From: an uncultured Clostridia bacterium
GTDB taxonomy: Bacteria; Bacillota; Clostridia; TANB77; CAG-508
NCBI GenBank assembly: GCA_947632535.1
Contig: CANRPR010000006.1
Coordinates: 1 to 49,911 of the forward strand
DNA length: 49,911 nt
Reading direction: 5' to 3'
Shown here piece by piece: positions 1 through 49,911 of the stretch. Under the pieces are notes generated by a model. That model did no database searches and was not told the DNA's origin. It saw nothing but the letters and a program-made list of their open reading frames with translations. A program made the position numbers and the translations under genes. The first letter of the stretch is position 1, and each line of letters opens with the position of its first letter.

Positions 1-960
1 GTCTATTTCTGTACACGATGGTAAATATATTTCTTCAGCACCACAGAAAGCATAAAAACCGAGTCTTGGCACAGATGTGATTTTTGGCATTGAAATTCTT
101 TTTACTGTAAAATTATTGTATCCTCCTAACTGAATCAGTTCCGTTGCATTCGGAAATGATATTTCAGACATATTAAAAACATTATCACCATTGCTTATAT
201 TTATTTTTTCAAAATCTTTTAAAAAGTCTAAATCCTTAAGTTTTGTGTTACTAATAGAAAAATATCTACCAGAATTATCAAAAATTTCATGTATTGAATT
301 TGTAACTTCAAATTTTTGTAAAGAATAAAGATAATACAAACCTTGGGATAACATAGTTGCTCTTTTCGAAAAATCACCTGTAAAAGTGCCTAAGTATTTT
401 AAGTATACTAAACCATTGGGTAGTATTGAACTATATTCTCTTGATATGTATGTTTTTGCACCAACTTTCATAACTCTTATTGTATCATGATTTGGAGTGA
501 CGTAAGTAATTTTGGGAATCTGCTTTATTACATCAACATCAGGAAAATTTCCTCCGGAAGCAAACACTTCAAATGAAGTAGAAAGAGTATACGCACTAAA
601 ATCAAGAAATCTGGTTGTTGGTAACCCGGTGAATCTTACAATATAGAATCCCGGAGTGCTATAAAAATGTGTAATATATATGGCATATTGTGACGTCCAT
701 TGACTTGTAAGCCCATCGCCCCAATCAATTGTAATATCTCCATAACTGCCGTCAGGATATGATGTGGACTGTTGTGTAAGAACAATTGTAGGTCTGTTTA
801 TATCTTTTTCTGTAATTTCAAGCAACATTGTTATTTCATAATCATCAGGGTCTGGAACTTCCGGAAACCATTCTGGATATTTCCAGCCTTCATCTTCACC
901 GCCACCACCGGACGAAATATTTGAACACATTGCACTTGCTATCAATCCACCGCCAAACAT
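1..960 (-). CDS. Tail fibre-like protein with PKD-like and LRR domains (partial)
   Basis: The frame is open from the ATG at 960 to the window edge, giving 320 codons with no stop, so the C-terminus is missing. The N-terminus is Gly/Ser rich (SSGGGGEDEGW), followed at about residues 55-105 by a PKD-like motif (ITIDWGDG, then ITHFYSTPGFYIVRFTG). From about residue 200 there are leucine-rich repeats of the BspA/surface type (KLKDLDFLKDF; LIQLGGYNNFTVKRISMPKI). PKD plus LRR domains are typical of gut phage receptor-binding or surface-adhesion proteins. It follows the distal tail gene and its small partner, which suits a tail-tip or fibre role. The fold calls rest on motif reading only; the fibre role is inferred from position. 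Confidence 0.75.
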   Translation of the reverse strand, partial: MFGGGLIASAMCSNISSGGGGEDEGWKYPEWFPEVPDPDDYEITMLLEITEKDINRPTIVLTQQSTSYPDGSYGDITIDWGDGLTSQWTSQYAIYITHFYSTPGFYIVRFTGLPTTRFLDFSAYTLSTSFEVFASGGNFPDVDVIKQIPKITYVTPNHDTIRVMKVGAKTYISREYSSILPNGLVYLKYLGTFTGDFSKRATMLSQGLYYLYSLQKFEVTNSIHEIFDNSGRYFSISNTKLKDLDFLKDFEKINISNGDNVFNMSEISFPNATELIQLGGYNNFTVKRISMPKITSVPRLGFYAFCGAEEIYLPSCTEID

Positions 961-978
961 TTTATTTCACCGCTTTTC

Positions 979-1200
979 TTATTTGTATTCCCTTTTCCAT
1001 TTGGGATTTATTTTTTTATTGTCACCACTCTTTTCCCATGACACTGTTACAAAATATTTTTCATATTCATATTTTACATATGTGTCATTTATTTCTGCGC
1101 TTAATAATTTATAAGTGCAAAATAAATCACCGCCAAAAAAATATAAACCATCACCGCACGCTGTTATTTTTAATTTTGTTGATACTTCTTTTTCAGCCAT
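979..1200 (-). CDS. Small tail-region protein of unknown function
   Basis: This 73-aa protein overlaps the end of the upstream tail gene by 8 bases, which suggests translational coupling. It has no membrane segment or signal peptide and looks like a small mixed alpha/beta protein (KLKITACGDGLYFFGG). It lies between the distal tail protein and the PKD/LRR fibre gene, so a tail-tip accessory or fibre-assembly role is possible, but no family is recognised. Confidence 0.7.
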   Translation of the reverse strand: MAEKEVSTKLKITACGDGLYFFGGDLFCTYKLLSAEINDTYVKYEYEKYFVTVSWEKSGDNKKINPKWKREYK

Positions 1201-2782
1201 CGTTTATATTCTCCATCACTGCGTTATCGTCCCAGTATATTCCGTCCTCTAATGAAATATAACCACCTTGATAACCTCGTTGTAATGCCACTTTCGTTTT
1301 TAATTGTGTTTCTGTCTGCCCTATATATTCATAGTCTGAAAGCGATTTTGTTGTGCCACTTATGCTTGCAAATATTCCTATCAACGTGAACTTATAACTT
1401 GCATTTGATAAATAAAATGTATCTTCACCAGAATAACCACTAAAAATTATTTTTGTATACGGCGAAATTAATCCGTCAATTTTTGCACTGTCACAACTGA
1501 ATTCAGTTCCATAGCTTTGACCAATTTTCAAATATAAATCCCCCGTAGCTCTTATGTCACTTTCTACAAATGGACAGGTAACTTGCATTACATTTGATTT
1601 ATTTTTTATATCAGCTAAATAATATATTCCATAGTCATCATATGTTTCACCATCATCAAGAACAGGATCGTTGTCATCTGTCTGACTCACTCTTATCTGC
1701 ATAATTGTAGTACCGTGCAATCCAATAGTTAAAGGTGAGTAATTATCTGTTGATAACGGAAAACTCGGAGTTGTTTCATCTATTACACCAATTCTAATAT
1801 TTGAATCTCCTGAATATTCAAATAATGCCGAATAATTTACAGCACCATAAACAGCAGCATATCCAAGCAATGTTCTTATATCCCAACCAGAAGCGTTATA
1901 AATGCTTTTTTGTGCAGAATGTGATGTTTTTTCTATTTCCACTGTTGTCTTGATAATTTCTGTTATTGTGTTGGCTGCCGAATCTATATGCTCTGATACT
2001 GTTGCTCCGGGCAACATTGGATATACATTATCAACATATGCCATTACATCATTTGCTGAAAAATGTGCTAAAATATTATTTTCTAAAGTAAATGAATTAA
2101 TAAACCACATATATGATTTATTTTCAATTAATATCCATTCACCCGCAACTTTTTGTTGTTTATTCCACGTCAAAATAATTTGTGCATTTCTTTTTATTTC
2201 CTCTGAATTTTGATGATATAATAATGTCCCTGAAATTGTACTTGTACAACATTGCCCAATTGCATAACCACTTGAACCGGAAGAAACACTTACAGACAAG
2301 TCATTGGAAATTTCATCATCATTATATATTTCACCGCCTAATGAAATGCTATATAACCATCTTATACTCCCGTCAGGGTCAATATCATCTTCCGAAGCAC
2401 TTTCTTCTGTCTCTGCAAATACCACAGTTGGAATTGTCCAAAATTCTCTACCATCGTCCGAAATAAAATATGTTGCAACAGGTAAATTATCACATCTAAA
2501 ATGCTTTGTAATCTGCCCTTTTTGAGGGTCTTTATAAGTAATAGGAATATTATTTCTATAACTTTTTATTTTTTGAAATAATTCATTTATTTGTGAAGTT
2601 TCCATTGGTTCAAAATTCACTGATAATTCTCTGCTATCACCCAAATATTTATTCATTGTTTTTCCTGAAATAGACGTAAAATTTATATCACTTGCATACC
2701 GTCCATTTATATCAACAGAATAATTATTTAAATACATATCAATTACCATTTCGCCAATTGAAATGCTGAACATTTCATTCAT
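1193..2782 (-). CDS. Distal tail / baseplate-hub-like protein
   Basis: This 529-aa protein lies directly after the tape-measure gene, where siphophages place Dit or Tal-type proteins. The start was moved to the ATG at 2782 because AGGTGG sits six bases before it; an upstream in-frame ATG lacks a ribosome site. The N-terminal 130 residues (YLNNYSVDINGRYASDINF; SRELSVNFEPM; KHFRCDNLPVATYFISDD) read like the beta-rich domain of distal tail proteins. The rest is long, beta-rich and Ser/Thr/Asp rich and may provide hub or carbohydrate-binding modules. No peptidase motif was seen. The family is inferred mainly from position and composition. Confidence 0.7.
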   Translation of the reverse strand: MNEMFSISIGEMVIDMYLNNYSVDINGRYASDINFTSISGKTMNKYLGDSRELSVNFEPMETSQINELFQKIKSYRNNIPITYKDPQKGQITKHFRCDNLPVATYFISDDGREFWTIPTVVFAETEESASEDDIDPDGSIRWLYSISLGGEIYNDDEISNDLSVSVSSGSSGYAIGQCCTSTISGTLLYHQNSEEIKRNAQIILTWNKQQKVAGEWILIENKSYMWFINSFTLENNILAHFSANDVMAYVDNVYPMLPGATVSEHIDSAANTITEIIKTTVEIEKTSHSAQKSIYNASGWDIRTLLGYAAVYGAVNYSALFEYSGDSNIRIGVIDETTPSFPLSTDNYSPLTIGLHGTTIMQIRVSQTDDNDPVLDDGETYDDYGIYYLADIKNKSNVMQVTCPFVESDIRATGDLYLKIGQSYGTEFSCDSAKIDGLISPYTKIIFSGYSGEDTFYLSNASYKFTLIGIFASISGTTKSLSDYEYIGQTETQLKTKVALQRGYQGGYISLEDGIYWDDNAVMENINDG

Positions 2783-2818
2783 TATAAACCACCTCACTTT
2801 TTGCAACATATTTTATTT

Positions 2819-5800
2819 TTAGTTTTTCAAATTTAAGTTGCCACTTTGTGCAGCTATTGAGTTTAATTGTTTTCTTGAAATTAATCCAAATTGCTGACCG
2901 TCAACCTGTAAAATTACATTTCCGTCTGGCATAGCTTGTTTAATTGCATTAATTATGTCCTGTCTTGTAATCGCTCCACCGCTTGAATGTCCTGCACTAT
3001 ACGCCTGATTTTGACTCGCTGTTAGCACTCTTTCACCTTTGTGTAACTCTGCAATATAACCGTCATAAGGAACATATGCTAAACCGTTTGCATGAGAACC
3101 ATTAACGCCGAAAGTCGGTTTTCCTTCGCCGTGTAAAAAGTCAAAAACATCTCCACCTAAGTCTTCAAAAAAGTCTTTCCACTTCGTGGCAAGCGATTTC
3201 AATTGTTCAGGAAGCCATTCAAAAAATTCTTTGAATTCATCTTTCCAACCTTGAACCACTTCATATAGTTTTCCGCCTGCTTCTTTCCAATAGCTCATCC
3301 AACCATCTTCGCCCCAGATTGAATCGTATAAATCACTTCCTGCCTCTTCCCAGCTGTCAAACCAACCGCCTTCACCGTTGAAAAATGTATATATTTTGCC
3401 GCCAAGGTCTTGAAAAAACGTGTCCCAAGCCTTACCGAAGCTTTTTAGAATTTCAATTTGATTTTGATTTATTTCATAAAGTTTTCCACCAAATTCTTCA
3501 AAAGCTTCACTTGCACCTTCAAAATCACCTGTAAATAATTTAAAAATGCCACCAAGAACATCAAAAAGTCCTTCAAAATAAATAATCAAATTGTCTATTG
3601 ATGTTCCTAAAGTATCAGTAAAAAAGTCGATCCATGGCTGCGCTAATTCAAGAAAATCATCAACAAAACCTTGAATTTTCTTTAAAACGTCCTCGCCATT
3701 TTCGTCCCACCATGTTTTTAATCCGTCAAAAATGTTAGCTACAAAATCAATTACAGGCTGTAATCTTTCTTTTGCAACTTCAAGAAATTCACCGAATTTT
3801 TCTGTCAGTGTTGTTTTTATTTTATTGAATGTCGTTGATAAAGTATTTCGGATTTTATCAAAAGAACCTTGACCAAAAACTTTATCCCAACCATTTCCGA
3901 CGACTGTTAGAATTCCGTCAAACAATGTTCCAATAAAATCAAAAATATGTGAAAATATATCTTTAAAATCATCTACAAGATTTTGAACTGCTTTATCAAA
4001 GCTCTTTCTGTCACCTTTAAAAATAGACACAATTAAATCAATAGAATTTGATATTGTATCAATTATATCTGAAATTAAATCTAACAACGGAGCAACCGCA
4101 GGGACTATTGTCGTTTCAAATAAATCTAAAATTGTATTTGATAACGTAACAAAAACTTGCCCAATAAATTCAATTACAGGCTGTAAAGAATCCCACAATT
4201 TTTTCAAAGATGTCTTTATTTCTTCAATTTTCGGCGCAACTGTGTCAAATATTTGCTGACCTAAACGCTTAATTCTTTCGCCTAAATTTTTTATTTGTTC
4301 TTTAAATTTATCATTTGTTTTATATAAATAAATTACAATGGCAACTAAACCAGTAATGGCAGCAACAACCGCCAAAACAGGAGCTGTAATTCCTGCAAGC
4401 GTTCCCGCACCACCCGAAGCTATCATTTTCCCTATTGTAGAAATAGCGTCCATTAATGCGCCGACTTTTGTTATTATTGCGCCAATTATCATTAAAACAG
4501 GTCCAAGCGCTGCAACAATTAAGCCGCCGTTAATTATTTGGTCTTTTTGTACATCTGACAAACCATTGAATTTATTTATCAAGCCTGTAATGCTATCAAT
4601 AATATTCCTGATTATTGGCTCTAATCTTTCTGCAATTGTATCAAGTGCAGCTTTAGCAGTACTTTTTAAAATCTCAAAAGAACCTTTTAAATTATCCATC
4701 ATGGTCTTTGCCATGTTCTCTGCTGCACCGTCACAACTTTCTATTGAATCAGATAATGCATTATATTTTTCTTCGGAAGTATTAATTATGGCTAACATTC
4801 CAGCCATTGCATATTTGCCAAATTGCTGTTCTGCTCTCTGCAATTGCTGTTCTTCTGTCAATTCTGAATATTCTTCACGCAATTCATCAAGAGATTCTCT
4901 TAAGCTTTTATTCTGCTCTACTATACCGTCAGTTTCATTATATGAAGCTTTTTTTTCTTCCTGCACTTTTTTAAATGCTTCCAAATCGGCTTCATTTATT
5001 TCTTTTGCGTTTTCGATTGCAATTTCTTTTTGTTCTTGTAAGTTTTCAATTATTAACTCATGTTTTTCTTGCATTAATTCTTTTTCATAATCGTACTGTT
5101 CTTTTGCTGTTTCTTCCGCAGCGTCCTGCTCTGCTTTTATTCTGTCAATTTCTGCGTCATACTTTTCGTCAACTTCATCTTTCTGATTTTCTAATTCATT
5201 AATTTTCTTTTCTCGTTCTTTTTGCTTTCTTTTTAAATCCAATTCTATTTGATAATCGGACAATTCTTTTTCTGCTTTTTTTCTTTCTTTTGCCGTTTTC
5301 GCTTGACGTACATTTTTTTGTAATTCTGCAAGTTTTTCCTGTTCTTCTTTTTCTTCCTGCGCTTCTCTTTCTGCTTCCGTCTGCCCATTTAATGCGTCAA
5401 TCTCGTCTTGTATTGCTTTTATCTGATTGTATCTTTCTTCATCAACTAATTTAATTCTTTCTGTATATTCATCATTGATTAATTTTATTTTTTGGTCATA
5501 CGCTTTTTCAAATTCGTCCATTTCGTCATCTAATGCACGCTTTTGAATTTTTATTTGATTATCCCACGACTTGCTTAATGCTTTTTCTTGATCTCTTAAT
5601 TGTTTTTCATATGCTGTTGTTTGTTTATCAATAACAGACGAAAATTCTTCAATTGATTGTGCTACACCACTGTCGGAAGCTGTTGCAAGTTTTAACAAAC
5701 CTGTTCTTAACGCTGTGCCTGCCATTGTTGCGTCAATTCCTGCATTTGCCATTAAACCAAGTGCAAAAGTAACATCATCAAGGGAGTACCCCGCTGCACC

Positions 5801-6418
5801 CGCAACAGGAGCAACGTATTTCAATGCTTCTCCAAGCCCTGTTACATCTGTTGCTGCACTTGCGGACGTCTGTGCTAACACATCAGCAGCGTGTGACGCT
5901 TCACTTGCTTCCATTCCAAACGCTGTAATCGTCTTTGTAATTATATCCGCAGCACTCGCCAATTCTATACCATCGGCAGCCGCTAAATTCATAACGCCCT
6001 CAATAGCGTCTATCTGTTGTTGTGCGTCCCAACCTGCCCTCGATAAGCTAACAAAAGCCTCTGCGGATTCAGCCGCAGTATACTTTGTTGTCGCTCCCAT
6101 TTCTTTAGCTTTATCCGAAATGGCTTGCATTTCTTCCTGTGTTGCGTGAGAAACGGCTTGCACTTGACTCATTGTTGATTGAAAATCAGAAAATGACTTA
6201 ATCGCCGCCGCACCAATTCCAACCAATGGCGTTGTTATCCCCACGGTCAACATTCTGCCTATTCCTGAAAGTGAGTTCCCCAGTGCTGTTATTTTAGCAG
6301 AAATTGAAGCTTCTTTATCAATAAATGTATTTAATTGTGCAAGCGCATTTGATAAACCTTTTGAAAAACCAGATGTATCCAAGTCCATAAATGCCATTGC
6401 AGTACCTAAGTTTACCAT
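2819..6418 (-). CDS. Tail tape measure protein
   Basis: At 1199 aa this is the longest protein in the window. The N-terminal 250 residues are the typical TMP/TP901 core (SFSDFQSTMSQVQAVSHAT; MGATTKYTAAESAEAFVSLS; VAPVAGAAGYSLDDV), followed by a very charged coiled coil at about residues 260-530. Hydrophobic segments follow at about 640-720 (IINGGLIVAALGPVLMIIGA; AVVAAITGLVAIVIYLY). The C-terminal third has Trp-rich repeated units (FFEDLGGDVFDFL, SWEEAGSDLYDSIW, YWKEAGGKLYEVV), and the end carries GLAYVPYDGYIAELHKGERV, common in clostridial phage tape measures. It sets tail length and may help deliver DNA. AGGTGAGCGC precedes the start. Confidence 0.95.
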   Translation of the reverse strand: MVNLGTAMAFMDLDTSGFSKGLSNALAQLNTFIDKEASISAKITALGNSLSGIGRMLTVGITTPLVGIGAAAIKSFSDFQSTMSQVQAVSHATQEEMQAISDKAKEMGATTKYTAAESAEAFVSLSRAGWDAQQQIDAIEGVMNLAAADGIELASAADIITKTITAFGMEASEASHAADVLAQTSASAATDVTGLGEALKYVAPVAGAAGYSLDDVTFALGLMANAGIDATMAGTALRTGLLKLATASDSGVAQSIEEFSSVIDKQTTAYEKQLRDQEKALSKSWDNQIKIQKRALDDEMDEFEKAYDQKIKLINDEYTERIKLVDEERYNQIKAIQDEIDALNGQTEAEREAQEEKEEQEKLAELQKNVRQAKTAKERKKAEKELSDYQIELDLKRKQKEREKKINELENQKDEVDEKYDAEIDRIKAEQDAAEETAKEQYDYEKELMQEKHELIIENLQEQKEIAIENAKEINEADLEAFKKVQEEKKASYNETDGIVEQNKSLRESLDELREEYSELTEEQQLQRAEQQFGKYAMAGMLAIINTSEEKYNALSDSIESCDGAAENMAKTMMDNLKGSFEILKSTAKAALDTIAERLEPIIRNIIDSITGLINKFNGLSDVQKDQIINGGLIVAALGPVLMIIGAIITKVGALMDAISTIGKMIASGGAGTLAGITAPVLAVVAAITGLVAIVIYLYKTNDKFKEQIKNLGERIKRLGQQIFDTVAPKIEEIKTSLKKLWDSLQPVIEFIGQVFVTLSNTILDLFETTIVPAVAPLLDLISDIIDTISNSIDLIVSIFKGDRKSFDKAVQNLVDDFKDIFSHIFDFIGTLFDGILTVVGNGWDKVFGQGSFDKIRNTLSTTFNKIKTTLTEKFGEFLEVAKERLQPVIDFVANIFDGLKTWWDENGEDVLKKIQGFVDDFLELAQPWIDFFTDTLGTSIDNLIIYFEGLFDVLGGIFKLFTGDFEGASEAFEEFGGKLYEINQNQIEILKSFGKAWDTFFQDLGGKIYTFFNGEGGWFDSWEEAGSDLYDSIWGEDGWMSYWKEAGGKLYEVVQGWKDEFKEFFEWLPEQLKSLATKWKDFFEDLGGDVFDFLHGEGKPTFGVNGSHANGLAYVPYDGYIAELHKGERVLTASQNQAYSAGHSSGGAITRQDIINAIKQAMPDGNVILQVDGQQFGLISRKQLNSIAAQSGNLNLKN

Positions 6419-6424
6419 ATGCGC

Positions 6425-6643
6425 TCACCTCTTTAATATTTTCTTATACATATCTGCAAAAGAATTATAATGCTCAATTGTCTTTTTGCTTTCTTCGTCT
6501 TGCTTTTTAAAATGTGGTTTTTGTTTATCTTCTAATTTTGATTGAATTAATACACACGCTTCATCAAAACAAAAAGCTGTATAATTATCTTCAATTTCAA
6601 TTAATTCAGACGGACGGCAATCAAATTGTTTTGCCATCGCCAA
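6425..6643 (-). CDS. Tail assembly chaperone, second (GT-type) component
   Basis: This short 72-aa frame lies between the first chaperone and the tape measure, exactly where the second tail chaperone is found. It begins MAMAKQFDCRPSELIEIEDN, which resembles the XDCRPSEIIGI-type start of clostridial phage chaperone products. It could start at the TTG at 6643 or the ATG at 6637, and neither has a convincing ribosome site. Its frame is +1 relative to the upstream gene and stays open back across the upstream stop for about ten codons, so expression by coupling or frameshifting is possible. It is expected to bind the tape measure during tail assembly and be absent from virions. Confidence 0.75.
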   Translation of the reverse strand: MAMAKQFDCRPSELIEIEDNYTAFCFDEACVLIQSKLEDKQKPHFKKQDEESKKTIEHYNSFADMYKKILKR

Positions 6644-6647
6644 AATA

Positions 6648-7046
6648 TTAATTATTCGGTCGCTTTGTACGAAACTGCTCTAATGCTCTAACTCCTTGTT
6701 GCGAATAATTAAATACTGCCATCATTTGTTCATCTGTTAATTCAATTCCGTTTTCCTGTAATTGATTGTAAGTCGGTTCAACAAAACTTGCTTCGCAAAT
6801 TACTTCCATTATTGACAACATTTCATCAAGACCGTTTTCTTTTTGTAATGTGTTTTTTGCACGTCCTTCAAACAATTCAGCTGCCGAAGCTAAAAGCTGA
6901 TTTGGAATTTTTCCGCTTTTACAAAGCATTAAAAGCGACGGTCTGCGCAATTTTACAATAAACGGCGTTTCATCATCAAAAGACGGCAATTCTACTTCTT
7001 TTCCACCTGATGTTTCTTTTATTTTTTCTATTGACGTTACTGACAT
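6648..7046 (-). CDS. Tail assembly chaperone, first (G-type) component
   Basis: This 132-aa protein lies between the tail tube gene and the tape measure. It reads as a typical phage tail assembly chaperone: a beta-rich start (GKEVELPSFDDETPFIVKLR), then LLMLCKSGKIPNQLL, and an alpha-helical C-terminus with ELTDEQMMAVFNYSQQGV. GAAAGGAAAATAAAA precedes the ATG. It is thought to coat the tape measure while the tube polymerises. Membership is inferred from order, length and the LxKSGKIPN segment. Confidence 0.85.
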   Translation of the reverse strand: MSVTSIEKIKETSGGKEVELPSFDDETPFIVKLRRPSLLMLCKSGKIPNQLLASAAELFEGRAKNTLQKENGLDEMLSIMEVICEASFVEPTYNQLQENGIELTDEQMMAVFNYSQQGVRALEQFRTKRPNN

Positions 7047-7092
7047 TTTTATTTTCCTTTCACAAATATATTTTTAATTTAATTTAATTTTT

Positions 7093-7695
7093 TTATTCCG
7101 ATTCTGTTCCGTCAAAAGTTCCTGTAACTTCGGGCAATGATTCAACCATTTCCATTGTATACGGAGATTCTCCCTGCCCAGGGGCTGAATTAATCGTATA
7201 TTCCGCAACAAAAAATGTATTATCTTCCGCACCGATTCCAAAAGGCTGTCCTTGACAATGCGGATATGTTACTTTTTCGTAAGCTAATATTTTTCCCGAA
7301 CTGTCATATTGCGGCGAATAAATTGTTGTTGTGAAAAATTGTCCCTTTTCTCCGCTATCAACAGTAGGCGGTGTATACTTCTTAAATTTATGTGTTACTC
7401 CGTCATATTCAATTTCACCGCCCTGAACTATTTTTGCAAGTTCAGGAGTAAACACATTATCAGTCATTGTTATTTGATGACCTGTAATCGTTACAACCTC
7501 GCCCTTTTGTGCAATTAATTTTCCTTTTACAATTAATTGTATTGCGTCTGTTGTTTCTGTCTGTACTTCAACGCTGACCGTACTCGCTGTGTCAAGTGCG
7601 ATGTCTGTTGCACCTTCGACATCTTCTGGAGTAATTACAATTAATGCTGCGTCTATTGTTGCAATTGATTGTCCTCTTTTTATTGTATTCGGCAT
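7093..7695 (-). CDS. Major tail (tube) protein
   Basis: This 200-aa protein starts at 7695 (GAAAGGAGAAATAAAA before ATG); an earlier in-frame start adds only six residues and lacks a site. The N-terminus NTIKRGQSIATIDAALIVI and the beta-rich body (SVSVEVQTETTDAIQLIVKG; YDGVTHKFKKYTPPT) fit phage tail tube proteins. It ends with SPYTMEMVESLPEVTGTFDG. It lies between the tail terminator-like gene and the chaperones, the usual tube position. It polymerises to form the tail tube. Confidence 0.88.
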   Translation of the reverse strand: MPNTIKRGQSIATIDAALIVITPEDVEGATDIALDTASTVSVEVQTETTDAIQLIVKGKLIAQKGEVVTITGHQITMTDNVFTPELAKIVQGGEIEYDGVTHKFKKYTPPTVDSGEKGQFFTTTIYSPQYDSSGKILAYEKVTYPHCQGQPFGIGAEDNTFFVAEYTINSAPGQGESPYTMEMVESLPEVTGTFDGTESE

Positions 7696-7716
7696 TTTTA
7701 TTTCTCCTTTCAAAAA

Positions 7717-8070
7717 TTAATTTTTTACGCAATTTCTATAATGTATAGAAACCATATTTGCTTTTACGTCCTCATCAAAAAAAGGTATATCACGCTGATA
7801 TAATGGCATAATCATTGGCTGCATACCTTTCATTAATTCAATTATTTTATCAACAAAAGGCTTTAATTCACTATATTTAGAATACGGAACATAACACATT
7901 AATATATATTCATCAATGGAAGAGGAAAAAGTTTGTAATTGAATACTTGTTCCTTCTTTAATTACAACATAATTTGATAAACAATCTCCTTGATGTTGTC
8001 CAGGCGAATATACATCAATATCATTATTTTTTAAATATAAATAAATATCCTGCCACCGTGAATTTGCCAT
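7717..8070 (-). CDS. Tail terminator / tail completion-like protein
   Basis: This 117-aa protein lies after the gp10-like gene and before the tube gene, the usual slot for the tail terminator or neck protein. It has an alpha/beta pattern (RWQDIYLYLKNNDIDVYSPG; EYILMCYVPYSKYSELKPFV; MVSIHYRNCV) similar to gpU/minor tail families. GGTGATATT precedes the ATG. The assignment is mainly positional. Confidence 0.7.
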   Translation of the reverse strand: MANSRWQDIYLYLKNNDIDVYSPGQHQGDCLSNYVVIKEGTSIQLQTFSSSIDEYILMCYVPYSKYSELKPFVDKIIELMKGMQPMIMPLYQRDIPFFDEDVKANMVSIHYRNCVKN

Positions 8071-8081
8071 AATATCACCTA

Positions 8082-8495
8082 TTAATTATTATACGTTTTT
8101 GGTTTTGTGCTATTTATTTTTGTAACTTTGCTGCCCGCTTGAACTCTGTCAAGAAAACGTTTGAACCCTGGCATAACTTCTTCGGAACCGACTTTTAAAA
8201 CTGTTTCATCTAATATTGCATATTTTTGTTCATGCGCTTTTTCAAGAAAAATTCCATACTGCACACCATGTGAAATATATATTCTATATCCGTGCGTTAT
8301 TTTTCCTCTGTATCCTGTTAATCTTTGTCGTGCGTGCCCTGTCCTATCTGTCCAGCGGCGGTTTTTTCTTGCATAATTTTGAAATTTTAATGCGGCTTGT
8401 TCTGCGTAAATATCGACTGCGGCATTAAATTTATTATCGAAATTATCAATATTTTTTCTTAATTGATTAACATCAAATTTAATTCCGCTTGCCAT
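8082..8495 (-). CDS. HK97 gp10-like head-tail joining / minor tail protein
   Basis: This 137-aa protein has a helical N-terminus (VNQLRKNIDNFDNKFNAAVD), a basic centre with repeated Tyr/Arg residues (RKNRRWTDRTGHARQRLTGY) and GIFLEKAHEQKYAILDETV, the pattern of the HK97 gp10 family, which often shows WxDRTGxAR and a YxxxLExG-like stretch. The start was moved to the ATG at 8495; the earlier GTG lies inside the upstream gene. It overlaps the end of the upstream gene. Its role is at the head-tail interface. Confidence 0.87.
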   Translation of the reverse strand: MASGIKFDVNQLRKNIDNFDNKFNAAVDIYAEQAALKFQNYARKNRRWTDRTGHARQRLTGYRGKITHGYRIYISHGVQYGIFLEKAHEQKYAILDETVLKVGSEEVMPGFKRFLDRVQAGSKVTKINSTKPKTYNN

Positions 8496-8859
8496 CTTGC
8501 TCACGCTCCAAGCTGATATTTACAGCAAAATTTAATTCTGTCATATTTAAAATTGCTGTTATTGTATATTTATTATTATTTATTTCAACAAAATCTCCAA
8601 TTTCTATTTCTTTTACGTAATCGGTCGAAGATAATATCATTGGAGATATTTGTTCGTGTACTGTTCCGTTTTCATCTTTTATATTTGGTAAAAAACTTTT
8701 TTCACTGTGAAAAATTCCTTTTACAAAAAATTCTCCGACATCATTTTCAGGCTCACCAAAATCATTTTTTACTGTTCTTTTAAATACAAATTCTTTTCCA
8801 TGCCTACCAATTAGTCTTTTTAATTTTTGTTCCGAAAAACCAATTAATTTTTTATCCAT
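8479..8859 (-). CDS. Head closure / head-tail joining protein
   Basis: This 126-aa protein lies between the connector-like gene and the gp10-like gene. The beta-rich body (EFVFKRTVKNDFGEPENDVG; VKEIEIGDFVEINNNKYTIT; ILNMTELNFAVNISLER) fits head-closure or stopper proteins of the SPP1 gp16/gp17 type. It overlaps the upstream gene by eight bases. The family is suggested by position and predicted beta content. Confidence 0.72.
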   Translation of the reverse strand: MDKKLIGFSEQKLKRLIGRHGKEFVFKRTVKNDFGEPENDVGEFFVKGIFHSEKSFLPNIKDENGTVHEQISPMILSSTDYVKEIEIGDFVEINNNKYTITAILNMTELNFAVNISLEREQDGKRN

Positions 8860-9106
8860 TTTTCAAAACTCCACTATTTGACGGTCGATATTGAGAGGCA
8901 AGACGGAGAAAATATTCTGATGTATCTGCAAGACTTAATCCGCTTATTTGTAATGTTGTATCTTCCGATTTTGCAATTAAACAATAATAAGCAGTTTTTT
9001 TAATATCATTATTATATTTATTATAAAAATATTGTAATTCCTCATCTGTAAAAAATGGCATATCTTTTTCTCGTAAAATTAATTTTAATTCTTGCAGATA
9101 ATCCAT
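8852..9106 (-). CDS. Head-tail connector (adaptor)-like protein
   Basis: This 84-aa, mostly helical protein contains DMPFFTDEELQYFYNKYNND and ends YFLRLASQYRPSNSGVLKNG, a pattern common to small head-tail adaptors of clostridial phages. It follows the SAP-like gene after the major capsid. AGGTGAATAATT precedes the ATG. It probably docks on the portal after packaging. Confidence 0.75.
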   Translation of the reverse strand: MDYLQELKLILREKDMPFFTDEELQYFYNKYNNDIKKTAYYCLIAKSEDTTLQISGLSLADTSEYFLRLASQYRPSNSGVLKNG

Positions 9107-9108
9107 AA

Positions 9109-9396
9109 TTATTCACCTGATTCTGTATTTAAGATTTTTGATATATTAAAACGTAAACGCTTTTTCCCCATTTCTTCAACGTTTTCAATTCCTAAACTAC
9201 TTGCATATTCTCTCAATTCTGCAAGTGTCATTTCTTCAAGCGGATTTTCTGAAAAATCATTTGAATTTATTTCTGATTTTTTTTCAGCTTTATTTTCTTT
9301 TGATTTTTCAGAAATTGTCCAGCCTGAATTTTGGAATTGTGTTATTGTCGAAAATGGTATTTTTATTTTGCGCCCTCTTTTTTCAACAATAACCAT
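9109..9396 (-). CDS. Small head-region protein with SAP/HeH-like C-terminus
   Basis: This 95-aa protein has a basic start (VIVEKRGRKIKIPFSTITQF), a charged Lys/Glu linker and a C-terminal helix-turn-helix of SAP/HeH or Rho-N type (MTLAELREYASSLGIENVEE). Such proteins are often found directly after the major capsid gene in Firmicutes phages, with unknown roles. AGGATTAATAA precedes the ATG. Nucleic-acid binding is inferred from the C-terminal motif only. Confidence 0.7.
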   Translation of the reverse strand: MVIVEKRGRKIKIPFSTITQFQNSGWTISEKSKENKAEKKSEINSNDFSENPLEEMTLAELREYASSLGIENVEEMGKKRLRFNISKILNTESGE

Positions 9397-9399
9397 TTA

Positions 9400-10440
9400 T
9401 TAATCCTCAGATGTAAGGTCTGCTATAATTACCTGATTTGCTGTCGGGAAGTCAGGTAAACAAAGCATTGTAACTTTTGTTTCAACATTTACGGGGTCTG
9501 CTCTCTGCATTGTAGTAATTGCAACACCTGTATCGGTAATTGATACATTCGCAATCGAAGCACTCATTAAGTCGCTCTCTTCCGGTGTTGTACCGAACCA
9601 AGTGTTTCCGAGTATGCCGTCCGGAACAAGAACAAGAACATCATCAGGAACATAAGGTGTAAGTTTCTTGTTATCGTCAACAAACTTCTTAGTATATACA
9701 GCCACCTGTATTCCAAGACGTTCCTGTAGCAGTCTTACAAGCTGACTGTCGGAAACAGATACCGCCGTATCATTTCCAAGAATAGCGTTTCTAATTGATG
9801 TATTCTTAAGGAAATAGTTCCAAGTCTTACGAGAACAGATTGCCTTTGTAGGTCTTATACCTGTTTCATCTTCAATCATATCTTGCCAAGTCTGAATATC
9901 GCCCATAATATCGGCGGTTACTTCGCTCCAAGATACTGAAACAGTAGGCTTATGTTCCCCAGGTACACCATAATCATAATCATAGTCTTGACCATTTGCA
10001 GATATTGAAATCATACCCGTTGTGAGTGCTTGCATACGCATTTGCTCTCGCCTCGAAGCTGCACCTAAAAGCAGTGTTGCTGTATCATCGAATACCTTAT
10101 TAACAATCAAGTCAATATAATTCTGGTTTCCCGTTGCCATTACCTTATTAAGTTCCTGTCTCGCTGTTTCATCAATAAGCATAGACTCTTTAAAGAAAGG
10201 CATTGATGTTCTAACTGTTTCAAAGCCAATTCTCGGACGGAGTACGGCGGAAACATCAAAAGCGGAAGGCTTTAAAACGATAGGATTGCCGCTTGCACCT
10301 TTAAGCCACTTTAATTCCATTCCAAGTTGTTTATTATCTGGAAAAAGCATTTCACCAAGAAAAGGCGGTTGATTTTGTCTAAGCGTTTCCCAATATGTTG
10401 CTATTTCTCTTGAACTAACTAAATCAAAAATTGTAGGCAT
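9400..10440 (-). CDS. Major capsid protein, lambda gpE-like (HK97 fold)
   Basis: This 346-aa protein matches the gpE family in length and in marker segments: FDLVSSREIATYWETLRQNQ, LFPDNKQLGMELKWLKGA, RPRIGFETVRTSMPFFKESM, and EDETGIRPTKAICSRKTWNY. It is preceded by scaffold and decoration genes and followed by the connectors, the canonical head gene order. AAAGGAGGAAAATAAA before the ATG is one of the strongest ribosome sites in the window, as expected for an abundant protein. Its codon and base composition is slightly less AT-rich than the early genes, also as expected. Confidence 0.95.
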   Translation of the reverse strand: MPTIFDLVSSREIATYWETLRQNQPPFLGEMLFPDNKQLGMELKWLKGASGNPIVLKPSAFDVSAVLRPRIGFETVRTSMPFFKESMLIDETARQELNKVMATGNQNYIDLIVNKVFDDTATLLLGAASRREQMRMQALTTGMISISANGQDYDYDYGVPGEHKPTVSVSWSEVTADIMGDIQTWQDMIEDETGIRPTKAICSRKTWNYFLKNTSIRNAILGNDTAVSVSDSQLVRLLQERLGIQVAVYTKKFVDDNKKLTPYVPDDVLVLVPDGILGNTWFGTTPEESDLMSASIANVSITDTGVAITTMQRADPVNVETKVTMLCLPDFPTANQVIIADLTSED

Positions 10441-10475
10441 TTTATTTTCCTCCTTTATAAAACGAATTATTTTAA

Positions 10476-10847
10476 TTAATTATCTTTTAAAAATGTAATA
10501 TTTCCTTTAAGTGCTGTTTTCACGTCTTGGGTAATAAGTTCTGCTGTAGTTTTATCAATGCGGTCAAGATTTACGAAACCAGTAAGCAGGAGCGTTCCAT
10601 TATTATCGCCCTTTGTTACGTCTACATCGTGCAAAAGTATTCCCTTTGTGTCGCTGCCTGTTTCGTCCTTTTCAAATTGTGTTGTACGGTCTTCCAAGTC
10701 ACCTTTCATTGGTGTTCCTGCTTTTACAACGCCGTCCGTTCCTGAGTCTTGCTTTACAATAATGCTAACACTTACAGCATTATCAGTACAGAAAAGAATA
10801 TCAACGGGCGAAGTTACCTTTGTTGTCGTGATACCTACATTATACAT
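10476..10847 (-). CDS. Head decoration / capsid-stabilising-like protein
   Basis: This 123-aa protein lies between scaffold and major capsid, the position of gpD-like decoration proteins. It contains segments usual for this group: GTDGVVKAGTPMKGDLEDRT and ILLHDVDVTKGDNNGTLLLT, then FVNLDRIDKTTAE. The VKAGTPM and GILLHDVDVTKG-type segments are known from head fibre or decoration proteins of Firmicutes phages. It probably trimerises on the capsid surface. Confidence 0.8.
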   Translation of the reverse strand: MYNVGITTTKVTSPVDILFCTDNAVSVSIIVKQDSGTDGVVKAGTPMKGDLEDRTTQFEKDETGSDTKGILLHDVDVTKGDNNGTLLLTGFVNLDRIDKTTAELITQDVKTALKGNITFLKDN

Positions 10848-10868
10848 TTGACATCTTCCTTTCTTAAA

Positions 10869-11495
10869 TTAATCTTTAAAATATGGATTTTTGTTTTCGC
10901 TAATTCCGAAACCGTTATTTTTCATTCGCTTTTCAGCTAATGCCGCTCCATAGCTACCAGTAGTATTATTATTAGCTGCCTTATTGTTCGGCATAGTACC
11001 TGTACCGCTGTTTTTTGGACTTGGATTTTCTGTGGTAAAAAAACCCGAATAAGCTACATTTTCTTTCAAAGTTTTTATAACAGTTTCAATATTATTTTCG
11101 TCATTTACTTTACTTAAAACAATAGCAGAAAAATCCTCTGCACATTCAGCTTTAACGCCGTTTTTAATCGCTTCTGTCATTGTTTTAAGTTTTTTGTTTT
11201 CGGCTTCCAATTGTGCGGAAAAAGATTTTTGTTTATTAATTTCTTCATTTGCCTTTTGCAAGTCAGTTTTTTGTGCTTCAACATCTGCAAGATATTTAGC
11301 AAGTCCCTGTTTTGCACTGTCAAAATCCGATACGCCTAAGTCTTTTAAAATTGCTGTTTTGGCTTTTTCACGCTCAATTTTTAGAAACGAATTTAATTCC
11401 GACTGTGTAAATGTTTTTTCTGCATTTACATTGTTTTCTGAATTTACATTTTCGTTCGCCTCTGTAGTCGTTACATTTGCATTTTGATTTTCCAT
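10869..11495 (-). CDS. Capsid scaffolding protein
   Basis: This 208-aa, highly charged, coiled-coil protein begins with an Asn/Glu-rich tail, then FTQSELNSFLKIEREKAKTA, the start of phage scaffold proteins that often read (T/V)FTQxEVDxIxxxR. A long coiled coil (about residues 60-110) follows, with a flexible Gly/Asn-rich end (PNNKAANNNTTGSYGAALAE). It lies directly before the decoration and capsid genes. AGAAAGGAAAAATAATT precedes the ATG. It should drive procapsid assembly and then leave. Confidence 0.9.
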   Translation of the reverse strand: MENQNANVTTTEANENVNSENNVNAEKTFTQSELNSFLKIEREKAKTAILKDLGVSDFDSAKQGLAKYLADVEAQKTDLQKANEEINKQKSFSAQLEAENKKLKTMTEAIKNGVKAECAEDFSAIVLSKVNDENNIETVIKTLKENVAYSGFFTTENPSPKNSGTGTMPNNKAANNNTTGSYGAALAEKRMKNNGFGISENKNPYFKD

Positions 11496-11544
11496 AATTA
11501 TTTTTCCTTTCTTACCTTACAAAAATGTGTAAGTGCATTTAAAC

Positions 11545-11563
11545 CTGATTTTTTTAAAATCAG
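11545..11563 (-). other. AT-rich hairpin before the scaffold gene
   Basis: A perfect eight-base stem (CTGATTTT with AAAATCAG) and a three-base loop lie between tRNA-Gln and the scaffold gene. It is not followed by a U tract on the transcribed strand, so it is more likely a processing or leader structure than a terminator. Confidence 0.4.
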
Positions 11564-11579
11564 TAAAAATTATTTTTAA

Positions 11580-11655
11580 TGGCTGGGATAGGTGGATTTG
11601 AACCACCGAAATTACGGAGTCAAAGTCCGCTGTCTTACCGCTTGACTATATCCCA
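11580..11655 (-). tRNA. tRNA-Gln (anticodon TTG)
   Basis: The reverse strand folds as a full cloverleaf of 76 bases: acceptor TGGGATA pairing TATCCCA, a D arm, an anticodon arm with loop CTTTGAC giving anticodon TTG, a TΨC arm with GGTTCAAATCC, and an encoded CCA end. It reads CAA, the favoured Gln codon in this AT-rich genome. It is a normal decoding tRNA, not a suppressor. Confidence 0.95.
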
Positions 11656-11739
11656 AAATAAAAACAGTTTTTTTTTTGAAGGCAAATTTGTTTTAAGGAG
11701 AATAAATTTGTTTAGTCGGAAAAACTGTAAAAACGACTT

Positions 11740-11826
11740 TGGTACTGGTAATGGGACTCGAACCCATACGGTACTAAAACCCTGAGATTTTAAGTCTCAT
11801 GTGACTGCCTATTTCACCATACCAGC
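11740..11826 (-). tRNA. tRNA-Leu (anticodon TAA)
   Basis: The reverse strand gives an 87-base class II tRNA: acceptor GCTGGTA with TACCAGT (one G-U), anticodon arm TGAGA-CTTAAAA-TCTCA with anticodon TAA, a long variable arm, a GGTTCGAGTCC T arm and an encoded CCA. It reads UUA, a codon heavily used here. It lies 84 bases upstream of the tRNA-Gln on the same strand, so the two are probably co-transcribed and processed from the head operon leader. Confidence 0.95.
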
Positions 11827-11837
11827 ATATATATAAA

Positions 11838-11893
11838 AAGAGAAATAACGATTAAAAGCTATCTGCATTCGCTTTATAACTGTTATTTCTCTT
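11838..11893 (-). other. Long hairpin upstream of the tRNA pair
   Basis: Twelve-base arms (AAGAGAAATAAC and its exact complement) enclose a 32-base loop that contains a further AAAGC/GCTTT stem. On the transcribed strand the hairpin is followed by TTTATATATAT, then the tRNA-Leu 5' end. It could be a weak, leaky terminator after the MazG-like gene or an RNase III processing site that frees the tRNAs. Confidence 0.5.
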
Positions 11894-11929
11894 ATAAGCT
11901 ATTTATTTATTTTATTAAGCTGATTTTTT

Positions 11930-12265
11930 TTATTTTTTATAATATTCAGCTTCATAGCCTTTTTGTGTCTTGTGTGCCATTGCCGCTAACTGTAAACATT
12001 CATATGCCCCATTAATTGCATATTTATAAATTAAATCCATTATATTTTCTGTGTCGGTATCATCAAATTTTACACATTGCCAAAATTGCGTATTTATTAA
12101 AATATTTAATTTTTCTATTTCGTTTTCGGCTTCTTCCAATTCCTCACGCATTACCGCATACGCTTCATGCGGAGAATTGTGCTTTGCACCGAATTTTTCA
12201 ATTGCATTTTCATATTCCTTTTTTGCCAAACTTTCAAGAGCTTTTAATATTTGTGGATTATTCAT
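11930..12265 (-). CDS. MazG-like (all-alpha NTP-PPase superfamily) protein, tentative
   Basis: This 111-aa helical protein contains SPHEAYAVMREELEEAENEI, resembling the EExxE metal motif of MazG-like pyrophosphohydrolases, and a later helix GAYECLQLAAMAHKTQ that resembles the second conserved helix in phage MazG-like proteins. It is the first gene after the consensus promoter at 12.3 kb and precedes the tRNAs and head genes. A house-cleaning or alarmone-related role is possible but not shown. AGGTGAATAAAA precedes the ATG. Confidence 0.6.
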   Translation of the reverse strand: MNNPQILKALESLAKKEYENAIEKFGAKHNSPHEAYAVMREELEEAENEIEKLNILINTQFWQCVKFDDTDTENIMDLIYKYAINGAYECLQLAAMAHKTQKGYEAEYYKK

Positions 12266-12297
12266 TTTTATTCACCTACTACCATTTTTCATTATTT

Positions 12298-12326
12298 ATT
12301 ATATCACAAAATTATTAAGTTGTCAA
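12298..12326 (-). promoter_or_regulatory. Sigma-A-type promoter for the MazG/tRNA/head/tail operon
   Basis: The reverse strand has a perfect TTGACA (-35, 12321-12326), a 17-base spacer and a perfect TATAAT (-10, 12298-12303). The TG two bases before the -10 makes it an extended -10 promoter. The first gene starts about 33 bases downstream. This is the only consensus promoter before the capsid and tail genes, so it probably drives them. Confidence 0.85.
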
Positions 12327-12353
12327 CATTTATAGACATATTCATAAAATGTT

Positions 12354-12369
12354 TACATTTGTAAATGTA
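12354..12369. promoter_or_regulatory. Palindromic operator-like site upstream of the head promoter
   Basis: TACATTTGTAAATGTA has perfect seven-base arms around a two-base centre. It sits 28 bases upstream of the -35 box, a position usual for an activator or repressor. No cognate regulator can be named. Confidence 0.5.
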
Positions 12370-12376
12370 CCCTAAA

Positions 12377-12471
12377 ACCGTACAGAAATGCCGTACAATC
12401 AACTGTATTCCGATAATAGTAAGGCATACCACTAACATATTGCCGTCAATTGTGCGGCGTTTCTGTACGGT
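12377..12471. repeat. Long inverted repeat with CCGTACA-type iterons
   Basis: Two 23-base arms (12377-12399 and 12449-12471) are complementary except for two positions. Each arm contains two copies of a heptamer (CCGTACA, or the variant CCGCACA) separated by seven bases, so four copies lie in a head-to-head array. The 49-base loop holds a further GGCA/TGCC stem. The array begins at the stop codon of the upstream gene and has no U tract, so it is not a simple terminator. Both mismatches become G-U pairs only on plus-strand RNA. Binding-site array, replication element or structured RNA all remain possible. Confidence 0.7.
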
Positions 12472-12690
12472 CTACGGCTTTATCTGCTTATTATGTACTC
12501 TTAAAAAATATATTTCGGCTGGCATGTTCTTTATATATGACCGTCTGCCGTGTTGATTACTTTGCCATATCTCTTTTTGATGTTGTTTTCTGCTTTTCAT
12601 TTCTTCTTGATACTGCTTGTATCTTTCACAATTGACATGACACTTTGTAGAGCGTTCTTCACAGTCTTGACACGGACAATTTATTTTCAT
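12472..12690 (-). CDS. Cys-rich small protein
   Basis: This 72-aa protein begins KINCPCQDCEERSTKCHVNC, a Cys-dense metal-binding-like start (five Cys and one His within 20 residues), followed by a charged helix (YKQYQEEMKSRKQHQKE). Similar short proteins with CPCxxCxxRxxxCH are common in Firmicutes phages, with no known role. The ATG at 12690 follows GAGGTGAAAAGA; an earlier GTG lies inside that ribosome site. It is the last gene of the portal/MuF unit before the repeat element. Confidence 0.75.
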   Translation of the reverse strand: MKINCPCQDCEERSTKCHVNCERYKQYQEEMKSRKQHQKEIWQSNQHGRRSYIKNMPAEIYFLRVHNKQIKP

Positions 12691-12711
12691 TCTTTTCACC
12701 TCAAAATATTT

Positions 12712-13617
12712 TTAAACATTGTGTCCTAAATATCTCGCATATGCTGTTATTTCAGGGTCATTTTTTCCAAGCACCCAATCTGCTAATCTGTCCGCTATAT
12801 CATTCATATTTGGCATTACAGCTTCCCATGTACACATTCCATTAGGGTGGTCAAGCGGCAATTCGTCTTTTGGATATATTTTACCTTCCCTATCCAAACA
12901 TATTGGGCAGACTCTTCCGCTGTTCGATATAAGCCATCTGAAACCTGTTACAAACGGATTCGGTTTACAAACTGTTATCAAGCTTTGCTGATATGCGTGA
13001 GATACAAGCGTTCTCGCTAATCGTTGTGCATTGTAGTCTATCTGTTGTGTTGACCCAGGATAAACCTTTCCCCAGTCCCACGGCTTTTTTGCTTTTGGGT
13101 CAACATATTTTTCTAAGTCTCTTGCTATTTCTAAAGCTGATTTATTTTCGGCAATTCCCTGCGCTACTATTTTATCAATATCATCTTGATTTTTTTTTAA
13201 ATCTGCCCATAATGCTTTTGAAAAACTCCACGGCTTTTTATAAACTGTTCCGTTTAGCACATTTGCAATTATATCAGTTGATACATTACCGTTTAAATTT
13301 GCAAAATTAAAACCAATTTTAGAATTAATTTTATCCATATTTTCCACGACTGCTTCTGAAACAGATAACATATTTTTTGGTATTTTTATATTTAATTCAT
13401 TGTGTATATTTGTTAATTCATTCTTTATGCTTGATTTTAAATCATTTAATTGCTGTATCCTTAAATATGTTGTCGCTGTTTTCGGCTGTCTTGCAAAATG
13501 TTCTATTTGTTTATCAATTTTTTTTACTGTATTTTCGTATAATTTTACAATTTCTTTTGCCTGCTGATTTGTAATGTTATATCTTGTTTTATCAGCGTCT
13601 GAAAATTTAAATTCCAT
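12712..13617 (-). CDS. Phage minor head protein, MuF-like
   Basis: This 301-aa protein follows the portal gene, the usual place for MuF/SPP1 gp7-type proteins. The C-terminal half has the MuF signature: ARTLVSHAYQQSLITVC, then GFRWLISNSGRVCPICLDRE, and LPLDHPNGMCTWEAVM with CPxC and H-x4-C that could bind a metal. The N-terminal half is helical (IVKLYENTVKKIDKQIEHFA). It has no obvious ribosome site and begins shortly after the portal stop, which suggests coupling. A small copy number is expected inside the capsid near the portal. No toxin domain is fused. Confidence 0.88.
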   Translation of the reverse strand: MEFKFSDADKTRYNITNQQAKEIVKLYENTVKKIDKQIEHFARQPKTATTYLRIQQLNDLKSSIKNELTNIHNELNIKIPKNMLSVSEAVVENMDKINSKIGFNFANLNGNVSTDIIANVLNGTVYKKPWSFSKALWADLKKNQDDIDKIVAQGIAENKSALEIARDLEKYVDPKAKKPWDWGKVYPGSTQQIDYNAQRLARTLVSHAYQQSLITVCKPNPFVTGFRWLISNSGRVCPICLDREGKIYPKDELPLDHPNGMCTWEAVMPNMNDIADRLADWVLGKNDPEITAYARYLGHNV

Positions 13618-13628
13618 AATTATTTTAA

Positions 13629-15122
13629 TTATTCAAATGTTGGTGGTACATATGCGGAAGCACTCTGAAAAATTGTTTGCTCTTTTAATATTTGTTCAAT
13701 TTCCTTATCTGCGTCCTCGTCCGTCATTCTTTGCCATTTTTTCAAATACGATTTTATTGACCTTGTTTTTGTAGACACTTCTGCCATATCAATTTGTTTT
13801 TCTGTATCCTCATCCTCTGGAAGTGCATATTGATTTTCTATATTTATTGTGTATTCAACTTCCTGCAAATTTTCACTAATATATTGTTTTGTAATTGCAG
13901 GATATAATAATGCACCGTCAATTAAACATTTTATTATAAACTCTAATTCTGTTCCCCAAACAAGGAATTTTTCGTCACATCTAACAATTAAACTCCAATA
14001 AATAGCTTTCAAGGATTTTCCGCTTGTTACAATTCCTTGTAAATCATCAGGCGTAATACTTGGCATATCTACATTTTCATACATTGTGTTATTAATTCTC
14101 TTTAGTGTTGTATTTAACGGCTCACTATAATTCATTCCCGTTTCAAGTACACCAATTTGACCTTTTGCACTTTCATTTGTTAATGTATTGCTTTCTAAAT
14201 CCCAATAAGCACCGGGGGCAATTTGTAGCCCCTTTGTTGACGCTGGAGTCATATCAACAGAATAAATAATTGCGTTCATTGATTTCCTTTCGGAGTCCAT
14301 ATCTTCATTTGCAAGTTTTGAATATGCAACCTCATAATCGTAAAGACTCGCTACTTCGCTTTCTCCGTAAACATCGCCTAACAAACTTCCATTAATTATA
14401 ACAGTAGCAGGAATATAATTAAATTTTGTTATTTCGTCTGTAATTAATTCTTCAACTAAATCACCATTACCATTATATATATTTTCTGATATATGACAAA
14501 AACCATTTTCAACCCAATATTTCTTTTTTTGTATTCTCTGCTCATCTTTGTCGACCGCATTATTCAGCGAAAAGAAAATAATAAATTTTTTCAACCTGTC
14601 ATTTTCGTCTAATTCATAAGTAAATTCTAAGGAAGGAATAAATTTCAGCGTTATTCCTGTTTCTTCATTGAAATTACAAACTACTGCAACTCTTTTACCG
14701 ATAAAACAATCTTTTGCAGCTTTTGCAATTGCACTTTTAAAATGACTTTTTTTCAGTACTACATCAATATATTGCCTATATATATCGACCTTATCGTTAT
14801 CCGCTTCCGTGTTTGTAATTGACCGCAAATTAATTTCAGGCGTTTTCGCAAACATAAATCTTGCTTCTTTGTCGATTACTGTTTTTATTTTTTTAAAATG
14901 TAAATCAGACGGTACATAATCGGTTGATGTTGTTTTAACAAATTCTGCACCGTTTTCATATATATTATAGTATTTAATTATTTCGCCCATTTCTTTAAGT
15001 ACTGTATCACCATACAGACCGCCTAATTCGTCTGTAATTAAATTTTTCGGTATCCACGGATAAAGTATTTTTTTTATTGGCTCAGTAATTAAATTAATTA
15101 TTGGATTTTCTACCTTGCTCAT
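13629..15122 (-). CDS. Portal protein, SPP1 gp6-like
   Basis: This 497-aa protein has the length and order of SPP1-type portals: LKKIKTVIDKEARFMFAKTP near residue 90, VIINGSLLGDVYGESEVASL in the middle (the GLSDVPEGEIxSLIDAYN-like region) and DMPSITPDDLQGIVTSGKSL, a well-conserved portal segment (SGxALxxxY-like). It ends with an acidic, helical tail. It forms the 12-fold ring through which TerL pumps DNA, and it sits downstream of the terminase across an inserted accessory island. Confidence 0.92.
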   Translation of the reverse strand: MSKVENPIINLITEPIKKILYPWIPKNLITDELGGLYGDTVLKEMGEIIKYYNIYENGAEFVKTTSTDYVPSDLHFKKIKTVIDKEARFMFAKTPEINLRSITNTEADNDKVDIYRQYIDVVLKKSHFKSAIAKAAKDCFIGKRVAVVCNFNEETGITLKFIPSLEFTYELDENDRLKKFIIFFSLNNAVDKDEQRIQKKKYWVENGFCHISENIYNGNGDLVEELITDEITKFNYIPATVIINGSLLGDVYGESEVASLYDYEVAYSKLANEDMDSERKSMNAIIYSVDMTPASTKGLQIAPGAYWDLESNTLTNESAKGQIGVLETGMNYSEPLNTTLKRINNTMYENVDMPSITPDDLQGIVTSGKSLKAIYWSLIVRCDEKFLVWGTELEFIIKCLIDGALLYPAITKQYISENLQEVEYTINIENQYALPEDEDTEKQIDMAEVSTKTRSIKSYLKKWQRMTDEDADKEIEQILKEQTIFQSASAYVPPTFE

Positions 15123-15295
15123 TTATTTTTTATTCCCTCGCTTTCTTTTATTTCTTTTATTATGTTTTCTGAATTTTTAGGAATATAATTTAAAATGTCA
15201 TTATCAATAATACCACATTTACCACAAATAGTTTTTGTGCCTGTTGTGCCTAATAATCTACTTATAAAATAATTGCCTAAATTTTCATCGTACAT
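15119..15295 (-). CDS. Small CxxC protein before the portal gene
   Basis: A 58-aa frame runs from the ATG at 15295 to a TGA that overlaps the portal ATG. It contains a single CGKC pair (GTKTICGKCGIIDNDILNYI) and a Lys/Glu-rich end. The stop-start overlap supports a real, coupled gene. Its function is unknown; one CxxC could give a zinc-bridged dimer. Confidence 0.65.
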   Translation of the reverse strand: MYDENLGNYFISRLLGTTGTKTICGKCGIIDNDILNYIPKNSENIIKEIKESEGIKNK

Positions 15296-15301
15296 TTTAT
15301 T

Positions 15302-15757
15302 TTACCTTTCTTGATTTAAATCCTTTAAAATCGGCTCAACTAATCCTATTGGTAAACCTAAATCCCTATATACTGTTTTTATATTATCGTCAAACCATCT
15401 GCAAGAATATCTATATAATTGACTGTTGTCAAACTTGACGTTCCCCCATTTTCCTGTATTTATTAATTTTGTATAAAACTTATGTATTACTTGCATTGCT
15501 GTATAATTTCTGAAATTACTGCATTTAATTTCATTACATTCCCAATGTGTTTTTCTAAGTCCATTTTTATCTATAACAATATTTCCTTGTTTGTCTTTAA
15601 CCCAATTTCTGAAATATCCTTGTATTCTTAATATGTTCGGATTTTCTCCATCAATTATAAATATTATTTTTTTAATGTCAGCTACATTTGTTTTAAATTC
15701 CCACGTTAATTTATAATTGCTTTTTCTGTCTGTATTTAAACATAATGGTTTATTCAT
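15302..15757 (-). CDS. Hypothetical protein in the terminase-portal island
   Basis: This 151-aa soluble protein is basic and aromatic-rich (IQGYFRNWVKDKQGNIVIDK; QLYRYSCRWFDDNIKTVYRD). No family is recognised. It follows the degenerate methyltransferase gene by four bases and may act with it. Confidence 0.7.
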   Translation of the reverse strand: MNKPLCLNTDRKSNYKLTWEFKTNVADIKKIIFIIDGENPNILRIQGYFRNWVKDKQGNIVIDKNGLRKTHWECNEIKCSNFRNYTAMQVIHKFYTKLINTGKWGNVKFDNSQLYRYSCRWFDDNIKTVYRDLGLPIGLVEPILKDLNQER

Positions 15758-15761
15758 CTTA

Positions 15762-16661
15762 TTAATACCACCGATTATTTATTTTAAATCTGTCAAAACT
15801 ATTATTATTTTTATTTTCAGCAATATTTTTATTATCACTGATTTTATTTTCTGATTTTTGTCCTTGCATTAGAATATTTAAACCGTGAAACATTCTCCGC
15901 AAAGTCCAAGTATCTGAAAAATAAATCGGCGTGAAAAAATATTTTTCTGCATTTTCGTTAAAATTAGGGTTAGGGTCTGAAAGTGTATTCGTATTAATTA
16001 TTATTGCCGATACTCCAATTAATGATAATTGAATATATGCCATATAACAACAAATAATATCAACGTCATTCCCGACAAAATAAACGTGATTTTGATAGTT
16101 TAAATTTCCTTTTGCTAATATTTCTTTACACCTGTTAGCAGCTGAAATTAATGTAGCCGCTCCACCGACTGCACAATCATTCACGCTTGCGTATCCTTTT
16201 TCTTTTATAACTTGTATTAATGTGTTTTCGTCTATTGATATATTCGACATCATAGCACAAACATCACATGGTGTGAAAAATTGCCCTGTTACATTATTTG
16301 ATATGTTCAACAGCATATACATTTTACCGAGAAAATCCTGATTTTGATTTCTGTCAAATTCCATTACTAAATATGTAAACATATCAATTATTATTTGTCG
16401 CTCATTCTCTGAATATGTTTTCATTATTTCATAATAACGCTTTTCTCGATTTTCCCAAATGGGTTTTAATATTTTGTCTTCCTTATACCAACTGGAGCAT
16501 GAATTCTGTATTCCAATAGCGTACAGTGTCATTAAATCGCTCCACACTGAATATCTATGACGTGAACCACAAAGCTTATTAAATCCTTTTTGAAATTCAC
16601 TTGCAAAATTTAAATCTGCGGTTTTTTGGTTTTTCTGAATATTTTGGCTCTTCATATTCAT
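15762..16661 (-). CDS. N6-adenine methyltransferase-like protein lacking a clear NPPY motif
   Basis: This 299-aa protein keeps the type I HsdM-like SAM-binding features: GQFFTPCDVCAMM at about residue 135 (motif X), VNDCAVGGAATLISAANRC (motif I) and FVGNDVDIICCYMAYIQLSL (motif II/III). The catalytic (D/N/S)PP(Y/F/W) motif expected after it is absent; that place reads IIINTNTLSDPNPN. No target-recognition domain is present. Known phage N-6 DNA methylase relatives of this length exist in Firmicutes. It may bind SAM without methylating, or use a divergent motif. It overlaps the upstream Cys-rich gene by 65 bases. Confidence 0.75.
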   Translation of the reverse strand: MNMKSQNIQKNQKTADLNFASEFQKGFNKLCGSRHRYSVWSDLMTLYAIGIQNSCSSWYKEDKILKPIWENREKRYYEIMKTYSENERQIIIDMFTYLVMEFDRNQNQDFLGKMYMLLNISNNVTGQFFTPCDVCAMMSNISIDENTLIQVIKEKGYASVNDCAVGGAATLISAANRCKEILAKGNLNYQNHVYFVGNDVDIICCYMAYIQLSLIGVSAIIINTNTLSDPNPNFNENAEKYFFTPIYFSDTWTLRRMFHGLNILMQGQKSENKISDNKNIAENKNNNSFDRFKINNRWY

Positions 16662-16842
16662 TTTCTTCCCTATTTTTTATTTTCTTATACTTATTTGCAT
16701 TTGTTATATATTCATTGTAATTCATTCTTTTGCTGTCAAAACATTTATAATATAATTGTGGAAAATAATCATAAGGACAATTTTCTGCAAGTCTACATCT
16801 GTCTGTTTTTTTACACTCAATTTCCTTTGACTGTTCTATCAT
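16597..16842 (-). CDS. Small Cys-rich basic protein
   Basis: This 81-aa protein has four N-terminal Cys (ECKKTDRCRLAENCPYDYFP and YYKCF), possibly a zinc site, and a Lys/Glu-rich tail ending FKFCK. It overlaps both the methyltransferase-like gene downstream and the paralogue upstream, an arrangement typical of tightly packed phage operons. Function unknown. Confidence 0.65.
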   Translation of the reverse strand: MIEQSKEIECKKTDRCRLAENCPYDYFPQLYYKCFDSKRMNYNEYITNANKYKKIKNREENEYEEPKYSEKPKNRRFKFCK

Positions 16843-17221
16843 AATATACCAAAATTAATATTTTAAATTCATTGTCAACTATTTTATGTCCAATTGTATT
16901 AACACGAAAATTTCTATCGTCAGCTTCTTTAGACTCAACATCTAAATATTTTTTATTACTAAAATCATAAACAATGATATTTTTAAGTTTTACATTTAAC
17001 AAATTAATTAAAATATCTATAACATCAAAAAGACTTTTGTCAAGTAAATATTCAATTAATTCAACAGTGAAATTTCCAAAATTATAATTTTCATCAAATT
17101 CTTTAATATGAATAACATCAAAAATACTTTCAAAAAATGGGCATTCTTCAGACAAATATCTATCAATGATTTTTTCTGTATTTGCTTTTGTTATATCATT
17201 TAAATTAATTTTATTTTCCAT
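16817..17221 (-). CDS. Tandem paralogue family, copy C (longest)
   Basis: This 134-aa protein shares a body with the two genes immediately upstream: YNFGNFTVELIEYL, a helix FDVIDILINLLNVKLKN, then IIVYDFSNKKYLDV and a C-terminal strand IGHKIVDNEFKILILVYYD. It carries an extra N-terminal helix absent from the others. The start at 17221 follows GGTGAGAAAA. No known family is recognised. Three adjacent diverged copies point to duplication and diversifying selection, as seen for phage inhibitors or antidefence proteins, but that role is inference. Confidence 0.72.
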   Translation of the reverse strand: MENKINLNDITKANTEKIIDRYLSEECPFFESIFDVIHIKEFDENYNFGNFTVELIEYLLDKSLFDVIDILINLLNVKLKNIIVYDFSNKKYLDVESKEADDRNFRVNTIGHKIVDNEFKILILVYYDRTVKGN

Positions 17222-17242
17222 TTTTCTCACCAAAATATTTTT

Positions 17243-17320
17243 TTATTCTATGCTTTTTGATATAATAAATATTTTTGTTTGCTTATCTTCAACTTTATTT
17301 CCGATTACACTAACAATTAA
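17243..17320 (-). pseudogene. Detached C-terminus of paralogue copy B
   Basis: Read in the frame shifted by one base, this stretch encodes LIVSVIGNKVEDKQTKIF followed by IISKSIE and a stop. It aligns without gaps to VNTIGHKIVDNEFKILIL of the next copy and VNKAGHKYNELKELQVLL of the previous one. That preserved similarity beyond the stop is the evidence for a one-base deletion. Confidence 0.65.
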
Positions 17321-17535
17321 TTTTTGTCATCCATTTCAACACAATTAAATATATTCATATATTTTTCTTTTACTGTATCATATACAATAATATTTTCTTT
17401 TAATATTCCTAACCAATTAACTAATAAATTAATTACTTCTGAAACAGATTTATTTCTTGTTATTATATTTAAATCAACTGAATAATTACCGAATTTATAG
17501 CCATAATCATTATTAACAGTATTCAATAATAACAC
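17317..17535 (-). CDS. Tandem paralogue family, copy B (frameshifted)
   Basis: The open frame encodes 72 aa: YGYKFGNYSVDLNII, VSEVINLLVNWLGILKENII, VYDTVKEKYMNIF, ending MDDKN. Relative to its two neighbours it lacks the C-terminal strand, but that strand is present in the -1 frame just after the stop. One extra A in the A5 run at 17321-17325 would restore a full-length product to 17243. Start is GTG or TTG after GGAG. It is either a recent frameshift, a base-calling error or a switchable tract. Confidence 0.7.
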   Translation of the reverse strand: MLLLNTVNNDYGYKFGNYSVDLNIITRNKSVSEVINLLVNWLGILKENIIVYDTVKEKYMNIFNCVEMDDKN

Positions 17536-17540
17536 TCCAA

Positions 17541-17822
17541 TTATTTTACAAATAATAAAACTTGTAATTCTTTTAATTCATTATATTTATGTCCTGCTTT
17601 ATTAACAAATAAATTTGTTTTCTTGTTATTTAAACATTTTTCTGCATTTAAGTATTTCCCTTTATTAACATCAAATATTTTTATATTTTCTATTGTTATA
17701 TCATATTTATTATTTAATATATTTATAGCTTCACATATATTTTTGTTTAATAATTTTTCTTTTAAATTAATTCTTATTATACAACCAAATTTATATCCTT
17801 TTGTTATTTCTTGTATAGTCAT
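17541..17822 (-). CDS. Tandem paralogue family, copy A
   Basis: This 93-aa protein is the first of three tandem relatives: YKFGCIIRINLKEKLL, NICEAINILNNKYDITIENI, IFDVNKGKYLNAEKC and the C-terminal NKAGHKYNELKELQVLLFVK. AGGTTAAATAAAA precedes the ATG. It is the first gene after the long leader that starts at the 18.2 kb promoter, so that promoter probably drives this family. Function unknown. Confidence 0.7.
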   Translation of the reverse strand: MTIQEITKGYKFGCIIRINLKEKLLNKNICEAINILNNKYDITIENIKIFDVNKGKYLNAEKCLNNKKTNLFVNKAGHKYNELKELQVLLFVK

Positions 17823-18170
17823 TTTTATTTAACCTCATAATTATTTATTATTTTTTTTGATAAATAAAAATGGAAAAGCAGAAATTAAATATAATTAAAT
17901 TAATATTAATTATTATTTTTATTTACTGTTTTTCTATTTTACTGTATATTTATTTTTATCTGTATTTAACTTTGGTTTAGATTAACTTAGGTTAAGTTAA
18001 CTTTATCTTTGGTTAACCAAAGTATATTCAACTTTACTTTATCCAACCAGAATTTTCTTTTCTTTATTTCTTTTATTCTTTTTCTTTTGTATTACTTTTC
18101 TTTTTCTTGTTTTCTTTTTTCTTTTCTTTTTGCTGTTGTGTTGGCTGTTGTTGTCTAACCCCCTACCCCC
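17823..18170 (-). other. Non-coding leader: purine tract and palindromes
   Basis: About 350 bases between the 18.2 kb promoter and copy A contain no credible gene. On the transcribed strand they hold, in order, a G-rich start (GGGGGTAGGGGG), a 90-base Lys-codon-like A/G tract (18053-18135), two palindromes (CTTTGGTTAACCAAAG, 18007-18022, perfect; TAACTTA-ACC-TAAGTTA, 17983-17999) with a repeated AACCAAAG, and a very AT-rich 120-base segment. This composition suits a replication origin, packaging site or structured RNA leader. Confidence 0.6.
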
Positions 18171-18172
18171 TT

Positions 18173-18201
18173 ATTGTACGTTAAAAATATTATTTTGTCA
18201 A
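18173..18201 (-). promoter_or_regulatory. Promoter of the leader after TerL
   Basis: The reverse strand has TTGACA (18196-18201), a 17-base spacer and TACAAT (18173-18178). The -35 box sits inside the loop of a perfect ten-base hairpin (GTTAAAAATA with its complement, 18180-18212), which could act as an operator. The RNA would begin with the G-rich segment. Confidence 0.7.
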
Positions 18202-18255
18202 GTATTTTTAACAAAAATTAAGAAAAAATTTACATTTACAGCTTTTATGCTGATT

Positions 18256-18311
18256 TGCTTTATTTCGCATTCTAACGCCCTTTTAAAGCGTTTTGACTCT
18301 TAGGGTATAAC
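18256..18311 (-). repeat. 56-bp imperfect repeat downstream of TerL
   Basis: This segment matches 20014-20069 at 40 of 56 positions without gaps, and both keep TGCTTTA at one end, GCGTTTTG in the middle and TATAAC at the other. Both can form a small GCCC/GGGC-type hairpin. It lies in the non-coding gap between TerL and the 18.2 kb promoter. Confidence 0.6.
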
Positions 18312-18374
18312 TTTATTAATTTCACGCTAAAATCAATTACAGGGCATTGTAGACGGTTTTCCGTGCATTTCTGT

Positions 18375-19706
18375 TTAGTATCTGCTTCCCTCTCTTGTAT
18401 TTCGCTTCAAGTCCTTAATATCTGCAACTGTATAATTGTCCAACGCATATGCCATAGCTGACTCGCAATGACTATCTATATTAAATTCATCGTAAATAAT
18501 TTCGCCTTTGCTGTCTTTTGCATAAGTTAATGTTTTTAATTCACGAATAGCATTTTTGCAGTCAGGGGAACAGATTATTTTTTTAAATCTTTTTATTTTA
18601 CGGATATTTTCAAGGCGTGAACCCTGGAATTTATGACAAGCTCGCATTCGGAAGCCTTGTTGCTTATAGTACTGAATTGTTTTCGGCTCTGCACAATCAG
18701 CTATAATTAAATCGTCTTTATATCCACGCTGTTCTAATTCTAATGCTGTTTTATCGTCTGTCATATGATTTTTATAATATTCGTCATAAATATACAGTAT
18801 TTTATTTTTATCATCGACAGCTAAACGTAAAACGGCATTATAGCTTTCTTCAAAACCAAAGTCCATTCCACAAAATCTAAAATTCCTGGGTATGCCTTTT
18901 ATTTTTTCCAACACATCTGCGTGAGTCTCAGCAATTTCAAATTGTGGAAGCACTTTAATACCATTTTGTCCGAACTTACCCAGGCGTGCAATTCTGTATA
19001 AATCAGGATCATACTCTTGCAAACTTTCAAGCCTTTTTAAATATGCTTTAGGCAAAAATACATTATCCTCAGGGATACTATGATGAAAATATACGCCGTT
19101 TTTAACAACGGTATGTAATTTATAGACTAATTCGTCATCAAGTTTAATTATTTCATTACCGTTTTCGTCAAGGTCTTTGAAAAAATGTTTATATACCCAA
19201 TTATCTGTACCTACAGGATTTGTCGTTAAAAAGAAATGCGTTGATATTTCAGGCGTTCTCAAACGTCCGAGTATTTCCATAAATCCTGTGTATTTTATTT
19301 CGGAACATTCTTCAAGCCATACAATTGATACGCCGTTAATTGATTTTAATTTATTTGGTTTATCCATTCCCTTGAAAATAATTCTTGAACCATTAGGAAA
19401 TTTAATTTGCATAGGCGATTGAGTAACTACACATTTACTACCGCTTGAACGTGTACCATCAGCTGCAAGTAAATCCATATCTTCCAATATTTCAATAATT
19501 AAATCAAAACAGCTTTCTTTTATTGTATCGAATACTTCACGAATTACAAGTGCTTTCCTTTTTTCGTGCAATAATTTTAAAACTATTTTTAATGCCGTAT
19601 TATACGATTTACCTGTACCATAACCACCGAATATTAAATATATTTCATTATCCCAATCAAAAATAAACTGCTCAAAACGTTCGCAAACTGCTTTTTCTAT
19701 TACCAT
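18375..19706 (-). CDS. terL: Terminase large subunit
   Basis: This 443-aa protein is of the PBSX/Terminase_3 type. It has Walker A GGYGTGKS at residues 27-34, Walker B VSIVWLEE at 126-133 and TTNPVG as the coupling motif near 180. The RNase H-like nuclease domain shows GMDFGFEESYNAV, LIIADCAEPKTI and a late Asp in FNIDSHCESAMAYALDNY. It pumps DNA through the portal and cuts concatemers. TerS lies upstream, but the portal lies 3 kb downstream, beyond an inserted island. AAAAGGTGAAAAACA precedes the ATG. Confidence 0.95.
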   Translation of the reverse strand: MVIEKAVCERFEQFIFDWDNEIYLIFGGYGTGKSYNTALKIVLKLLHEKRKALVIREVFDTIKESCFDLIIEILEDMDLLAADGTRSSGSKCVVTQSPMQIKFPNGSRIIFKGMDKPNKLKSINGVSIVWLEECSEIKYTGFMEILGRLRTPEISTHFFLTTNPVGTDNWVYKHFFKDLDENGNEIIKLDDELVYKLHTVVKNGVYFHHSIPEDNVFLPKAYLKRLESLQEYDPDLYRIARLGKFGQNGIKVLPQFEIAETHADVLEKIKGIPRNFRFCGMDFGFEESYNAVLRLAVDDKNKILYIYDEYYKNHMTDDKTALELEQRGYKDDLIIADCAEPKTIQYYKQQGFRMRACHKFQGSRLENIRKIKRFKKIICSPDCKNAIRELKTLTYAKDSKGEIIYDEFNIDSHCESAMAYALDNYTVADIKDLKRNTREGSRY

Positions 19707-19721
19707 TGTTTTTCACCTTTT

Positions 19722-19991
19722 CTATACCACATCCCACGCAGGATTATTATCTATTTTTATATTATCAATTATTTTGTGCATACAATCAGGGCAAACATTT
19801 ATACACAAATTATTTAAATTGCCATCTGCGTTTTGTAAATCTGTTTTTTCTATTTCTAAAGGAGCGTGATACAACAATTTAAAACAATTTGCTTTTACAA
19901 AAACACTGTCTTTATCTTTTTCATTTTCATAAACAACTTCATACCAATCATATATTTTATTACAAAAACTACACTTATACATTGTATTCAT
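19722..19991 (-). CDS. Small zinc-ribbon-like protein between TerS and TerL
   Basis: This 89-aa protein has two CxxC pairs (YKCSFCNKIYDWYEVVYE near the start and INVCPDCMHKIIDN near the end), the usual zinc ribbon spacing with a long insert. It lies 15 bases before TerL. Such small Cys proteins between terminase subunits are unassigned; a packaging accessory role is possible. AGGTGATAGAGA precedes the ATG. Confidence 0.7.
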   Translation of the reverse strand: MNTMYKCSFCNKIYDWYEVVYENEKDKDSVFVKANCFKLLYHAPLEIEKTDLQNADGNLNNLCINVCPDCMHKIIDNIKIDNNPAWDVV

Positions 19992-20013
19992 TCTCTATCA
20001 CCTTTCTGCGATA

Positions 20014-20069
20014 TGCTTTAAAACGAATTGTAATGCCCTTGTAAGGCGTTTTGCTTTTACCCTTATAAC
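20014..20069 (-). repeat. 56-bp imperfect repeat upstream of TerL
   Basis: This is the partner of 18256-18311 (40 of 56 identical, no gaps), located in the 125-base gap between TerS and the zinc-ribbon gene. Together they bracket TerL and the zinc-ribbon gene. No gene is read across either copy. Confidence 0.6.
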
Positions 20070-20116
20070 TTAATGGCTGAATTGCTTTGCGTTGATTATA
20101 GGGAGTTTCTATAGCC

Positions 20117-20413
20117 TTACAGCGTATCTTGCTTTTTATCTTTCTTATTCTTATCTGCTCTTACTATCCTTACAGTGATTGAATTATCCTCTACATCGTC
20201 CTCTGAAAATAAATGATAATTTAATCCAAGTGATTTATCCAAAATATATTTTGCAGCTGTTATTCTATCAAAATTCTTTGCAGTTTCGTCATTCATTATT
20301 TTTTTTATCACACCTAACGCTTGCATTGTACTTTCTGCTAATGCCTGTTTAAATTCTCCTGTCAGCACTGGTCTACCATTCGGATTTCCACTTTTGCCTT
20401 TTTCAAATGCCAT
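20117..20413 (-). CDS. Terminase small subunit-like (DUF5681-type) protein
   Basis: This 98-aa basic protein starts AFEKGKSGNPNGRPVLTGEF, the hallmark of the DUF5681 (KGxSGNPxGRP) family found directly before TerL in many phages. It then has a helical core (TMQALGVIKKIMNDETAKNF; RITAAKYILDKSLG) and a Lys/Asp-rich end. It probably recognises the packaging site. AGAGGTGAAATAA precedes the ATG. Confidence 0.82.
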   Translation of the reverse strand: MAFEKGKSGNPNGRPVLTGEFKQALAESTMQALGVIKKIMNDETAKNFDRITAAKYILDKSLGLNYHLFSEDDVEDNSITVRIVRADKNKKDKKQDTL

Positions 20414-20431
20414 TTATTTCACCTCTTTTTT

Positions 20432-21094
20432 TTAATCGTCAATATATATTTGTAACCTTGTACCTATAAAAGAAATTCTATCAACATTTTTATTATAATA
20501 TTTAATTATTGCTTTGTCGTTATTTAATTCTTTATTATCTTCATAAAAATGAAGATATTCTATTTCATCTTGTTTATTTATTAATTGAATATTTATACGT
20601 TCAAATACAATTGATTTTAGGAAATTATATAGACTCTCTTTTCTTTTTTTCAAATTGTCTTCTTTGACAACAATTTTATTATTTTTATTATCTGCATTAT
20701 TATTTATATAATTTAATACGTCTGTTATTGCATTAAAATACGCTATATTATACATTCCTATAAAATTTTGATTATTTTCTTCATTTACTTTTATCCTCTT
20801 TTCATAGTCGGAACGTATTTCAGTTAAATATTTTATTATTTCTTTTTGTACATTGCTTTTATCCTCGCTTTCTTTATCTATTATACAAAATAAACAGCCA
20901 AACCTAAAATTAAAACTAAGAAGATTATACTTAAAATATTTTTTGATTTCTTTGTCGTTGTTTTTCATTCTATCACTGTCTGGGTATCGCATTCTATATA
21001 ATACACATAAACCTTTATTTTCGTTATATGTTTCTATTACTATTCTGAAATCATTATCAGCGTCAAAACAATTTAAAAATTCTCCTAATTTCAT
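20432..21094 (-). CDS. Hypothetical protein, long relative of the MKLxxF family
   Basis: This 220-aa protein begins MKLGEFLNCFDADNDFRIVI and continues IKKYFKYNLLSFNFRFGCLF, the same framework as the 75-aa protein encoded upstream (MKLRDF, VKEFLDLNLLKFYI). Small MxLRDFLELF-type proteins are common in Firmicutes phages and lack a role. Here a 150-aa Lys/Asn-rich extension is added, ending RISFIGTRLQIYIDD. CAGAAAGGAAAAATAAAAAA precedes the ATG. Confidence 0.65.
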   Translation of the reverse strand: MKLGEFLNCFDADNDFRIVIETYNENKGLCVLYRMRYPDSDRMKNNDKEIKKYFKYNLLSFNFRFGCLFCIIDKESEDKSNVQKEIIKYLTEIRSDYEKRIKVNEENNQNFIGMYNIAYFNAITDVLNYINNNADNKNNKIVVKEDNLKKRKESLYNFLKSIVFERINIQLINKQDEIEYLHFYEDNKELNNDKAIIKYYNKNVDRISFIGTRLQIYIDD

Positions 21095-21267
21095 TTTTTT
21101 ATTTTTCCTTTCTGATTATTTTTTTTGCTTTTATATGGACGGATTTTGGGCAGCGTTGTTGTTGGCTATTTTGCTATGGTGTATATAAAGATATATACAT
21201 TTAAATACCGAAAATGCTTGAAAACGGCTATAAATCATAATCGTGAATTAAAATGGTTATGTAACCA
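21095..21267 (-). other. Gap with a possible 35-aa frame
   Basis: The reverse strand offers a 35-codon frame from an ATG near 21220 (ending AAQNPSI) but no ribosome site, so it is not called. The only structure is the AATGGTTA palindrome at its right edge. No promoter was seen. Confidence 0.3.
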
Positions 21268-21269
21268 TT
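21252..21269. terminator. Palindrome at the end of the 75-aa gene (weak terminator)
   Basis: AATGGTTA and TAACCATT flank a two-base centre and overlap the TAA of the upstream gene. On the transcribed strand only TTTT follows, so it is at best a weak terminator, and it could equally be a protein-binding palindrome. Confidence 0.35.
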
Positions 21270-21495
21270 AGCCTGCTTCTAATTCAACATTATAGCGACC
21301 GCAATCGTCTATATAAAATTTCAAAAGATTTAAATCCAAAAATTCTTTTACTTTTGTATCGTTGTAAAATTCTTTATCGCTCTTGAAATATTTCACGCAA
21401 TATTCTGTATTATCGTTATTTTTAATTTTGAAAATACAAAAAACATCATTCTCATTAAAATTAAAACATAAATCAGCAAAATCACGCAATTTCAT
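21268..21495 (-). CDS. Small MKLRDF-family protein
   Basis: This 75-aa protein begins MKLRDFADLCFNFNENDVFC and ends LNLLKFYIDDCGRYNVELEA. It is a short relative of the downstream 220-aa protein, suggesting duplication and extension. AGAAAGGAAAATAAAAA precedes the ATG. Function unknown. Confidence 0.65.
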   Translation of the reverse strand: MKLRDFADLCFNFNENDVFCIFKIKNNDNTEYCVKYFKSDKEFYNDTKVKEFLDLNLLKFYIDDCGRYNVELEAG

Positions 21496-21516
21496 TTTTT
21501 ATTTTCCTTTCTGCTT

Positions 21517-22449
21517 TTATTCATCTAACAAATGATATATTTCATAAATAGCACCGCTGTCAATATTTAATGATTTACAATATTGTTTTGAATTTGATTT
21601 ACTTAAATCTCTTACGCCTTTCCATTCATAATATTTTTTCAGTGTGCCTTGTATCTGCATACCGTCCGCTATTAAATGTCTGCACATAGAAAAAACAGAT
21701 TTTGCTTTTATTCCCTGCGTGAGAAATTCAAACATTAATTGCTGACTTTTCTGCAAGTATTTTTTTACTTTGTTTTTTATTTCAAATTGGTATGCTTTGC
21801 GATAAACGTCAATTAATTTTTGCGGACTATCCAAAACAGAAAAAACATCACAATCCCGCCCATATACTTGACGTATTTTTCTACCCTGAAATATTAACTC
21901 ATAACGAATTGTATTAGGCTTTATTAAAATACCTTTATCGTTTAACATTTGTGCAGTCTTATCATATATTTTTACTCTATACTGATTTACCCGCATTTCT
22001 GTTAATACGCCTGTTATTTTTTCAATGTCGATTCCCACGCCCTCACGACTCCAAGTCATTATTTGATTTTTCTGTTCCAAGTACGATAATTTAAATAATT
22101 TCATACAGTCGGATATTTTTGCAGACGTTAATATTTTAGTGCAATTGACTTCGATGGCGTTTGTGATTATTTTTTCTATTTTATCTTCACCGATTATTTT
22201 ATTAACGTCTGTAATCAATTTCTTTTTGATATATTCAGCCTGACTGAAATCATTTTCATTATACGGGGTTACATTGTCATTCCGCAACATCAAAGGAACA
22301 TTAAAACTAAGTTTTATTTTTGTACCGTGTGAACGAATATTACCGTATATGCTCCCGTCACCGTTATGCAGATTTACGTCAACAGTTTCTGAATATAATA
22401 CATTCTTTTTCAATCGTATTGTACAATGTATACCATCAAACCCTATCAC
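21517..22449 (-). CDS. Replication-initiator-like protein (phage CRI/gpII or Rep_trans type), tentative
   Basis: This 310-aa protein starts at GTG 22449 with GGTG seven bases before. The most telling segment is MRVNQYRVKIYDKTAQML followed by NTIRYELIFQGRKIRQVYG, the (L/V)KIYDKxxE...RxEL core seen in rolling-circle Rep and inovirus gpII/CRI proteins. The N-terminal GFDGIHCTIRLKKN and HGTKIKLSFNVPLML form beta strands as in those families, but no HUH motif is evident, so nicking activity is doubtful. The first codons lie in a 47-bp sequence duplicated upstream of the YopX gene. A replication or plasmid-like maintenance role is inferred. Confidence 0.55.
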   Translation of the reverse strand: MIGFDGIHCTIRLKKNVLYSETVDVNLHNGDGSIYGNIRSHGTKIKLSFNVPLMLRNDNVTPYNENDFSQAEYIKKKLITDVNKIIGEDKIEKIITNAIEVNCTKILTSAKISDCMKLFKLSYLEQKNQIMTWSREGVGIDIEKITGVLTEMRVNQYRVKIYDKTAQMLNDKGILIKPNTIRYELIFQGRKIRQVYGRDCDVFSVLDSPQKLIDVYRKAYQFEIKNKVKKYLQKSQQLMFEFLTQGIKAKSVFSMCRHLIADGMQIQGTLKKYYEWKGVRDLSKSNSKQYCKSLNIDSGAIYEIYHLLDE

Positions 22450-22450
22450 A
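22404..22450. repeat. 47-bp exact direct repeat, copy 1
   Basis: This segment is identical to 23174-23220. Here it encodes the first 15 codons of the Rep-like gene (GFDGIHCTIRLKK). Identity stops abruptly on both sides. Confidence 0.9.
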
Positions 22451-22478
22451 TTTTTACACCATTTTCTAATATTTATTT

Positions 22479-22715
22479 TTATTTTTGTATTCTTCTATTC
22501 CATTTCTTAATTGCACCATCAATTGTTGTAGGATTTCCAGTAAAGCAACTTCCTGAAAATTCTAATTGACAACCACGCTTATGATACCCTTTAGGTACAC
22601 ATCTTATTGTTTTATCATCTGACATTAACTGCTTTTCTAAGTACATTTCACAGCCACAAAAAGGACAAGGTAATAGTCTTTTATTAAATATTTTTTGTTG
22701 TTCAATAACAAACAT
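22479..22715 (-). CDS. Lar-like restriction-alleviation family zinc protein
   Basis: This 78-aa protein has LLPCPFCGCEMYLEK near residue 14, a second Cys pair (CVPKGYHKRGCQLEF) and an end TTIDGAIKKWNRRIQK. CPFCG near the start and a final (A)IxxWNxR are the signature of the Lar family, whose phage/Rac members modulate host type I restriction. Many Lar-like proteins have no tested role. AAGGTGGTCAA precedes the ATG. It lies in the cassette bracketed by the 47-bp repeats. Confidence 0.75.
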   Translation of the reverse strand: MFVIEQQKIFNKRLLPCPFCGCEMYLEKQLMSDDKTIRCVPKGYHKRGCQLEFSGSCFTGNPTTIDGAIKKWNRRIQK

Positions 22716-22755
22716 TTGACCACCTTCTTTTTTTCTATTTTTTGATTTAATTGTT

Positions 22756-23163
22756 TTACAGCAGTTCGGGGTTGTCGTGTATGTTGCCGATAACTTCCAT
22801 TCGTTTTACTGAATTTGGAGTAAGTGATGGAGCATAGTGTATATTGTAATAATGTTTCATTGTAAATGCGGCAAAGCCACTAACATACTCCACAAAATAA
22901 TTGATGCTTTCGTATCTGACAATATCCCCCTCAAAAATCTTCACGCCGTTTTTGTCGGTCAAGCCTGTGTATTGCCCGACCGTATCTCTATACACAGAAA
23001 TTTTCTCGCAAGTATCATAATCATAAATTAACGCAAAAGTGTTTTCTTCTGTATCTGGTGCGAATATTCCACCATATACCCAGTTACTATCAATGGGTAA
23101 ACCGTCCAGTCTAACCTTTTCACCCTTTTTTCTTGTTTGACCTCTAAAAAGTATCTCACGCAT
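22756..23163 (-). CDS. YopX family protein
   Basis: This 135-aa protein begins MREILFRGQTRKKGEKVRLD and contains WVYGGIFAPDTEENTFALIY, then VGQYTGLTDKNGVKIFEGDI, the standard YopX core (MREILFRGK, VxPxTVGQYTGLxDKNGxxIFEGDI). YopX proteins are widespread in phages of Firmicutes; their function is unknown. The start is the ATG at 23163 after GAGGTGTTAAAA; an upstream frame extends it into the duplicated 47-bp sequence and is not used. Confidence 0.93.
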   Translation of the reverse strand: MREILFRGQTRKKGEKVRLDGLPIDSNWVYGGIFAPDTEENTFALIYDYDTCEKISVYRDTVGQYTGLTDKNGVKIFEGDIVRYESINYFVEYVSGFAAFTMKHYYNIHYAPSLTPNSVKRMEVIGNIHDNPELL

Positions 23164-23173
23164 TTTTAACACC

Positions 23174-23220
23174 TCTTTTTCAATCGTATTGTACAATGTA
23201 TACCATCAAACCCTATCACA
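23174..23220. repeat. 47-bp exact direct repeat, copy 2
   Basis: An exact copy of 22404-22450 lies just upstream of the YopX ribosome site. It is a non-coding remnant here: the Rep-like reading frame is cut off after the shared part. The two copies bracket 723 bases carrying the Lar-like and YopX genes. Confidence 0.9.
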
Positions 23221-23249
23221 CTGATCTATTACCTGTTTCTATTTTTTAT

Positions 23250-23615
23250 TCAAGCTCTATAATTATCTACTGTATTCTGATATTTAACAATAAATTGCTG
23301 AACAGCTTCGTTAAATTCGTTATATCTCTTTCTTACATCTTTTAAGCTCGGCTTTTTTTCTTTAAGTGCATTATACAATTTGTTTTTACTTGATACAAGC
23401 TCTGAAAAATCATTTGTATAAACCTCATCTATTTTCAGCACATAGTCGTAATAAACATCAAAATCATTTTCCAATTGAAAACAAAAATTATTGAAAAGCT
23501 TTTCAGCTTCTTCTCCGAGATTTTCACCGATTATTTTTTCAAGTATTTTTTTCTTTTCTACAATATCATCAGATAATATATTTTCCCGTTTTCCATTTGA
23601 CAAATATAATACCAT
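23250..23615 (-). CDS. Hypothetical helical protein
   Basis: This 121-aa, mostly helical protein has no Cys cluster or membrane segment (IVEKKKILEKIIGENLGEEA; SLKDVRKRYNEFNEAVQQFI). It has no recognised family. It follows two small paralogues and the AT-hook gene in the same unit. Confidence 0.65.
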   Translation of the reverse strand: MVLYLSNGKRENILSDDIVEKKKILEKIIGENLGEEAEKLFNNFCFQLENDFDVYYDYVLKIDEVYTNDFSELVSSKNKLYNALKEKKPSLKDVRKRYNEFNEAVQQFIVKYQNTVDNYRA

Positions 23616-23648
23616 TTTAAAGCCTGCTTTCTGTATTTTTCTTATATT

Positions 23649-23903
23649 TCAACAATCAAAAGTAAGTTCGCTCATAGAAATTGCTTTGTCAATTTCATCT
23701 TTATATAAATCATTTTTAAAACTATAATATAAATGTGTTTTTTTGAAAACAAAATAAATACAGCCATAAAATGGCGGTATATTTTTAATGACATCAATTG
23801 TTTTTATATTATAATATTCAATTTTATCTAAAAAATCAAACGCTTCATTTAAACTATTGCAAACTACTATACCATCACATTTTATTATTTCTGATATTTT
23901 CAT
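23649..23903 (-). CDS. Small NEAxDF-family protein, copy 2
   Basis: This 84-aa protein contains GIVVCNSLNEAFDFLDKIEY and a later IPPFYGCIYFVF strand. The same framework (CCKNKNEAKDFFEKCYKFGI; RIYLLSACNDYY) is in the protein encoded at 24631-24915, so they are paralogues. The pattern resembles a small host-factor-like alpha/beta fold, but no function is known. Confidence 0.6.
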   Translation of the reverse strand: MKISEIIKCDGIVVCNSLNEAFDFLDKIEYYNIKTIDVIKNIPPFYGCIYFVFKKTHLYYSFKNDLYKDEIDKAISMSELTFDC

Positions 23904-23919
23904 TTTAACTTACCACTTT

Positions 23920-23955
23920 TAAAAATAAATTTGCGCCCCACATTTAGCGGAGCGC
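23920..23955 (-). terminator. Intrinsic terminator after the AT-hook gene
   Basis: The transcribed strand forms GCGCTCCGC-TAAAT-GTGGGGCGC, a nine-base GC-rich stem with two wobble pairs, followed by AAATTTATTTTT. In such an AT-rich genome this is a convincing terminator separating the J-domain/AT-hook genes from those downstream. It may be leaky, since no promoter was found for the next gene. Confidence 0.7.
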
Positions 23956-23980
23956 ATTAATTAACTCCCTAATTAAAACA

Positions 23981-23989
23981 GGGGGGGGG
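23981..23989. other. Run of nine G (C9 on the coding strand)
   Basis: Nine consecutive Gs begin three bases after the stop codon of the AT-hook gene, inside a flanking AAAAC/GTTTT inverted repeat. This is the longest G/C homopolymer in the window and stands out in an AT-rich genome. Confidence 0.8.
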
Positions 23990-23991
23990 TT

Positions 23992-24579
23992 TTAAAAATC
24001 GTCAAGGTCATCATCAAAATCGTCTTCGTCCTCTTCATCTTCATCAACAGGTTTCTTTGACTTTGCAGGCTTTTCAGTTTTCTTTGATTTCTTTGCTTTA
24101 GGCTTTTCCTCTTCCTCAAAATCGTCATCGTCAAAATCGTCATCTTCTTCTGTTCCGATGTCCTCAAAATCGTCAAAATCGTCCTCGTCTTCGTTATCGT
24201 CTGCAATAGGCTTATTCTGCTTTTTAACGGGCTTTTCTTCCTTAACGGTATCAGTATCAGCTACAACCTTTTTAGACGGTCTACCACGCTTGCGCTTCGG
24301 CTCTGTGGGTGTTTCTTCAACGGTTTCAGCTTTCTTTTCCTCTACTACCTTTTCAGGCTCTTTTTCTGCCTTTTCTACTTCTGCAACATCACCGCCGAAA
24401 CTCTTTTCAATTTCGGCAGCTGAAACAGTAGTTGGAAGTGCTTCGATAATTTCGTTTAGTGAGGCAGTAGTAAGCAAAGGGAAACGCTTTGCAATTTCCT
24501 GCCGTGCTTGCTTATCCGTGCCGTCCGTAAGAACTTTCAATGCTTCTACAAGCGTCCAGTATCTTTCCATTTTTGCCAT
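23992..24579 (-). CDS. Acidic AT-hook protein
   Basis: This 195-aa protein has an ordered N-terminal 65 residues (RYWTLVEALKVLTDGTDKQA; SLNEIIEALPTTVSAAEIEK), a linker with an AT-hook (EPKRKRGRPSKKVVAD) and then alternating strongly acidic (EDEDDFDDFEDIGTEEDDDF) and Lys-rich blocks, ending DDDLDDF. AT-hooks bind the minor groove of AT-rich DNA; acidic tails are common in phage SSBs and histone-like mimics. It follows the J-domain gene in the second early unit. AAAGGAGCTAATTATT precedes the ATG. DNA binding is inferred. Confidence 0.75.
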   Translation of the reverse strand: MAKMERYWTLVEALKVLTDGTDKQARQEIAKRFPLLTTASLNEIIEALPTTVSAAEIEKSFGGDVAEVEKAEKEPEKVVEEKKAETVEETPTEPKRKRGRPSKKVVADTDTVKEEKPVKKQNKPIADDNEDEDDFDDFEDIGTEEDDDFDDDDFEEEEKPKAKKSKKTEKPAKSKKPVDEDEEDEDDFDDDLDDF

Positions 24580-24630
24580 AATAATTAGCTCCTTTAATTA
24601 TTTTATTTTAATTGCTTTTACACAATTATT

Positions 24631-24915
24631 TTATATTTCAACTTCGCTATTATCAATTATTTTATATTTTTTTTCCACATAATAATCATTGCAAGCTGAT
24701 AATAAATAAATTCTATTTGCCGTATTTACAATATTAAAACAACGAGGAAAATTAAGAGTGTTTAAAGTGTATTCAGACAAACTACTTTTCATACTGTCAC
24801 CACTTATCCAAGTAATACCGAATTTATAACACTTTTCAAAAAAATCCTTTGCTTCGTTTTTATTTTTACAACAAACTGCACAATCAGCATTTATCAATAA
24901 TTCTATTTTGTACAT
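24631..24915 (-). CDS. Small NEAxDF-family protein, copy 1
   Basis: This 94-aa protein has two adjacent Cys (ADCAVCCKNKNEAKDFFEKC), then FGITWISGDSMKSSLSEYTL, a framework shared with the protein at 23649-23903. GGAGTAAAAAGAA precedes the ATG. It sits between the J-domain gene and the AT-hook gene. Function unknown. Confidence 0.6.
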   Translation of the reverse strand: MYKIELLINADCAVCCKNKNEAKDFFEKCYKFGITWISGDSMKSSLSEYTLNTLNFPRCFNIVNTANRIYLLSACNDYYVEKKYKIIDNSEVEI

Positions 24916-24969
24916 TTCTTTTTACTCCTGTTTTTTATTTCCCCGTATTGCCGATAGGTCAGCATTTTT

Positions 24970-25482
24970 TTACATTTCAGGTATTAATTTGTGTGAACTC
25001 ATTGAATAAGATTTACAGCCGTATTTTTCTTTTATTTCGTCAAGTGTCATTCTGCTATGATTTACAACGCTATCCTCAACTTTGTGCCAGTACCAAGCTT
25101 TCTTTTTACTCGCCCATCTAAATCCAAGTTCTTTTATTTTGTCTTTATATTTGAATGTGTTGCCCGTAAGCCATACCCATGTTCCGACTATATCTATATT
25201 GATTTCTTCGCAACCTGCAAGCGACTCTATTATTTTTCTGTATTCGGCAGCTACATTCTTGACATCTTCATATTTAACGCCTGTTTCTGAATTGTCTGCT
25301 GAACTGCTGAATTTATTCCAGTTGATTTCGTCAAATTGTTTGTTGAGCATTTTCATTTTTGCAGCCGCTTCTTTGTCGTTCGGATTAAGGTCTGGGTGAA
25401 ACTTTCTTGCAAGCTCCTTATATTTTTTCTTTACGTCTTCAACTGTTTTGCAATCTGCGAAAAATGTATTTTTGAGTTCCAT
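24970..25482 (-). CDS. J-domain hybrid protein
   Basis: This 170-aa protein begins with a short J-domain: VKKKYKELARKFHPDLNPND, with the HPD triad at residues 29-31. The rest is not a normal DnaJ: it has INIDIVGTWVWLTGNTFKYK and ELGFRWASKKKAWYWHKVED, a module often seen in mobile-element proteins (KxLGFRWxxKKKxWYW). It is the first gene after the second early promoter and has a strong GGAGG site. It could recruit host DnaK for replication or hijack it. Function beyond DnaK contact is unknown. Confidence 0.82.
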   Translation of the reverse strand: MELKNTFFADCKTVEDVKKKYKELARKFHPDLNPNDKEAAAKMKMLNKQFDEINWNKFSSSADNSETGVKYEDVKNVAAEYRKIIESLAGCEEINIDIVGTWVWLTGNTFKYKDKIKELGFRWASKKKAWYWHKVEDSVVNHSRMTLDEIKEKYGCKSYSMSSHKLIPEM

Positions 25483-25522
25483 AACTTAATTCCTCCGAAT
25501 TACTGTTTTTTATAACTGTTTT

Positions 25523-25535
25523 GGGGCTTTGCCCC
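25523..25535 (-). other. GC-rich hairpin in the 5' leader of the J-domain gene
   Basis: GGGGC-AAA-GCCCC lies in the leader between the promoter and the ribosome site. No U tract follows, so it is not a terminator; it may stabilise the early mRNA. Confidence 0.5.
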
Positions 25536-25555
25536 TTGCTTTATCTTACAATTAT

Positions 25556-25584
25556 ATTATAGCTGATTTCAGAATAAATGTCAA
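25556..25584 (-). promoter_or_regulatory. Early promoter A
   Basis: The reverse strand carries perfect TTGACA (25579-25584), a 17-base spacer and perfect TATAAT (25556-25561). It lies 74 bases before the J-domain gene. Upstream sequence (25576-25631) is almost identical to that of the 43.3 kb promoter. Confidence 0.88.
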
Positions 25585-25643
25585 TAGTTTTTGAGAAAAA
25601 AGTTATACAAAAGTTTTATGTTTTTATTGTATATATTATACAA
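25576..25643 (-). promoter_or_regulatory. Conserved early control element, copy A
   Basis: The 56 bases 25576-25631 match 43271-43326 without gaps except for one ten-base stretch. Just upstream lies a perfect palindrome TTGTATA-TAT-TATACAA (25627-25643), and a half-site TTATACAA recurs at 25603-25610. The arrangement suggests a common regulator acting at both early promoters. Confidence 0.75.
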
Positions 25644-25655
25644 TATAACAAAAAG

Positions 25656-26204
25656 CTATAAACTTTGCTTTTTTTTGTACTTTTCTTCATATTCTTGTCG
25701 GTCTGTTAGAATATTCGCCCAATTTATAGCTTTTTGTCTCTCTTGTGCTGCTTTCCGTTTTGGGCTCTGATTTGCTTTCATTATTCTGTCGCACATCTTT
25801 TTATAATGTTTTGCACAAACCTTTTTGCCGTCAACTCTCGGCTCATCGCAGTAAAGACACAAATTGTTTTTTTCTTTAAAATCGTGCTTTTCTTGGGTTC
25901 TGGCTCTCAGCTCTCTGTATCTTTCCATATCTCTTTTTTTATAATTTATATAACATTCATAACAACATATTGTACTTTTTTCTGCATATATAGGCTTTTT
26001 CCCGCAGTGAGTGCAAATCCCTTTTTCTTTATCTCTATAATACTTTTCCCTTTTGTGTTCAGCACTTTTCTTTTTCTGTTCTTCTGGCAAGTCTCGCCAT
26101 CTTCGCTCTTTTTTTACATAATCATTGATACAGTCAAGAAACTTGCAGTTAAAACAATCCATATTACATATTTGCTTTTTTGTCTTTGAAATTTTGTCGT
26201 TCAT
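25656..26204 (-). CDS. Cys-rich zinc-binding-like protein
   Basis: This 182-aa, basic protein has at least three zinc-like clusters: CNMDCFNCKFLDC near the start, GICTHCGKKPIYAE with CCYEC in the middle and NNLCLYCDEPRVDGKKVCAK further on. Arg/Lys-rich helices lie between. Similar proteins with CxxCG...C repeats are common in clostridial phages and mobile elements and are unassigned; nucleic-acid binding is likely. It is the last gene before early promoter A. AGGTGAATTGAA precedes the ATG. Confidence 0.72.
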   Translation of the reverse strand: MNDKISKTKKQICNMDCFNCKFLDCINDYVKKERRWRDLPEEQKKKSAEHKREKYYRDKEKGICTHCGKKPIYAEKSTICCYECYINYKKRDMERYRELRARTQEKHDFKEKNNLCLYCDEPRVDGKKVCAKHYKKMCDRIMKANQSPKRKAAQERQKAINWANILTDRQEYEEKYKKKQSL

Positions 26205-26231
26205 TTCAATTCACCTCATTTTATTATTTTT

Positions 26232-26471
26232 TTAAATATCTAAATCAATTAGCATATTTAATAATTCACGATATTGCCAAGAACTTAACCGCAAACTGCT
26301 TCCGTGCTTATACACATAGTTTACTTTTCCTGTTTCGTCATCTTTGTATGCCGTCCGCTGTGTTATGCAGATTTTACCGTTTTCCATCGTACTCACAATA
26401 ATTGATAAGTGTGGATTTATTTCGTAACAGCCGACTGGACGATATTTCTTTTTTATTTGCTTATTTTTCAT
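26232..26471 (-). CDS. Hypothetical protein, possibly PC4-like
   Basis: This 79-aa protein has a beta-rich body (NPHLSIIVSTMENGKICITQ; VYKHGSSLRLSSWQYRELLN) that ends in a helix. The order of strands, then GxSLxLSxxQWxxL-like helix, resembles the PC4/YdbC ssDNA-binding fold. This is only a pattern match. It follows ThyX in the early operon. Confidence 0.6.
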   Translation of the reverse strand: MKNKQIKKKYRPVGCYEINPHLSIIVSTMENGKICITQRTAYKDDETGKVNYVYKHGSSLRLSSWQYRELLNMLIDLDI

Positions 26472-26482
26472 ATTTGTTTTTT

Positions 26483-27127
26483 TTACTCCTCGATTTTAAT
26501 ATCATCAAAAATAATTGGTATCTTTTCTTGCAATTCTTTTAAAAGCGGTATCGTTATTTGCCGCATTTGTGGGTGTGCATTTTTAGCCGTTCTTAATTTA
26601 AAGAAATGCCGCCACTCTGTATAGTTTGTGGTCATTACTAATTCAGTTTTTAAAGAATTTGGTAAAACGGCTCTTGCTTCCTGTGGAGTCGCTCCGTTTT
26701 TAATTAATTCAAAATAACACTTTTCTGCCTGCTTAGCCTGTTCTTTCCACAACTGATAAGCCCATCTATCCTCACTTTTATTTTCATCAAATAACGGCTT
26801 TATATACGTTATTTCATTATCGAATTTATCTAAGACATAATTACAATATCTCGTACTTTCCTGTGCATAGCTCGCCAGTCTATGTCTTACGATTTCGTGA
26901 GATACCCCTCTGTCAACTACAAACTTCACTGATAAAAAACTATGCTCAATTATAGCTGAATGATTATTTGCAATTAAATTAGCAACGAATTTCTTTGCAC
27001 TATCATCTGTAATATTATTTTCGGATTTATAACAAGTACGTCCGACCTTTTCAATAAATTTTAATTCATTAATCCCACCGTCTGAAATTGGCGTTAATAT
27101 TTCATAATAAGGTTCAATTATTTTCAT
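26483..27127 (-). CDS. thyX: Flavin-dependent thymidylate synthase
   Basis: This 214-aa protein has the ThyX motif RHRLASYAQESTRYCNY at residues 81-97, with the RHR triad and downstream Arg94, plus NHSAIIEHSFLSVKFVVDRG and RAVLPNSLKTELVMTTNYTE, all conserved in the family. It makes dTMP from dUMP with FAD/NADPH, boosting thymidine supply for an AT-rich genome. The start is the ATG at 27127 after GAGGTGCAAGACG; an in-frame upstream start is five residues longer. It lies in the early operon. Confidence 0.96.
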   Translation of the reverse strand: MKIIEPYYEILTPISDGGINELKFIEKVGRTCYKSENNITDDSAKKFVANLIANNHSAIIEHSFLSVKFVVDRGVSHEIVRHRLASYAQESTRYCNYVLDKFDNEITYIKPLFDENKSEDRWAYQLWKEQAKQAEKCYFELIKNGATPQEARAVLPNSLKTELVMTTNYTEWRHFFKLRTAKNAHPQMRQITIPLLKELQEKIPIIFDDIKIEE

Positions 27128-27341
27128 CGTCTTGCACCTCATTGAATATATTTAAATTTTTACATTTTTCAAAAAGATTTTCTGCTTGATTTTCTGTTAA
27201 TGTACCTTGTTTAACACCAAATGTAATAGTTTCTTTTATTTCATCATAGCTTTTGATATTAAAACATTTAAATATAAACAATAAAAGTAAATCATATGTA
27301 TCTAAATTAGAGTAATTTTTAAAAACATTATTTTCATTCAT
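27114..27341 (-). CDS. Hypothetical small helical protein
   Basis: This 75-aa acidic, helical protein contains LDTYDLLLLFIFKCFNIKSY and GVKQGTLTENQAENLFEKCK. Its start overlaps the previous stop and its end overlaps the thyX start, showing coupling. No family is recognised. Confidence 0.62.
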   Translation of the reverse strand: MNENNVFKNYSNLDTYDLLLLFIFKCFNIKSYDEIKETITFGVKQGTLTENQAENLFEKCKNLNIFNEVQDDENN

Positions 27342-27519
27342 TTGCTTTGTCCTCTATTATTTCAATTATTTTTTCAAAGCACATTGATTTTTCTGTTTTT
27401 ATTATATCTGATAAAATAGTTTTTTTATTTTCTGCACATTCTTTTTCAATTAATTTAATTCTGTTTTTCGTATATTCTATCTGATTAAGAATTAACGCAT
27501 ATTTTTCTTCATTCTTCAT
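27334..27519 (-). CDS. Small coiled-coil protein
   Basis: A 61-aa helical, charged protein (YALILNQIEYTKNRIKLIEK; CFEKIIEIIEDKANE). The ATG at 27519 is preceded by AAGGTGTCTCAAAA; the longer frame begins inside the upstream gap and is less likely. It overlaps the next gene by ATGA-type coupling. Function unknown. Confidence 0.6.
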   Translation of the reverse strand: MKNEEKYALILNQIEYTKNRIKLIEKECAENKKTILSDIIKTEKSMCFEKIIEIIEDKANE

Positions 27520-27535
27520 TTTTGAGACACCTTTT

Positions 27536-27886
27536 TTATCCTTTCGGAACAATTGTTACAATGTGTATTGTATAAGGACGGTCAAACATACTTGAAAACT
27601 CAGCACCAAAATTTTCTTTATTTGCATTATAACTATGCTTTATTTCGAAGTTTGTTATTAAATAATTTTCTGTATTATATTGTTTAGAAAATTCAGAAAA
27701 TGTGTATTGATAACTCTGCCCGTCAAAAACAATATAAATATTATCTGTAATTTTAATATAGCCATTTATAAACCGTTTTAAATTGATTTTTTCTCCGCTT
27801 TTTATTTTGTTGACATCTGCAATTAACTTTTTAGAATAAAGTAATCCAGTATCAGAAAATAAATTATTTTTATTTTTACATTTCAT
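27536..27886 (-). CDS. Hypothetical protein
   Basis: This 116-aa protein starts at the ATG at 27886, preceded by GGTGGAGAAAG; it overlaps the end of the upstream gene. The sequence is beta-rich in the middle (FINGYIKITDNIYIVFDGQS) with YTIHIVTIVPKG at the end. The style resembles the phage proteins that share LYSKKLIADVNKIKSGE, but no family or function is known. Confidence 0.62.
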   Translation of the reverse strand: MKCKNKNNLFSDTGLLYSKKLIADVNKIKSGEKINLKRFINGYIKITDNIYIVFDGQSYQYTFSEFSKQYNTENYLITNFEIKHSYNANKENFGAEFSSMFDRPYTIHIVTIVPKG

Positions 27887-28265
27887 CTTTCTCCACCATT
27901 TCTGTTGCTGGTACGTCAAATCCTATCCAGTATCTATTACTTGAATAGTTTTTAATGCTGTTTGGCGGTACAACCACAAATCCTAAATCTTTAAACCATT
28001 TAGCAACACTTTTACTTGGACAAAGCATACCTTGATATTTATTATTGTGTTTTATAGAAATTTCATTGAAAAAGTCCAAAAGAAGTCCATTAATCCAATC
28101 TATATCTGACATTGTTAATTCACTTTTAAGAAATTCTGTTTTGTCATCTTTCAAAAGTGGTGATAAATGATTTTCCGCTTTTTTTATCAATCCTTTTTTT
28201 CTTTTATGTCCATTTTTAATTTTCACCACCCTCAATACCAAAAATAACTTTAAATGTTTTTTCAA
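27876..28265 (-). CDS. YWIGF-family paralogue 2 (start uncertain, probable frameshift)
   Basis: The 129-codon frame shares YQGMLCPSKSVAKWFKDLGF, then VVVPPNS and NRYWIGFDVPA, with the protein at 29507-29845 (LRGIFCFDKNVAEYFKKIGF; NYWIGFGPP). The natural-looking start, ATG at 28213 (MDIKEKK, like MDIEKKKN of the paralogue), is out of frame by one base in an A7 run (28194-28200). In-frame initiation would need a GTG near 28226 or TTG at 28265, neither with a good ribosome site. Function unknown. Confidence 0.6.
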   Translation of the reverse strand: MKKHLKLFLVLRVVKIKNGHKRKKGLIKKAENHLSPLLKDDKTEFLKSELTMSDIDWINGLLLDFFNEISIKHNNKYQGMLCPSKSVAKWFKDLGFVVVPPNSIKNYSSNRYWIGFDVPATEMVEKDEM

Positions 28266-28554
28266 AAGTCAATTGCAAATTCGCTATATTCATTGTATTT
28301 GTTTCGCCCTCGACCGTCAGCTTGCATTCTCCCTCACGGTCTATTTGTATTGTTTTTATTTGTACATATCCTAAATTTATTTTTTCATCACTATCTGCAA
28401 ACCTTATAACACATCTTACTTGCTTACCGATTTCAGGCTCTATTCTTATCCAGTTAGCTATTTCTGAAAATGGAAACCGAAAACGCACAGTGGAAGTACC
28501 ATCTTTTTTTGTGTTTGAATTGTCGAATATTCCGACTACAATTATTTTTTGCAT
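28216..28554 (-). CDS. Hypothetical beta-rich protein
   Basis: This 112-aa protein is predicted to be beta-rich (STVRFRFPFSEIANWIRIEP; VRCVIRFADSDEKINLGYVQ; ECKLTVEGETNTMNIANLQL) and may be an OB-fold-like or accessory replication protein. AGAAAGGAAAATAATT precedes the ATG. It lies directly after the nuclease-like gene. No family is recognised. Confidence 0.63.
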   Translation of the reverse strand: MQKIIVVGIFDNSNTKKDGTSTVRFRFPFSEIANWIRIEPEIGKQVRCVIRFADSDEKINLGYVQIKTIQIDREGECKLTVEGETNTMNIANLQLTFEKTFKVIFGIEGGEN

Positions 28555-28556
28555 AA

Positions 28557-29018
28557 TTATTTTCCTTTCTTGTTTTTATATCTTTGTTCCCGTTCTGCAA
28601 TCATTTTACTGCGTACTTTCTCACGATTACCCGAACGGATAACAGGCTTTTTATTTTCATTTTCAACAACGCAAAATATATCATCGTCATAGCGGTTTTT
28701 TATTTCGCCTGTTTTCAAGTATTCTGCAATCTGCGGAACGTCCTGCAATCGCATTGAAACTATTATTGCACCACCAATAAACTGATTAATAAACAACGGT
28801 AATTTGTGTGCGACCGCAGCGTTATAAAACAAAGTATTCAAATCTGCCTGTTTTATTGTAATTTGATTTCCATCTGTTGATTTTAATTGTGCTATTAAAT
28901 GTTCATTCTGTCCGTCCTCTTTTATAACGCCGTTTCCGCTTCCTGCAACACCTTTCATTCCAAGCGACCGCATTAACTCTTTTTCGTTTTTGAACCAATA
29001 TTTAACCTGTCTTTTCAT
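28557..29018 (-). CDS. PD-(D/E)XK-like nuclease / resolvase-fold protein
   Basis: This 153-aa protein contains GMKGVAGSGNGVIKEDGQNE followed by LIAQLKSTDGNQITIKQADL, the GSG...E...Q-x-K layout of restriction-like nucleases used as resolvases or Mrr/RecU-type enzymes; the final Q-x-K-S/T and ITIKQADL helix fit well. The Asp of the motif may be replaced by Glu. A basic tail ends RYKNKKGK. It stands near a RuvC-like gene, so the phage may carry two junction- or DNA-processing nucleases. Activity is inferred. Confidence 0.65.
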   Translation of the reverse strand: MKRQVKYWFKNEKELMRSLGMKGVAGSGNGVIKEDGQNEHLIAQLKSTDGNQITIKQADLNTLFYNAAVAHKLPLFINQFIGGAIIVSMRLQDVPQIAEYLKTGEIKNRYDDDIFCVVENENKKPVIRSGNREKVRSKMIAEREQRYKNKKGK

Positions 29019-29029
29019 ATACTTTTATT

Positions 29030-29215
29030 TTATATTTCAGAATAAACTTTCCGCTTGCAATTTGGACATTCTGATATACAGTAACAATCATTACGGCAGC
29101 CACTTTCTGTTTTATATTCATTTTTATTTGCTATGAATTCGCAGCCACAATAATTACAATGAAATTCTTTTTTTTGAATTGCTTCTAAATCTGCACCTTG
29201 TTTTATTATTTCCAT
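29030..29215 (-). CDS. Small zinc-ribbon protein, paralogue 2
   Basis: This 61-aa protein has two knuckles, EFHCNYCGCEFIANKNEY and CYCISECPNCKRKVY, with MEIIKQGADLEAIQKKE at the start. The start and knuckles are shared with the 65-aa protein at 40806-41003 (MKIIKQGKELNTKIERK; CCGICGCEYIAEQGEYY), so they are paralogues 12 kb apart. The likely role is zinc-mediated binding; target unknown. Confidence 0.7.
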   Translation of the reverse strand: MEIIKQGADLEAIQKKEFHCNYCGCEFIANKNEYKTESGCRNDCYCISECPNCKRKVYSEI

Positions 29216-29240
29216 TTTTTAATTTTCCTTTCTTTTAATT

Positions 29241-29504
29241 TCAATTAATATATTTATGCATTCTTACATATCTATTTATTTTATCTTTTGTTGGCATTGA
29301 TTTTTCATATTCTTCCCATTCTTCTTTTGAAGTTTTAACATTAATCCACTGCTTACAGTTTGGACATCTCATATTACAATAATATTCATATGGAAGATTA
29401 CATTTATATTCACGTCTATATACTCTATATTCATTTTTTTGCGCTATAAATTCATAACCGCAATTTTCACAACAAAATTTCTTTTCGTTTTCATTTACAA
29501 ACAC
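29241..29504 (-). CDS. Small zinc-ribbon protein, paralogue 3
   Basis: This 87-aa protein shares CCENCGYEFIAQKNEYRVY and YYCNMRCPNCKQWINVKT with its neighbours at 29030 and 40806, plus a charged 30-residue tail. It starts at GTG (29504) with GGAGAATTAAAA before. Adjacent to paralogue 2, it suggests local duplication. Confidence 0.68.
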   Translation of the reverse strand: MFVNENEKKFCCENCGYEFIAQKNEYRVYRREYKCNLPYEYYCNMRCPNCKQWINVKTSKEEWEEYEKSMPTKDKINRYVRMHKYIN

Positions 29505-29506
29505 TT

Positions 29507-29845
29507 TTAATTCTCCTCTCTAATTTTCTTCCTTATTTTCGGCGGTCCAAAACCTATCCAATAATTAACGCTCAGCCGGCGAAGATTCTCACTTGGAGAA
29601 ATAACCACAAAACCTATTTTTTTAAAATATTCAGCAACATTTTTATCAAAGCAAAATATCCCACGAAGACTTTTGAAATTTCCTTTTATAATGTCATCAT
29701 AAAATTGCTTGTTGATAACCCAAATACAAGAAACTTCTTCTATTGTTAGTTTGCTTTTGCTGAATTCTTTATTTTCATTTGCAATAATTTTGTTGATTTT
29801 TTTTATTGATTCTAAAATTAAATTTTTCTTTTTTTCTATATCCAT
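29507..29845 (-). CDS. YWIGF-family paralogue 1
   Basis: This 112-aa, basic, helical protein has LESIKKINKIIANENKEFSK at the start, LRGIFCFDKNVAEYFKKIGF, VVISPSENLRRLSVNYWIGF and an end PPKIRKKIREEN. It is the intact relative of 27876-28265. The ATG at 29845 follows GAGGAGAATTGAAA. It lies just after the RuvC-like gene. Function unknown. Confidence 0.65.
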   Translation of the reverse strand: MDIEKKKNLILESIKKINKIIANENKEFSKSKLTIEEVSCIWVINKQFYDDIIKGNFKSLRGIFCFDKNVAEYFKKIGFVVISPSENLRRLSVNYWIGFGPPKIRKKIREEN

Positions 29846-29847
29846 TT

Positions 29848-30357
29848 TCAATTCTCCTCTTTAAAAAGCTTTGGATTTTTATTAAAATTCAATCCGCTTA
29901 TCGCTATACAAATAGAGTCTGCTATATCGTCACAAAAATAATAATTATATCGCTTTAAAATATATTCTACTGATACATCTTTATCACCTTGTTTTTTGCC
30001 CTTTTTATGACCGCAAACTCTCGCTTTCCACGAAGCTGTATCTACCGAATATACTTTATGTGGAAAACAGCTATCAACTATTTGTGCCACTAATGCGCCT
30101 GTTGATTTTATATAATCATATGAAATAAATTTTTGAGAAAATAAACGTATTCTTTCGCAAATAATTAAATCAGGATTATATTTATTACAGATGTCACACA
30201 TAGTTTGATATATTTTTGTCCGCATTTCTGTTTTTGATTTTGCTTTTTTAAAATCTAAATTAAAACAATTAATTATTTCTGCATTTTCTACTGTATCACC
30301 TTTTACAATTGCTATTCCTGTATTTGTATAACTTTCATCAATTCCTATTATTATCAT
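29848..30357 (-). CDS. RuvC-like Holliday-junction resolvase
   Basis: This 169-aa protein starts IIIGIDESYTNTGIAIVKGD with Asp7 as the first catalytic residue, has PDLIICERIRLF with Glu68, and FCDDIADSICIAISGL with Asp143/144/147. This is the RuvC/RNase H-fold layout. It would resolve branched replication intermediates before packaging. It lies between a zinc/paralogue cluster and small genes in the early operon. GGAAGAAAATAA precedes the ATG. Confidence 0.88.
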   Translation of the reverse strand: MIIIGIDESYTNTGIAIVKGDTVENAEIINCFNLDFKKAKSKTEMRTKIYQTMCDICNKYNPDLIICERIRLFSQKFISYDYIKSTGALVAQIVDSCFPHKVYSVDTASWKARVCGHKKGKKQGDKDVSVEYILKRYNYYFCDDIADSICIAISGLNFNKNPKLFKEEN

Positions 30358-30503
30358 TTATTTTCTTCCTGTACCCATTTTGACATTTCTTTTATTGCAT
30401 TTACTATATCTTCATTTTTTAAAATTTCTGTTTTTATATCTTGCATTAATTTTTCCTGAAAATTTTGATGTTCCGCATTTTCTATTATTTCAAATAATTT
30501 CAT
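30354..30503 (-). CDS. Small helical protein before the resolvase gene
   Basis: A 49-aa frame begins at the ATG at 30503 (KLFEIIENAEHQNFQEKLMQ) and ends with a TGA overlapping the resolvase start, so coupling is likely. It also overlaps the upstream gene. It is purely helical and charged; function unknown. Confidence 0.55.
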   Translation of the reverse strand: MKLFEIIENAEHQNFQEKLMQDIKTEILKNEDIVNAIKEMSKWVQEENK

Positions 30504-30706
30504 TTTATTTGTGATAACTTTTCCCATTCTGCAAAATCCTCACTATCAAAATTATTTTTCATTGAATGTATTGCTATCCAATCATAAACATCAAAAACAT
30601 CTTTTATTTTAAAGTTTTTCATTTTTCTAACTGGATAATTATATCGGTCTGAAAAATATTTTATTGAATAATGTAAAAACCTTTTCTTTTTAATTCGCTT
30701 ATTCAT
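30500..30706 (-). CDS. Small basic protein
   Basis: This 68-aa protein has a basic start (NKRIKKKRFLHYSIKYFSDR) and an acidic end (SMKNNFDSEDFAEWEKLSQ). It overlaps both neighbours by a few bases. The N-terminus could bind nucleic acid; no family is recognised. Confidence 0.6.
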   Translation of the reverse strand: MNKRIKKKRFLHYSIKYFSDRYNYPVRKMKNFKIKDVFDVYDWIAIHSMKNNFDSEDFAEWEKLSQIK

Positions 30707-30869
30707 TTTTGTCCTCGCTTTCTGTTTCTTTTTTTAGCTGCTTTTTAATTTCTGTAATTTCATCAAACAAATTATAATTTTTATTTCTGCATTTTTCATT
30801 TGCATTTATTTTGTTTAATATATTTTTCAATTCCGTTCCTGCTAAAACAGCAAAATTAAAGTTATCCAT
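30699..30869 (-). CDS. Small helical protein
   Basis: A 56-aa frame from the ATG at 30869 (DNFNFAVLAGTELKNILNKI) to a TAA overlapping the next start. It is charged and helical (EITEIKKQLKKETESEDKNE). Operon context supports a real gene; its function is unknown. Confidence 0.55.
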   Translation of the reverse strand: MDNFNFAVLAGTELKNILNKINANEKCRNKNYNLFDEITEIKKQLKKETESEDKNE

Positions 30870-31052
30870 TTATTTTATTCCTTTTATATCATATTCAAAT
30901 TGTTTTTCCCATGAAAATATTTCAAGTGCTTTTGCTAATTCTTGACTGCTTACCAATTGACTCTTTGCAACGGATTTTAATTTTGCTATGCCCTCACTTA
31001 GTGACTTTTTATTCTGTTTTATCCAACTATTCACAAAGTCAATATTCTTCAT
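30870..31052 (-). CDS. Small helical protein
   Basis: This 60-aa protein (VNSWIKQNKKSLSEGIAKLK; AKALEIFSWEKQFEYDIKG) is helical and basic, with GGAGTAGGTGAAAAA before the ATG. It follows the Cas4-like gene. Function unknown. Confidence 0.58.
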   Translation of the reverse strand: MKNIDFVNSWIKQNKKSLSEGIAKLKSVAKSQLVSSQELAKALEIFSWEKQFEYDIKGIK

Positions 31053-31056
31053 TTTT

Positions 31057-31842
31057 TCACCTACTCCAATTATTTTTTATTTCTGCATATGCTTTTTCAT
31101 TCAGCGGTATTCTTTTTTCAAAACAGGCATTTGCATAATTACAAAATCCTGCCCTTTTACAATTTGCATTTTCACAAATTCTTTTTGGAATTTTTCCGCT
31201 TTCAATAAATTTATTTTTATATTTTAAAACTTTTTTCATTCGCTCTAAAAACGGAACTACTGTATTATAATTATATTCACAATAAAATACTTTAATTTCC
31301 TGTGTATTTTTATTTTCGCATAAAACAAAACCTTGCGGAACACCTAAAAAGTGCATATATAATTGTAATTGTTTTTCGCCTGTCTCGTGACTGCCCATTT
31401 TTTTAAATTGAAAATCATTTACGGATTTTATTTCAACAACATATTTTTTATTATTAATTTTAATAACGGCGTCAGGTGTAAAATATAAATCGTATTCCTC
31501 TGAATATCCTTGCTTTTCAATTTCTAACGCTATTCCTGCATTTTGAAAAAGATTTTGCCACTTTTGATGAACACTCCAACCCTCAGCAAATACCCTTTTT
31601 AATGACTGTGAAATATTTTCCTCGTTCGGCTCAAAGAAAAATGATAGAACCTGTTCACGATAACAGAATACATCTTCATTTTTTATGACCGCCGAACCAT
31701 GCATACCTATTCTTTTTTCTTCACTGTTATTTTTCTGCAAATCAAAAAGCGAATTTAAATATTTTTCGATTTCAGCACTGTTTTTATTTTCAACTGTATT
31801 TTCATTATTTAAATTATTCAGCATACTTTCTTTTATACTCAT
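31057..31842 (-). CDS. Cas4/RecB-like PD-(D/E)XK nuclease with Fe-S-type Cys cluster
   Basis: This 261-aa protein has GWSVHQKWQNLFQNAGIALE (HxxxW), YFTPDAVIKINNKKYVVEIKSV with the catalytic Asp and ExK, then QLQLYMHFLG (QxxxY), the full RecB-family motif series at about residues 92-175. The C-terminus ends with a C-x4-C-x5-C-x5-C cluster (CENANCKRAGFCNYANAC), and a lone Cys lies at the start (DVFCYREQVL), as in Cas4 4Fe-4S exonucleases. It overlaps RecA by four bases, pointing to end resection for recombination. AAAGGTACGGCACAAA precedes the ATG. Confidence 0.86.
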   Translation of the reverse strand: MSIKESMLNNLNNENTVENKNSAEIEKYLNSLFDLQKNNSEEKRIGMHGSAVIKNEDVFCYREQVLSFFFEPNEENISQSLKRVFAEGWSVHQKWQNLFQNAGIALEIEKQGYSEEYDLYFTPDAVIKINNKKYVVEIKSVNDFQFKKMGSHETGEKQLQLYMHFLGVPQGFVLCENKNTQEIKVFYCEYNYNTVVPFLERMKKVLKYKNKFIESGKIPKRICENANCKRAGFCNYANACFEKRIPLNEKAYAEIKNNWSR

Positions 31843-32768
31843 TTTGTGCCGTACCTTTCACGCTCTTTTTGCATTAATTCTTTTCTTATCGGTTGAATAT
31901 CATCGAACGATACAAAGCCTCTATCAAAAAATAACGGTATTTCACATTCTCCAAGCGGATTACAAACCTTTGATTTTACAACTTTACATTTTAATATTAA
32001 ACCGACATTTTTTTCTTTAGCTGAATTTGACGTGTCATACTTGTTAGGTATCTTTATCCAATCAACTCTATTGACTTGTATTCTCAAACTGCAATAATGC
32101 TTTAATGCTCTGCCCCCTGGCGTGTGTGTTTGTGGCGCAAACATCATAGCGTTCATTTCATCTCTTAATTGATTGATAAATATCCAAGTCGTTCCCATTT
32201 CTTCCGCTTTTGCAACTATTTTCGGCAGTTTGCTACTCAATAACGCCGCTATACGTCCACGCTGCGCTTCTTTCTCGAAGTCCGTTTCTTCAAATTCTTT
32301 GCGTGTTATCATTGATGGAACACTATCTATTACAACTAAGTCTCCGCCCGCTTTTGTAAACGTCCAACCCTCTTTCAAGGCTTCCTCTCCGACATTTGCT
32401 CTTGACACAAATAACTGCCCTCTGTGATTTCCGAATATTTCTGCCCGCTCTGCCGAGAACGACCCCTCAATCGGTATATCAAGCACCATTTCGCATTGTG
32501 ACATCAAATGATATGCAAGCGTGGTTTTCCCTGCGCTTTCTGCACCGTATATTTCAATTATGCGTCCTTTGGGAATACCGCCGCCGATTATATCGTCAAG
32601 CTGTTCAATGCCTGTACTCCAACGAGGAATTTTTAAATTTGCTTTTTCAGAACCTAAAGTATATACAGTGCCAATACCGAACTCTGCGTTTATTTGTTTC
32701 ATAGCTAAAAGTACATTTTGCCGTTTTGATAATTTTTTATCGTATTTATACTGTTCCATTTTAGCCAT
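31839..32768 (-). CDS. recA: RecA-family recombinase
   Basis: This 309-aa protein has Walker A YGAESAGKT at about residues 74-82, a Walker B strand DLVVIDSVPSMITR and WIFINQLRDEMNAMMF followed by TPGGRALKHYCSLRIQVNR, matching RecA INQxR...GGxALKFYxSxRL. The N-terminus of about 45 residues is short and the C-terminal domain is reduced compared with bacterial RecA. It forms filaments on ssDNA for strand exchange and replication restart. It is between the nuclease gene and a 110-aa unknown protein in the same operon. Confidence 0.94.
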   Translation of the reverse strand: MAKMEQYKYDKKLSKRQNVLLAMKQINAEFGIGTVYTLGSEKANLKIPRWSTGIEQLDDIIGGGIPKGRIIEIYGAESAGKTTLAYHLMSQCEMVLDIPIEGSFSAERAEIFGNHRGQLFVSRANVGEEALKEGWTFTKAGGDLVVIDSVPSMITRKEFEETDFEKEAQRGRIAALLSSKLPKIVAKAEEMGTTWIFINQLRDEMNAMMFAPQTHTPGGRALKHYCSLRIQVNRVDWIKIPNKYDTSNSAKEKNVGLILKCKVVKSKVCNPLGECEIPLFFDRGFVSFDDIQPIRKELMQKERERYGTK

Positions 32769-33093
32769 TATTTTTAGACCTCATTTCTTTTATTTTTTCT
32801 TTTACTGTTGCTTTATCCAGAAATGCGGTCTTATTAATATCCTCGTTTGTAATATCACGACTCTGTACATATTCGCCGACTTTTAATTTATCATTGTGCG
32901 ACCATACGACTTTACAATCCATAAGCACATAAAGCACTTGATAATTTTGATTTATATACATTGCTTTTACTTTGCCTTGAATTATTGCAGGATTTTTTTT
33001 CTGTCCGACAATATACCAAATATCCTGTTCAAAATTTAATTTTATTGTCGCATTAATATTTACTGGAACGACTCGATATTCTAATTCTGACAT
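32761..33093 (-). CDS. Hypothetical protein before RecA
   Basis: This 110-aa protein has a beta-rich body (VVPVNINATIKLNFEQDIWY; LYVLMDCKVVWSHNDKLKVG) and a helical tail (KATVKEKIKEMRSKNN). It overlaps RecA by eight bases and is the first gene after the 33.1 kb promoter. AAAGGAGAATAAAAACA precedes the ATG. No family is recognised. Confidence 0.65.
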   Translation of the reverse strand: MSELEYRVVPVNINATIKLNFEQDIWYIVGQKKNPAIIQGKVKAMYINQNYQVLYVLMDCKVVWSHNDKLKVGEYVQSRDITNEDINKTAFLDKATVKEKIKEMRSKNNG

Positions 33094-33124
33094 TGTTTTT
33101 ATTCTCCTTTAATTAATTTATTTT

Positions 33125-33153
33125 ATTATAAAACATTTCCGCAAAAATGTCAA
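33125..33153 (-). promoter_or_regulatory. Promoter upstream of the RecA unit
   Basis: The reverse strand shows perfect TTGACA (33148-33153), a 17-base spacer and perfect TATAAT (33125-33130), 31 bases before the first gene. It does not share the 56-bp control element of early promoters A and B, so it may be constitutive within the early region. It follows the polymerase stop rather than a terminator. Confidence 0.85.
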
Positions 33154-33208
33154 TAATAATTTTGGAAAATTTCTAACAAGAATTTATTATTTTTATTGTT
33201 TATTTTGT

Positions 33209-35944
33209 TTATCTGAAATTTAATTCACGGGCATATAAAAATCTATTATAATCCAACACGGCATTATAATATTTATTTTCGTAAAACTCGAAAGCCCCTG
33301 CATTTTTCAACAACTGAATTATTTTACTCGTTACAGCTCTTTTTTCTTCTTTCGGTAATTCTGACATTTTTTCCTCAAAATCAGGATAATCAATATAAGG
33401 TGAATATTTTTCAATTACTTTTGCAGCTTTCAAACCCACGCCTTTTATTGAAATTAAACCGTCTTGAATAACGTCATCGCCATCTACTTTTTTCATAGAT
33501 ATTTCAGCCGTTCCATTAACGTGAGACGTAAATATAACACAACCGTCTTTTACTGCCTGTGATTTATACTGATTTAATTTATCGGGGTCTGTTGTCATTT
33601 TCAATTTATATGCCCAGAATTGAGTCGGATAATAAACTTTATAAAACATTTCTTCCATTGCTATTAAAGCGTAACCTGTTGCGTGTCCTTTGTTGAATGA
33701 ATATGTTATCATTTTATCGAACAACTCAGCGGCTTCCTGTTTATTCATTCCGTTTTCTTTTGCACCGTGAATAAATTTCTTTTTCATACCGCTAACTAAT
33801 TCTTCATTCTCTTTCATTGCTTTGGACATTGCACCGCCTTTCATCATCTTCATTATTTTGTCAGCTTCGTCCCACGATAATTTCCCAATATTAACGGCAA
33901 TAGCTTGAATTTGCTCTTGATAAATAATTGTTCCGTATGACTCTTTTGTATACCGATAATACAAAGTATTTTTTGCTACATCAATATTTCTTTTATTTTC
34001 TGCATACTGTTCGGGCATTTTCAATGATAAAGGACCGGGGCGGTTCATAGCATTTACAGCTACTAAATCATTAAAACAATCGCAGTTAATTCCTGCAAGC
34101 ATTTCACGGGCGGCTAAACTTTCAAACTGAAAAACACCTATTGTATTCCCGTTCCTGAAATTCCTAATTAATTTCTTATCGTTTACGATTTTATCATAAT
34201 CGCACTTTACGCCTGTTTGATTTCTTAACTCTTGTATTTCTTGCATTGTGTTTAATCCAAGAATATCAAACTTTGTTATGCTGATTTTATCTAAATCATT
34301 TAAATCATAATAAGTAAATAGTTTATTACTCTTGCTGTCTTTTTTTACTGCCGCTCTACATAATATGTTATCGCCTGTTATTGCTACCCCTGCGGCGTGA
34401 ACACCAAAGAAACGTATCTTTTTATACAACTTTGAAAAATGCTTTAATATGTTATCATATTCCGCATTATACTGTTTATATTTTGCTGTTTGTTTCATAC
34501 TGTCAAAATCAATTATTTCTTCATTTGAAAACTGTTTTATAAAAGATTTTATTTCTTTTATTTTTAATTCATTTTCTTTTACTGTTTCTTTTTCTACTGT
34601 TTTATCTGTTGGCAATCCGCATTTTTTTGCTAAGTCATTAATTAAATTGTCAATTTTATAAAGTCCATAATTGCTGACTTGTGCAGCGTGTCCACGATAT
34701 TTATTTAATAAATAGTGTAAAACCTCGTCTCGCCTATCTGTCTGAAAATCTAAATCAATATCAGGCATTTTCTTTTTGTCTTTACGCAAAAATCTTGAAA
34801 ATGTCAAGTCAAATAATAAACTATCAACCTCTGTTATTTTTAATGCGTAGCATACTAAAGAATTACAGCAAGAGCCACGACCCGCACCAACCGCTATTCC
34901 TTTTTCTTTTGCCCAATTGACATAATCCGCTACCATTAAAAAATAGTCGTTATATTCAAGCGTATCAATTACATCTAATTCAAAATTACATCTGTCAATA
35001 TATTTTTTATTATATTTACCTCTGTCTTTTAATCCTTGCATTACAAGATTATATATTTCCTGTTTTGAATTGTCGCAGTATTTCGGCAATATCGGTTTAA
35101 AATCGTCAAGCATATTTCCGTCAACTTTATTTTCGATTTCTTCCAGATTTTTAATACAATTGTCTGCAAACTCTTTAGCACTGTTTTCTCCCATTTTTTT
35201 TGAGTACATTTTTATAAATCTGTTTTTTATTTCTTTTTCTGTCGGCATATATCTTTCACCATATGTTTTTGTTATGTCAATAGATGAATGCCCTGCAATT
35301 TCGTGCATTTTTAAATAGCTATCAAAATCATCTTTTGCACCATAGTGCGAGTCGGAAGTTAATACACATTTTATTTTTAATTCTTTTGATAATTTAATTA
35401 ATTGCCAATCAACTTTTTGTTGTGTATTTTCGTCATCAATTTTATACGGCTGAATTTCAATATATAAATCCTCACCAAAAATATTTTGCATTTTTTTCAG
35501 GGCTTTAATTGCTAAATGATTTTTACCCTTTTTTATCATTTGCGAAGTGTAGCTTGCTATACAAGCCGTTGTGCAGATTACACCGTCTGAACATTCCGCT
35601 AAATCCTCAAAAGTAATTATTGAATTATAATAACGGTTTTTTTCGCCTTTTAAAAGCATACGATTAATATTTTTATAGCCTATTTTATTTTTTGCAAATA
35701 AACATAAATGATAACCACGACCGTTCATTTTTGCAGACGGTTTAAAATATGCTTCAACTCCGAGAATAGGTTTAATGCCAATTTCTTTGCAGTCAAAATA
35801 ATGTTGTACCCAATTAGCTACATTTCCGTGATTAGACGTGCTAAAAGACGTGTGACCTAATTGCAAAGCTAATTTCGCTAACTCGTTTGATTTTCCGAAA
35901 CCATCAAATAAACTCGCTTCATCGTGTCGGTGCAAATCTACCAT
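33209..35944 (-). CDS. dnaE: DNA polymerase III alpha subunit, DnaE type
   Basis: This 911-aa protein has an N-terminal PHP-like domain (DLHRHDEASLFDGF at residues 3-16, HxH kept), then AVGAGRGSCCNSLVCYALKI and MPDIDLDFQTDRR at 393-405, with the three catalytic Asp. FFGVHAAGVAITGD, GVFQFESLAAREML and FNKGHATGYALIAMEEMFYK are also conserved DnaE segments. It is shorter than host DnaE (about 1100-1200) because the C-terminal OB/tau-binding part is missing. It is the replicative polymerase of the phage. The start follows GTGGAATAAAA. Confidence 0.96.
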   Translation of the reverse strand: MVDLHRHDEASLFDGFGKSNELAKLALQLGHTSFSTSNHGNVANWVQHYFDCKEIGIKPILGVEAYFKPSAKMNGRGYHLCLFAKNKIGYKNINRMLLKGEKNRYYNSIITFEDLAECSDGVICTTACIASYTSQMIKKGKNHLAIKALKKMQNIFGEDLYIEIQPYKIDDENTQQKVDWQLIKLSKELKIKCVLTSDSHYGAKDDFDSYLKMHEIAGHSSIDITKTYGERYMPTEKEIKNRFIKMYSKKMGENSAKEFADNCIKNLEEIENKVDGNMLDDFKPILPKYCDNSKQEIYNLVMQGLKDRGKYNKKYIDRCNFELDVIDTLEYNDYFLMVADYVNWAKEKGIAVGAGRGSCCNSLVCYALKITEVDSLLFDLTFSRFLRKDKKKMPDIDLDFQTDRRDEVLHYLLNKYRGHAAQVSNYGLYKIDNLINDLAKKCGLPTDKTVEKETVKENELKIKEIKSFIKQFSNEEIIDFDSMKQTAKYKQYNAEYDNILKHFSKLYKKIRFFGVHAAGVAITGDNILCRAAVKKDSKSNKLFTYYDLNDLDKISITKFDILGLNTMQEIQELRNQTGVKCDYDKIVNDKKLIRNFRNGNTIGVFQFESLAAREMLAGINCDCFNDLVAVNAMNRPGPLSLKMPEQYAENKRNIDVAKNTLYYRYTKESYGTIIYQEQIQAIAVNIGKLSWDEADKIMKMMKGGAMSKAMKENEELVSGMKKKFIHGAKENGMNKQEAAELFDKMITYSFNKGHATGYALIAMEEMFYKVYYPTQFWAYKLKMTTDPDKLNQYKSQAVKDGCVIFTSHVNGTAEISMKKVDGDDVIQDGLISIKGVGLKAAKVIEKYSPYIDYPDFEEKMSELPKEEKRAVTSKIIQLLKNAGAFEFYENKYYNAVLDYNRFLYARELNFR

Positions 35945-35983
35945 TTTTATTCCACTTCTTTCTTGTAGAATTTTTATTTTTAT

Positions 35984-36295
35984 TTATTCACTGTATAAAC
36001 TTTCAGAAATTATTCTTGCAATGCCTTTCCTTGAACTGTTTATAAGTTTAATAATTTGAATTTCATCTTGAACTCGTTTATTGAGATAATATGTTTCTAC
36101 ATTAAAAGATATGTGATAATTATTTTCTTCATAATAAATAAAAATATCATAATGCAGAATATCTTTATATTTTAATGCGTTTATACAAAGATTTTCAAAC
36201 TGTTTTTCTGTAATTGTATTTTTATCAAATTCATAATGAATTGACCTGAAACCATTTGCGTCTTTTTGATATGTGGTGTATTCAATTGTTTTCAT
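35984..36295 (-). CDS. Hypothetical protein
   Basis: This 103-aa protein begins at the ATG at 36295 after AAAGGAAAATAAAAAA; the longer frame reads through that site. It is alternating beta/alpha (YTTYQKDANGFRSIHYEFDK; YDIFIYYEENNYHISFNVET) and ends RKGIARIISESLYSE. No family is recognised; it lies between the polymerase and a helical protein. Confidence 0.63.
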   Translation of the reverse strand: MKTIEYTTYQKDANGFRSIHYEFDKNTITEKQFENLCINALKYKDILHYDIFIYYEENNYHISFNVETYYLNKRVQDEIQIIKLINSSRKGIARIISESLYSE

Positions 36296-36311
36296 TTTTT
36301 TATTTTCCTTT

Positions 36312-36584
36312 CTAACTGTTTTCATTTAATAATTGCATTATTGTTTTGCCTAAATTTGCCGCCGCTGTTGCTATTCTGCTATATTCTGAAATACACGGAT
36401 TTATTTTACCGTCAATAAATGTTCCGTTTTCGTCCATTGACTTTTTTAAATTAATTAGTGTTTTTCGCATATTCTGAAAATCAGAAAACGATGTAAGGAA
36501 AAATAAATTATTTTCCATTCCACACTTTTTAGCTTTTGCAATTATAGCTTCGGCTTGTTCGTTTAAATTTCTTTGTTGTGCCAT
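36312..36584 (-). CDS. Hypothetical helical protein
   Basis: This 90-aa protein is helical (NLNEQAEAIIAKAKKCGMEN; LINLKKSMDENGTFIDGKIN, then ISEYSRIATAAANLGKTIMQ). The order LxxLxxxG...NPxxxxxxxxxxxxxxLG loosely recalls P27-type small terminase or related helical proteins, but it stands in the replication module, so a packaging role is not claimed. Confidence 0.6.
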   Translation of the reverse strand: MAQQRNLNEQAEAIIAKAKKCGMENNLFFLTSFSDFQNMRKTLINLKKSMDENGTFIDGKINPCISEYSRIATAAANLGKTIMQLLNENS

Positions 36585-36587
36585 TTT

Positions 36588-37058
36588 TTAATTATCCTCA
36601 TAATAATTTTCATCAAACCCATATTCTATTTCGTTCATTATTTCATCTGTACTTTTTATATTTGCTTTTTTAAATATTATTTTATTTAAATTTATTTCGG
36701 CATTTTCACACGCTGTTTCTATTTCTGTTTCAAATTCTGGTATATATCCTCCTGCTTCTTTACCATCAACAAACGGCGGCTCATCTTGTTCATAATAATT
36801 GTGATAACTTACGCCCTCATAATATTCGACACAATCAGTAAAATATATTTCAACAGAAAATTTTACACTTCCTATTGCTGCAATTAAATCCATTTCGGGA
36901 ATTATTTCACAATCAAAATTTTTTATTTCTGTATTTTTTGCGCACTGCTTTTTTAATTCATCTTTTAAATTATTTGCTACTGTTTCTGTATTTTCATTCA
37001 TCGAAAAATTTATATACGCATTATAAATTATTTCGTTTTCTCGTTCAATTTTCTGCAT
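36588..37058 (-). CDS. Hypothetical acidic protein
   Basis: This 156-aa, very acidic protein (IPEFETEIETACENAEINLN; YGFDENYYEDN) has a beta-rich middle (AIGSVKFSVEIYFTDCVEYY). Its acidity could suggest DNA mimicry, but that is only a compositional point. It lies after the methyltransferase. AAAGGGAAATTTACTT precedes the ATG. Confidence 0.63.
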   Translation of the reverse strand: MQKIERENEIIYNAYINFSMNENTETVANNLKDELKKQCAKNTEIKNFDCEIIPEMDLIAAIGSVKFSVEIYFTDCVEYYEGVSYHNYYEQDEPPFVDGKEAGGYIPEFETEIETACENAEINLNKIIFKKANIKSTDEIMNEIEYGFDENYYEDN

Positions 37059-37085
37059 AAGTAAATTTCCCTTTCTTTATTTACT

Positions 37086-38180
37086 TTAATTTTTTAACCA
37101 CTGATTATAAATCTCTGTTGATAATTGTGCCATCATAACAGGCGGTACACTCATACCACAAACATATTGCACGCTTTGTCCCATGAAATTGTAATCTTGC
37201 GGGAATGTTTGTATATTTATACTGTCTTCATTCGACAATAACATACCATCATACATCCTAAAAAATACTCCACCACTCGGCAAAGTTGGCGCTATTTTAT
37301 TGTCGCCAAGAATCATATTATTAAATCCGCTTTTTTTGCCGTGCACTCGCTTATAAATATCTGATATGCAACTATCGGACTTAATTCTATATTTTATCAA
37401 TTCTTTGTATAAAGAACCGTCTTTTAGCTCTCTTCCTTTTTCAGACCGAACCTCACCAAACAAAATAGGTTTTTCATTGAATTGCAATTTTAATTTTGAT
37501 AAATTTAAATCGTTTCTACAACAACAAAAGAAAACTCGTTTTCTTTTTTGAGGTACTCCCATATAAGCAGAATTTAAACAAAACAATTGTACATTATAAT
37601 TTATTTCTTTGAGTCTTTTTATTATTTCATTGACATAGCCTTTTGCATTTCCTTTTATTAATCCTAAAACATTTTCAGCTATAATTATTTTTGGTTTTAA
37701 TTTTTCGGCAACATCAATAAAATAAAAAAATAAATCATCAAGTGTTTGTTTTTGTTGTCCCTCTCTGAATACTTTTTCTTTGCTCCAATCTTTTTCTCTT
37801 TTTCCTGCTACACTAAAAGAACTACAAGGCGGCGAACCGTCCAAAATATCCAAATTATATAATTCATCTGGCAAATTTTCTAATTTTGCAAATTCCCTTA
37901 TATCCATTAAATAACTATATTTCGGATTATGATTTAATTTATAAATTGACATCATCTTTTTATCAATCTCAACATTTCCGATAACCTCATACCCTGCCAA
38001 TTTATAACCCATTGTCGAACCACCGCCACAAGAAAAGCAGGAAAATACTTTTTTACCGTTTTTATTTACTTTTTCTAAATCTGTTAAATACCATTTCCAC
38101 GGAAATTTATGCTCCGAACCTAAATCCGCATTTTGGACATTGATATTTGAATTTATCGTTTGCAAATTCTTCCGTTTCAT
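37086..38180 (-). CDS. DNA cytosine-5 methyltransferase
   Basis: This 364-aa protein has the C5-MTase motifs in order: CFSCGGGSTMGYKLAGYEVI (I), DILDGSPPCSSFSVAGKRE with catalytic PC (IV), KIIIAENVLGL with ENV (VI), VPQKRKRVFFCC with QxRxR (VIII), then QTFPQDYNF and CGMSVPPVMMAQLS (IX/X). The target-recognition region is short. It overlaps the ParB-like gene by 74 bases with GGAG inside it. No cognate endonuclease is present, so protection from host restriction is the likely role. Confidence 0.95.
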   Translation of the reverse strand: MKRKNLQTINSNINVQNADLGSEHKFPWKWYLTDLEKVNKNGKKVFSCFSCGGGSTMGYKLAGYEVIGNVEIDKKMMSIYKLNHNPKYSYLMDIREFAKLENLPDELYNLDILDGSPPCSSFSVAGKREKDWSKEKVFREGQQKQTLDDLFFYFIDVAEKLKPKIIIAENVLGLIKGNAKGYVNEIIKRLKEINYNVQLFCLNSAYMGVPQKRKRVFFCCCRNDLNLSKLKLQFNEKPILFGEVRSEKGRELKDGSLYKELIKYRIKSDSCISDIYKRVHGKKSGFNNMILGDNKIAPTLPSGGVFFRMYDGMLLSNEDSINIQTFPQDYNFMGQSVQYVCGMSVPPVMMAQLSTEIYNQWLKN

Positions 38181-38619
38181 ATTCTTTTACTCCATTATTT
38201 TCGTTTTCATCAATATCAATATTTATATTATAATCTACATCAAAATCAAAAACAGAAAAATCAAAATCATCTGTATCAATTTTCTTTAATTCCTCTGACA
38301 ATATTTCAAGGTCAAAATCCGTGTCCATTGTTAGCTTGTTGTGAACTAAAGCATAAGCGATTTTCTGTTGTTCTGTCAAGCCTTTAATTATTATCACCGG
38401 AACGGTCTGCATTCCTAAACGCTTTGCAGCTTCATATCTGCCGTGTCCCTCAATTATAACGCCGTGTTCGTCAATTCCAAGAGGGTCATTGAAACCAAAA
38501 TCCTTAATGCTTTCCATTATCTGATTTATCTGTTTTTCTGTATGAATTTTAGCATTGTTTTCATACGGTTTTATTTTTTCAATTTTTATATTTTTAATCT
38601 GTAAATCTCTTTCCTGCAT
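38107..38619 (-). CDS. ParB/sulfiredoxin-fold protein coupled to the methyltransferase
   Basis: This 170-aa protein has a ParB N-domain: IEKIKPYENNAKIHTEKQIN, IKDFGFNDPLGIDEHGVIIE, GHGRYEAAKRLGMQTVPVII and NKLTMDTDFDLEILSEELKK. It has no HTH domain and ends CPKCGFRFGA, a zinc-like knuckle. This layout is the one found fused to, or paired with, phage DNA methyltransferases. The tail overlaps the methyltransferase start, so joint action is likely. Whether it cuts, hydrolyses CTP or binds DNA is unknown. Confidence 0.88.
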   Translation of the reverse strand: MQERDLQIKNIKIEKIKPYENNAKIHTEKQINQIMESIKDFGFNDPLGIDEHGVIIEGHGRYEAAKRLGMQTVPVIIIKGLTEQQKIAYALVHNKLTMDTDFDLEILSEELKKIDTDDFDFSVFDFDVDYNINIDIDENENNGVKEYETEEFANDKFKYQCPKCGFRFGA

Positions 38620-38633
38620 TTTTTACACCTCAA

Positions 38634-39353
38634 TTAAAATGGTACATTGTCGCTCAACATTTCAATTACTTCTTGACGGCTCTTGCCTGTGTAATCAAAT
38701 CCTCTTTTTTTACATTCAGCTTTCAAGTCTTTATTACTCCATTCGCTGTAATCTATTTCTTCATCTTCATCAAAGTCGCTTGTATCTGTAATCACATTTT
38801 CATTTCTTTTTCTGGACGGCTTTTCGTCCTCGTTATCGTCCGCAGGATAAGCGTTAAATACTATATCCATTATTTCGTCCTTTGTATACGGCTCTTCATC
38901 GCCCTTAAACGGCTTTTTATCAAGAGGTAATACAGTGTATACCGTGTCCGTTGCTTCGCCTTGACGTGTGATTATGTAGTCCCTGTCGCATATCGTGTTA
39001 TATTCTTCGTACATCGTAATCATTGCAGGAATAGGCGTGCATTTTGTAGCTTTGTACATAAACAGTTCCCTTTGCTTTGTTTCATAGTTCCAAATAGTAA
39101 ATACAAAATATTCAGCGGGTTTCGGGTCTTCCTTGCACCGTGGACACTCTTTACCGTACAATTCAAGGCAGGGGTGATTATATTCTTTCCATTTCGTATG
39201 GAACGGAATTACAACGCCTTTTTCCATATCAGTCAGAAATCTAATTCTTACTTTGCCATCTTTCTTGACATAGAAAATATTCGACATTCCTTTTCCCGCT
39301 TTTGAAATTCTGTCTTTCATCATTTGAACAATTGTTTTTGCACTTTCAGCCAT
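38634..39353 (-). CDS. ssDNA-binding-like protein (gp32-type) with SAP-like tail
   Basis: This 239-aa protein has a gp32-like core (KDGKVRIRFLTDMEKGVVIP; HPCLELYGKECPRCKEDPKP with a zinc-type CxxC; YFVFTIWNYETKQRELFMYK), an acidic linker (DTSDFDEDEEIDYSEW) and a C-terminal SAP-like helix pair (NKDLKAECKKRGFDYTGKSR). Its position beside the primase agrees with a replication SSB. AAAGGAGAAATTAAAA precedes the ATG. The fold is inferred from pattern. Confidence 0.78.
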   Translation of the reverse strand: MAESAKTIVQMMKDRISKAGKGMSNIFYVKKDGKVRIRFLTDMEKGVVIPFHTKWKEYNHPCLELYGKECPRCKEDPKPAEYFVFTIWNYETKQRELFMYKATKCTPIPAMITMYEEYNTICDRDYIITRQGEATDTVYTVLPLDKKPFKGDEEPYTKDEIMDIVFNAYPADDNEDEKPSRKRNENVITDTSDFDEDEEIDYSEWSNKDLKAECKKRGFDYTGKSRQEVIEMLSDNVPF

Positions 39354-39378
39354 TTTTAATTTCTCCTTTGTAATTAAT

Positions 39379-40323
39379 TTAAATTTCTATATTGAAACCG
39401 TGTTTATTTGCTTTCTTCACGGTATCACGCCAATATTTATTAAATTCATATTTATCCAAATCGCCCGTATCCTTTATATATTCAGGATATTTAAAGCGAA
39501 CTACATCAAAATAATTTCGTAAATATTCAGTACCTTTTTCGCCTGTTTCTGTATTGTCTAAAGCTGATATTACTTTATCGGTATATTGATATATTTTATT
39601 AATTTGCTCTTTTGTGATTTTCCAACCAAGAATTGCAACAGTATTTTTTATTCCGTATTGTAGCAATTTAAAATAATCCATTGAACCCTCAACTATTACA
39701 ACATATTCTGCTTTATAATTTCCAAACAATGTATTACGGCGGCTAAACCCCTCACCATATAAATATTTACGTTTTTTTTCTGTTTCTGAATTTGTCGCTC
39801 TGCATACGTAATTTATAAAATCGCCGTTTTCAGTTATCGGAAATATTATGCCATAATCACCATTAAAATTTTCTTTTGCACCGACCGCTTGTAATAATTC
39901 TGTTGTAAATCCTCGCTTTAACATATATTCTTTTGCAATACTTTTTTTTGTCCAATCTGTTTTTGGCAAACTATAATAATAACGCCTTGCTTCAAATAAT
40001 GCCTGTTCGGGATTTAGCTTTTTTACGGGCAGTATTTCAACGGATTTATTTGTTTTTTTATTCCGCAAAATACGCTCTAAAATAATCATTGCTTGCAAAC
40101 TATTACATTCTTCCATTTGCATTATAAAATCTAAAGCGTTTCCACTTGCACCGCAACCGAAACAATAATATTTGCCTTTAATTAAGTCTATTGACAATGA
40201 AGCATTGACGTCGCCGTGAAAAGGACAAATTAATTTCATTTTTTCAGCTGCGAAACCGTCAATAAAATTATAGTATTGTAAAACTTTTAAAAGCTGCTCT
40301 GACTCATTAATCTTTTGTATCAT
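39379..40323 (-). CDS. DnaG-type primase (CHC2 + TOPRIM)
   Basis: This 314-aa protein has a CHC2 zinc finger (LICPFHGDVNASLSIDL ... YYCFGCGASGNALDF, Cys33, His36, Cys54, Cys57) and a TOPRIM domain with VVIVEGSMDYFKLLQYGIKN and VISALDNTETGEKGTEYLRN. It lacks a C-terminal helicase-binding domain. It synthesises RNA primers for the phage replisome. Its start overlaps the end of the upstream gene. Confidence 0.92.
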   Translation of the reverse strand: MIQKINESEQLLKVLQYYNFIDGFAAEKMKLICPFHGDVNASLSIDLIKGKYYCFGCGASGNALDFIMQMEECNSLQAMIILERILRNKKTNKSVEILPVKKLNPEQALFEARRYYYSLPKTDWTKKSIAKEYMLKRGFTTELLQAVGAKENFNGDYGIIFPITENGDFINYVCRATNSETEKKRKYLYGEGFSRRNTLFGNYKAEYVVIVEGSMDYFKLLQYGIKNTVAILGWKITKEQINKIYQYTDKVISALDNTETGEKGTEYLRNYFDVVRFKYPEYIKDTGDLDKYEFNKYWRDTVKKANKHGFNIEI

Positions 40324-40777
40324 TTTCGGAAATATCGTTGTATTTCAAATATGAACTTGTTTTTATTTCAGTAAATTTCAAAACGTCCTTTTCTGTTATT
40401 CGCTCATCGTCAAAAGCCTTTTCTATTTTATTTTTATTTGGTATTCGGCTCACGCTAATTATTTGTTTTAGCCGTGATTTCATTTCTGGATTTTCAGACA
40501 AAAATTCGTTTAATGCCGCTCCATCAACCTCGTACTCTTTATCTGTTAAATCATTCAATAATTCTTTTGATAAATATTTACGCATATTTTCAATATCATA
40601 AATTAATTTATTAACTTGAATATATTGAACTTGCACGCTGTCACTATCATATTTTTTTACGTTCTTTTTCTGCATATAATTTTTTATTTTATTTTCCAAT
40701 TCTGTTTTTTCGTTTTCAAGTACAGATATTTGATTTTTTAATTCTGCACATTTTTCTATTGCCTGTTTTACAGTCAT
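40307..40777 (-). CDS. Coiled-coil replication-region protein, Gp157-like tentative
   Basis: This 156-aa protein begins with a coiled coil (KQAIEKCAELKNQISVLENE; ELENKIKNYMQKKNVKKYDS), then VQVQYIQVNKLIYDIENMRK. The layout, a helical start followed by short strands, recalls siphovirus Gp157-type proteins, but the match is loose. It overlaps the primase by 17 bases. CAGGAGTGAATTAAA precedes the ATG. Confidence 0.65.
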   Translation of the reverse strand: MTVKQAIEKCAELKNQISVLENEKTELENKIKNYMQKKNVKKYDSDSVQVQYIQVNKLIYDIENMRKYLSKELLNDLTDKEYEVDGAALNEFLSENPEMKSRLKQIISVSRIPNKNKIEKAFDDERITEKDVLKFTEIKTSSYLKYNDISENDTKD

Positions 40778-40805
40778 TTTAATTCACTCCTGTTTTTTAT
40801 TTTTC

Positions 40806-41003
40806 TTATCTTGACAAATTAGCGTCAACAAACATAACGCTTTTGCAGTTAGGACATTCGGAACAAAAATAAATACAACCGTGTTCATCTGTTTTTATAT
40901 AATATTCACCCTGTTCCGCTATGTACTCACAACCACAAATGCCACAACAAAATTTCCTTTCTATTTTTGTATTTAATTCTTTGCCTTGCTTTATAATTTT
41001 CAT
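40806..41003 (-). CDS. Small zinc-ribbon protein, paralogue 1
   Basis: This 65-aa protein begins MKIIKQGKELNTKIERKFCC and has CCGICGCEYIAEQGEYYI plus YFCSECPNCKSVMFVD, two CxxC knuckles 30 residues apart. It is the relative of 29030-29215 and 29241-29504. The MxIIKQGxxL start and CxxCGCEF/Y knuckle are common in Firmicutes phages and have no assigned role. Confidence 0.7.
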   Translation of the reverse strand: MKIIKQGKELNTKIERKFCCGICGCEYIAEQGEYYIKTDEHGCIYFCSECPNCKSVMFVDANLSR

Positions 41004-41009
41004 TTTTTA

Positions 41010-41186
41010 TCACTCCGAATTTTCTTTTTGCTTTTTGCATTTTTGCGCTAATTCTTCAAGCCGATTATAAATAGAATTTAATTCATTATATTCGTCCTGC
41101 GTTAAATTCTGGTCGCAAAATTCTTTATTAAATCGCTTTTTAATTTCGCCTAAATAACTGCCTATTGTGTCATATATTCTCAACAA
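41010..41186 (-). CDS. Small helical protein with TTG start
   Basis: A 58-aa frame begins at a TTG (41186) eight bases after AGGTG and ends at a TGA before the zinc-ribbon gene. It has a phage-like helical pattern (YLGEIKKRFNKEFCDQNLTQ; YNELNSIYNRLEELAQKCKK). The start codon is not ATG and it has no known relatives here, so it is moderately supported. Confidence 0.55.
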   Translation of the reverse strand: MLRIYDTIGSYLGEIKKRFNKEFCDQNLTQDEYNELNSIYNRLEELAQKCKKQKENSE

Positions 41187-41204
41187 TATTTATTCACCTA
41201 CCTT

Positions 41205-41429
41205 TTAAATTTTATTATTTTTAAACTGATTAACTAAATTTCTGTAACGTTCATTTAATTCAGATATATTATCACAACCTAAATGAAATTTATTTCCATC
41301 AACTGTATAAATTGTAATTACATTATTTAAATTAGTTTTTCTTTTTTCCAGTGCTACAACTTTATCCACATCAACTGTTAATCCATAATTGTCACCATCG
41401 GCGGTAATTGAAATAAATTCATTCACCAA
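41205..41429 (-). CDS. Hypothetical beta-rich protein
   Basis: This 74-aa protein is beta-rich (ISITADGDNYGLTVDVDKVV; ITIYTVDGNKFHLGCDNISE) with a helical end. AGGTGAAATTTGGTG-like sequence precedes it and it overlaps the upstream gene by 11 bases. Function unknown. Confidence 0.62.
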   Translation of the reverse strand: MVNEFISITADGDNYGLTVDVDKVVALEKRKTNLNNVITIYTVDGNKFHLGCDNISELNERYRNLVNQFKNNKI

Positions 41430-41964
41430 ATTTCACCTCCGAATTATTTCTGCTTTTCCATTTCAGCTGCTCATATATTTGGTGCGGTAAAAATCTACTT
41501 GTTTTTACCCACGCTATTTTTGATACTGGTACTTTAAAAAATGTGCCTTTTCTACTCTGACAAATTACTGTTTTTACATTGCCGTCTGTATCTCTGTATA
41601 TTTCTGTTGCCTTTGCCGATGTTGCTTTATCCTTTTCAAAATTAAATATTATTATATCTCCGATTTTTACGTTATTAATATAATCAGCTTTTGTTTTTCG
41701 TTCACCGCTATATTTATTATATTTTTCAGTACAAAGAATTTCGACCTTTTCATTTTCCGCATTATTTTCATTTTCTTTGCAAGTACAATGTTCACACGGC
41801 AGATTACATTCACATTTATTTTCGTTCTCAGATTTACCAAAAGCTAAAATATTTTCTATTAATTCAGATTTTTTCATTTTGTGCCGTCCTTTTATATTAT
41901 ATTCTTTTGCAATCTCCAAAAGTTCATTTACAGTCATTGTTTCAAGTTCATTTTTGTTTTTCAT
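41419..41964 (-). CDS. SAP-like and KOW/Tudor-like protein
   Basis: This 181-aa protein has an N-terminal SAP/Rho-N-like motif (MTVNELLEIAKEYNIKGRHK, KMKKSELIENILAF), a Cys cluster (ENKCECNLPCEHCTCKE) and a C-terminal domain reading NNVKIGDIIIFNFEKDKATS, KGTFFKVPVSKIAWVKTSRF, then PHQIYEQLKWKSRN. The C-terminal pattern is common in phage proteins near ssDNA-binding genes. The ATG at 41964 follows AAAGGAAAATATATT. It is probably a DNA/RNA-binding replication accessory. Confidence 0.72.
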   Translation of the reverse strand: MKNKNELETMTVNELLEIAKEYNIKGRHKMKKSELIENILAFGKSENENKCECNLPCEHCTCKENENNAENEKVEILCTEKYNKYSGERKTKADYINNVKIGDIIIFNFEKDKATSAKATEIYRDTDGNVKTVICQSRKGTFFKVPVSKIAWVKTSRFLPHQIYEQLKWKSRNNSEVKFGE

Positions 41965-41986
41965 AATATATTTTCCTTTCTGTATT

Positions 41987-42136
41987 TTAATTTTTTTCTG
42001 TAAGTACACCTAAAGTTAAAAATGCTATCATTAACAAGGCGGTACAGTCTTTGGTGATTACTGCTGATATTATTCCGACTAAAATCAAAATTACCGCTAA
42101 AAATTTTTGTTGCCTTACATACTGTTTTTTACTCAT
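41987..42136 (-). CDS. Small membrane protein
   Basis: A 49-aa frame with a basic start (SKKQYVRQQKFLAVILILVG) and two hydrophobic stretches (AVILILVGIISAV and LLMIAFLTLGVL), likely a small membrane protein with one or two spans. Its ATG overlaps the stop of the upstream gene. It is short and in the early region; a superinfection or host-interaction role is possible. Confidence 0.6.
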   Translation of the reverse strand: MSKKQYVRQQKFLAVILILVGIISAVITKDCTALLMIAFLTLGVLTEKN

Positions 42137-42266
42137 TATTTTCACCTGCTTCATATTCATTTTTTAACTGATTTAAAATAACAATCATTTCACGCATCGT
42201 TATATAATTATGCTGATACAAATATATACAACGATTTGCAGATTTTTCAAATTGTTCTCTGTTCAT
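42129..42266 (-). CDS. Small helical protein
   Basis: A 45-aa frame (NREQFEKSANRCIYLYQHNY; MREMIVILNQLKNEYEAGEN) with stop-start overlap to the membrane protein gene. The phage-like operon packing supports it; no function can be given. Confidence 0.55.
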   Translation of the reverse strand: MNREQFEKSANRCIYLYQHNYITMREMIVILNQLKNEYEAGENNE

Positions 42267-42279
42267 TTTTACACCTTCT

Positions 42280-42453
42280 TTATTTTCTTGCCAGTTCCGC
42301 TTTCATCATTGCTTTTGTTGCCCTGACTTTTGCTTTATCTTGCTTTATCCATTCTTTGTATTCTTCATCACCATATAACTCATAACAAAAAATGGATTCT
42401 TCAAGCTTGTGTTTGGCTCTTTTTAAACCTTCGTTCAACTCATTCATATTCAT
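42280..42453 (-). CDS. Small helical protein
   Basis: A 57-aa frame from the ATG at 42453 (ELNEGLKRAKHKLEESIFCY; EEYKEWIKQDKAKVRATKAM) that overlaps the upstream stop as ATGA, a coupling signature. It is Lys/Glu-rich and helical. Function unknown. Confidence 0.6.
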   Translation of the reverse strand: MNMNELNEGLKRAKHKLEESIFCYELYGDEEYKEWIKQDKAKVRATKAMMKAELARK

Positions 42454-42773
42454 GACAGTTCAACTCCTTTTTTAATACTGTTTTCTTCTTCTGCAAGATA
42501 TACATCACACGTTCCGCAACCGTCTTGATCAACATAGCCATAATCAATGAGCCCGTATTCCTTGACATAATACAAACCGTTTACGCTGTTTTTCTGATAA
42601 CTACACTTAAACGCCTTCAAGGCTTCAACTGCCTTTTCTACTGTGTCATAGACATCAATTACATAATTAGAACAATCTAATCTGTCAAGTGTATCCCCCT
42701 TGCTAAATTTTTTAAATTCCTTTTCTGTCAACATTGTGAAACCGCTTCTGATTGCATATACTTTTTTCTCCAC
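42450..42773 (-). CDS. Hypothetical early protein
   Basis: This 107-aa protein has KVYAIRSGFTMLTEKEFKKF near the start and DYGYVDQDGCGTCDVYLAEE near the end. It is a mixed alpha/beta protein with two Cys close together. The YAIRxG...GxCDxYLA layout is found in clostridial mobile elements without assigned roles. It is the second gene after early promoter B. Confidence 0.65.
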   Translation of the reverse strand: MEKKVYAIRSGFTMLTEKEFKKFSKGDTLDRLDCSNYVIDVYDTVEKAVEALKAFKCSYQKNSVNGLYYVKEYGLIDYGYVDQDGCGTCDVYLAEEENSIKKGVELS

Positions 42774-42828
42774 AACTGTTCAACAACCTTTCTATTACTG
42801 TATTTTTACTGTGGGATTTACAAAGAAA

Positions 42829-43191
42829 TTATAAAAACAACTTACCCCATATCAAGCGTGATTTAAGTTCACTATATTGTTCAGGATATTCTGTAACCTG
42901 AGTAATATAGTGCATTTTCTCATCATAATATCTCTCAGCAGCTTTTTTAAAAAACTGCAAACCAAGATGTTCATCTGGTGTGGTGTGCATTCTAACCATT
43001 TCTTTTGCAACCTCAAATACATCGTCCGACCAAATAATTTTCTCAATGTCTCTGGGCAAAACATCACTAAACGCTTTCCACGCTTTTATCTGTCTAAAAT
43101 ACTTATCTGTCAATTGTTTTTCCTCTTCCGTCATATCCCTACAACCGTAAGACTCATCTTCTGGGGTAAAATAAACACTGTAATTTGCCAT
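42829..43191 (-). CDS. Hypothetical early protein
   Basis: This 120-aa protein starts at the ATG at 43191 (ANYSVYFTPEDESYGCRDMT), preceded by TAGGAAAACAGTT; the longer frame has no ribosome site. It has helical segments (DKYFRQIKAWKAFSDVLPRD) and ends KSRLIWGKLFL. It is the first gene of the early transcript, where phages place host-takeover proteins; that is inference from position. Confidence 0.65.
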   Translation of the reverse strand: MANYSVYFTPEDESYGCRDMTEEEKQLTDKYFRQIKAWKAFSDVLPRDIEKIIWSDDVFEVAKEMVRMHTTPDEHLGLQFFKKAAERYYDEKMHYITQVTEYPEQYSELKSRLIWGKLFL

Positions 43192-43250
43192 AACTGTTTT
43201 CCTACTTTCCAAACTGTTTTAGGGTTTTTGTTTTCCCTTATCTTGATTAT

Positions 43251-43279
43251 ATTATAACATACCCCTTTACAAATGTCAA
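43251..43279 (-). promoter_or_regulatory. Early promoter B
   Basis: The reverse strand carries perfect TTGACA (43274-43279), a 17-base spacer and perfect TATAAT (43251-43256), 60 bases before the first early gene and just after a strong terminator. It should start the main replication transcript. Its upstream region copies that of promoter A. Confidence 0.9.
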
Positions 43280-43338
43280 TAGTTTTTAGAAAAAATATTA
43301 TACAAAAGTTTTATGTTTTTATTGTACATAATATACAA
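43271..43338 (-). promoter_or_regulatory. Conserved early control element, copy B
   Basis: The 56 bases 43271-43326 match 25576-25631, differing only within one ten-base stretch. A near-perfect palindrome TTGTACA-TAA-TATACAA (43322-43338) and a TTATACAA half-site (43298-43305) recur at the same distances as in copy A. Confidence 0.75.
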
Positions 43339-43352
43339 TATATACAAAGCAT

Positions 43353-43381
43353 AAAAAATAGCCTGATTTTGGTATCAGGCT
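43353..43381 (-). terminator. Intrinsic terminator between late and early units
   Basis: The transcribed strand forms AGCCTGAT-ACCAAA-ATCAGGCT, a perfect eight-base stem, followed at once by ATTTTTT. It lies 27 bases after the stop of the last late gene and just before early promoter B, cleanly separating the two units. Confidence 0.88.
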
Positions 43382-43407
43382 AAGTATACTATATATAATG
43401 TATCTGC

Positions 43408-43842
43408 TTACATCTGTTTCAGACTTTCCATACAACGCTTAATAGCTTCCTTAGTCTTGCTATCGTCTGCACTGTACATCATATCTTCAAGCTGTTCAAC
43501 CATATCCTCCTTGGCGTCATCTCTACTATATCCACGCCTGTAAGAGTTACCGCCACGCATAGACATATCACGACTATAGCCGCCCCTGTTCCTTGTTCTG
43601 GAATTGCCCCGCTCATAAGCATATTGATCGCCGTATTCTCCATCTATACGAGCCGACCACATTCCCGCTTCACTATAGCCGCCATCTTCAAGCATTTCTA
43701 TTTTGTCAATATTCTTAATAGTATCAGTCAGTTTGTAGAATACATCAAGGTTAGTTTGTGTCAGCTTGCTTTTGCTTGCTTCCGTTGTAAGTCTATCTAA
43801 TTCCTCGCATAACATTTCTTTAAGTTCATTTATTTTTTTCAT
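43408..43842 (-). CDS. Helical protein with Arg/Gly/Tyr-rich centre
   Basis: This 144-aa protein has a coiled N-terminus (ELKEMLCEELDRLTTEASKS), a low-complexity RGG-like centre (YERGNSRTRNRGGYSRDMSM; RGGNSYRRGYSRDDAKEDMV) and a helical end that closes AIKRCMESLKQM. The pattern is common in clostridial phages between lysis and replication genes. GAGAGGAGCGAAAAAGCA precedes the ATG. The centre might bind RNA or DNA; role unknown. Confidence 0.72.
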   Translation of the reverse strand: MKKINELKEMLCEELDRLTTEASKSKLTQTNLDVFYKLTDTIKNIDKIEMLEDGGYSEAGMWSARIDGEYGDQYAYERGNSRTRNRGGYSRDMSMRGGNSYRRGYSRDDAKEDMVEQLEDMMYSADDSKTKEAIKRCMESLKQM

Positions 43843-43860
43843 TGCTTTTTCGCTCCTCTC

Positions 43861-44292
43861 TTACGCTACTCTATCAATTATTATATTCGCATTCTGCACA
43901 TTTACGGGAATAGTGCTTGTATTTTCGACTGCTATGGTATAGCAACAGCCTTTTGGTACATTAATGAATACATCTGTTGAAACGTTGAAATATTCATCAA
44001 CCGCCGCAGGCGTTACTATCATATTAGTTGTTTGAACAGGCTCACCATTAATTGCAATCGCTAATGATATTGCACCGACCGCCGAACCTGTTGGAACTGC
44101 TATATTTGCACCAAAAGAAACACGATACCTTGCAAAACATTGATTATTTGTAATTCCTCGCAGTGTTATTATTCCCGAACCGTCACGGTGAACGACAAAA
44201 CCTTTATTGCAGCAAATAGGCTCATCTGTAAACAATACATTCTGACCGACCGCAACAGTCTGAATAGCATTTGCAGTATATTCTACCGCCAT
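43861..44292 (-). CDS. Jelly-roll-like virion-type protein
   Basis: This 143-aa protein is predicted to be all beta (AVGQNVLFTDEPICCNKGFV; GIITLRGITNNQCFARYRVS; GSAVGAISLAIAINGEPVQT, ending PVNVQNANIIIDRVA). The repeat of strands and the IxxxNxGxxxxL-like pattern are as in TNF/C1q-like jelly rolls of Bacillus/Clostridium surface proteins and head decoration proteins. AAGGAGTGATTAATA precedes the ATG. A virion-surface or decoration role is inferred. Confidence 0.68.
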   Translation of the reverse strand: MAVEYTANAIQTVAVGQNVLFTDEPICCNKGFVVHRDGSGIITLRGITNNQCFARYRVSFGANIAVPTGSAVGAISLAIAINGEPVQTTNMIVTPAAVDEYFNVSTDVFINVPKGCCYTIAVENTSTIPVNVQNANIIIDRVA

Positions 44293-44340
44293 TATTAATC
44301 ACTCCTTATTTAATTATTATTTTTATTATTTAACGAAATA

Positions 44341-44373
44341 GGCGACAAAATTATTTTTCGTAATCCTGCCGCC
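44341..44373 (-). other. Hairpin in the leader of the jelly-roll gene
   Basis: Seven-base arms GGCGGCA and TGTCGCC (one G-U) enclose a 19-base AT-rich loop, with no strong U tract. It lies in the 168-base gap before the jelly-roll gene. It could be an attenuator or an RNA stability element. Confidence 0.4.
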
Positions 44374-44460
44374 TAAATCATTATATATACTATCAGCAGG
44401 AAAGCTGAACATTTCCAATTATTTCGGAAAAGGTATTTTTTTATTTTTTTAACTGTTTAA

Positions 44461-45330
44461 TTAACCATTGCAAGCGCAACCACAATTACCGAAATTATAG
44501 TTGTTCGCATTTGCATATCCGTATAAACCTGTATAAGGGTTACATACTGTATAGCTCGGAATAGGGCAAGGTCTTAACTGATTTACAAGGTAGTTATTCT
44601 GCGCCTGCTGAGAAGCCGCCAGTCTAAGTGCCTGATTTTCATCACGCAGTGTTTGCGCTTCCTTGTTTGCAAGATAATCGATAATTCTATCGCCCATTTT
44701 GTCAATTGCTTGTATAGTTCCGCAATTGTACTGTTGCATATCAAACCTATTCTGCATAGCGATTTTTTCGTTATCGCAGCAACAATCTTTAATAGCACCT
44801 TGAATAGCATTAGTATTCATAATACCCTGTACGGTGTTATCTTTGATATTCTGTTGAGTCTGGCAACAACAATCGGCTAACTGTCTTGAAAGTTCATTTT
44901 GTCCTTGCTGAGTCTGATAACCTAAAGTGCATACAGCATTATCAAGACCACGGAACTCATTAGCTATTTGCATTTGAACACCGTTTACCATTCTTGCGGT
45001 ATCGTACTGTTGGTTACAAATAGTACTATTCAGATTTGCAAAACCAACATTAACAGAGTCTGCTATCCCTGCGGTCTCTCTCATAAGGTTTTGGAAGTTG
45101 TTGTCGATACAAGCCTGCTCCCTTGTAAGTGCGCCCTGCATTGCACCGCCGCCACCATTACCGCCGAAACCGTTACCGAAACCACCAAAACCGCCCCAGC
45201 CGAATATAGCGAAAATCAGGAAAACTAAAATCCATTCCCCCCATGCTCCGCCCCAACCGTTGTTATTGCCGTTGTTATTATTTCCATTAATAGCAGCATA
45301 ATCGGCGGGCGACATTTCACACGTTGTCAT
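44461..45330 (-). CDS. Membrane-anchored Cys- and Gly-rich late protein
   Basis: This 289-aa protein begins with an Asn/Gly-rich leader (NGNNNNGNNNGWGG), one membrane segment (WILVFLIFAIFGWGGFGGF), a Gly-rich hinge, then a long helical body with DCCCQTQQNIKDNTVQGIMN and IKDCCCDNEKIAMQNRFDMQ, and a C-terminal CxCxC end (NFGNCGCACNG). Similar phage proteins with DCCC repeats recur in gut Firmicutes phages, without a function. It could be a virion-associated, DNA-ejection or lysis-related membrane protein. Confidence 0.75.
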   Translation of the reverse strand: MTTCEMSPADYAAINGNNNNGNNNGWGGAWGEWILVFLIFAIFGWGGFGGFGNGFGGNGGGGAMQGALTREQACIDNNFQNLMRETAGIADSVNVGFANLNSTICNQQYDTARMVNGVQMQIANEFRGLDNAVCTLGYQTQQGQNELSRQLADCCCQTQQNIKDNTVQGIMNTNAIQGAIKDCCCDNEKIAMQNRFDMQQYNCGTIQAIDKMGDRIIDYLANKEAQTLRDENQALRLAASQQAQNNYLVNQLRPCPIPSYTVCNPYTGLYGYANANNYNFGNCGCACNG

Positions 45331-45403
45331 AAATAAATCATTCCTTTCATTTAATTATTTTTTTTTATTTATTGTAATTAATTAAAATTAAAAACAATAC
45401 GAA

Positions 45404-45616
45404 TTAAAAACCAAACATATTTTTAAAGCTATCAAATTGTGGCATTATTTGTTGTACTTTATTTTGCAATTGATTAATTTGTTGTTGCGTAATTCCTTTA
45501 TCTTGAATTACTTGCATTAATACATCGTGAGAATTTTTGCCCCTCATTTGTTGCATAAATTGCTGAAAAGGATTGACGTTATTTTTATTTAAATCATTAA
45601 ACAAAGAATTAGCCAT
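45404..45616 (-). CDS. Small Gln/Asn-rich protein
   Basis: This 70-aa helical protein is Gln-rich (NPFQQFMQQMRGKNSHDVLM; ITQQQINQLQNKVQQIMPQF). It overlaps the upstream gene by eight bases, and the pair commonly travels together in gut phages. Function unknown; a structural partner is likely. Confidence 0.7.
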   Translation of the reverse strand: MANSLFNDLNKNNVNPFQQFMQQMRGKNSHDVLMQVIQDKGITQQQINQLQNKVQQIMPQFDSFKNMFGF

Positions 45617-46106
45617 TATTTTCGCCCTCTTCCTTTACAGAATTATTTTTTGATGTTTTATTATTTACGGTAAATTTATTTGAAAGATTATTTACCTTTT
45701 TCACTATTTCGTCAAACTCATCTCTTGTAACATAATTATTATTGTTGTTTGTAATCGTATTTATATTTTCTTGTATATTATTGTTTTGCGGTTTTCTATC
45801 TGTCCAGTCTATTATCCGCATTGACGGCATTCCTGAATTATCAACGGATTTTATATAAATACTTGGACTTTCTGAATCCCACAATACGACTGTATGATTT
45901 TTTAATACGGGGTAAGCTTTTGCAGCCGCTTCACCTTGTACCCAAACAATTCCGCTATCATTATCATTATTTTGCTGTTGTGGAATTTGATAATTATTTA
46001 AATCGTTATTCTGTTGTGAGTATGTTTGCGGCATTTGCACGGGCGGATTATAATAAGGATTTTGTAAATTAGGGTAATAATTAGGAACAAAATTATTATT
46101 GTACAT
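45609..46106 (-). CDS. Asn/Gln/Pro-rich late protein
   Basis: This 165-aa protein has a Tyr/Pro/Asn-rich start (NFVPNYYPNLQNPYYNPPVQ), a small folded centre (GIVWVQGEAAAKAYPVLKNH; VVLWDSESPSIYIKSVDNSG) and a helical end (NYVTRDEFDEIVKKVNNLSN). The central WVQGExxAKAYPVxxxxxVxLxDSExxxxYIKS pattern recurs in phages of this group. It may form a structural complex with the 70-aa protein. Confidence 0.72.
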   Translation of the reverse strand: MYNNNFVPNYYPNLQNPYYNPPVQMPQTYSQQNNDLNNYQIPQQQNNDNDSGIVWVQGEAAAKAYPVLKNHTVVLWDSESPSIYIKSVDNSGMPSMRIIDWTDRKPQNNNIQENINTITNNNNNYVTRDEFDEIVKKVNNLSNKFTVNNKTSKNNSVKEEGENNG

Positions 46107-46126
46107 TTTAATTTCTCCTTTTTATT

Positions 46127-46504
46127 TTAATTTTTCTTTTGCCAATAATATAACGGCGTTTCATTTCTGCTATCCCACGTATCATAAAAATTTGAGTTTT
46201 TTACTGCGACCACGTGAGACGGCAAAGCTAACAAATAATTACCTTTTGGATTATCCCGACAAAAATCCTCAACGCTGTAATCGTCTGGATAATCGTTCGG
46301 AATTATTTTACGTTCATATCCTTTACTTTTTAAATACGCTCCCCATACGTGATTTGCAGACGGCATATCACACATAATTAAGCCCTGCACCATCAATTCA
46401 ATAAATACCGTTTCCCAATCTTTTTCTAACAATTTTGAAATTGCCCTGACAGTACAATCACCAACATTGTTATTTTCGGGATTAGCATTATATCGGACAA
46501 ACAT
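46127..46504 (-). CDS. Papain-like/C39-like cysteine peptidase-fold protein
   Basis: This 125-aa protein begins with NNVGDCTVRAISKLLEKDWE, with Cys17 at the start of a helix, and ends LLALPSHVVAVKNSNFYDTWDS, with His97 and Asp108 or Asp111 in a beta context. This is the Cys-His-Asp layout of papain-fold peptidases, reduced to a minimal size. It may be a peptidase, an amidase or a catalytically active maturation factor. AAAAAGGGCTGATTAAA precedes the ATG. Confidence 0.7.
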   Translation of the reverse strand: MFVRYNANPENNNVGDCTVRAISKLLEKDWETVFIELMVQGLIMCDMPSANHVWGAYLKSKGYERKIIPNDYPDDYSVEDFCRDNPKGNYLLALPSHVVAVKNSNFYDTWDSRNETPLYYWQKKN

Positions 46505-46519
46505 TTTAATCAGCCCTTT

Positions 46520-46657
46520 TTATTTAAATAATAAATTAATTAATATATTTAAATCGTCATTATTTTTATATTCATTATATAATGTTTCTGCAAATTGTTT
46601 TGTTACATTATATTTATATTGCATTTCTGTTATTATTATTTCTTTTGTATACACCAA
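46520..46657 (-). CDS. Small late protein (45 aa)
   Basis: A frame from a TTG (46657) or GTG (46654) about ten bases after AAAGGA gives YTKEIIITEMQYKYNVTKQF, AETLYNEYKNNDDLNILINL. Its helical, amphipathic pattern and position directly upstream of the peptidase-like gene support expression. No ATG is available, so the start is uncertain. Confidence 0.5.
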   Translation of the reverse strand: MVYTKEIIITEMQYKYNVTKQFAETLYNEYKNNDDLNILINLLFK

Positions 46658-46694
46658 AATATTTTTATCCTTTTCTTTTTTTTATTCTATATTT

Positions 46695-46700
46695 ATTATA
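46695..46700 (-). promoter_or_regulatory. Extended -10 promoter for the peptidase-like/Cys-rich unit
   Basis: The reverse strand shows TGTTATAAT, i.e. a perfect -10 (46695-46700) with the TG extension, 38 bases before the 45-aa frame and just after the strong hairpins. A -35 box is not clear, so it may need an activator or rely on the extension. Confidence 0.55.
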
Positions 46701-46782
46701 ACACATTGAAAAACAAATAATTATAAAGATTTAATTCTGTTTTGATATTCTTTTCTATGATTTTAATAACCTATTTTTAGAC

Positions 46783-46833
46783 AAAAAATAAAACACACCA
46801 ACAAACTAAATTAATAGTTCATCAGTGTGTTTT
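46783..46833 (-). terminator. Long-stem terminator after the lysis unit
   Basis: AAAACACAC pairs with GTGTGTTTT, and the stem continues inward through TGATGAACTA/TAGTTTGTTG with wobbles, about 18 pairs with a TTAATT loop. On the transcribed strand ATTTTTTG follows. It is the second of two terminator-like hairpins here. Confidence 0.75.
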
Positions 46834-46861
46834 ACTGAAAAAGGAGTATGAAATTGAAAAA

Positions 46862-46891
46862 CAAAAAAATATTGATAGCCGTTTTCACGGC
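46862..46891 (-). terminator. First terminator after the sigma-like gene
   Basis: GCCGT-GAAA-ACGGC is a stable GNRA-type hairpin 16 bases after the stop, followed by TATCAATATTTTTTT. It should end the fibre/lysis transcript. Confidence 0.75.
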
Positions 46892-46906
46892 GGAAAGGCT
46901 AATCTA

Positions 46907-47140
46907 TTATAAAAGTTTTCTTAATTTCTTTAGACATTTTAAATGCTTTTTATATACGTTCGCTCTTGACATTCCTAAAGTGTCAGCTATATAACCGAAA
47001 TCTTTATCCTTGACGTAATGTAATTTCAAAATTTCTTTTTCGGTATCATTCAACATAGATATTTCTAACAAGTCATTAAAATCTTTTATTCTGTCAATTT
47101 CTTTTATTTTGTGTTTAGTCTGAATATTTTCACTATTCAT
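46907..47140 (-). CDS. Sigma-region-4-like / HTH regulator
   Basis: This 77-aa protein ends with a sigma-70 region 4-like HTH: LNDTEKEILKLHYVKDKDFG, YIADTLGMSRANVYKKHLKC, LKKLRKLL. It keeps the LxxxEkxilxLxY and IAxxLGxSxxxVxxxxxxxLkkLr pattern of late activators such as ArpU-like proteins. The ATG at 47140 is used because a 34-aa zinc-finger gene occupies the upstream part of the longer frame. It may control late transcription. It sits just before the two terminators. Confidence 0.75.
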   Translation of the reverse strand: MNSENIQTKHKIKEIDRIKDFNDLLEISMLNDTEKEILKLHYVKDKDFGYIADTLGMSRANVYKKHLKCLKKLRKLL

Positions 47141-47147
47141 TTTTGTT

Positions 47148-47252
47148 TTACCATTTACGTCCGCACGTTGGACATTTTTTACCTGATTTATTATTGCTTG
47201 TGTTTTTCTTTGTGTGTGTTGTTGTTTTTGTATGTTTAACTTTAATCGCCAT
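47148..47252 (-). CDS. 34-aa zinc-finger-like protein
   Basis: A short frame from the ATG at 47252 encodes a Thr/Lys/Asn-rich tail (KVKHTKTTTHTKKNTSNN) and GKKCPTCGRKW. Its ATG is inside the end of the membrane-protein gene and its stop is followed by the sigma-like start, which supports it against the overlapping longer frame. CPTCG could bind zinc as a dimer. It could assist the regulator downstream. Confidence 0.65.
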   Translation of the reverse strand: MAIKVKHTKTTTHTKKNTSNNKSGKKCPTCGRKW

Positions 47253-47559
47253 AATAATCGTCCCACGTTTCGGCTTCCGTTGTAACTATTTCTGTTTCGT
47301 CGTTCGGTGTTTCATTATGTACCGCATTATCATTGTATTGATTTAACTGATTGTGTTCACCGTCAAGTGTATATTCTGTCGTTTCCGTTGTAGTTGTTTG
47401 ATACTGTAGCAGCTCTTTTACAGTAAATATATTTATTAAAAAAGAAACAAAAAGCAACGCTATTAATAAATATAAAATAATAAATATTTTTTTAGTCGCT
47501 TCTTTTTCTCGTTTCATCATATCAATTAATATTTTATCAACGCTATTATTATTTTCCAT
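47242..47559 (-). CDS. Single-span membrane protein of the lysis cassette
   Basis: This 105-aa protein has a basic cytosolic start (IDMMKREKEATKKIFIILYL), one span (IFIILYLLIALLFVSFLINI) and a Thr/Glu/Asn-rich external tail (YQTTTTETTEYTLDGEHNQL). It follows the holins. It may be a spanin-like or antiholin-like accessory, but the host is Gram-positive, so the spanin role is unlikely. Confidence 0.7.
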   Translation of the reverse strand: MENNNSVDKILIDMMKREKEATKKIFIILYLLIALLFVSFLINIFTVKELLQYQTTTTETTEYTLDGEHNQLNQYNDNAVHNETPNDETEIVTTEAETWDDYYGD

Positions 47560-47574
47560 TTCTATTTTTCACCT

Positions 47575-47775
47575 TTAAAACATTATTTTCATTATAACAC
47601 CTAACATTGCAACACCTATCGCTGATAAAATACCGACTACCAAATTTAATTTTGTATTTATTGTTGCAAATTTAATCTGACAATCAATTATTTTTTCAGC
47701 CTGTTCTTCAATAGTTTTTTTTAAATCCTTTACCACGCTGCAAGTGTCGCACGGACAATTTTTATTATTTTCCAT
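47575..47775 (-). CDS. XhlA-like holin/hemolysin-type protein
   Basis: This 66-aa protein has a Cys-containing start (NKNCPCDTCSVVKDLKKTIE), a coiled coil and one C-terminal span (LNLVVGILSAIGVAMLGVIM). This is the XhlA family layout, found beside holins and endolysins. It helps to permeabilise the membrane for the endolysin. Confidence 0.78.
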   Translation of the reverse strand: MENNKNCPCDTCSVVKDLKKTIEEQAEKIIDCQIKFATINTKLNLVVGILSAIGVAMLGVIMKIMF

Positions 47776-47779
47776 TGCT

Positions 47780-47983
47780 TTAGTCCTCTAATTCTGGAAG
47801 TCCTGCTATGCTTGTTAATAATGATAATATTCCTGCAACAATCGAAGATGATAATACAATTCGCCAATCAATTTGTGATAAAACCACCGAAGTTCCTATT
47901 GTCGCAATTGCCGTTTGTGCTATTGTTTTTATCGCTCTTATCCCTGCGGCTTTTATCCATTTTTTAAAATCAAAGTTTTTCAT
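47780..47983 (-). CDS. Holin, phage r1t type
   Basis: This 67-aa protein begins MKNFDFKKWIKAAGIRAIKT and contains IAQTAIATIGTSVVLSQIDW, VVLSSSIVAGILSLLTSIAG, LPELED. The AGxRAIKTxAQT start and SLLTSxxGLPE end are the r1t holin hallmarks. The ATG at 47983 after AAAAGGAGTGATAAT is preferred to the longer frame, which lies inside the endolysin gene. It forms membrane lesions for endolysin release. Confidence 0.93.
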   Translation of the reverse strand: MKNFDFKKWIKAAGIRAIKTIAQTAIATIGTSVVLSQIDWRIVLSSSIVAGILSLLTSIAGLPELED

Positions 47984-47987
47984 ATTA

Positions 47988-48731
47988 TCACTCCTTTTCT
48001 TTCTTGACCGACATTCCAAGATTTAAACATTCAGTTTTTATTTTGTCGGCTTGACTTTCAGATATATTATTTATTTCTGCTATTATTTTATATTTATCAG
48101 ATTTATTAAATCCGTTTAATCCTGCGTTTTTAATTATTTTAGGAAAATCTTTATAACATTCATTTATGTCTACATCTCCGCTAATTCCTTTTATTTTTTC
48201 TTTCCAAGAATACTGCCACATATCATATACATTGCAGCTTTGCGGTTTTTTTCCGTCTACTCTTGCTATCCATAACGAATATCTATCAAAAATTGATTTA
48301 TCCAAATTAGTTGTGAAAAAACTATCAAAACTATATACTCCACAAAAATATCCTGCATTTTCAATTACATCACAAAATGCTTTTACATTGTCAGTGCATT
48401 TTTGTTTTCCCATTTGTAAATGTTTTGGTTCTTCAATATCAAAATATAAAGGTAATTCAAAAGTTTTATTTTTTATTACATCTAAAAATGTTAATGCTTC
48501 TAATTTTGCTTCGCTTGTATTTTCGGCATATGAATACCAATAAGCACCGACAAACAAATTATTTGCTTTTGCATTTTTATAATTATTTTCAAACTGTTTG
48601 TCTTTTTGCGTTATTACTTTGCCATATCCTGCTCTTATTATTACACCGTCTATTCCTGAATTTTTTACCTGTTTAAAATCTATTATTCCATTGTGATGTG
48701 ATATGTCTATAATTCTATATTGCGTCATCAT
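47988..48731 (-). CDS. Endolysin, GH25 muramidase
   Basis: This 247-aa protein is a glycoside hydrolase family 25 enzyme: RIIDISHHNGIIDFKQVKNS with Asp9, LPLYFDIEEPKHLQ with the DxE catalytic pair (Asp98, Glu100) and DMWQYSWKEKIKGISGDVDI at the end of the barrel. After about residue 205 there is a small alpha/beta tail (YKIIAEINNISESQADKIKT) that may bind the cell wall. It cuts peptidoglycan during lysis. It follows two fibre-like genes, and holins follow. Confidence 0.95.
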   Translation of the reverse strand: MMTQYRIIDISHHNGIIDFKQVKNSGIDGVIIRAGYGKVITQKDKQFENNYKNAKANNLFVGAYWYSYAENTSEAKLEALTFLDVIKNKTFELPLYFDIEEPKHLQMGKQKCTDNVKAFCDVIENAGYFCGVYSFDSFFTTNLDKSIFDRYSLWIARVDGKKPQSCNVYDMWQYSWKEKIKGISGDVDINECYKDFPKIIKNAGLNGFNKSDKYKIIAEINNISESQADKIKTECLNLGMSVKKEKE

Positions 48732-48734
48732 TTG

Positions 48735-49160
48735 TCACACCACACTTTCATCAGACAGTTCTTCATCGGAAGATATTGGTTGAACTTCTGTGGTTTGGAT
48801 TTGTCCCCAAGAACTGTATCTATATTGTATTGTATCGTCAACAGGAGCCGCGTCAATATTTCTTATATAAAATATTGGTAAAGATTTTCCACTAACTAAA
48901 TTTATAATCTGTGTAAATGTCGGGTAATTAGTATTTTTTGTATAATGATTGTATAATACCGTCAAAACAAAAGCACTTTTTGCTGGGCAATTTTCAAACA
49001 ATTGTGCTGCGGAATTTGTGGTACATTCATATCGTCCTGGTATTAAATAATTATTTAAATCTTTATCTTTACTATCTATAACAATAGTAGTTCCAAATAT
49101 ACTTTTTTCTTCGATAGCCATTCTAAACTTCTTAAGAGTCTGTTTCAATTGGTCAATCAT
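48735..49160 (-). CDS. Tail-fibre-type protein with pyocin-knob-like region
   Basis: This 141-aa protein contains NNYLIPGRYECTTNSAAQLF, then NCPAKSAFVLTVLYNHYT, and LPIFYIRNIDAAP. The NxxLxPGxYxCxxxxxxxxFxNCPxxxAFxLxV...RN order matches the knob regions of pyocin-like and clostridial phage fibres. It is the last gene before the endolysin. It is probably virion-associated. Confidence 0.72.
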   Translation of the reverse strand: MIDQLKQTLKKFRMAIEEKSIFGTTIVIDSKDKDLNNYLIPGRYECTTNSAAQLFENCPAKSAFVLTVLYNHYTKNTNYPTFTQIINLVSGKSLPIFYIRNIDAAPVDDTIQYRYSSWGQIQTTEVQPISSDEELSDESVV

Positions 49161-49173
49161 ATTATATCGCCTC

Positions 49174-49752
49174 CTAATCGGTCATTATTTCATTTATTTC
49201 TTCATCTGTTGCTTCTAATTCTGCTTTTGGTACAAATTCAAACAATTGCACTTTAATTTCATTTACACTGTTTTCTACATCTTCAATTGCTTGGACCAAA
49301 TTCGCTTCTGTTACGAATTGTGAAACGTCAGGAATTTCTCCCTCAACACTATTTATTAATTCTTTAACCTCCGTATCGTCATATATTATATGGTCTGTTC
49401 CGTCAATTGTTAAATGCCCATTTTCTATTGACGGCTCTACTGTACTTCCTGCACTCGCTGAACCGCCCGACCCGAACGAAAAAATACTTTGCGGAAAATC
49501 TTTACCAACTATTTGAATTTCTCCGCTTCCCTTTGTATATACTTTTTTGATTTTTGGAAAACCTACATCGCCAATTGTATTTGCATTGTTAGCAGCTATT
49601 TTAATTACATTTTCTTTTTCTTCCGAAATTTCGGGATATGCAGAAAACAAAACATCTGTGGAACTAAGATTATTTAATTCTGCATAAATGTATGGTCTAT
49701 CAAGTTCTATTTCTTGTTCATTACTATTTAATGTTACTGTTTTTATTGTCAT
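49174..49752 (-). CDS. Fibre/baseplate-type protein
   Basis: This 192-aa protein starts TVTLNSNEQEIELDRPYIYA, a beta strand-rich N-terminus common to phage fibre connectors, then a Gly/Ser hinge (SIFSFGSGGSASAGSTVEPS) and a helical trimer-like end (ATDEEINEIMTD) after FVTEANLVQAIEDVENSVNE, which looks like a coiled coil. It is the first gene after the 49.8 kb promoter. A receptor-binding accessory or baseplate role is inferred. Confidence 0.72.
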   Translation of the reverse strand: MTIKTVTLNSNEQEIELDRPYIYAELNNLSSTDVLFSAYPEISEEKENVIKIAANNANTIGDVGFPKIKKVYTKGSGEIQIVGKDFPQSIFSFGSGGSASAGSTVEPSIENGHLTIDGTDHIIYDDTEVKELINSVEGEIPDVSQFVTEANLVQAIEDVENSVNEIKVQLFEFVPKAELEATDEEINEIMTD

Positions 49753-49775
49753 TTACTTTCACCTTGCTTTCTTTA

Positions 49776-49804
49776 ATTATATCATATTTATTTAAATTTG
49801 TCAA
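49776..49804 (-). promoter_or_regulatory. Promoter of the fibre/lysis unit
   Basis: The reverse strand has perfect TTGACA (49799-49804), a 17-base spacer and TATAAT (49776-49781) with a TG extension. It lies 24 bases before the first gene. Together with the 12.3 kb promoter it forms a TG-extended pair, unlike early promoters A and B. Confidence 0.88.
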
Positions 49805-49851
49805 TACAAAATTGTACAAAATAAAGTTTATAAATTTGTATGATATTTTGT

Positions 49852-49911
49852 TTATTTGTTAAGCAAATAATCTGTTATTTCAAGTATTTCTTTTTCTGTT
49901 AAAGCACGATT
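49852..49911 (-). CDS. C-terminus of a LamG/concanavalin-like fibre protein (partial)
   Basis: The last 19 codons and stop of a gene continue beyond the window: NRALTEKEILEITDYLLNK. RALTxxEI is the usual end of LamG-like fibre domains in clostridial phages (YNRALTxxEI). It would extend the tail-fibre group upstream of the promoter. Confidence 0.6.
   Translation of the reverse strand, partial: NRALTEKEILEITDYLLNK

Follow-up and report, generated by a model that had tools for sequence, protein, structure and literature searches.

In the window, the whole stretch of 49,911 nucleotides analysed here, the conserved unit upstream of the promoters P1 and P2 is, as judged from the sequence, a wide dyad, RYACAA-N16-TTGTRYA, with its arms pointing outward and its centre near -70. 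It combines the proximal arm of a previously described palindrome with a half-site 16 bp away, and it recurs at P0 and elsewhere; the P0 dyad is a third copy, which was overlooked in the sequence-only reading of this DNA. Together with the decayed P3, the promoters P1, P2 and P0 probably form a phage regulon, in which the dyad would be an operator to which a dimer binds in the alpha-CTD/UP-element region of RNA polymerase. The promoters and their dyads are as follows.

25556..25584, minus strand: P1 core promoter, TTGACA-17-TATAAT (-35 at 25584..25579, -10 at 25561..25556)
25604..25632, minus strand: P1 dyad, ATACAA-N16-TTGTATA, with 18 bp from the 8-mer TTGTATAA to the -35; centre at about -69.5
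43251..43279, minus strand: P2 core promoter, TTGACA-17-TATAAT (-35 at 43279..43274, -10 at 43256..43251)
43299..43327, minus strand: P2 dyad, GTACAA-N16-TTGTATA, 18 bp to the -35; spacer the same as that of P1
49776..49804, minus strand: P0 core promoter, TTGACA-17-TATAAT (-35 at 49804)
49813..49841, minus strand: P0 dyad, ATACAA-N16-TTGTACA, 7 bp to the -35, 11 bp (one helical turn) nearer
33125..33153, minus strand: P3 core promoter, TTGACA-17-TATAAT (-35 at 33153)
33173..33201, minus strand: P3 degenerate dyad, only the ACAA-N16-TTGT core retained, 18 bp to the -35 in an in-register alignment

The earlier description of both P1 and P2 as TTGACA-17-TATAAT promoters was borne out, with both on the minus strand. 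Three of the five perfect TTGACA-17-TATAAT promoters in the window have a dyad within 80 bp upstream, while shuffled upstream regions gave a mean of 0.0012 dyad promoters and reached three in none of 20,000 trials. The extended consensus, A-N3-T-RYACAA-N16-TTGTRYA-N3-T, adds A(-5), T(-1), A(28) and T(32), all four of which occur at P1 and P2. P0 has three of the four, with a C in place of T(-1) and thus one symmetric position missed; A(-5) and T(32) are found in all three window dyads.

The 56-bp block reported to be shared by P1 and P2 (25576-25631 and 43271-43326) aligns without gaps at an offset of 17695, with the differences confined to one ten-base stretch, and the half-site TTATACAA is located at the same place in both blocks (25603-25610 and 43298-43305), as had been stated. 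Within it, 25603-25631 and 43298-43326 are identical over 29 bp, a match that arose by chance in none of 100 shuffles. The upstream block has no differences in 29 positions, as compared to 10 of 17 in the spacer between the -35 and the -10 (Fisher p 5e-6), and this divergence of the spacer beside an identical upstream segment argues for selection on the block and not merely for a young duplication, in support of the earlier proposal. The claim that nothing else is conserved was wrong, since the leader also matches at its start (TATAATATAAT..AAGATAA, ..AAAACAG), and P3 is a diverged third copy: the region 33120-33206 is identical to P1 at 61 of 87 positions (70%), as compared to 46 of 87 for the next-best place on the same strand. 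An exact search of IMG/VR with a 28-bp block gave no match, and when three mismatches were allowed, 390 genomes from the host's family yielded, besides the window, one AT-rich look-alike.

The units downstream of these promoters are diverse. P1 precedes an operon starting with 24970-25482 (J-domain), a later block with the terminase at its end, while P2 precedes the replication module (primase, ParB-like protein, C5 methylase and DnaE-like polymerase). Downstream of P0 are 49174-49752 and then endolysin and holin genes, and downstream of P3 are 32761-33093 and a RecA-like gene. The earlier notion of two early operons was therefore too narrow, while the idea that separate transcription units are coordinated through one regulator site is supported. 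An intrinsic terminator adjoins the upstream side of P2 and insulates the P2 operon.

43359..43382, minus strand: intrinsic terminator

The dyad was also found in unrelated IMG/VR phages, with the same exact N16 and, between dyad and -35, 7-9 or 18-19 bp among the matches listed. In a scan of gap lengths at the fetched loci, at least 31 unique sites had the fixed gap of 16, as compared to 1-7 for most other gaps, with a second peak at 25-27. Among the matches listed, 23 of the 31 gap-16 sites have a promoter, and the distance from the dyad to the -35 falls into two classes, 7-8 bp (n=12) and 18-19 bp (n=11), with two outliers. Neither the shorter class nor the TTGTGCA arms had been part of the pattern used in the viral search. 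Likewise, A(-5) and T(32) were never part of the site selection, and in the matches listed they are present in 22 and 23 of the 23 promoter sites, respectively, as compared to four and two of the eight promoter-less sites. The half-site TTGTAYAA by itself has no sharp preference for a distance to the -35; only the pair has one. Scans of whole records identified 1-8 dyads per dyad phage and none with the backward-pattern control. The arm sequences were also sought in the literature, with no relevant result.

In the nearest protein-level relatives (Dulem virus 36, Agathobaculum phage AB434P2, the G182 phage and IMG/VR contigs, with best proteins at 45-66% amino-acid identity), the dyad was not found. 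Relatives identified by TerL and DnaE retain strong promoters with A-tracts and lack the block; a RecA-based search found no relatives. Conservation of the promoters without the block in relatives had been named as an observation that would count against a shared regulator, and this is the pattern in the nearest relatives found. The idea is not thereby refuted, as other phages, unrelated to this one, also have the dyad.

Several other explanations of the shared block were considered. The 17-bp palindrome that was originally taken as the operator is present at both promoters, but it is not the conserved unit.

25627..25643, no strand assigned: 17-bp palindrome TTGTATANNNTATACAA at P1, exact, of which the proximal arm alone is part of the dyad
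43322..43338, no strand assigned: 17-bp palindrome TTGTATANNNTATACAA at P2, one mismatch

Such an odd-centred TTGTATA-NNN-TATACAA palindrome, exact at P1 and nearly so at P2, resembles the lambda-type operators of CI and Cro, but we regard an operator of this type as very unlikely. In the AT-rich local DNA the palindrome was equalled in 14 of 300 shuffles at P1 and in 119 of 300 at P2, and it is thus not significant against the local composition. It is missing at P0 and P3 and inconsistent among the sites of other phages, and its two copies are set about 43 bp further upstream than the -35, neither adjoining nor overlapping the core promoter as operators of CI and Cro do. In the host genome, where a search for it had been suggested, the palindrome occurs near the control level, and Pfam and PHROG scans of about 80-90 ORFs of the window identified no CI- or Cro-like repressor, in agreement with the sequence-only reading. 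That the block is instead a recently duplicated promoter cassette, with an upstream part of no regulatory meaning, is the least probable of the explanations. The 16-bp dyad spacer is the same at P1 and P2, and their leaders match in part, so a duplication or gene conversion between them probably occurred, and MT835524 has a comparable tripled 110-nt cassette. Yet the spacer between the -35 and the -10 has diverged and the upstream block has not, the P0 dyad has a different spacer and another position, and the dyad is present in unrelated phages. It is also improbable that the block is only an UP element with A/T-tract curvature, that is, a stretch bound by alpha-CTD with no additional regulator. 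Over the A/T positions -59..-38, P1 and P2 both match the E. coli UP-element consensus at 12 of 14 positions (P3 at 9 of 14), a score of 12 or more being reached at 0.2% of the window positions, and the relatives generally have A-tracts immediately before the -35.

25585..25606, minus strand: P1 stretch resembling an UP element, with a match to the E. coli consensus at 12 of 14 positions

UP elements, however, tolerate variation and need no identity over 29 bp, and the exact N16 of the dyad, its G/C-containing arms, its symmetric extended consensus and its two spacings would all be unneeded.

Two further alternatives accept the operator and differ in the protein that reads it. A transcription factor or nucleoid protein of the host was considered in the sequence-only reading, and the presence of the dyad in phages with no recognised winged-helix gene, including this one, would agree with it. 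In sequence terms, however, the dyad is not a promoter element of the host: a pattern search of the host assembly recovered it at the control level and away from promoters, and 144 other genomes of the family contain nine extended sites as compared to seven control sites, which is the level expected by chance. A host regulator is therefore unlikely, and any such factor would be left with virtually no regulon in the host. The protein is probably encoded by the phage. An activator of the class I type, which recruits polymerase through alpha-CTD, is a plausible reading of the same operator that we nevertheless place distinctly below an even chance. The dyad centres near -60 and -70 lie upstream of the core promoter, one helical turn apart, and these are the classical class I positions, as known for CRP. 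The CRP site, TGTGA-N6-TCACA, differs from the 29-40 bp dyad with its 16-bp core spacer, and most dyad promoters have consensus -35 and -10 hexamers, which leave little to activate and would not be expected to need activation. Given that the hexamers are already perfect and the UP element is near the consensus at P1 and P2, the regulator is slightly likelier to repress, or to shut off early transcription at a set time, than to activate.

For the preferred phage regulon, each of P0 to P3 would be a strong sigma-A promoter with an upstream dyad operator for a dimeric, sequence-specific protein. We infer that one dimer would be bound per dyad, on the alpha-CTD/UP-element side of the polymerase and near position -70 or -60, and that the regulator would switch P1, P2 and P0 together.

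In the dyad-rich phages, the prime candidate for this regulator is a small MarR-like winged-helix protein (the A2 family), usually encoded downstream of a dyad promoter, as is the case in five phages. The family was identified in six long dyad-bearing contigs (G410-G413, G419 and G420), as compared to one of eight control contigs. In contig G414 the dyad is present and no winged-helix profile match was obtained at E 0.001, its distant member having been seeded by eye; nor was there a profile match in the single-dyad contigs G415-G418, which are fragments. The protein was not found in named phages. Its structural model is winged-helix and MarR-like, and among solved structures MarR is the best match, though a weak one (E about 3.5e-3). 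Its gene comes after a dyad promoter, an arrangement also known from autoregulated MarR loci. Neither HMM searches nor profile-profile comparisons recognised a homologue in the window or the host assembly. The operators of MarR proteins typically overlap the -35 or the -10 and are shorter palindromes. The only recognised helix-turn-helix protein in this phage is sigma-70 region 4-like and may, tentatively, be the regulator here.

46907..47266, minus strand: helix-turn-helix protein, sigma-70 region 4-like, matching PHROG transcription-regulator families

The product of the first P2 gene was also considered, and its single-sequence model was of low confidence.

The closest analogue in the literature is protein p4 of phi29, a phage-encoded dimer that binds upstream of sigma-A promoters, coordinates several of them and acts with RNA polymerase, at inverted-repeat sites (CTTTTT-15 bp-AAAATG) at the early promoters A2b and A2c and the late promoter A3 (PMC3100819). 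Similarly, the dyad described here has 7-bp arms and a fixed spacer of 16 bp and is located at three promoters. The arms and the spacer differ (RYACAA/TTGTRYA and 16 bp, as compared to CTTTTT...AAAATG and 15 bp), the Pfam and PHROG matches listed for the ORFs of the window include no p4-like family, and p4 was described as a novel fold whereas the candidate in other phages is a winged-helix protein. The two helix-phased dyad positions are compatible with a p4-like contact with alpha and with control whose sign would depend on position.

It is possible, at somewhat less than even chances, that these observations belong to an undescribed phage system, in which a 40-bp dyad operator and a small, often multi-copy, autoregulated winged-helix family would act at two helix-phased positions on consensus sigma-A promoters in unrelated phages of Firmicute-like hosts, with a diverged or unrelated protein reading the same code in this phage. 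If so, one protein may shut some promoters while driving others, with a logic like that of phi29 p4 and a different protein. Some of the dyad phages have genes in common, and the association of regulator and operator may thus partly reflect descent. For most gut phages no transcription programme is known, and an operator of rigid geometry would make regulons and time classes readable from the sequence alone. The dyad names a testable regulator in the dyad-rich phages, and the coordination of early and later operons in phages without CI-like repressors becomes directly testable.

As a candidate promoter feature of the host, the leader motif AAGATAAA was rejected, with 16 matches in 16 genomes as compared to about 13 in the control. 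Taken as a phage feature, the same motif led to the L073 and L076 promoters and from these to the dyad.

The phage genome lies on a single contig (G000:C6) of a metagenome-assembled bacterial genome and encodes a siphophage gene set, including TerL, portal, capsid, tape measure, endolysin, a DnaE-like polymerase, primase and RecA, with almost all genes on the minus strand. An ORF cut at the left contig end (1-978) seems to resume at the right end (49753-49911), which suggests that the window is a complete, circularly permuted genome. Four promoters are considered here:

43279-43274, minus strand: -35 hexamer of P2, preceded by an intrinsic terminator and followed by replication genes
25584-25579, minus strand: -35 hexamer of P1, heading a gene block that ends with the terminase
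49804, minus strand: -35 hexamer of P0, with lysis genes downstream
33153, minus strand: -35 hexamer of P3

P1 and P2 are both perfect TTGACA-17-TATAAT promoters, and the blocks around them (25576-25631 and 43271-43326) align without gaps and differ within one ten-base stretch only, as described in the sequence-only reading. Within the block, 29 bp are identical, and no such match arose by chance in 100 shuffles. None of these 29 upstream positions differ, as compared to 10 of the 17 in the promoter spacer (p 5e-6). Since the upstream block remained unchanged while the spacer diverged, the duplication is not merely young, and the upstream part is kept by selection, as had been proposed. The 17-bp palindrome taken to be the operator is present, but it is weak against the local composition. 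The statement that nothing else in these gaps is conserved was incorrect, as part of the leader is also common to P1 and P2. This leader, located 3' of the -10 hexamer (25523-25555 and 43205-43250), reads TATAATATAAT..TAAGATAAAGCAAGGGGC, followed by a small G/C hairpin at P1. The P1 leader was also found in Dulem virus 36 (L042:49867), there without the hairpin, and in three promoter cassettes (25345-25454, 26563-26672, 27487-27596) of MT835524.1, an otherwise unrelated human-gut phage, and a related leader is present in 26 IMG/VR contigs. A role as a 5' element that stabilises the mRNA is possible.

No near relative of the window phage was found; the best proteins of the relatives that were recovered (Dulem virus 36, Agathobaculum phages AB434P2/P3, the G182 contig and several IMG/VR contigs) show 45-66% amino-acid identity. 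These relatives have many strong promoters with A-tracts, and the P1/P2 block is absent from them. The leader motif, used as a query, turned up an unrelated contig (L073/L076), in which two promoters share the upstream arrangement of P1 and P2. A viral scan for TTGTAYAA located 14-24 bp upstream of a consensus promoter yielded at least 94 distinct usable sites. Among the matches listed, TRYACAA was placed 16 bp upstream of TTGTAYAA at six sites (including P1 and P2), all of them 18-19 bp from the -35 hexamer, while each other distance occurred at most twice. In all fetched loci (2.1 Mb, including many fragments, and with several of the dyad phages related to each other), the gap in RYACAA-Ng-TTGTRYA has its maximum at g=16, and a second, lower and separate peak lies at 25-27.

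The data in which the dyad RYACAA-N16-TTGTRYA was spotted overlap with those of its first test, and four further tests concern features or sequences outside the discovery: the class close to the -35, the flanking positions, the P0 copy, and the host and family genomes. The dyad is located 7-8 bp from the -35 hexamer in 12 cases and 18-19 bp in 11, with two outliers; the search pattern covered neither the 7-8 bp class nor TTGTGCA arms. A scan of whole records identified the dyad in 11 of 16, with 1-8 copies each, as compared to none for the backward-read pattern; one of the 11 (G422) has a single match, on one strand and promoter-less. Two positions unused in the selection hardly vary at promoter sites: A(-5), found at 22 of 23 promoter sites versus 4 of 8 sites without a promoter, and T(32), found at 23 of 23 versus 2 of 8. 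The extended site, A-N3-T-RYACAA-N16-TTGTRYA-N3-T, is symmetric, in line with binding by a dimer. Elsewhere in the host assembly, the dyad count is at control level and the copies do not lie at promoters. Another 144 genomes of the family contain nine extended sites versus seven control sites, with a good promoter at none of the nine (L221 has TTGACA at close spacing).

P0 has a third exact dyad in the window, at 49813-49841, with seven bp between it and the -35. Of the five perfect promoters in the window, three have a dyad, as compared to an expectation of 0.0012. P3, also perfect, was recovered by a repeat search as a copy of P1 (33120-33206, 70% identity), scoring 61/87 versus 46/87 at the next-best place on the same strand. 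It has ACAA-N16-TTGT upstream of the -35 with the spacing seen at P1 and P2, and the distal palindrome arm is not kept. By themselves, its upstream 61 bp match at 37/61, no better than the highest-scoring chance matches in the window; this copy stands out through its register.

These data demonstrate the geometry, position and recurrence of the operator. A dimer bound to the dyad would sit on the promoter's alpha-CTD/UP side, with transcription starts assumed from the hexamer positions. The TTGTATAA arm of P1 and P2 reaches into the distal end of a near-consensus UP element (12/14); that of P0 is shifted by one turn towards the core promoter and covers the proximal part of the UP region. Class I type activation via the dyad is possible. 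Promoters with perfect hexamers should, however, fire at once on infection, which makes timed shut-off, by a small margin, the likeliest use of the dyad, as exerted by p4 of phage phi29 at A2b/A2c. The p4 sites, CTTTTT-15-AAAATG, are found at several promoters (PMC3100819) and are the closest parallel in layout, but the sequence differs, and so does the protein, as far as seen. A common dyad would link the replication unit of P2, the P1-to-terminase unit and the P0 unit ahead of the lysis genes.

Four dyad-rich phages have in common a family of 114-147 aa proteins with a predicted winged helix, and a fifth (L097) encodes a distant member. The model of the family has a mean pLDDT of 81 and matched MarR-type regulators at low significance; its PHROG matches include a MarR-family regulator. 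The family profile matched six long dyad-bearing contigs (G410-G413, G419, G420) versus one of eight controls, with no match at the same threshold in the dyad contig G414 or the single-dyad contigs G415-G418. The gene is the first ORF behind a dyad promoter in L146. For L149, L190 (twice) and L207, it is the next ORF listed and starts 200-530 nt behind the promoter, and in L097 it is second, behind a 51-codon ORF. Moreover, L149, L190 and L207 have several dyads between divergent promoters, spaced 8-9 bp from one promoter and 18-19 bp from the other. Judged from gene order, this placement is the pattern of a putatively autoregulated regulon protein, although shared descent accounts for part of it. 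On the 18-19 bp side, a G/C-rich, structured-looking leader often stands at the transcript start. Members of this family were not detected in the window or the host assembly, and the sole recognised HTH protein in the window (46907-47266) is sigma-70 region-4-like; thus no regulator is assigned to the window phage.

A second operator family, with ~40-bp dyads such as TGTACAAAATATACA..TGTATATTTGTGCA and a gap peak at 25-27, was observed in six loci (L081, L085, L088, L089, L090, L095) upstream of TAGACT/TATAAT promoters, the leaders of which can fold TAAGATAAAGCAAGGG..CCCTTGCTTATCTTA.

Other features were observed in the window. The P1 operon encodes an acidic protein (23992-24579) with the AT-hook-like motif KRKRGRPSKK, possibly a nucleoid-type protein, and a J-domain gene (24970-25482) lies behind P1. 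The latter corresponds to the C-terminal part of phrog_15863, of which the N-terminal part matches a separate gene (46127-46504). A perfect 47-bp direct repeat that includes TTGTACAATGTATACCA (22404-22450 and 23174-23220, 770 bp apart) is located at the starts of two genes. Ahead of the late structural genes is a 552-bp gap (17823-18374) that contains a promoter (18201) followed by a long leader rich in A and G. In the structural gene region, the perfect promoter at 12326 is directly preceded by a 45-nt inverted repeat (12377-12471; 73% complementary, 5-nt loop).
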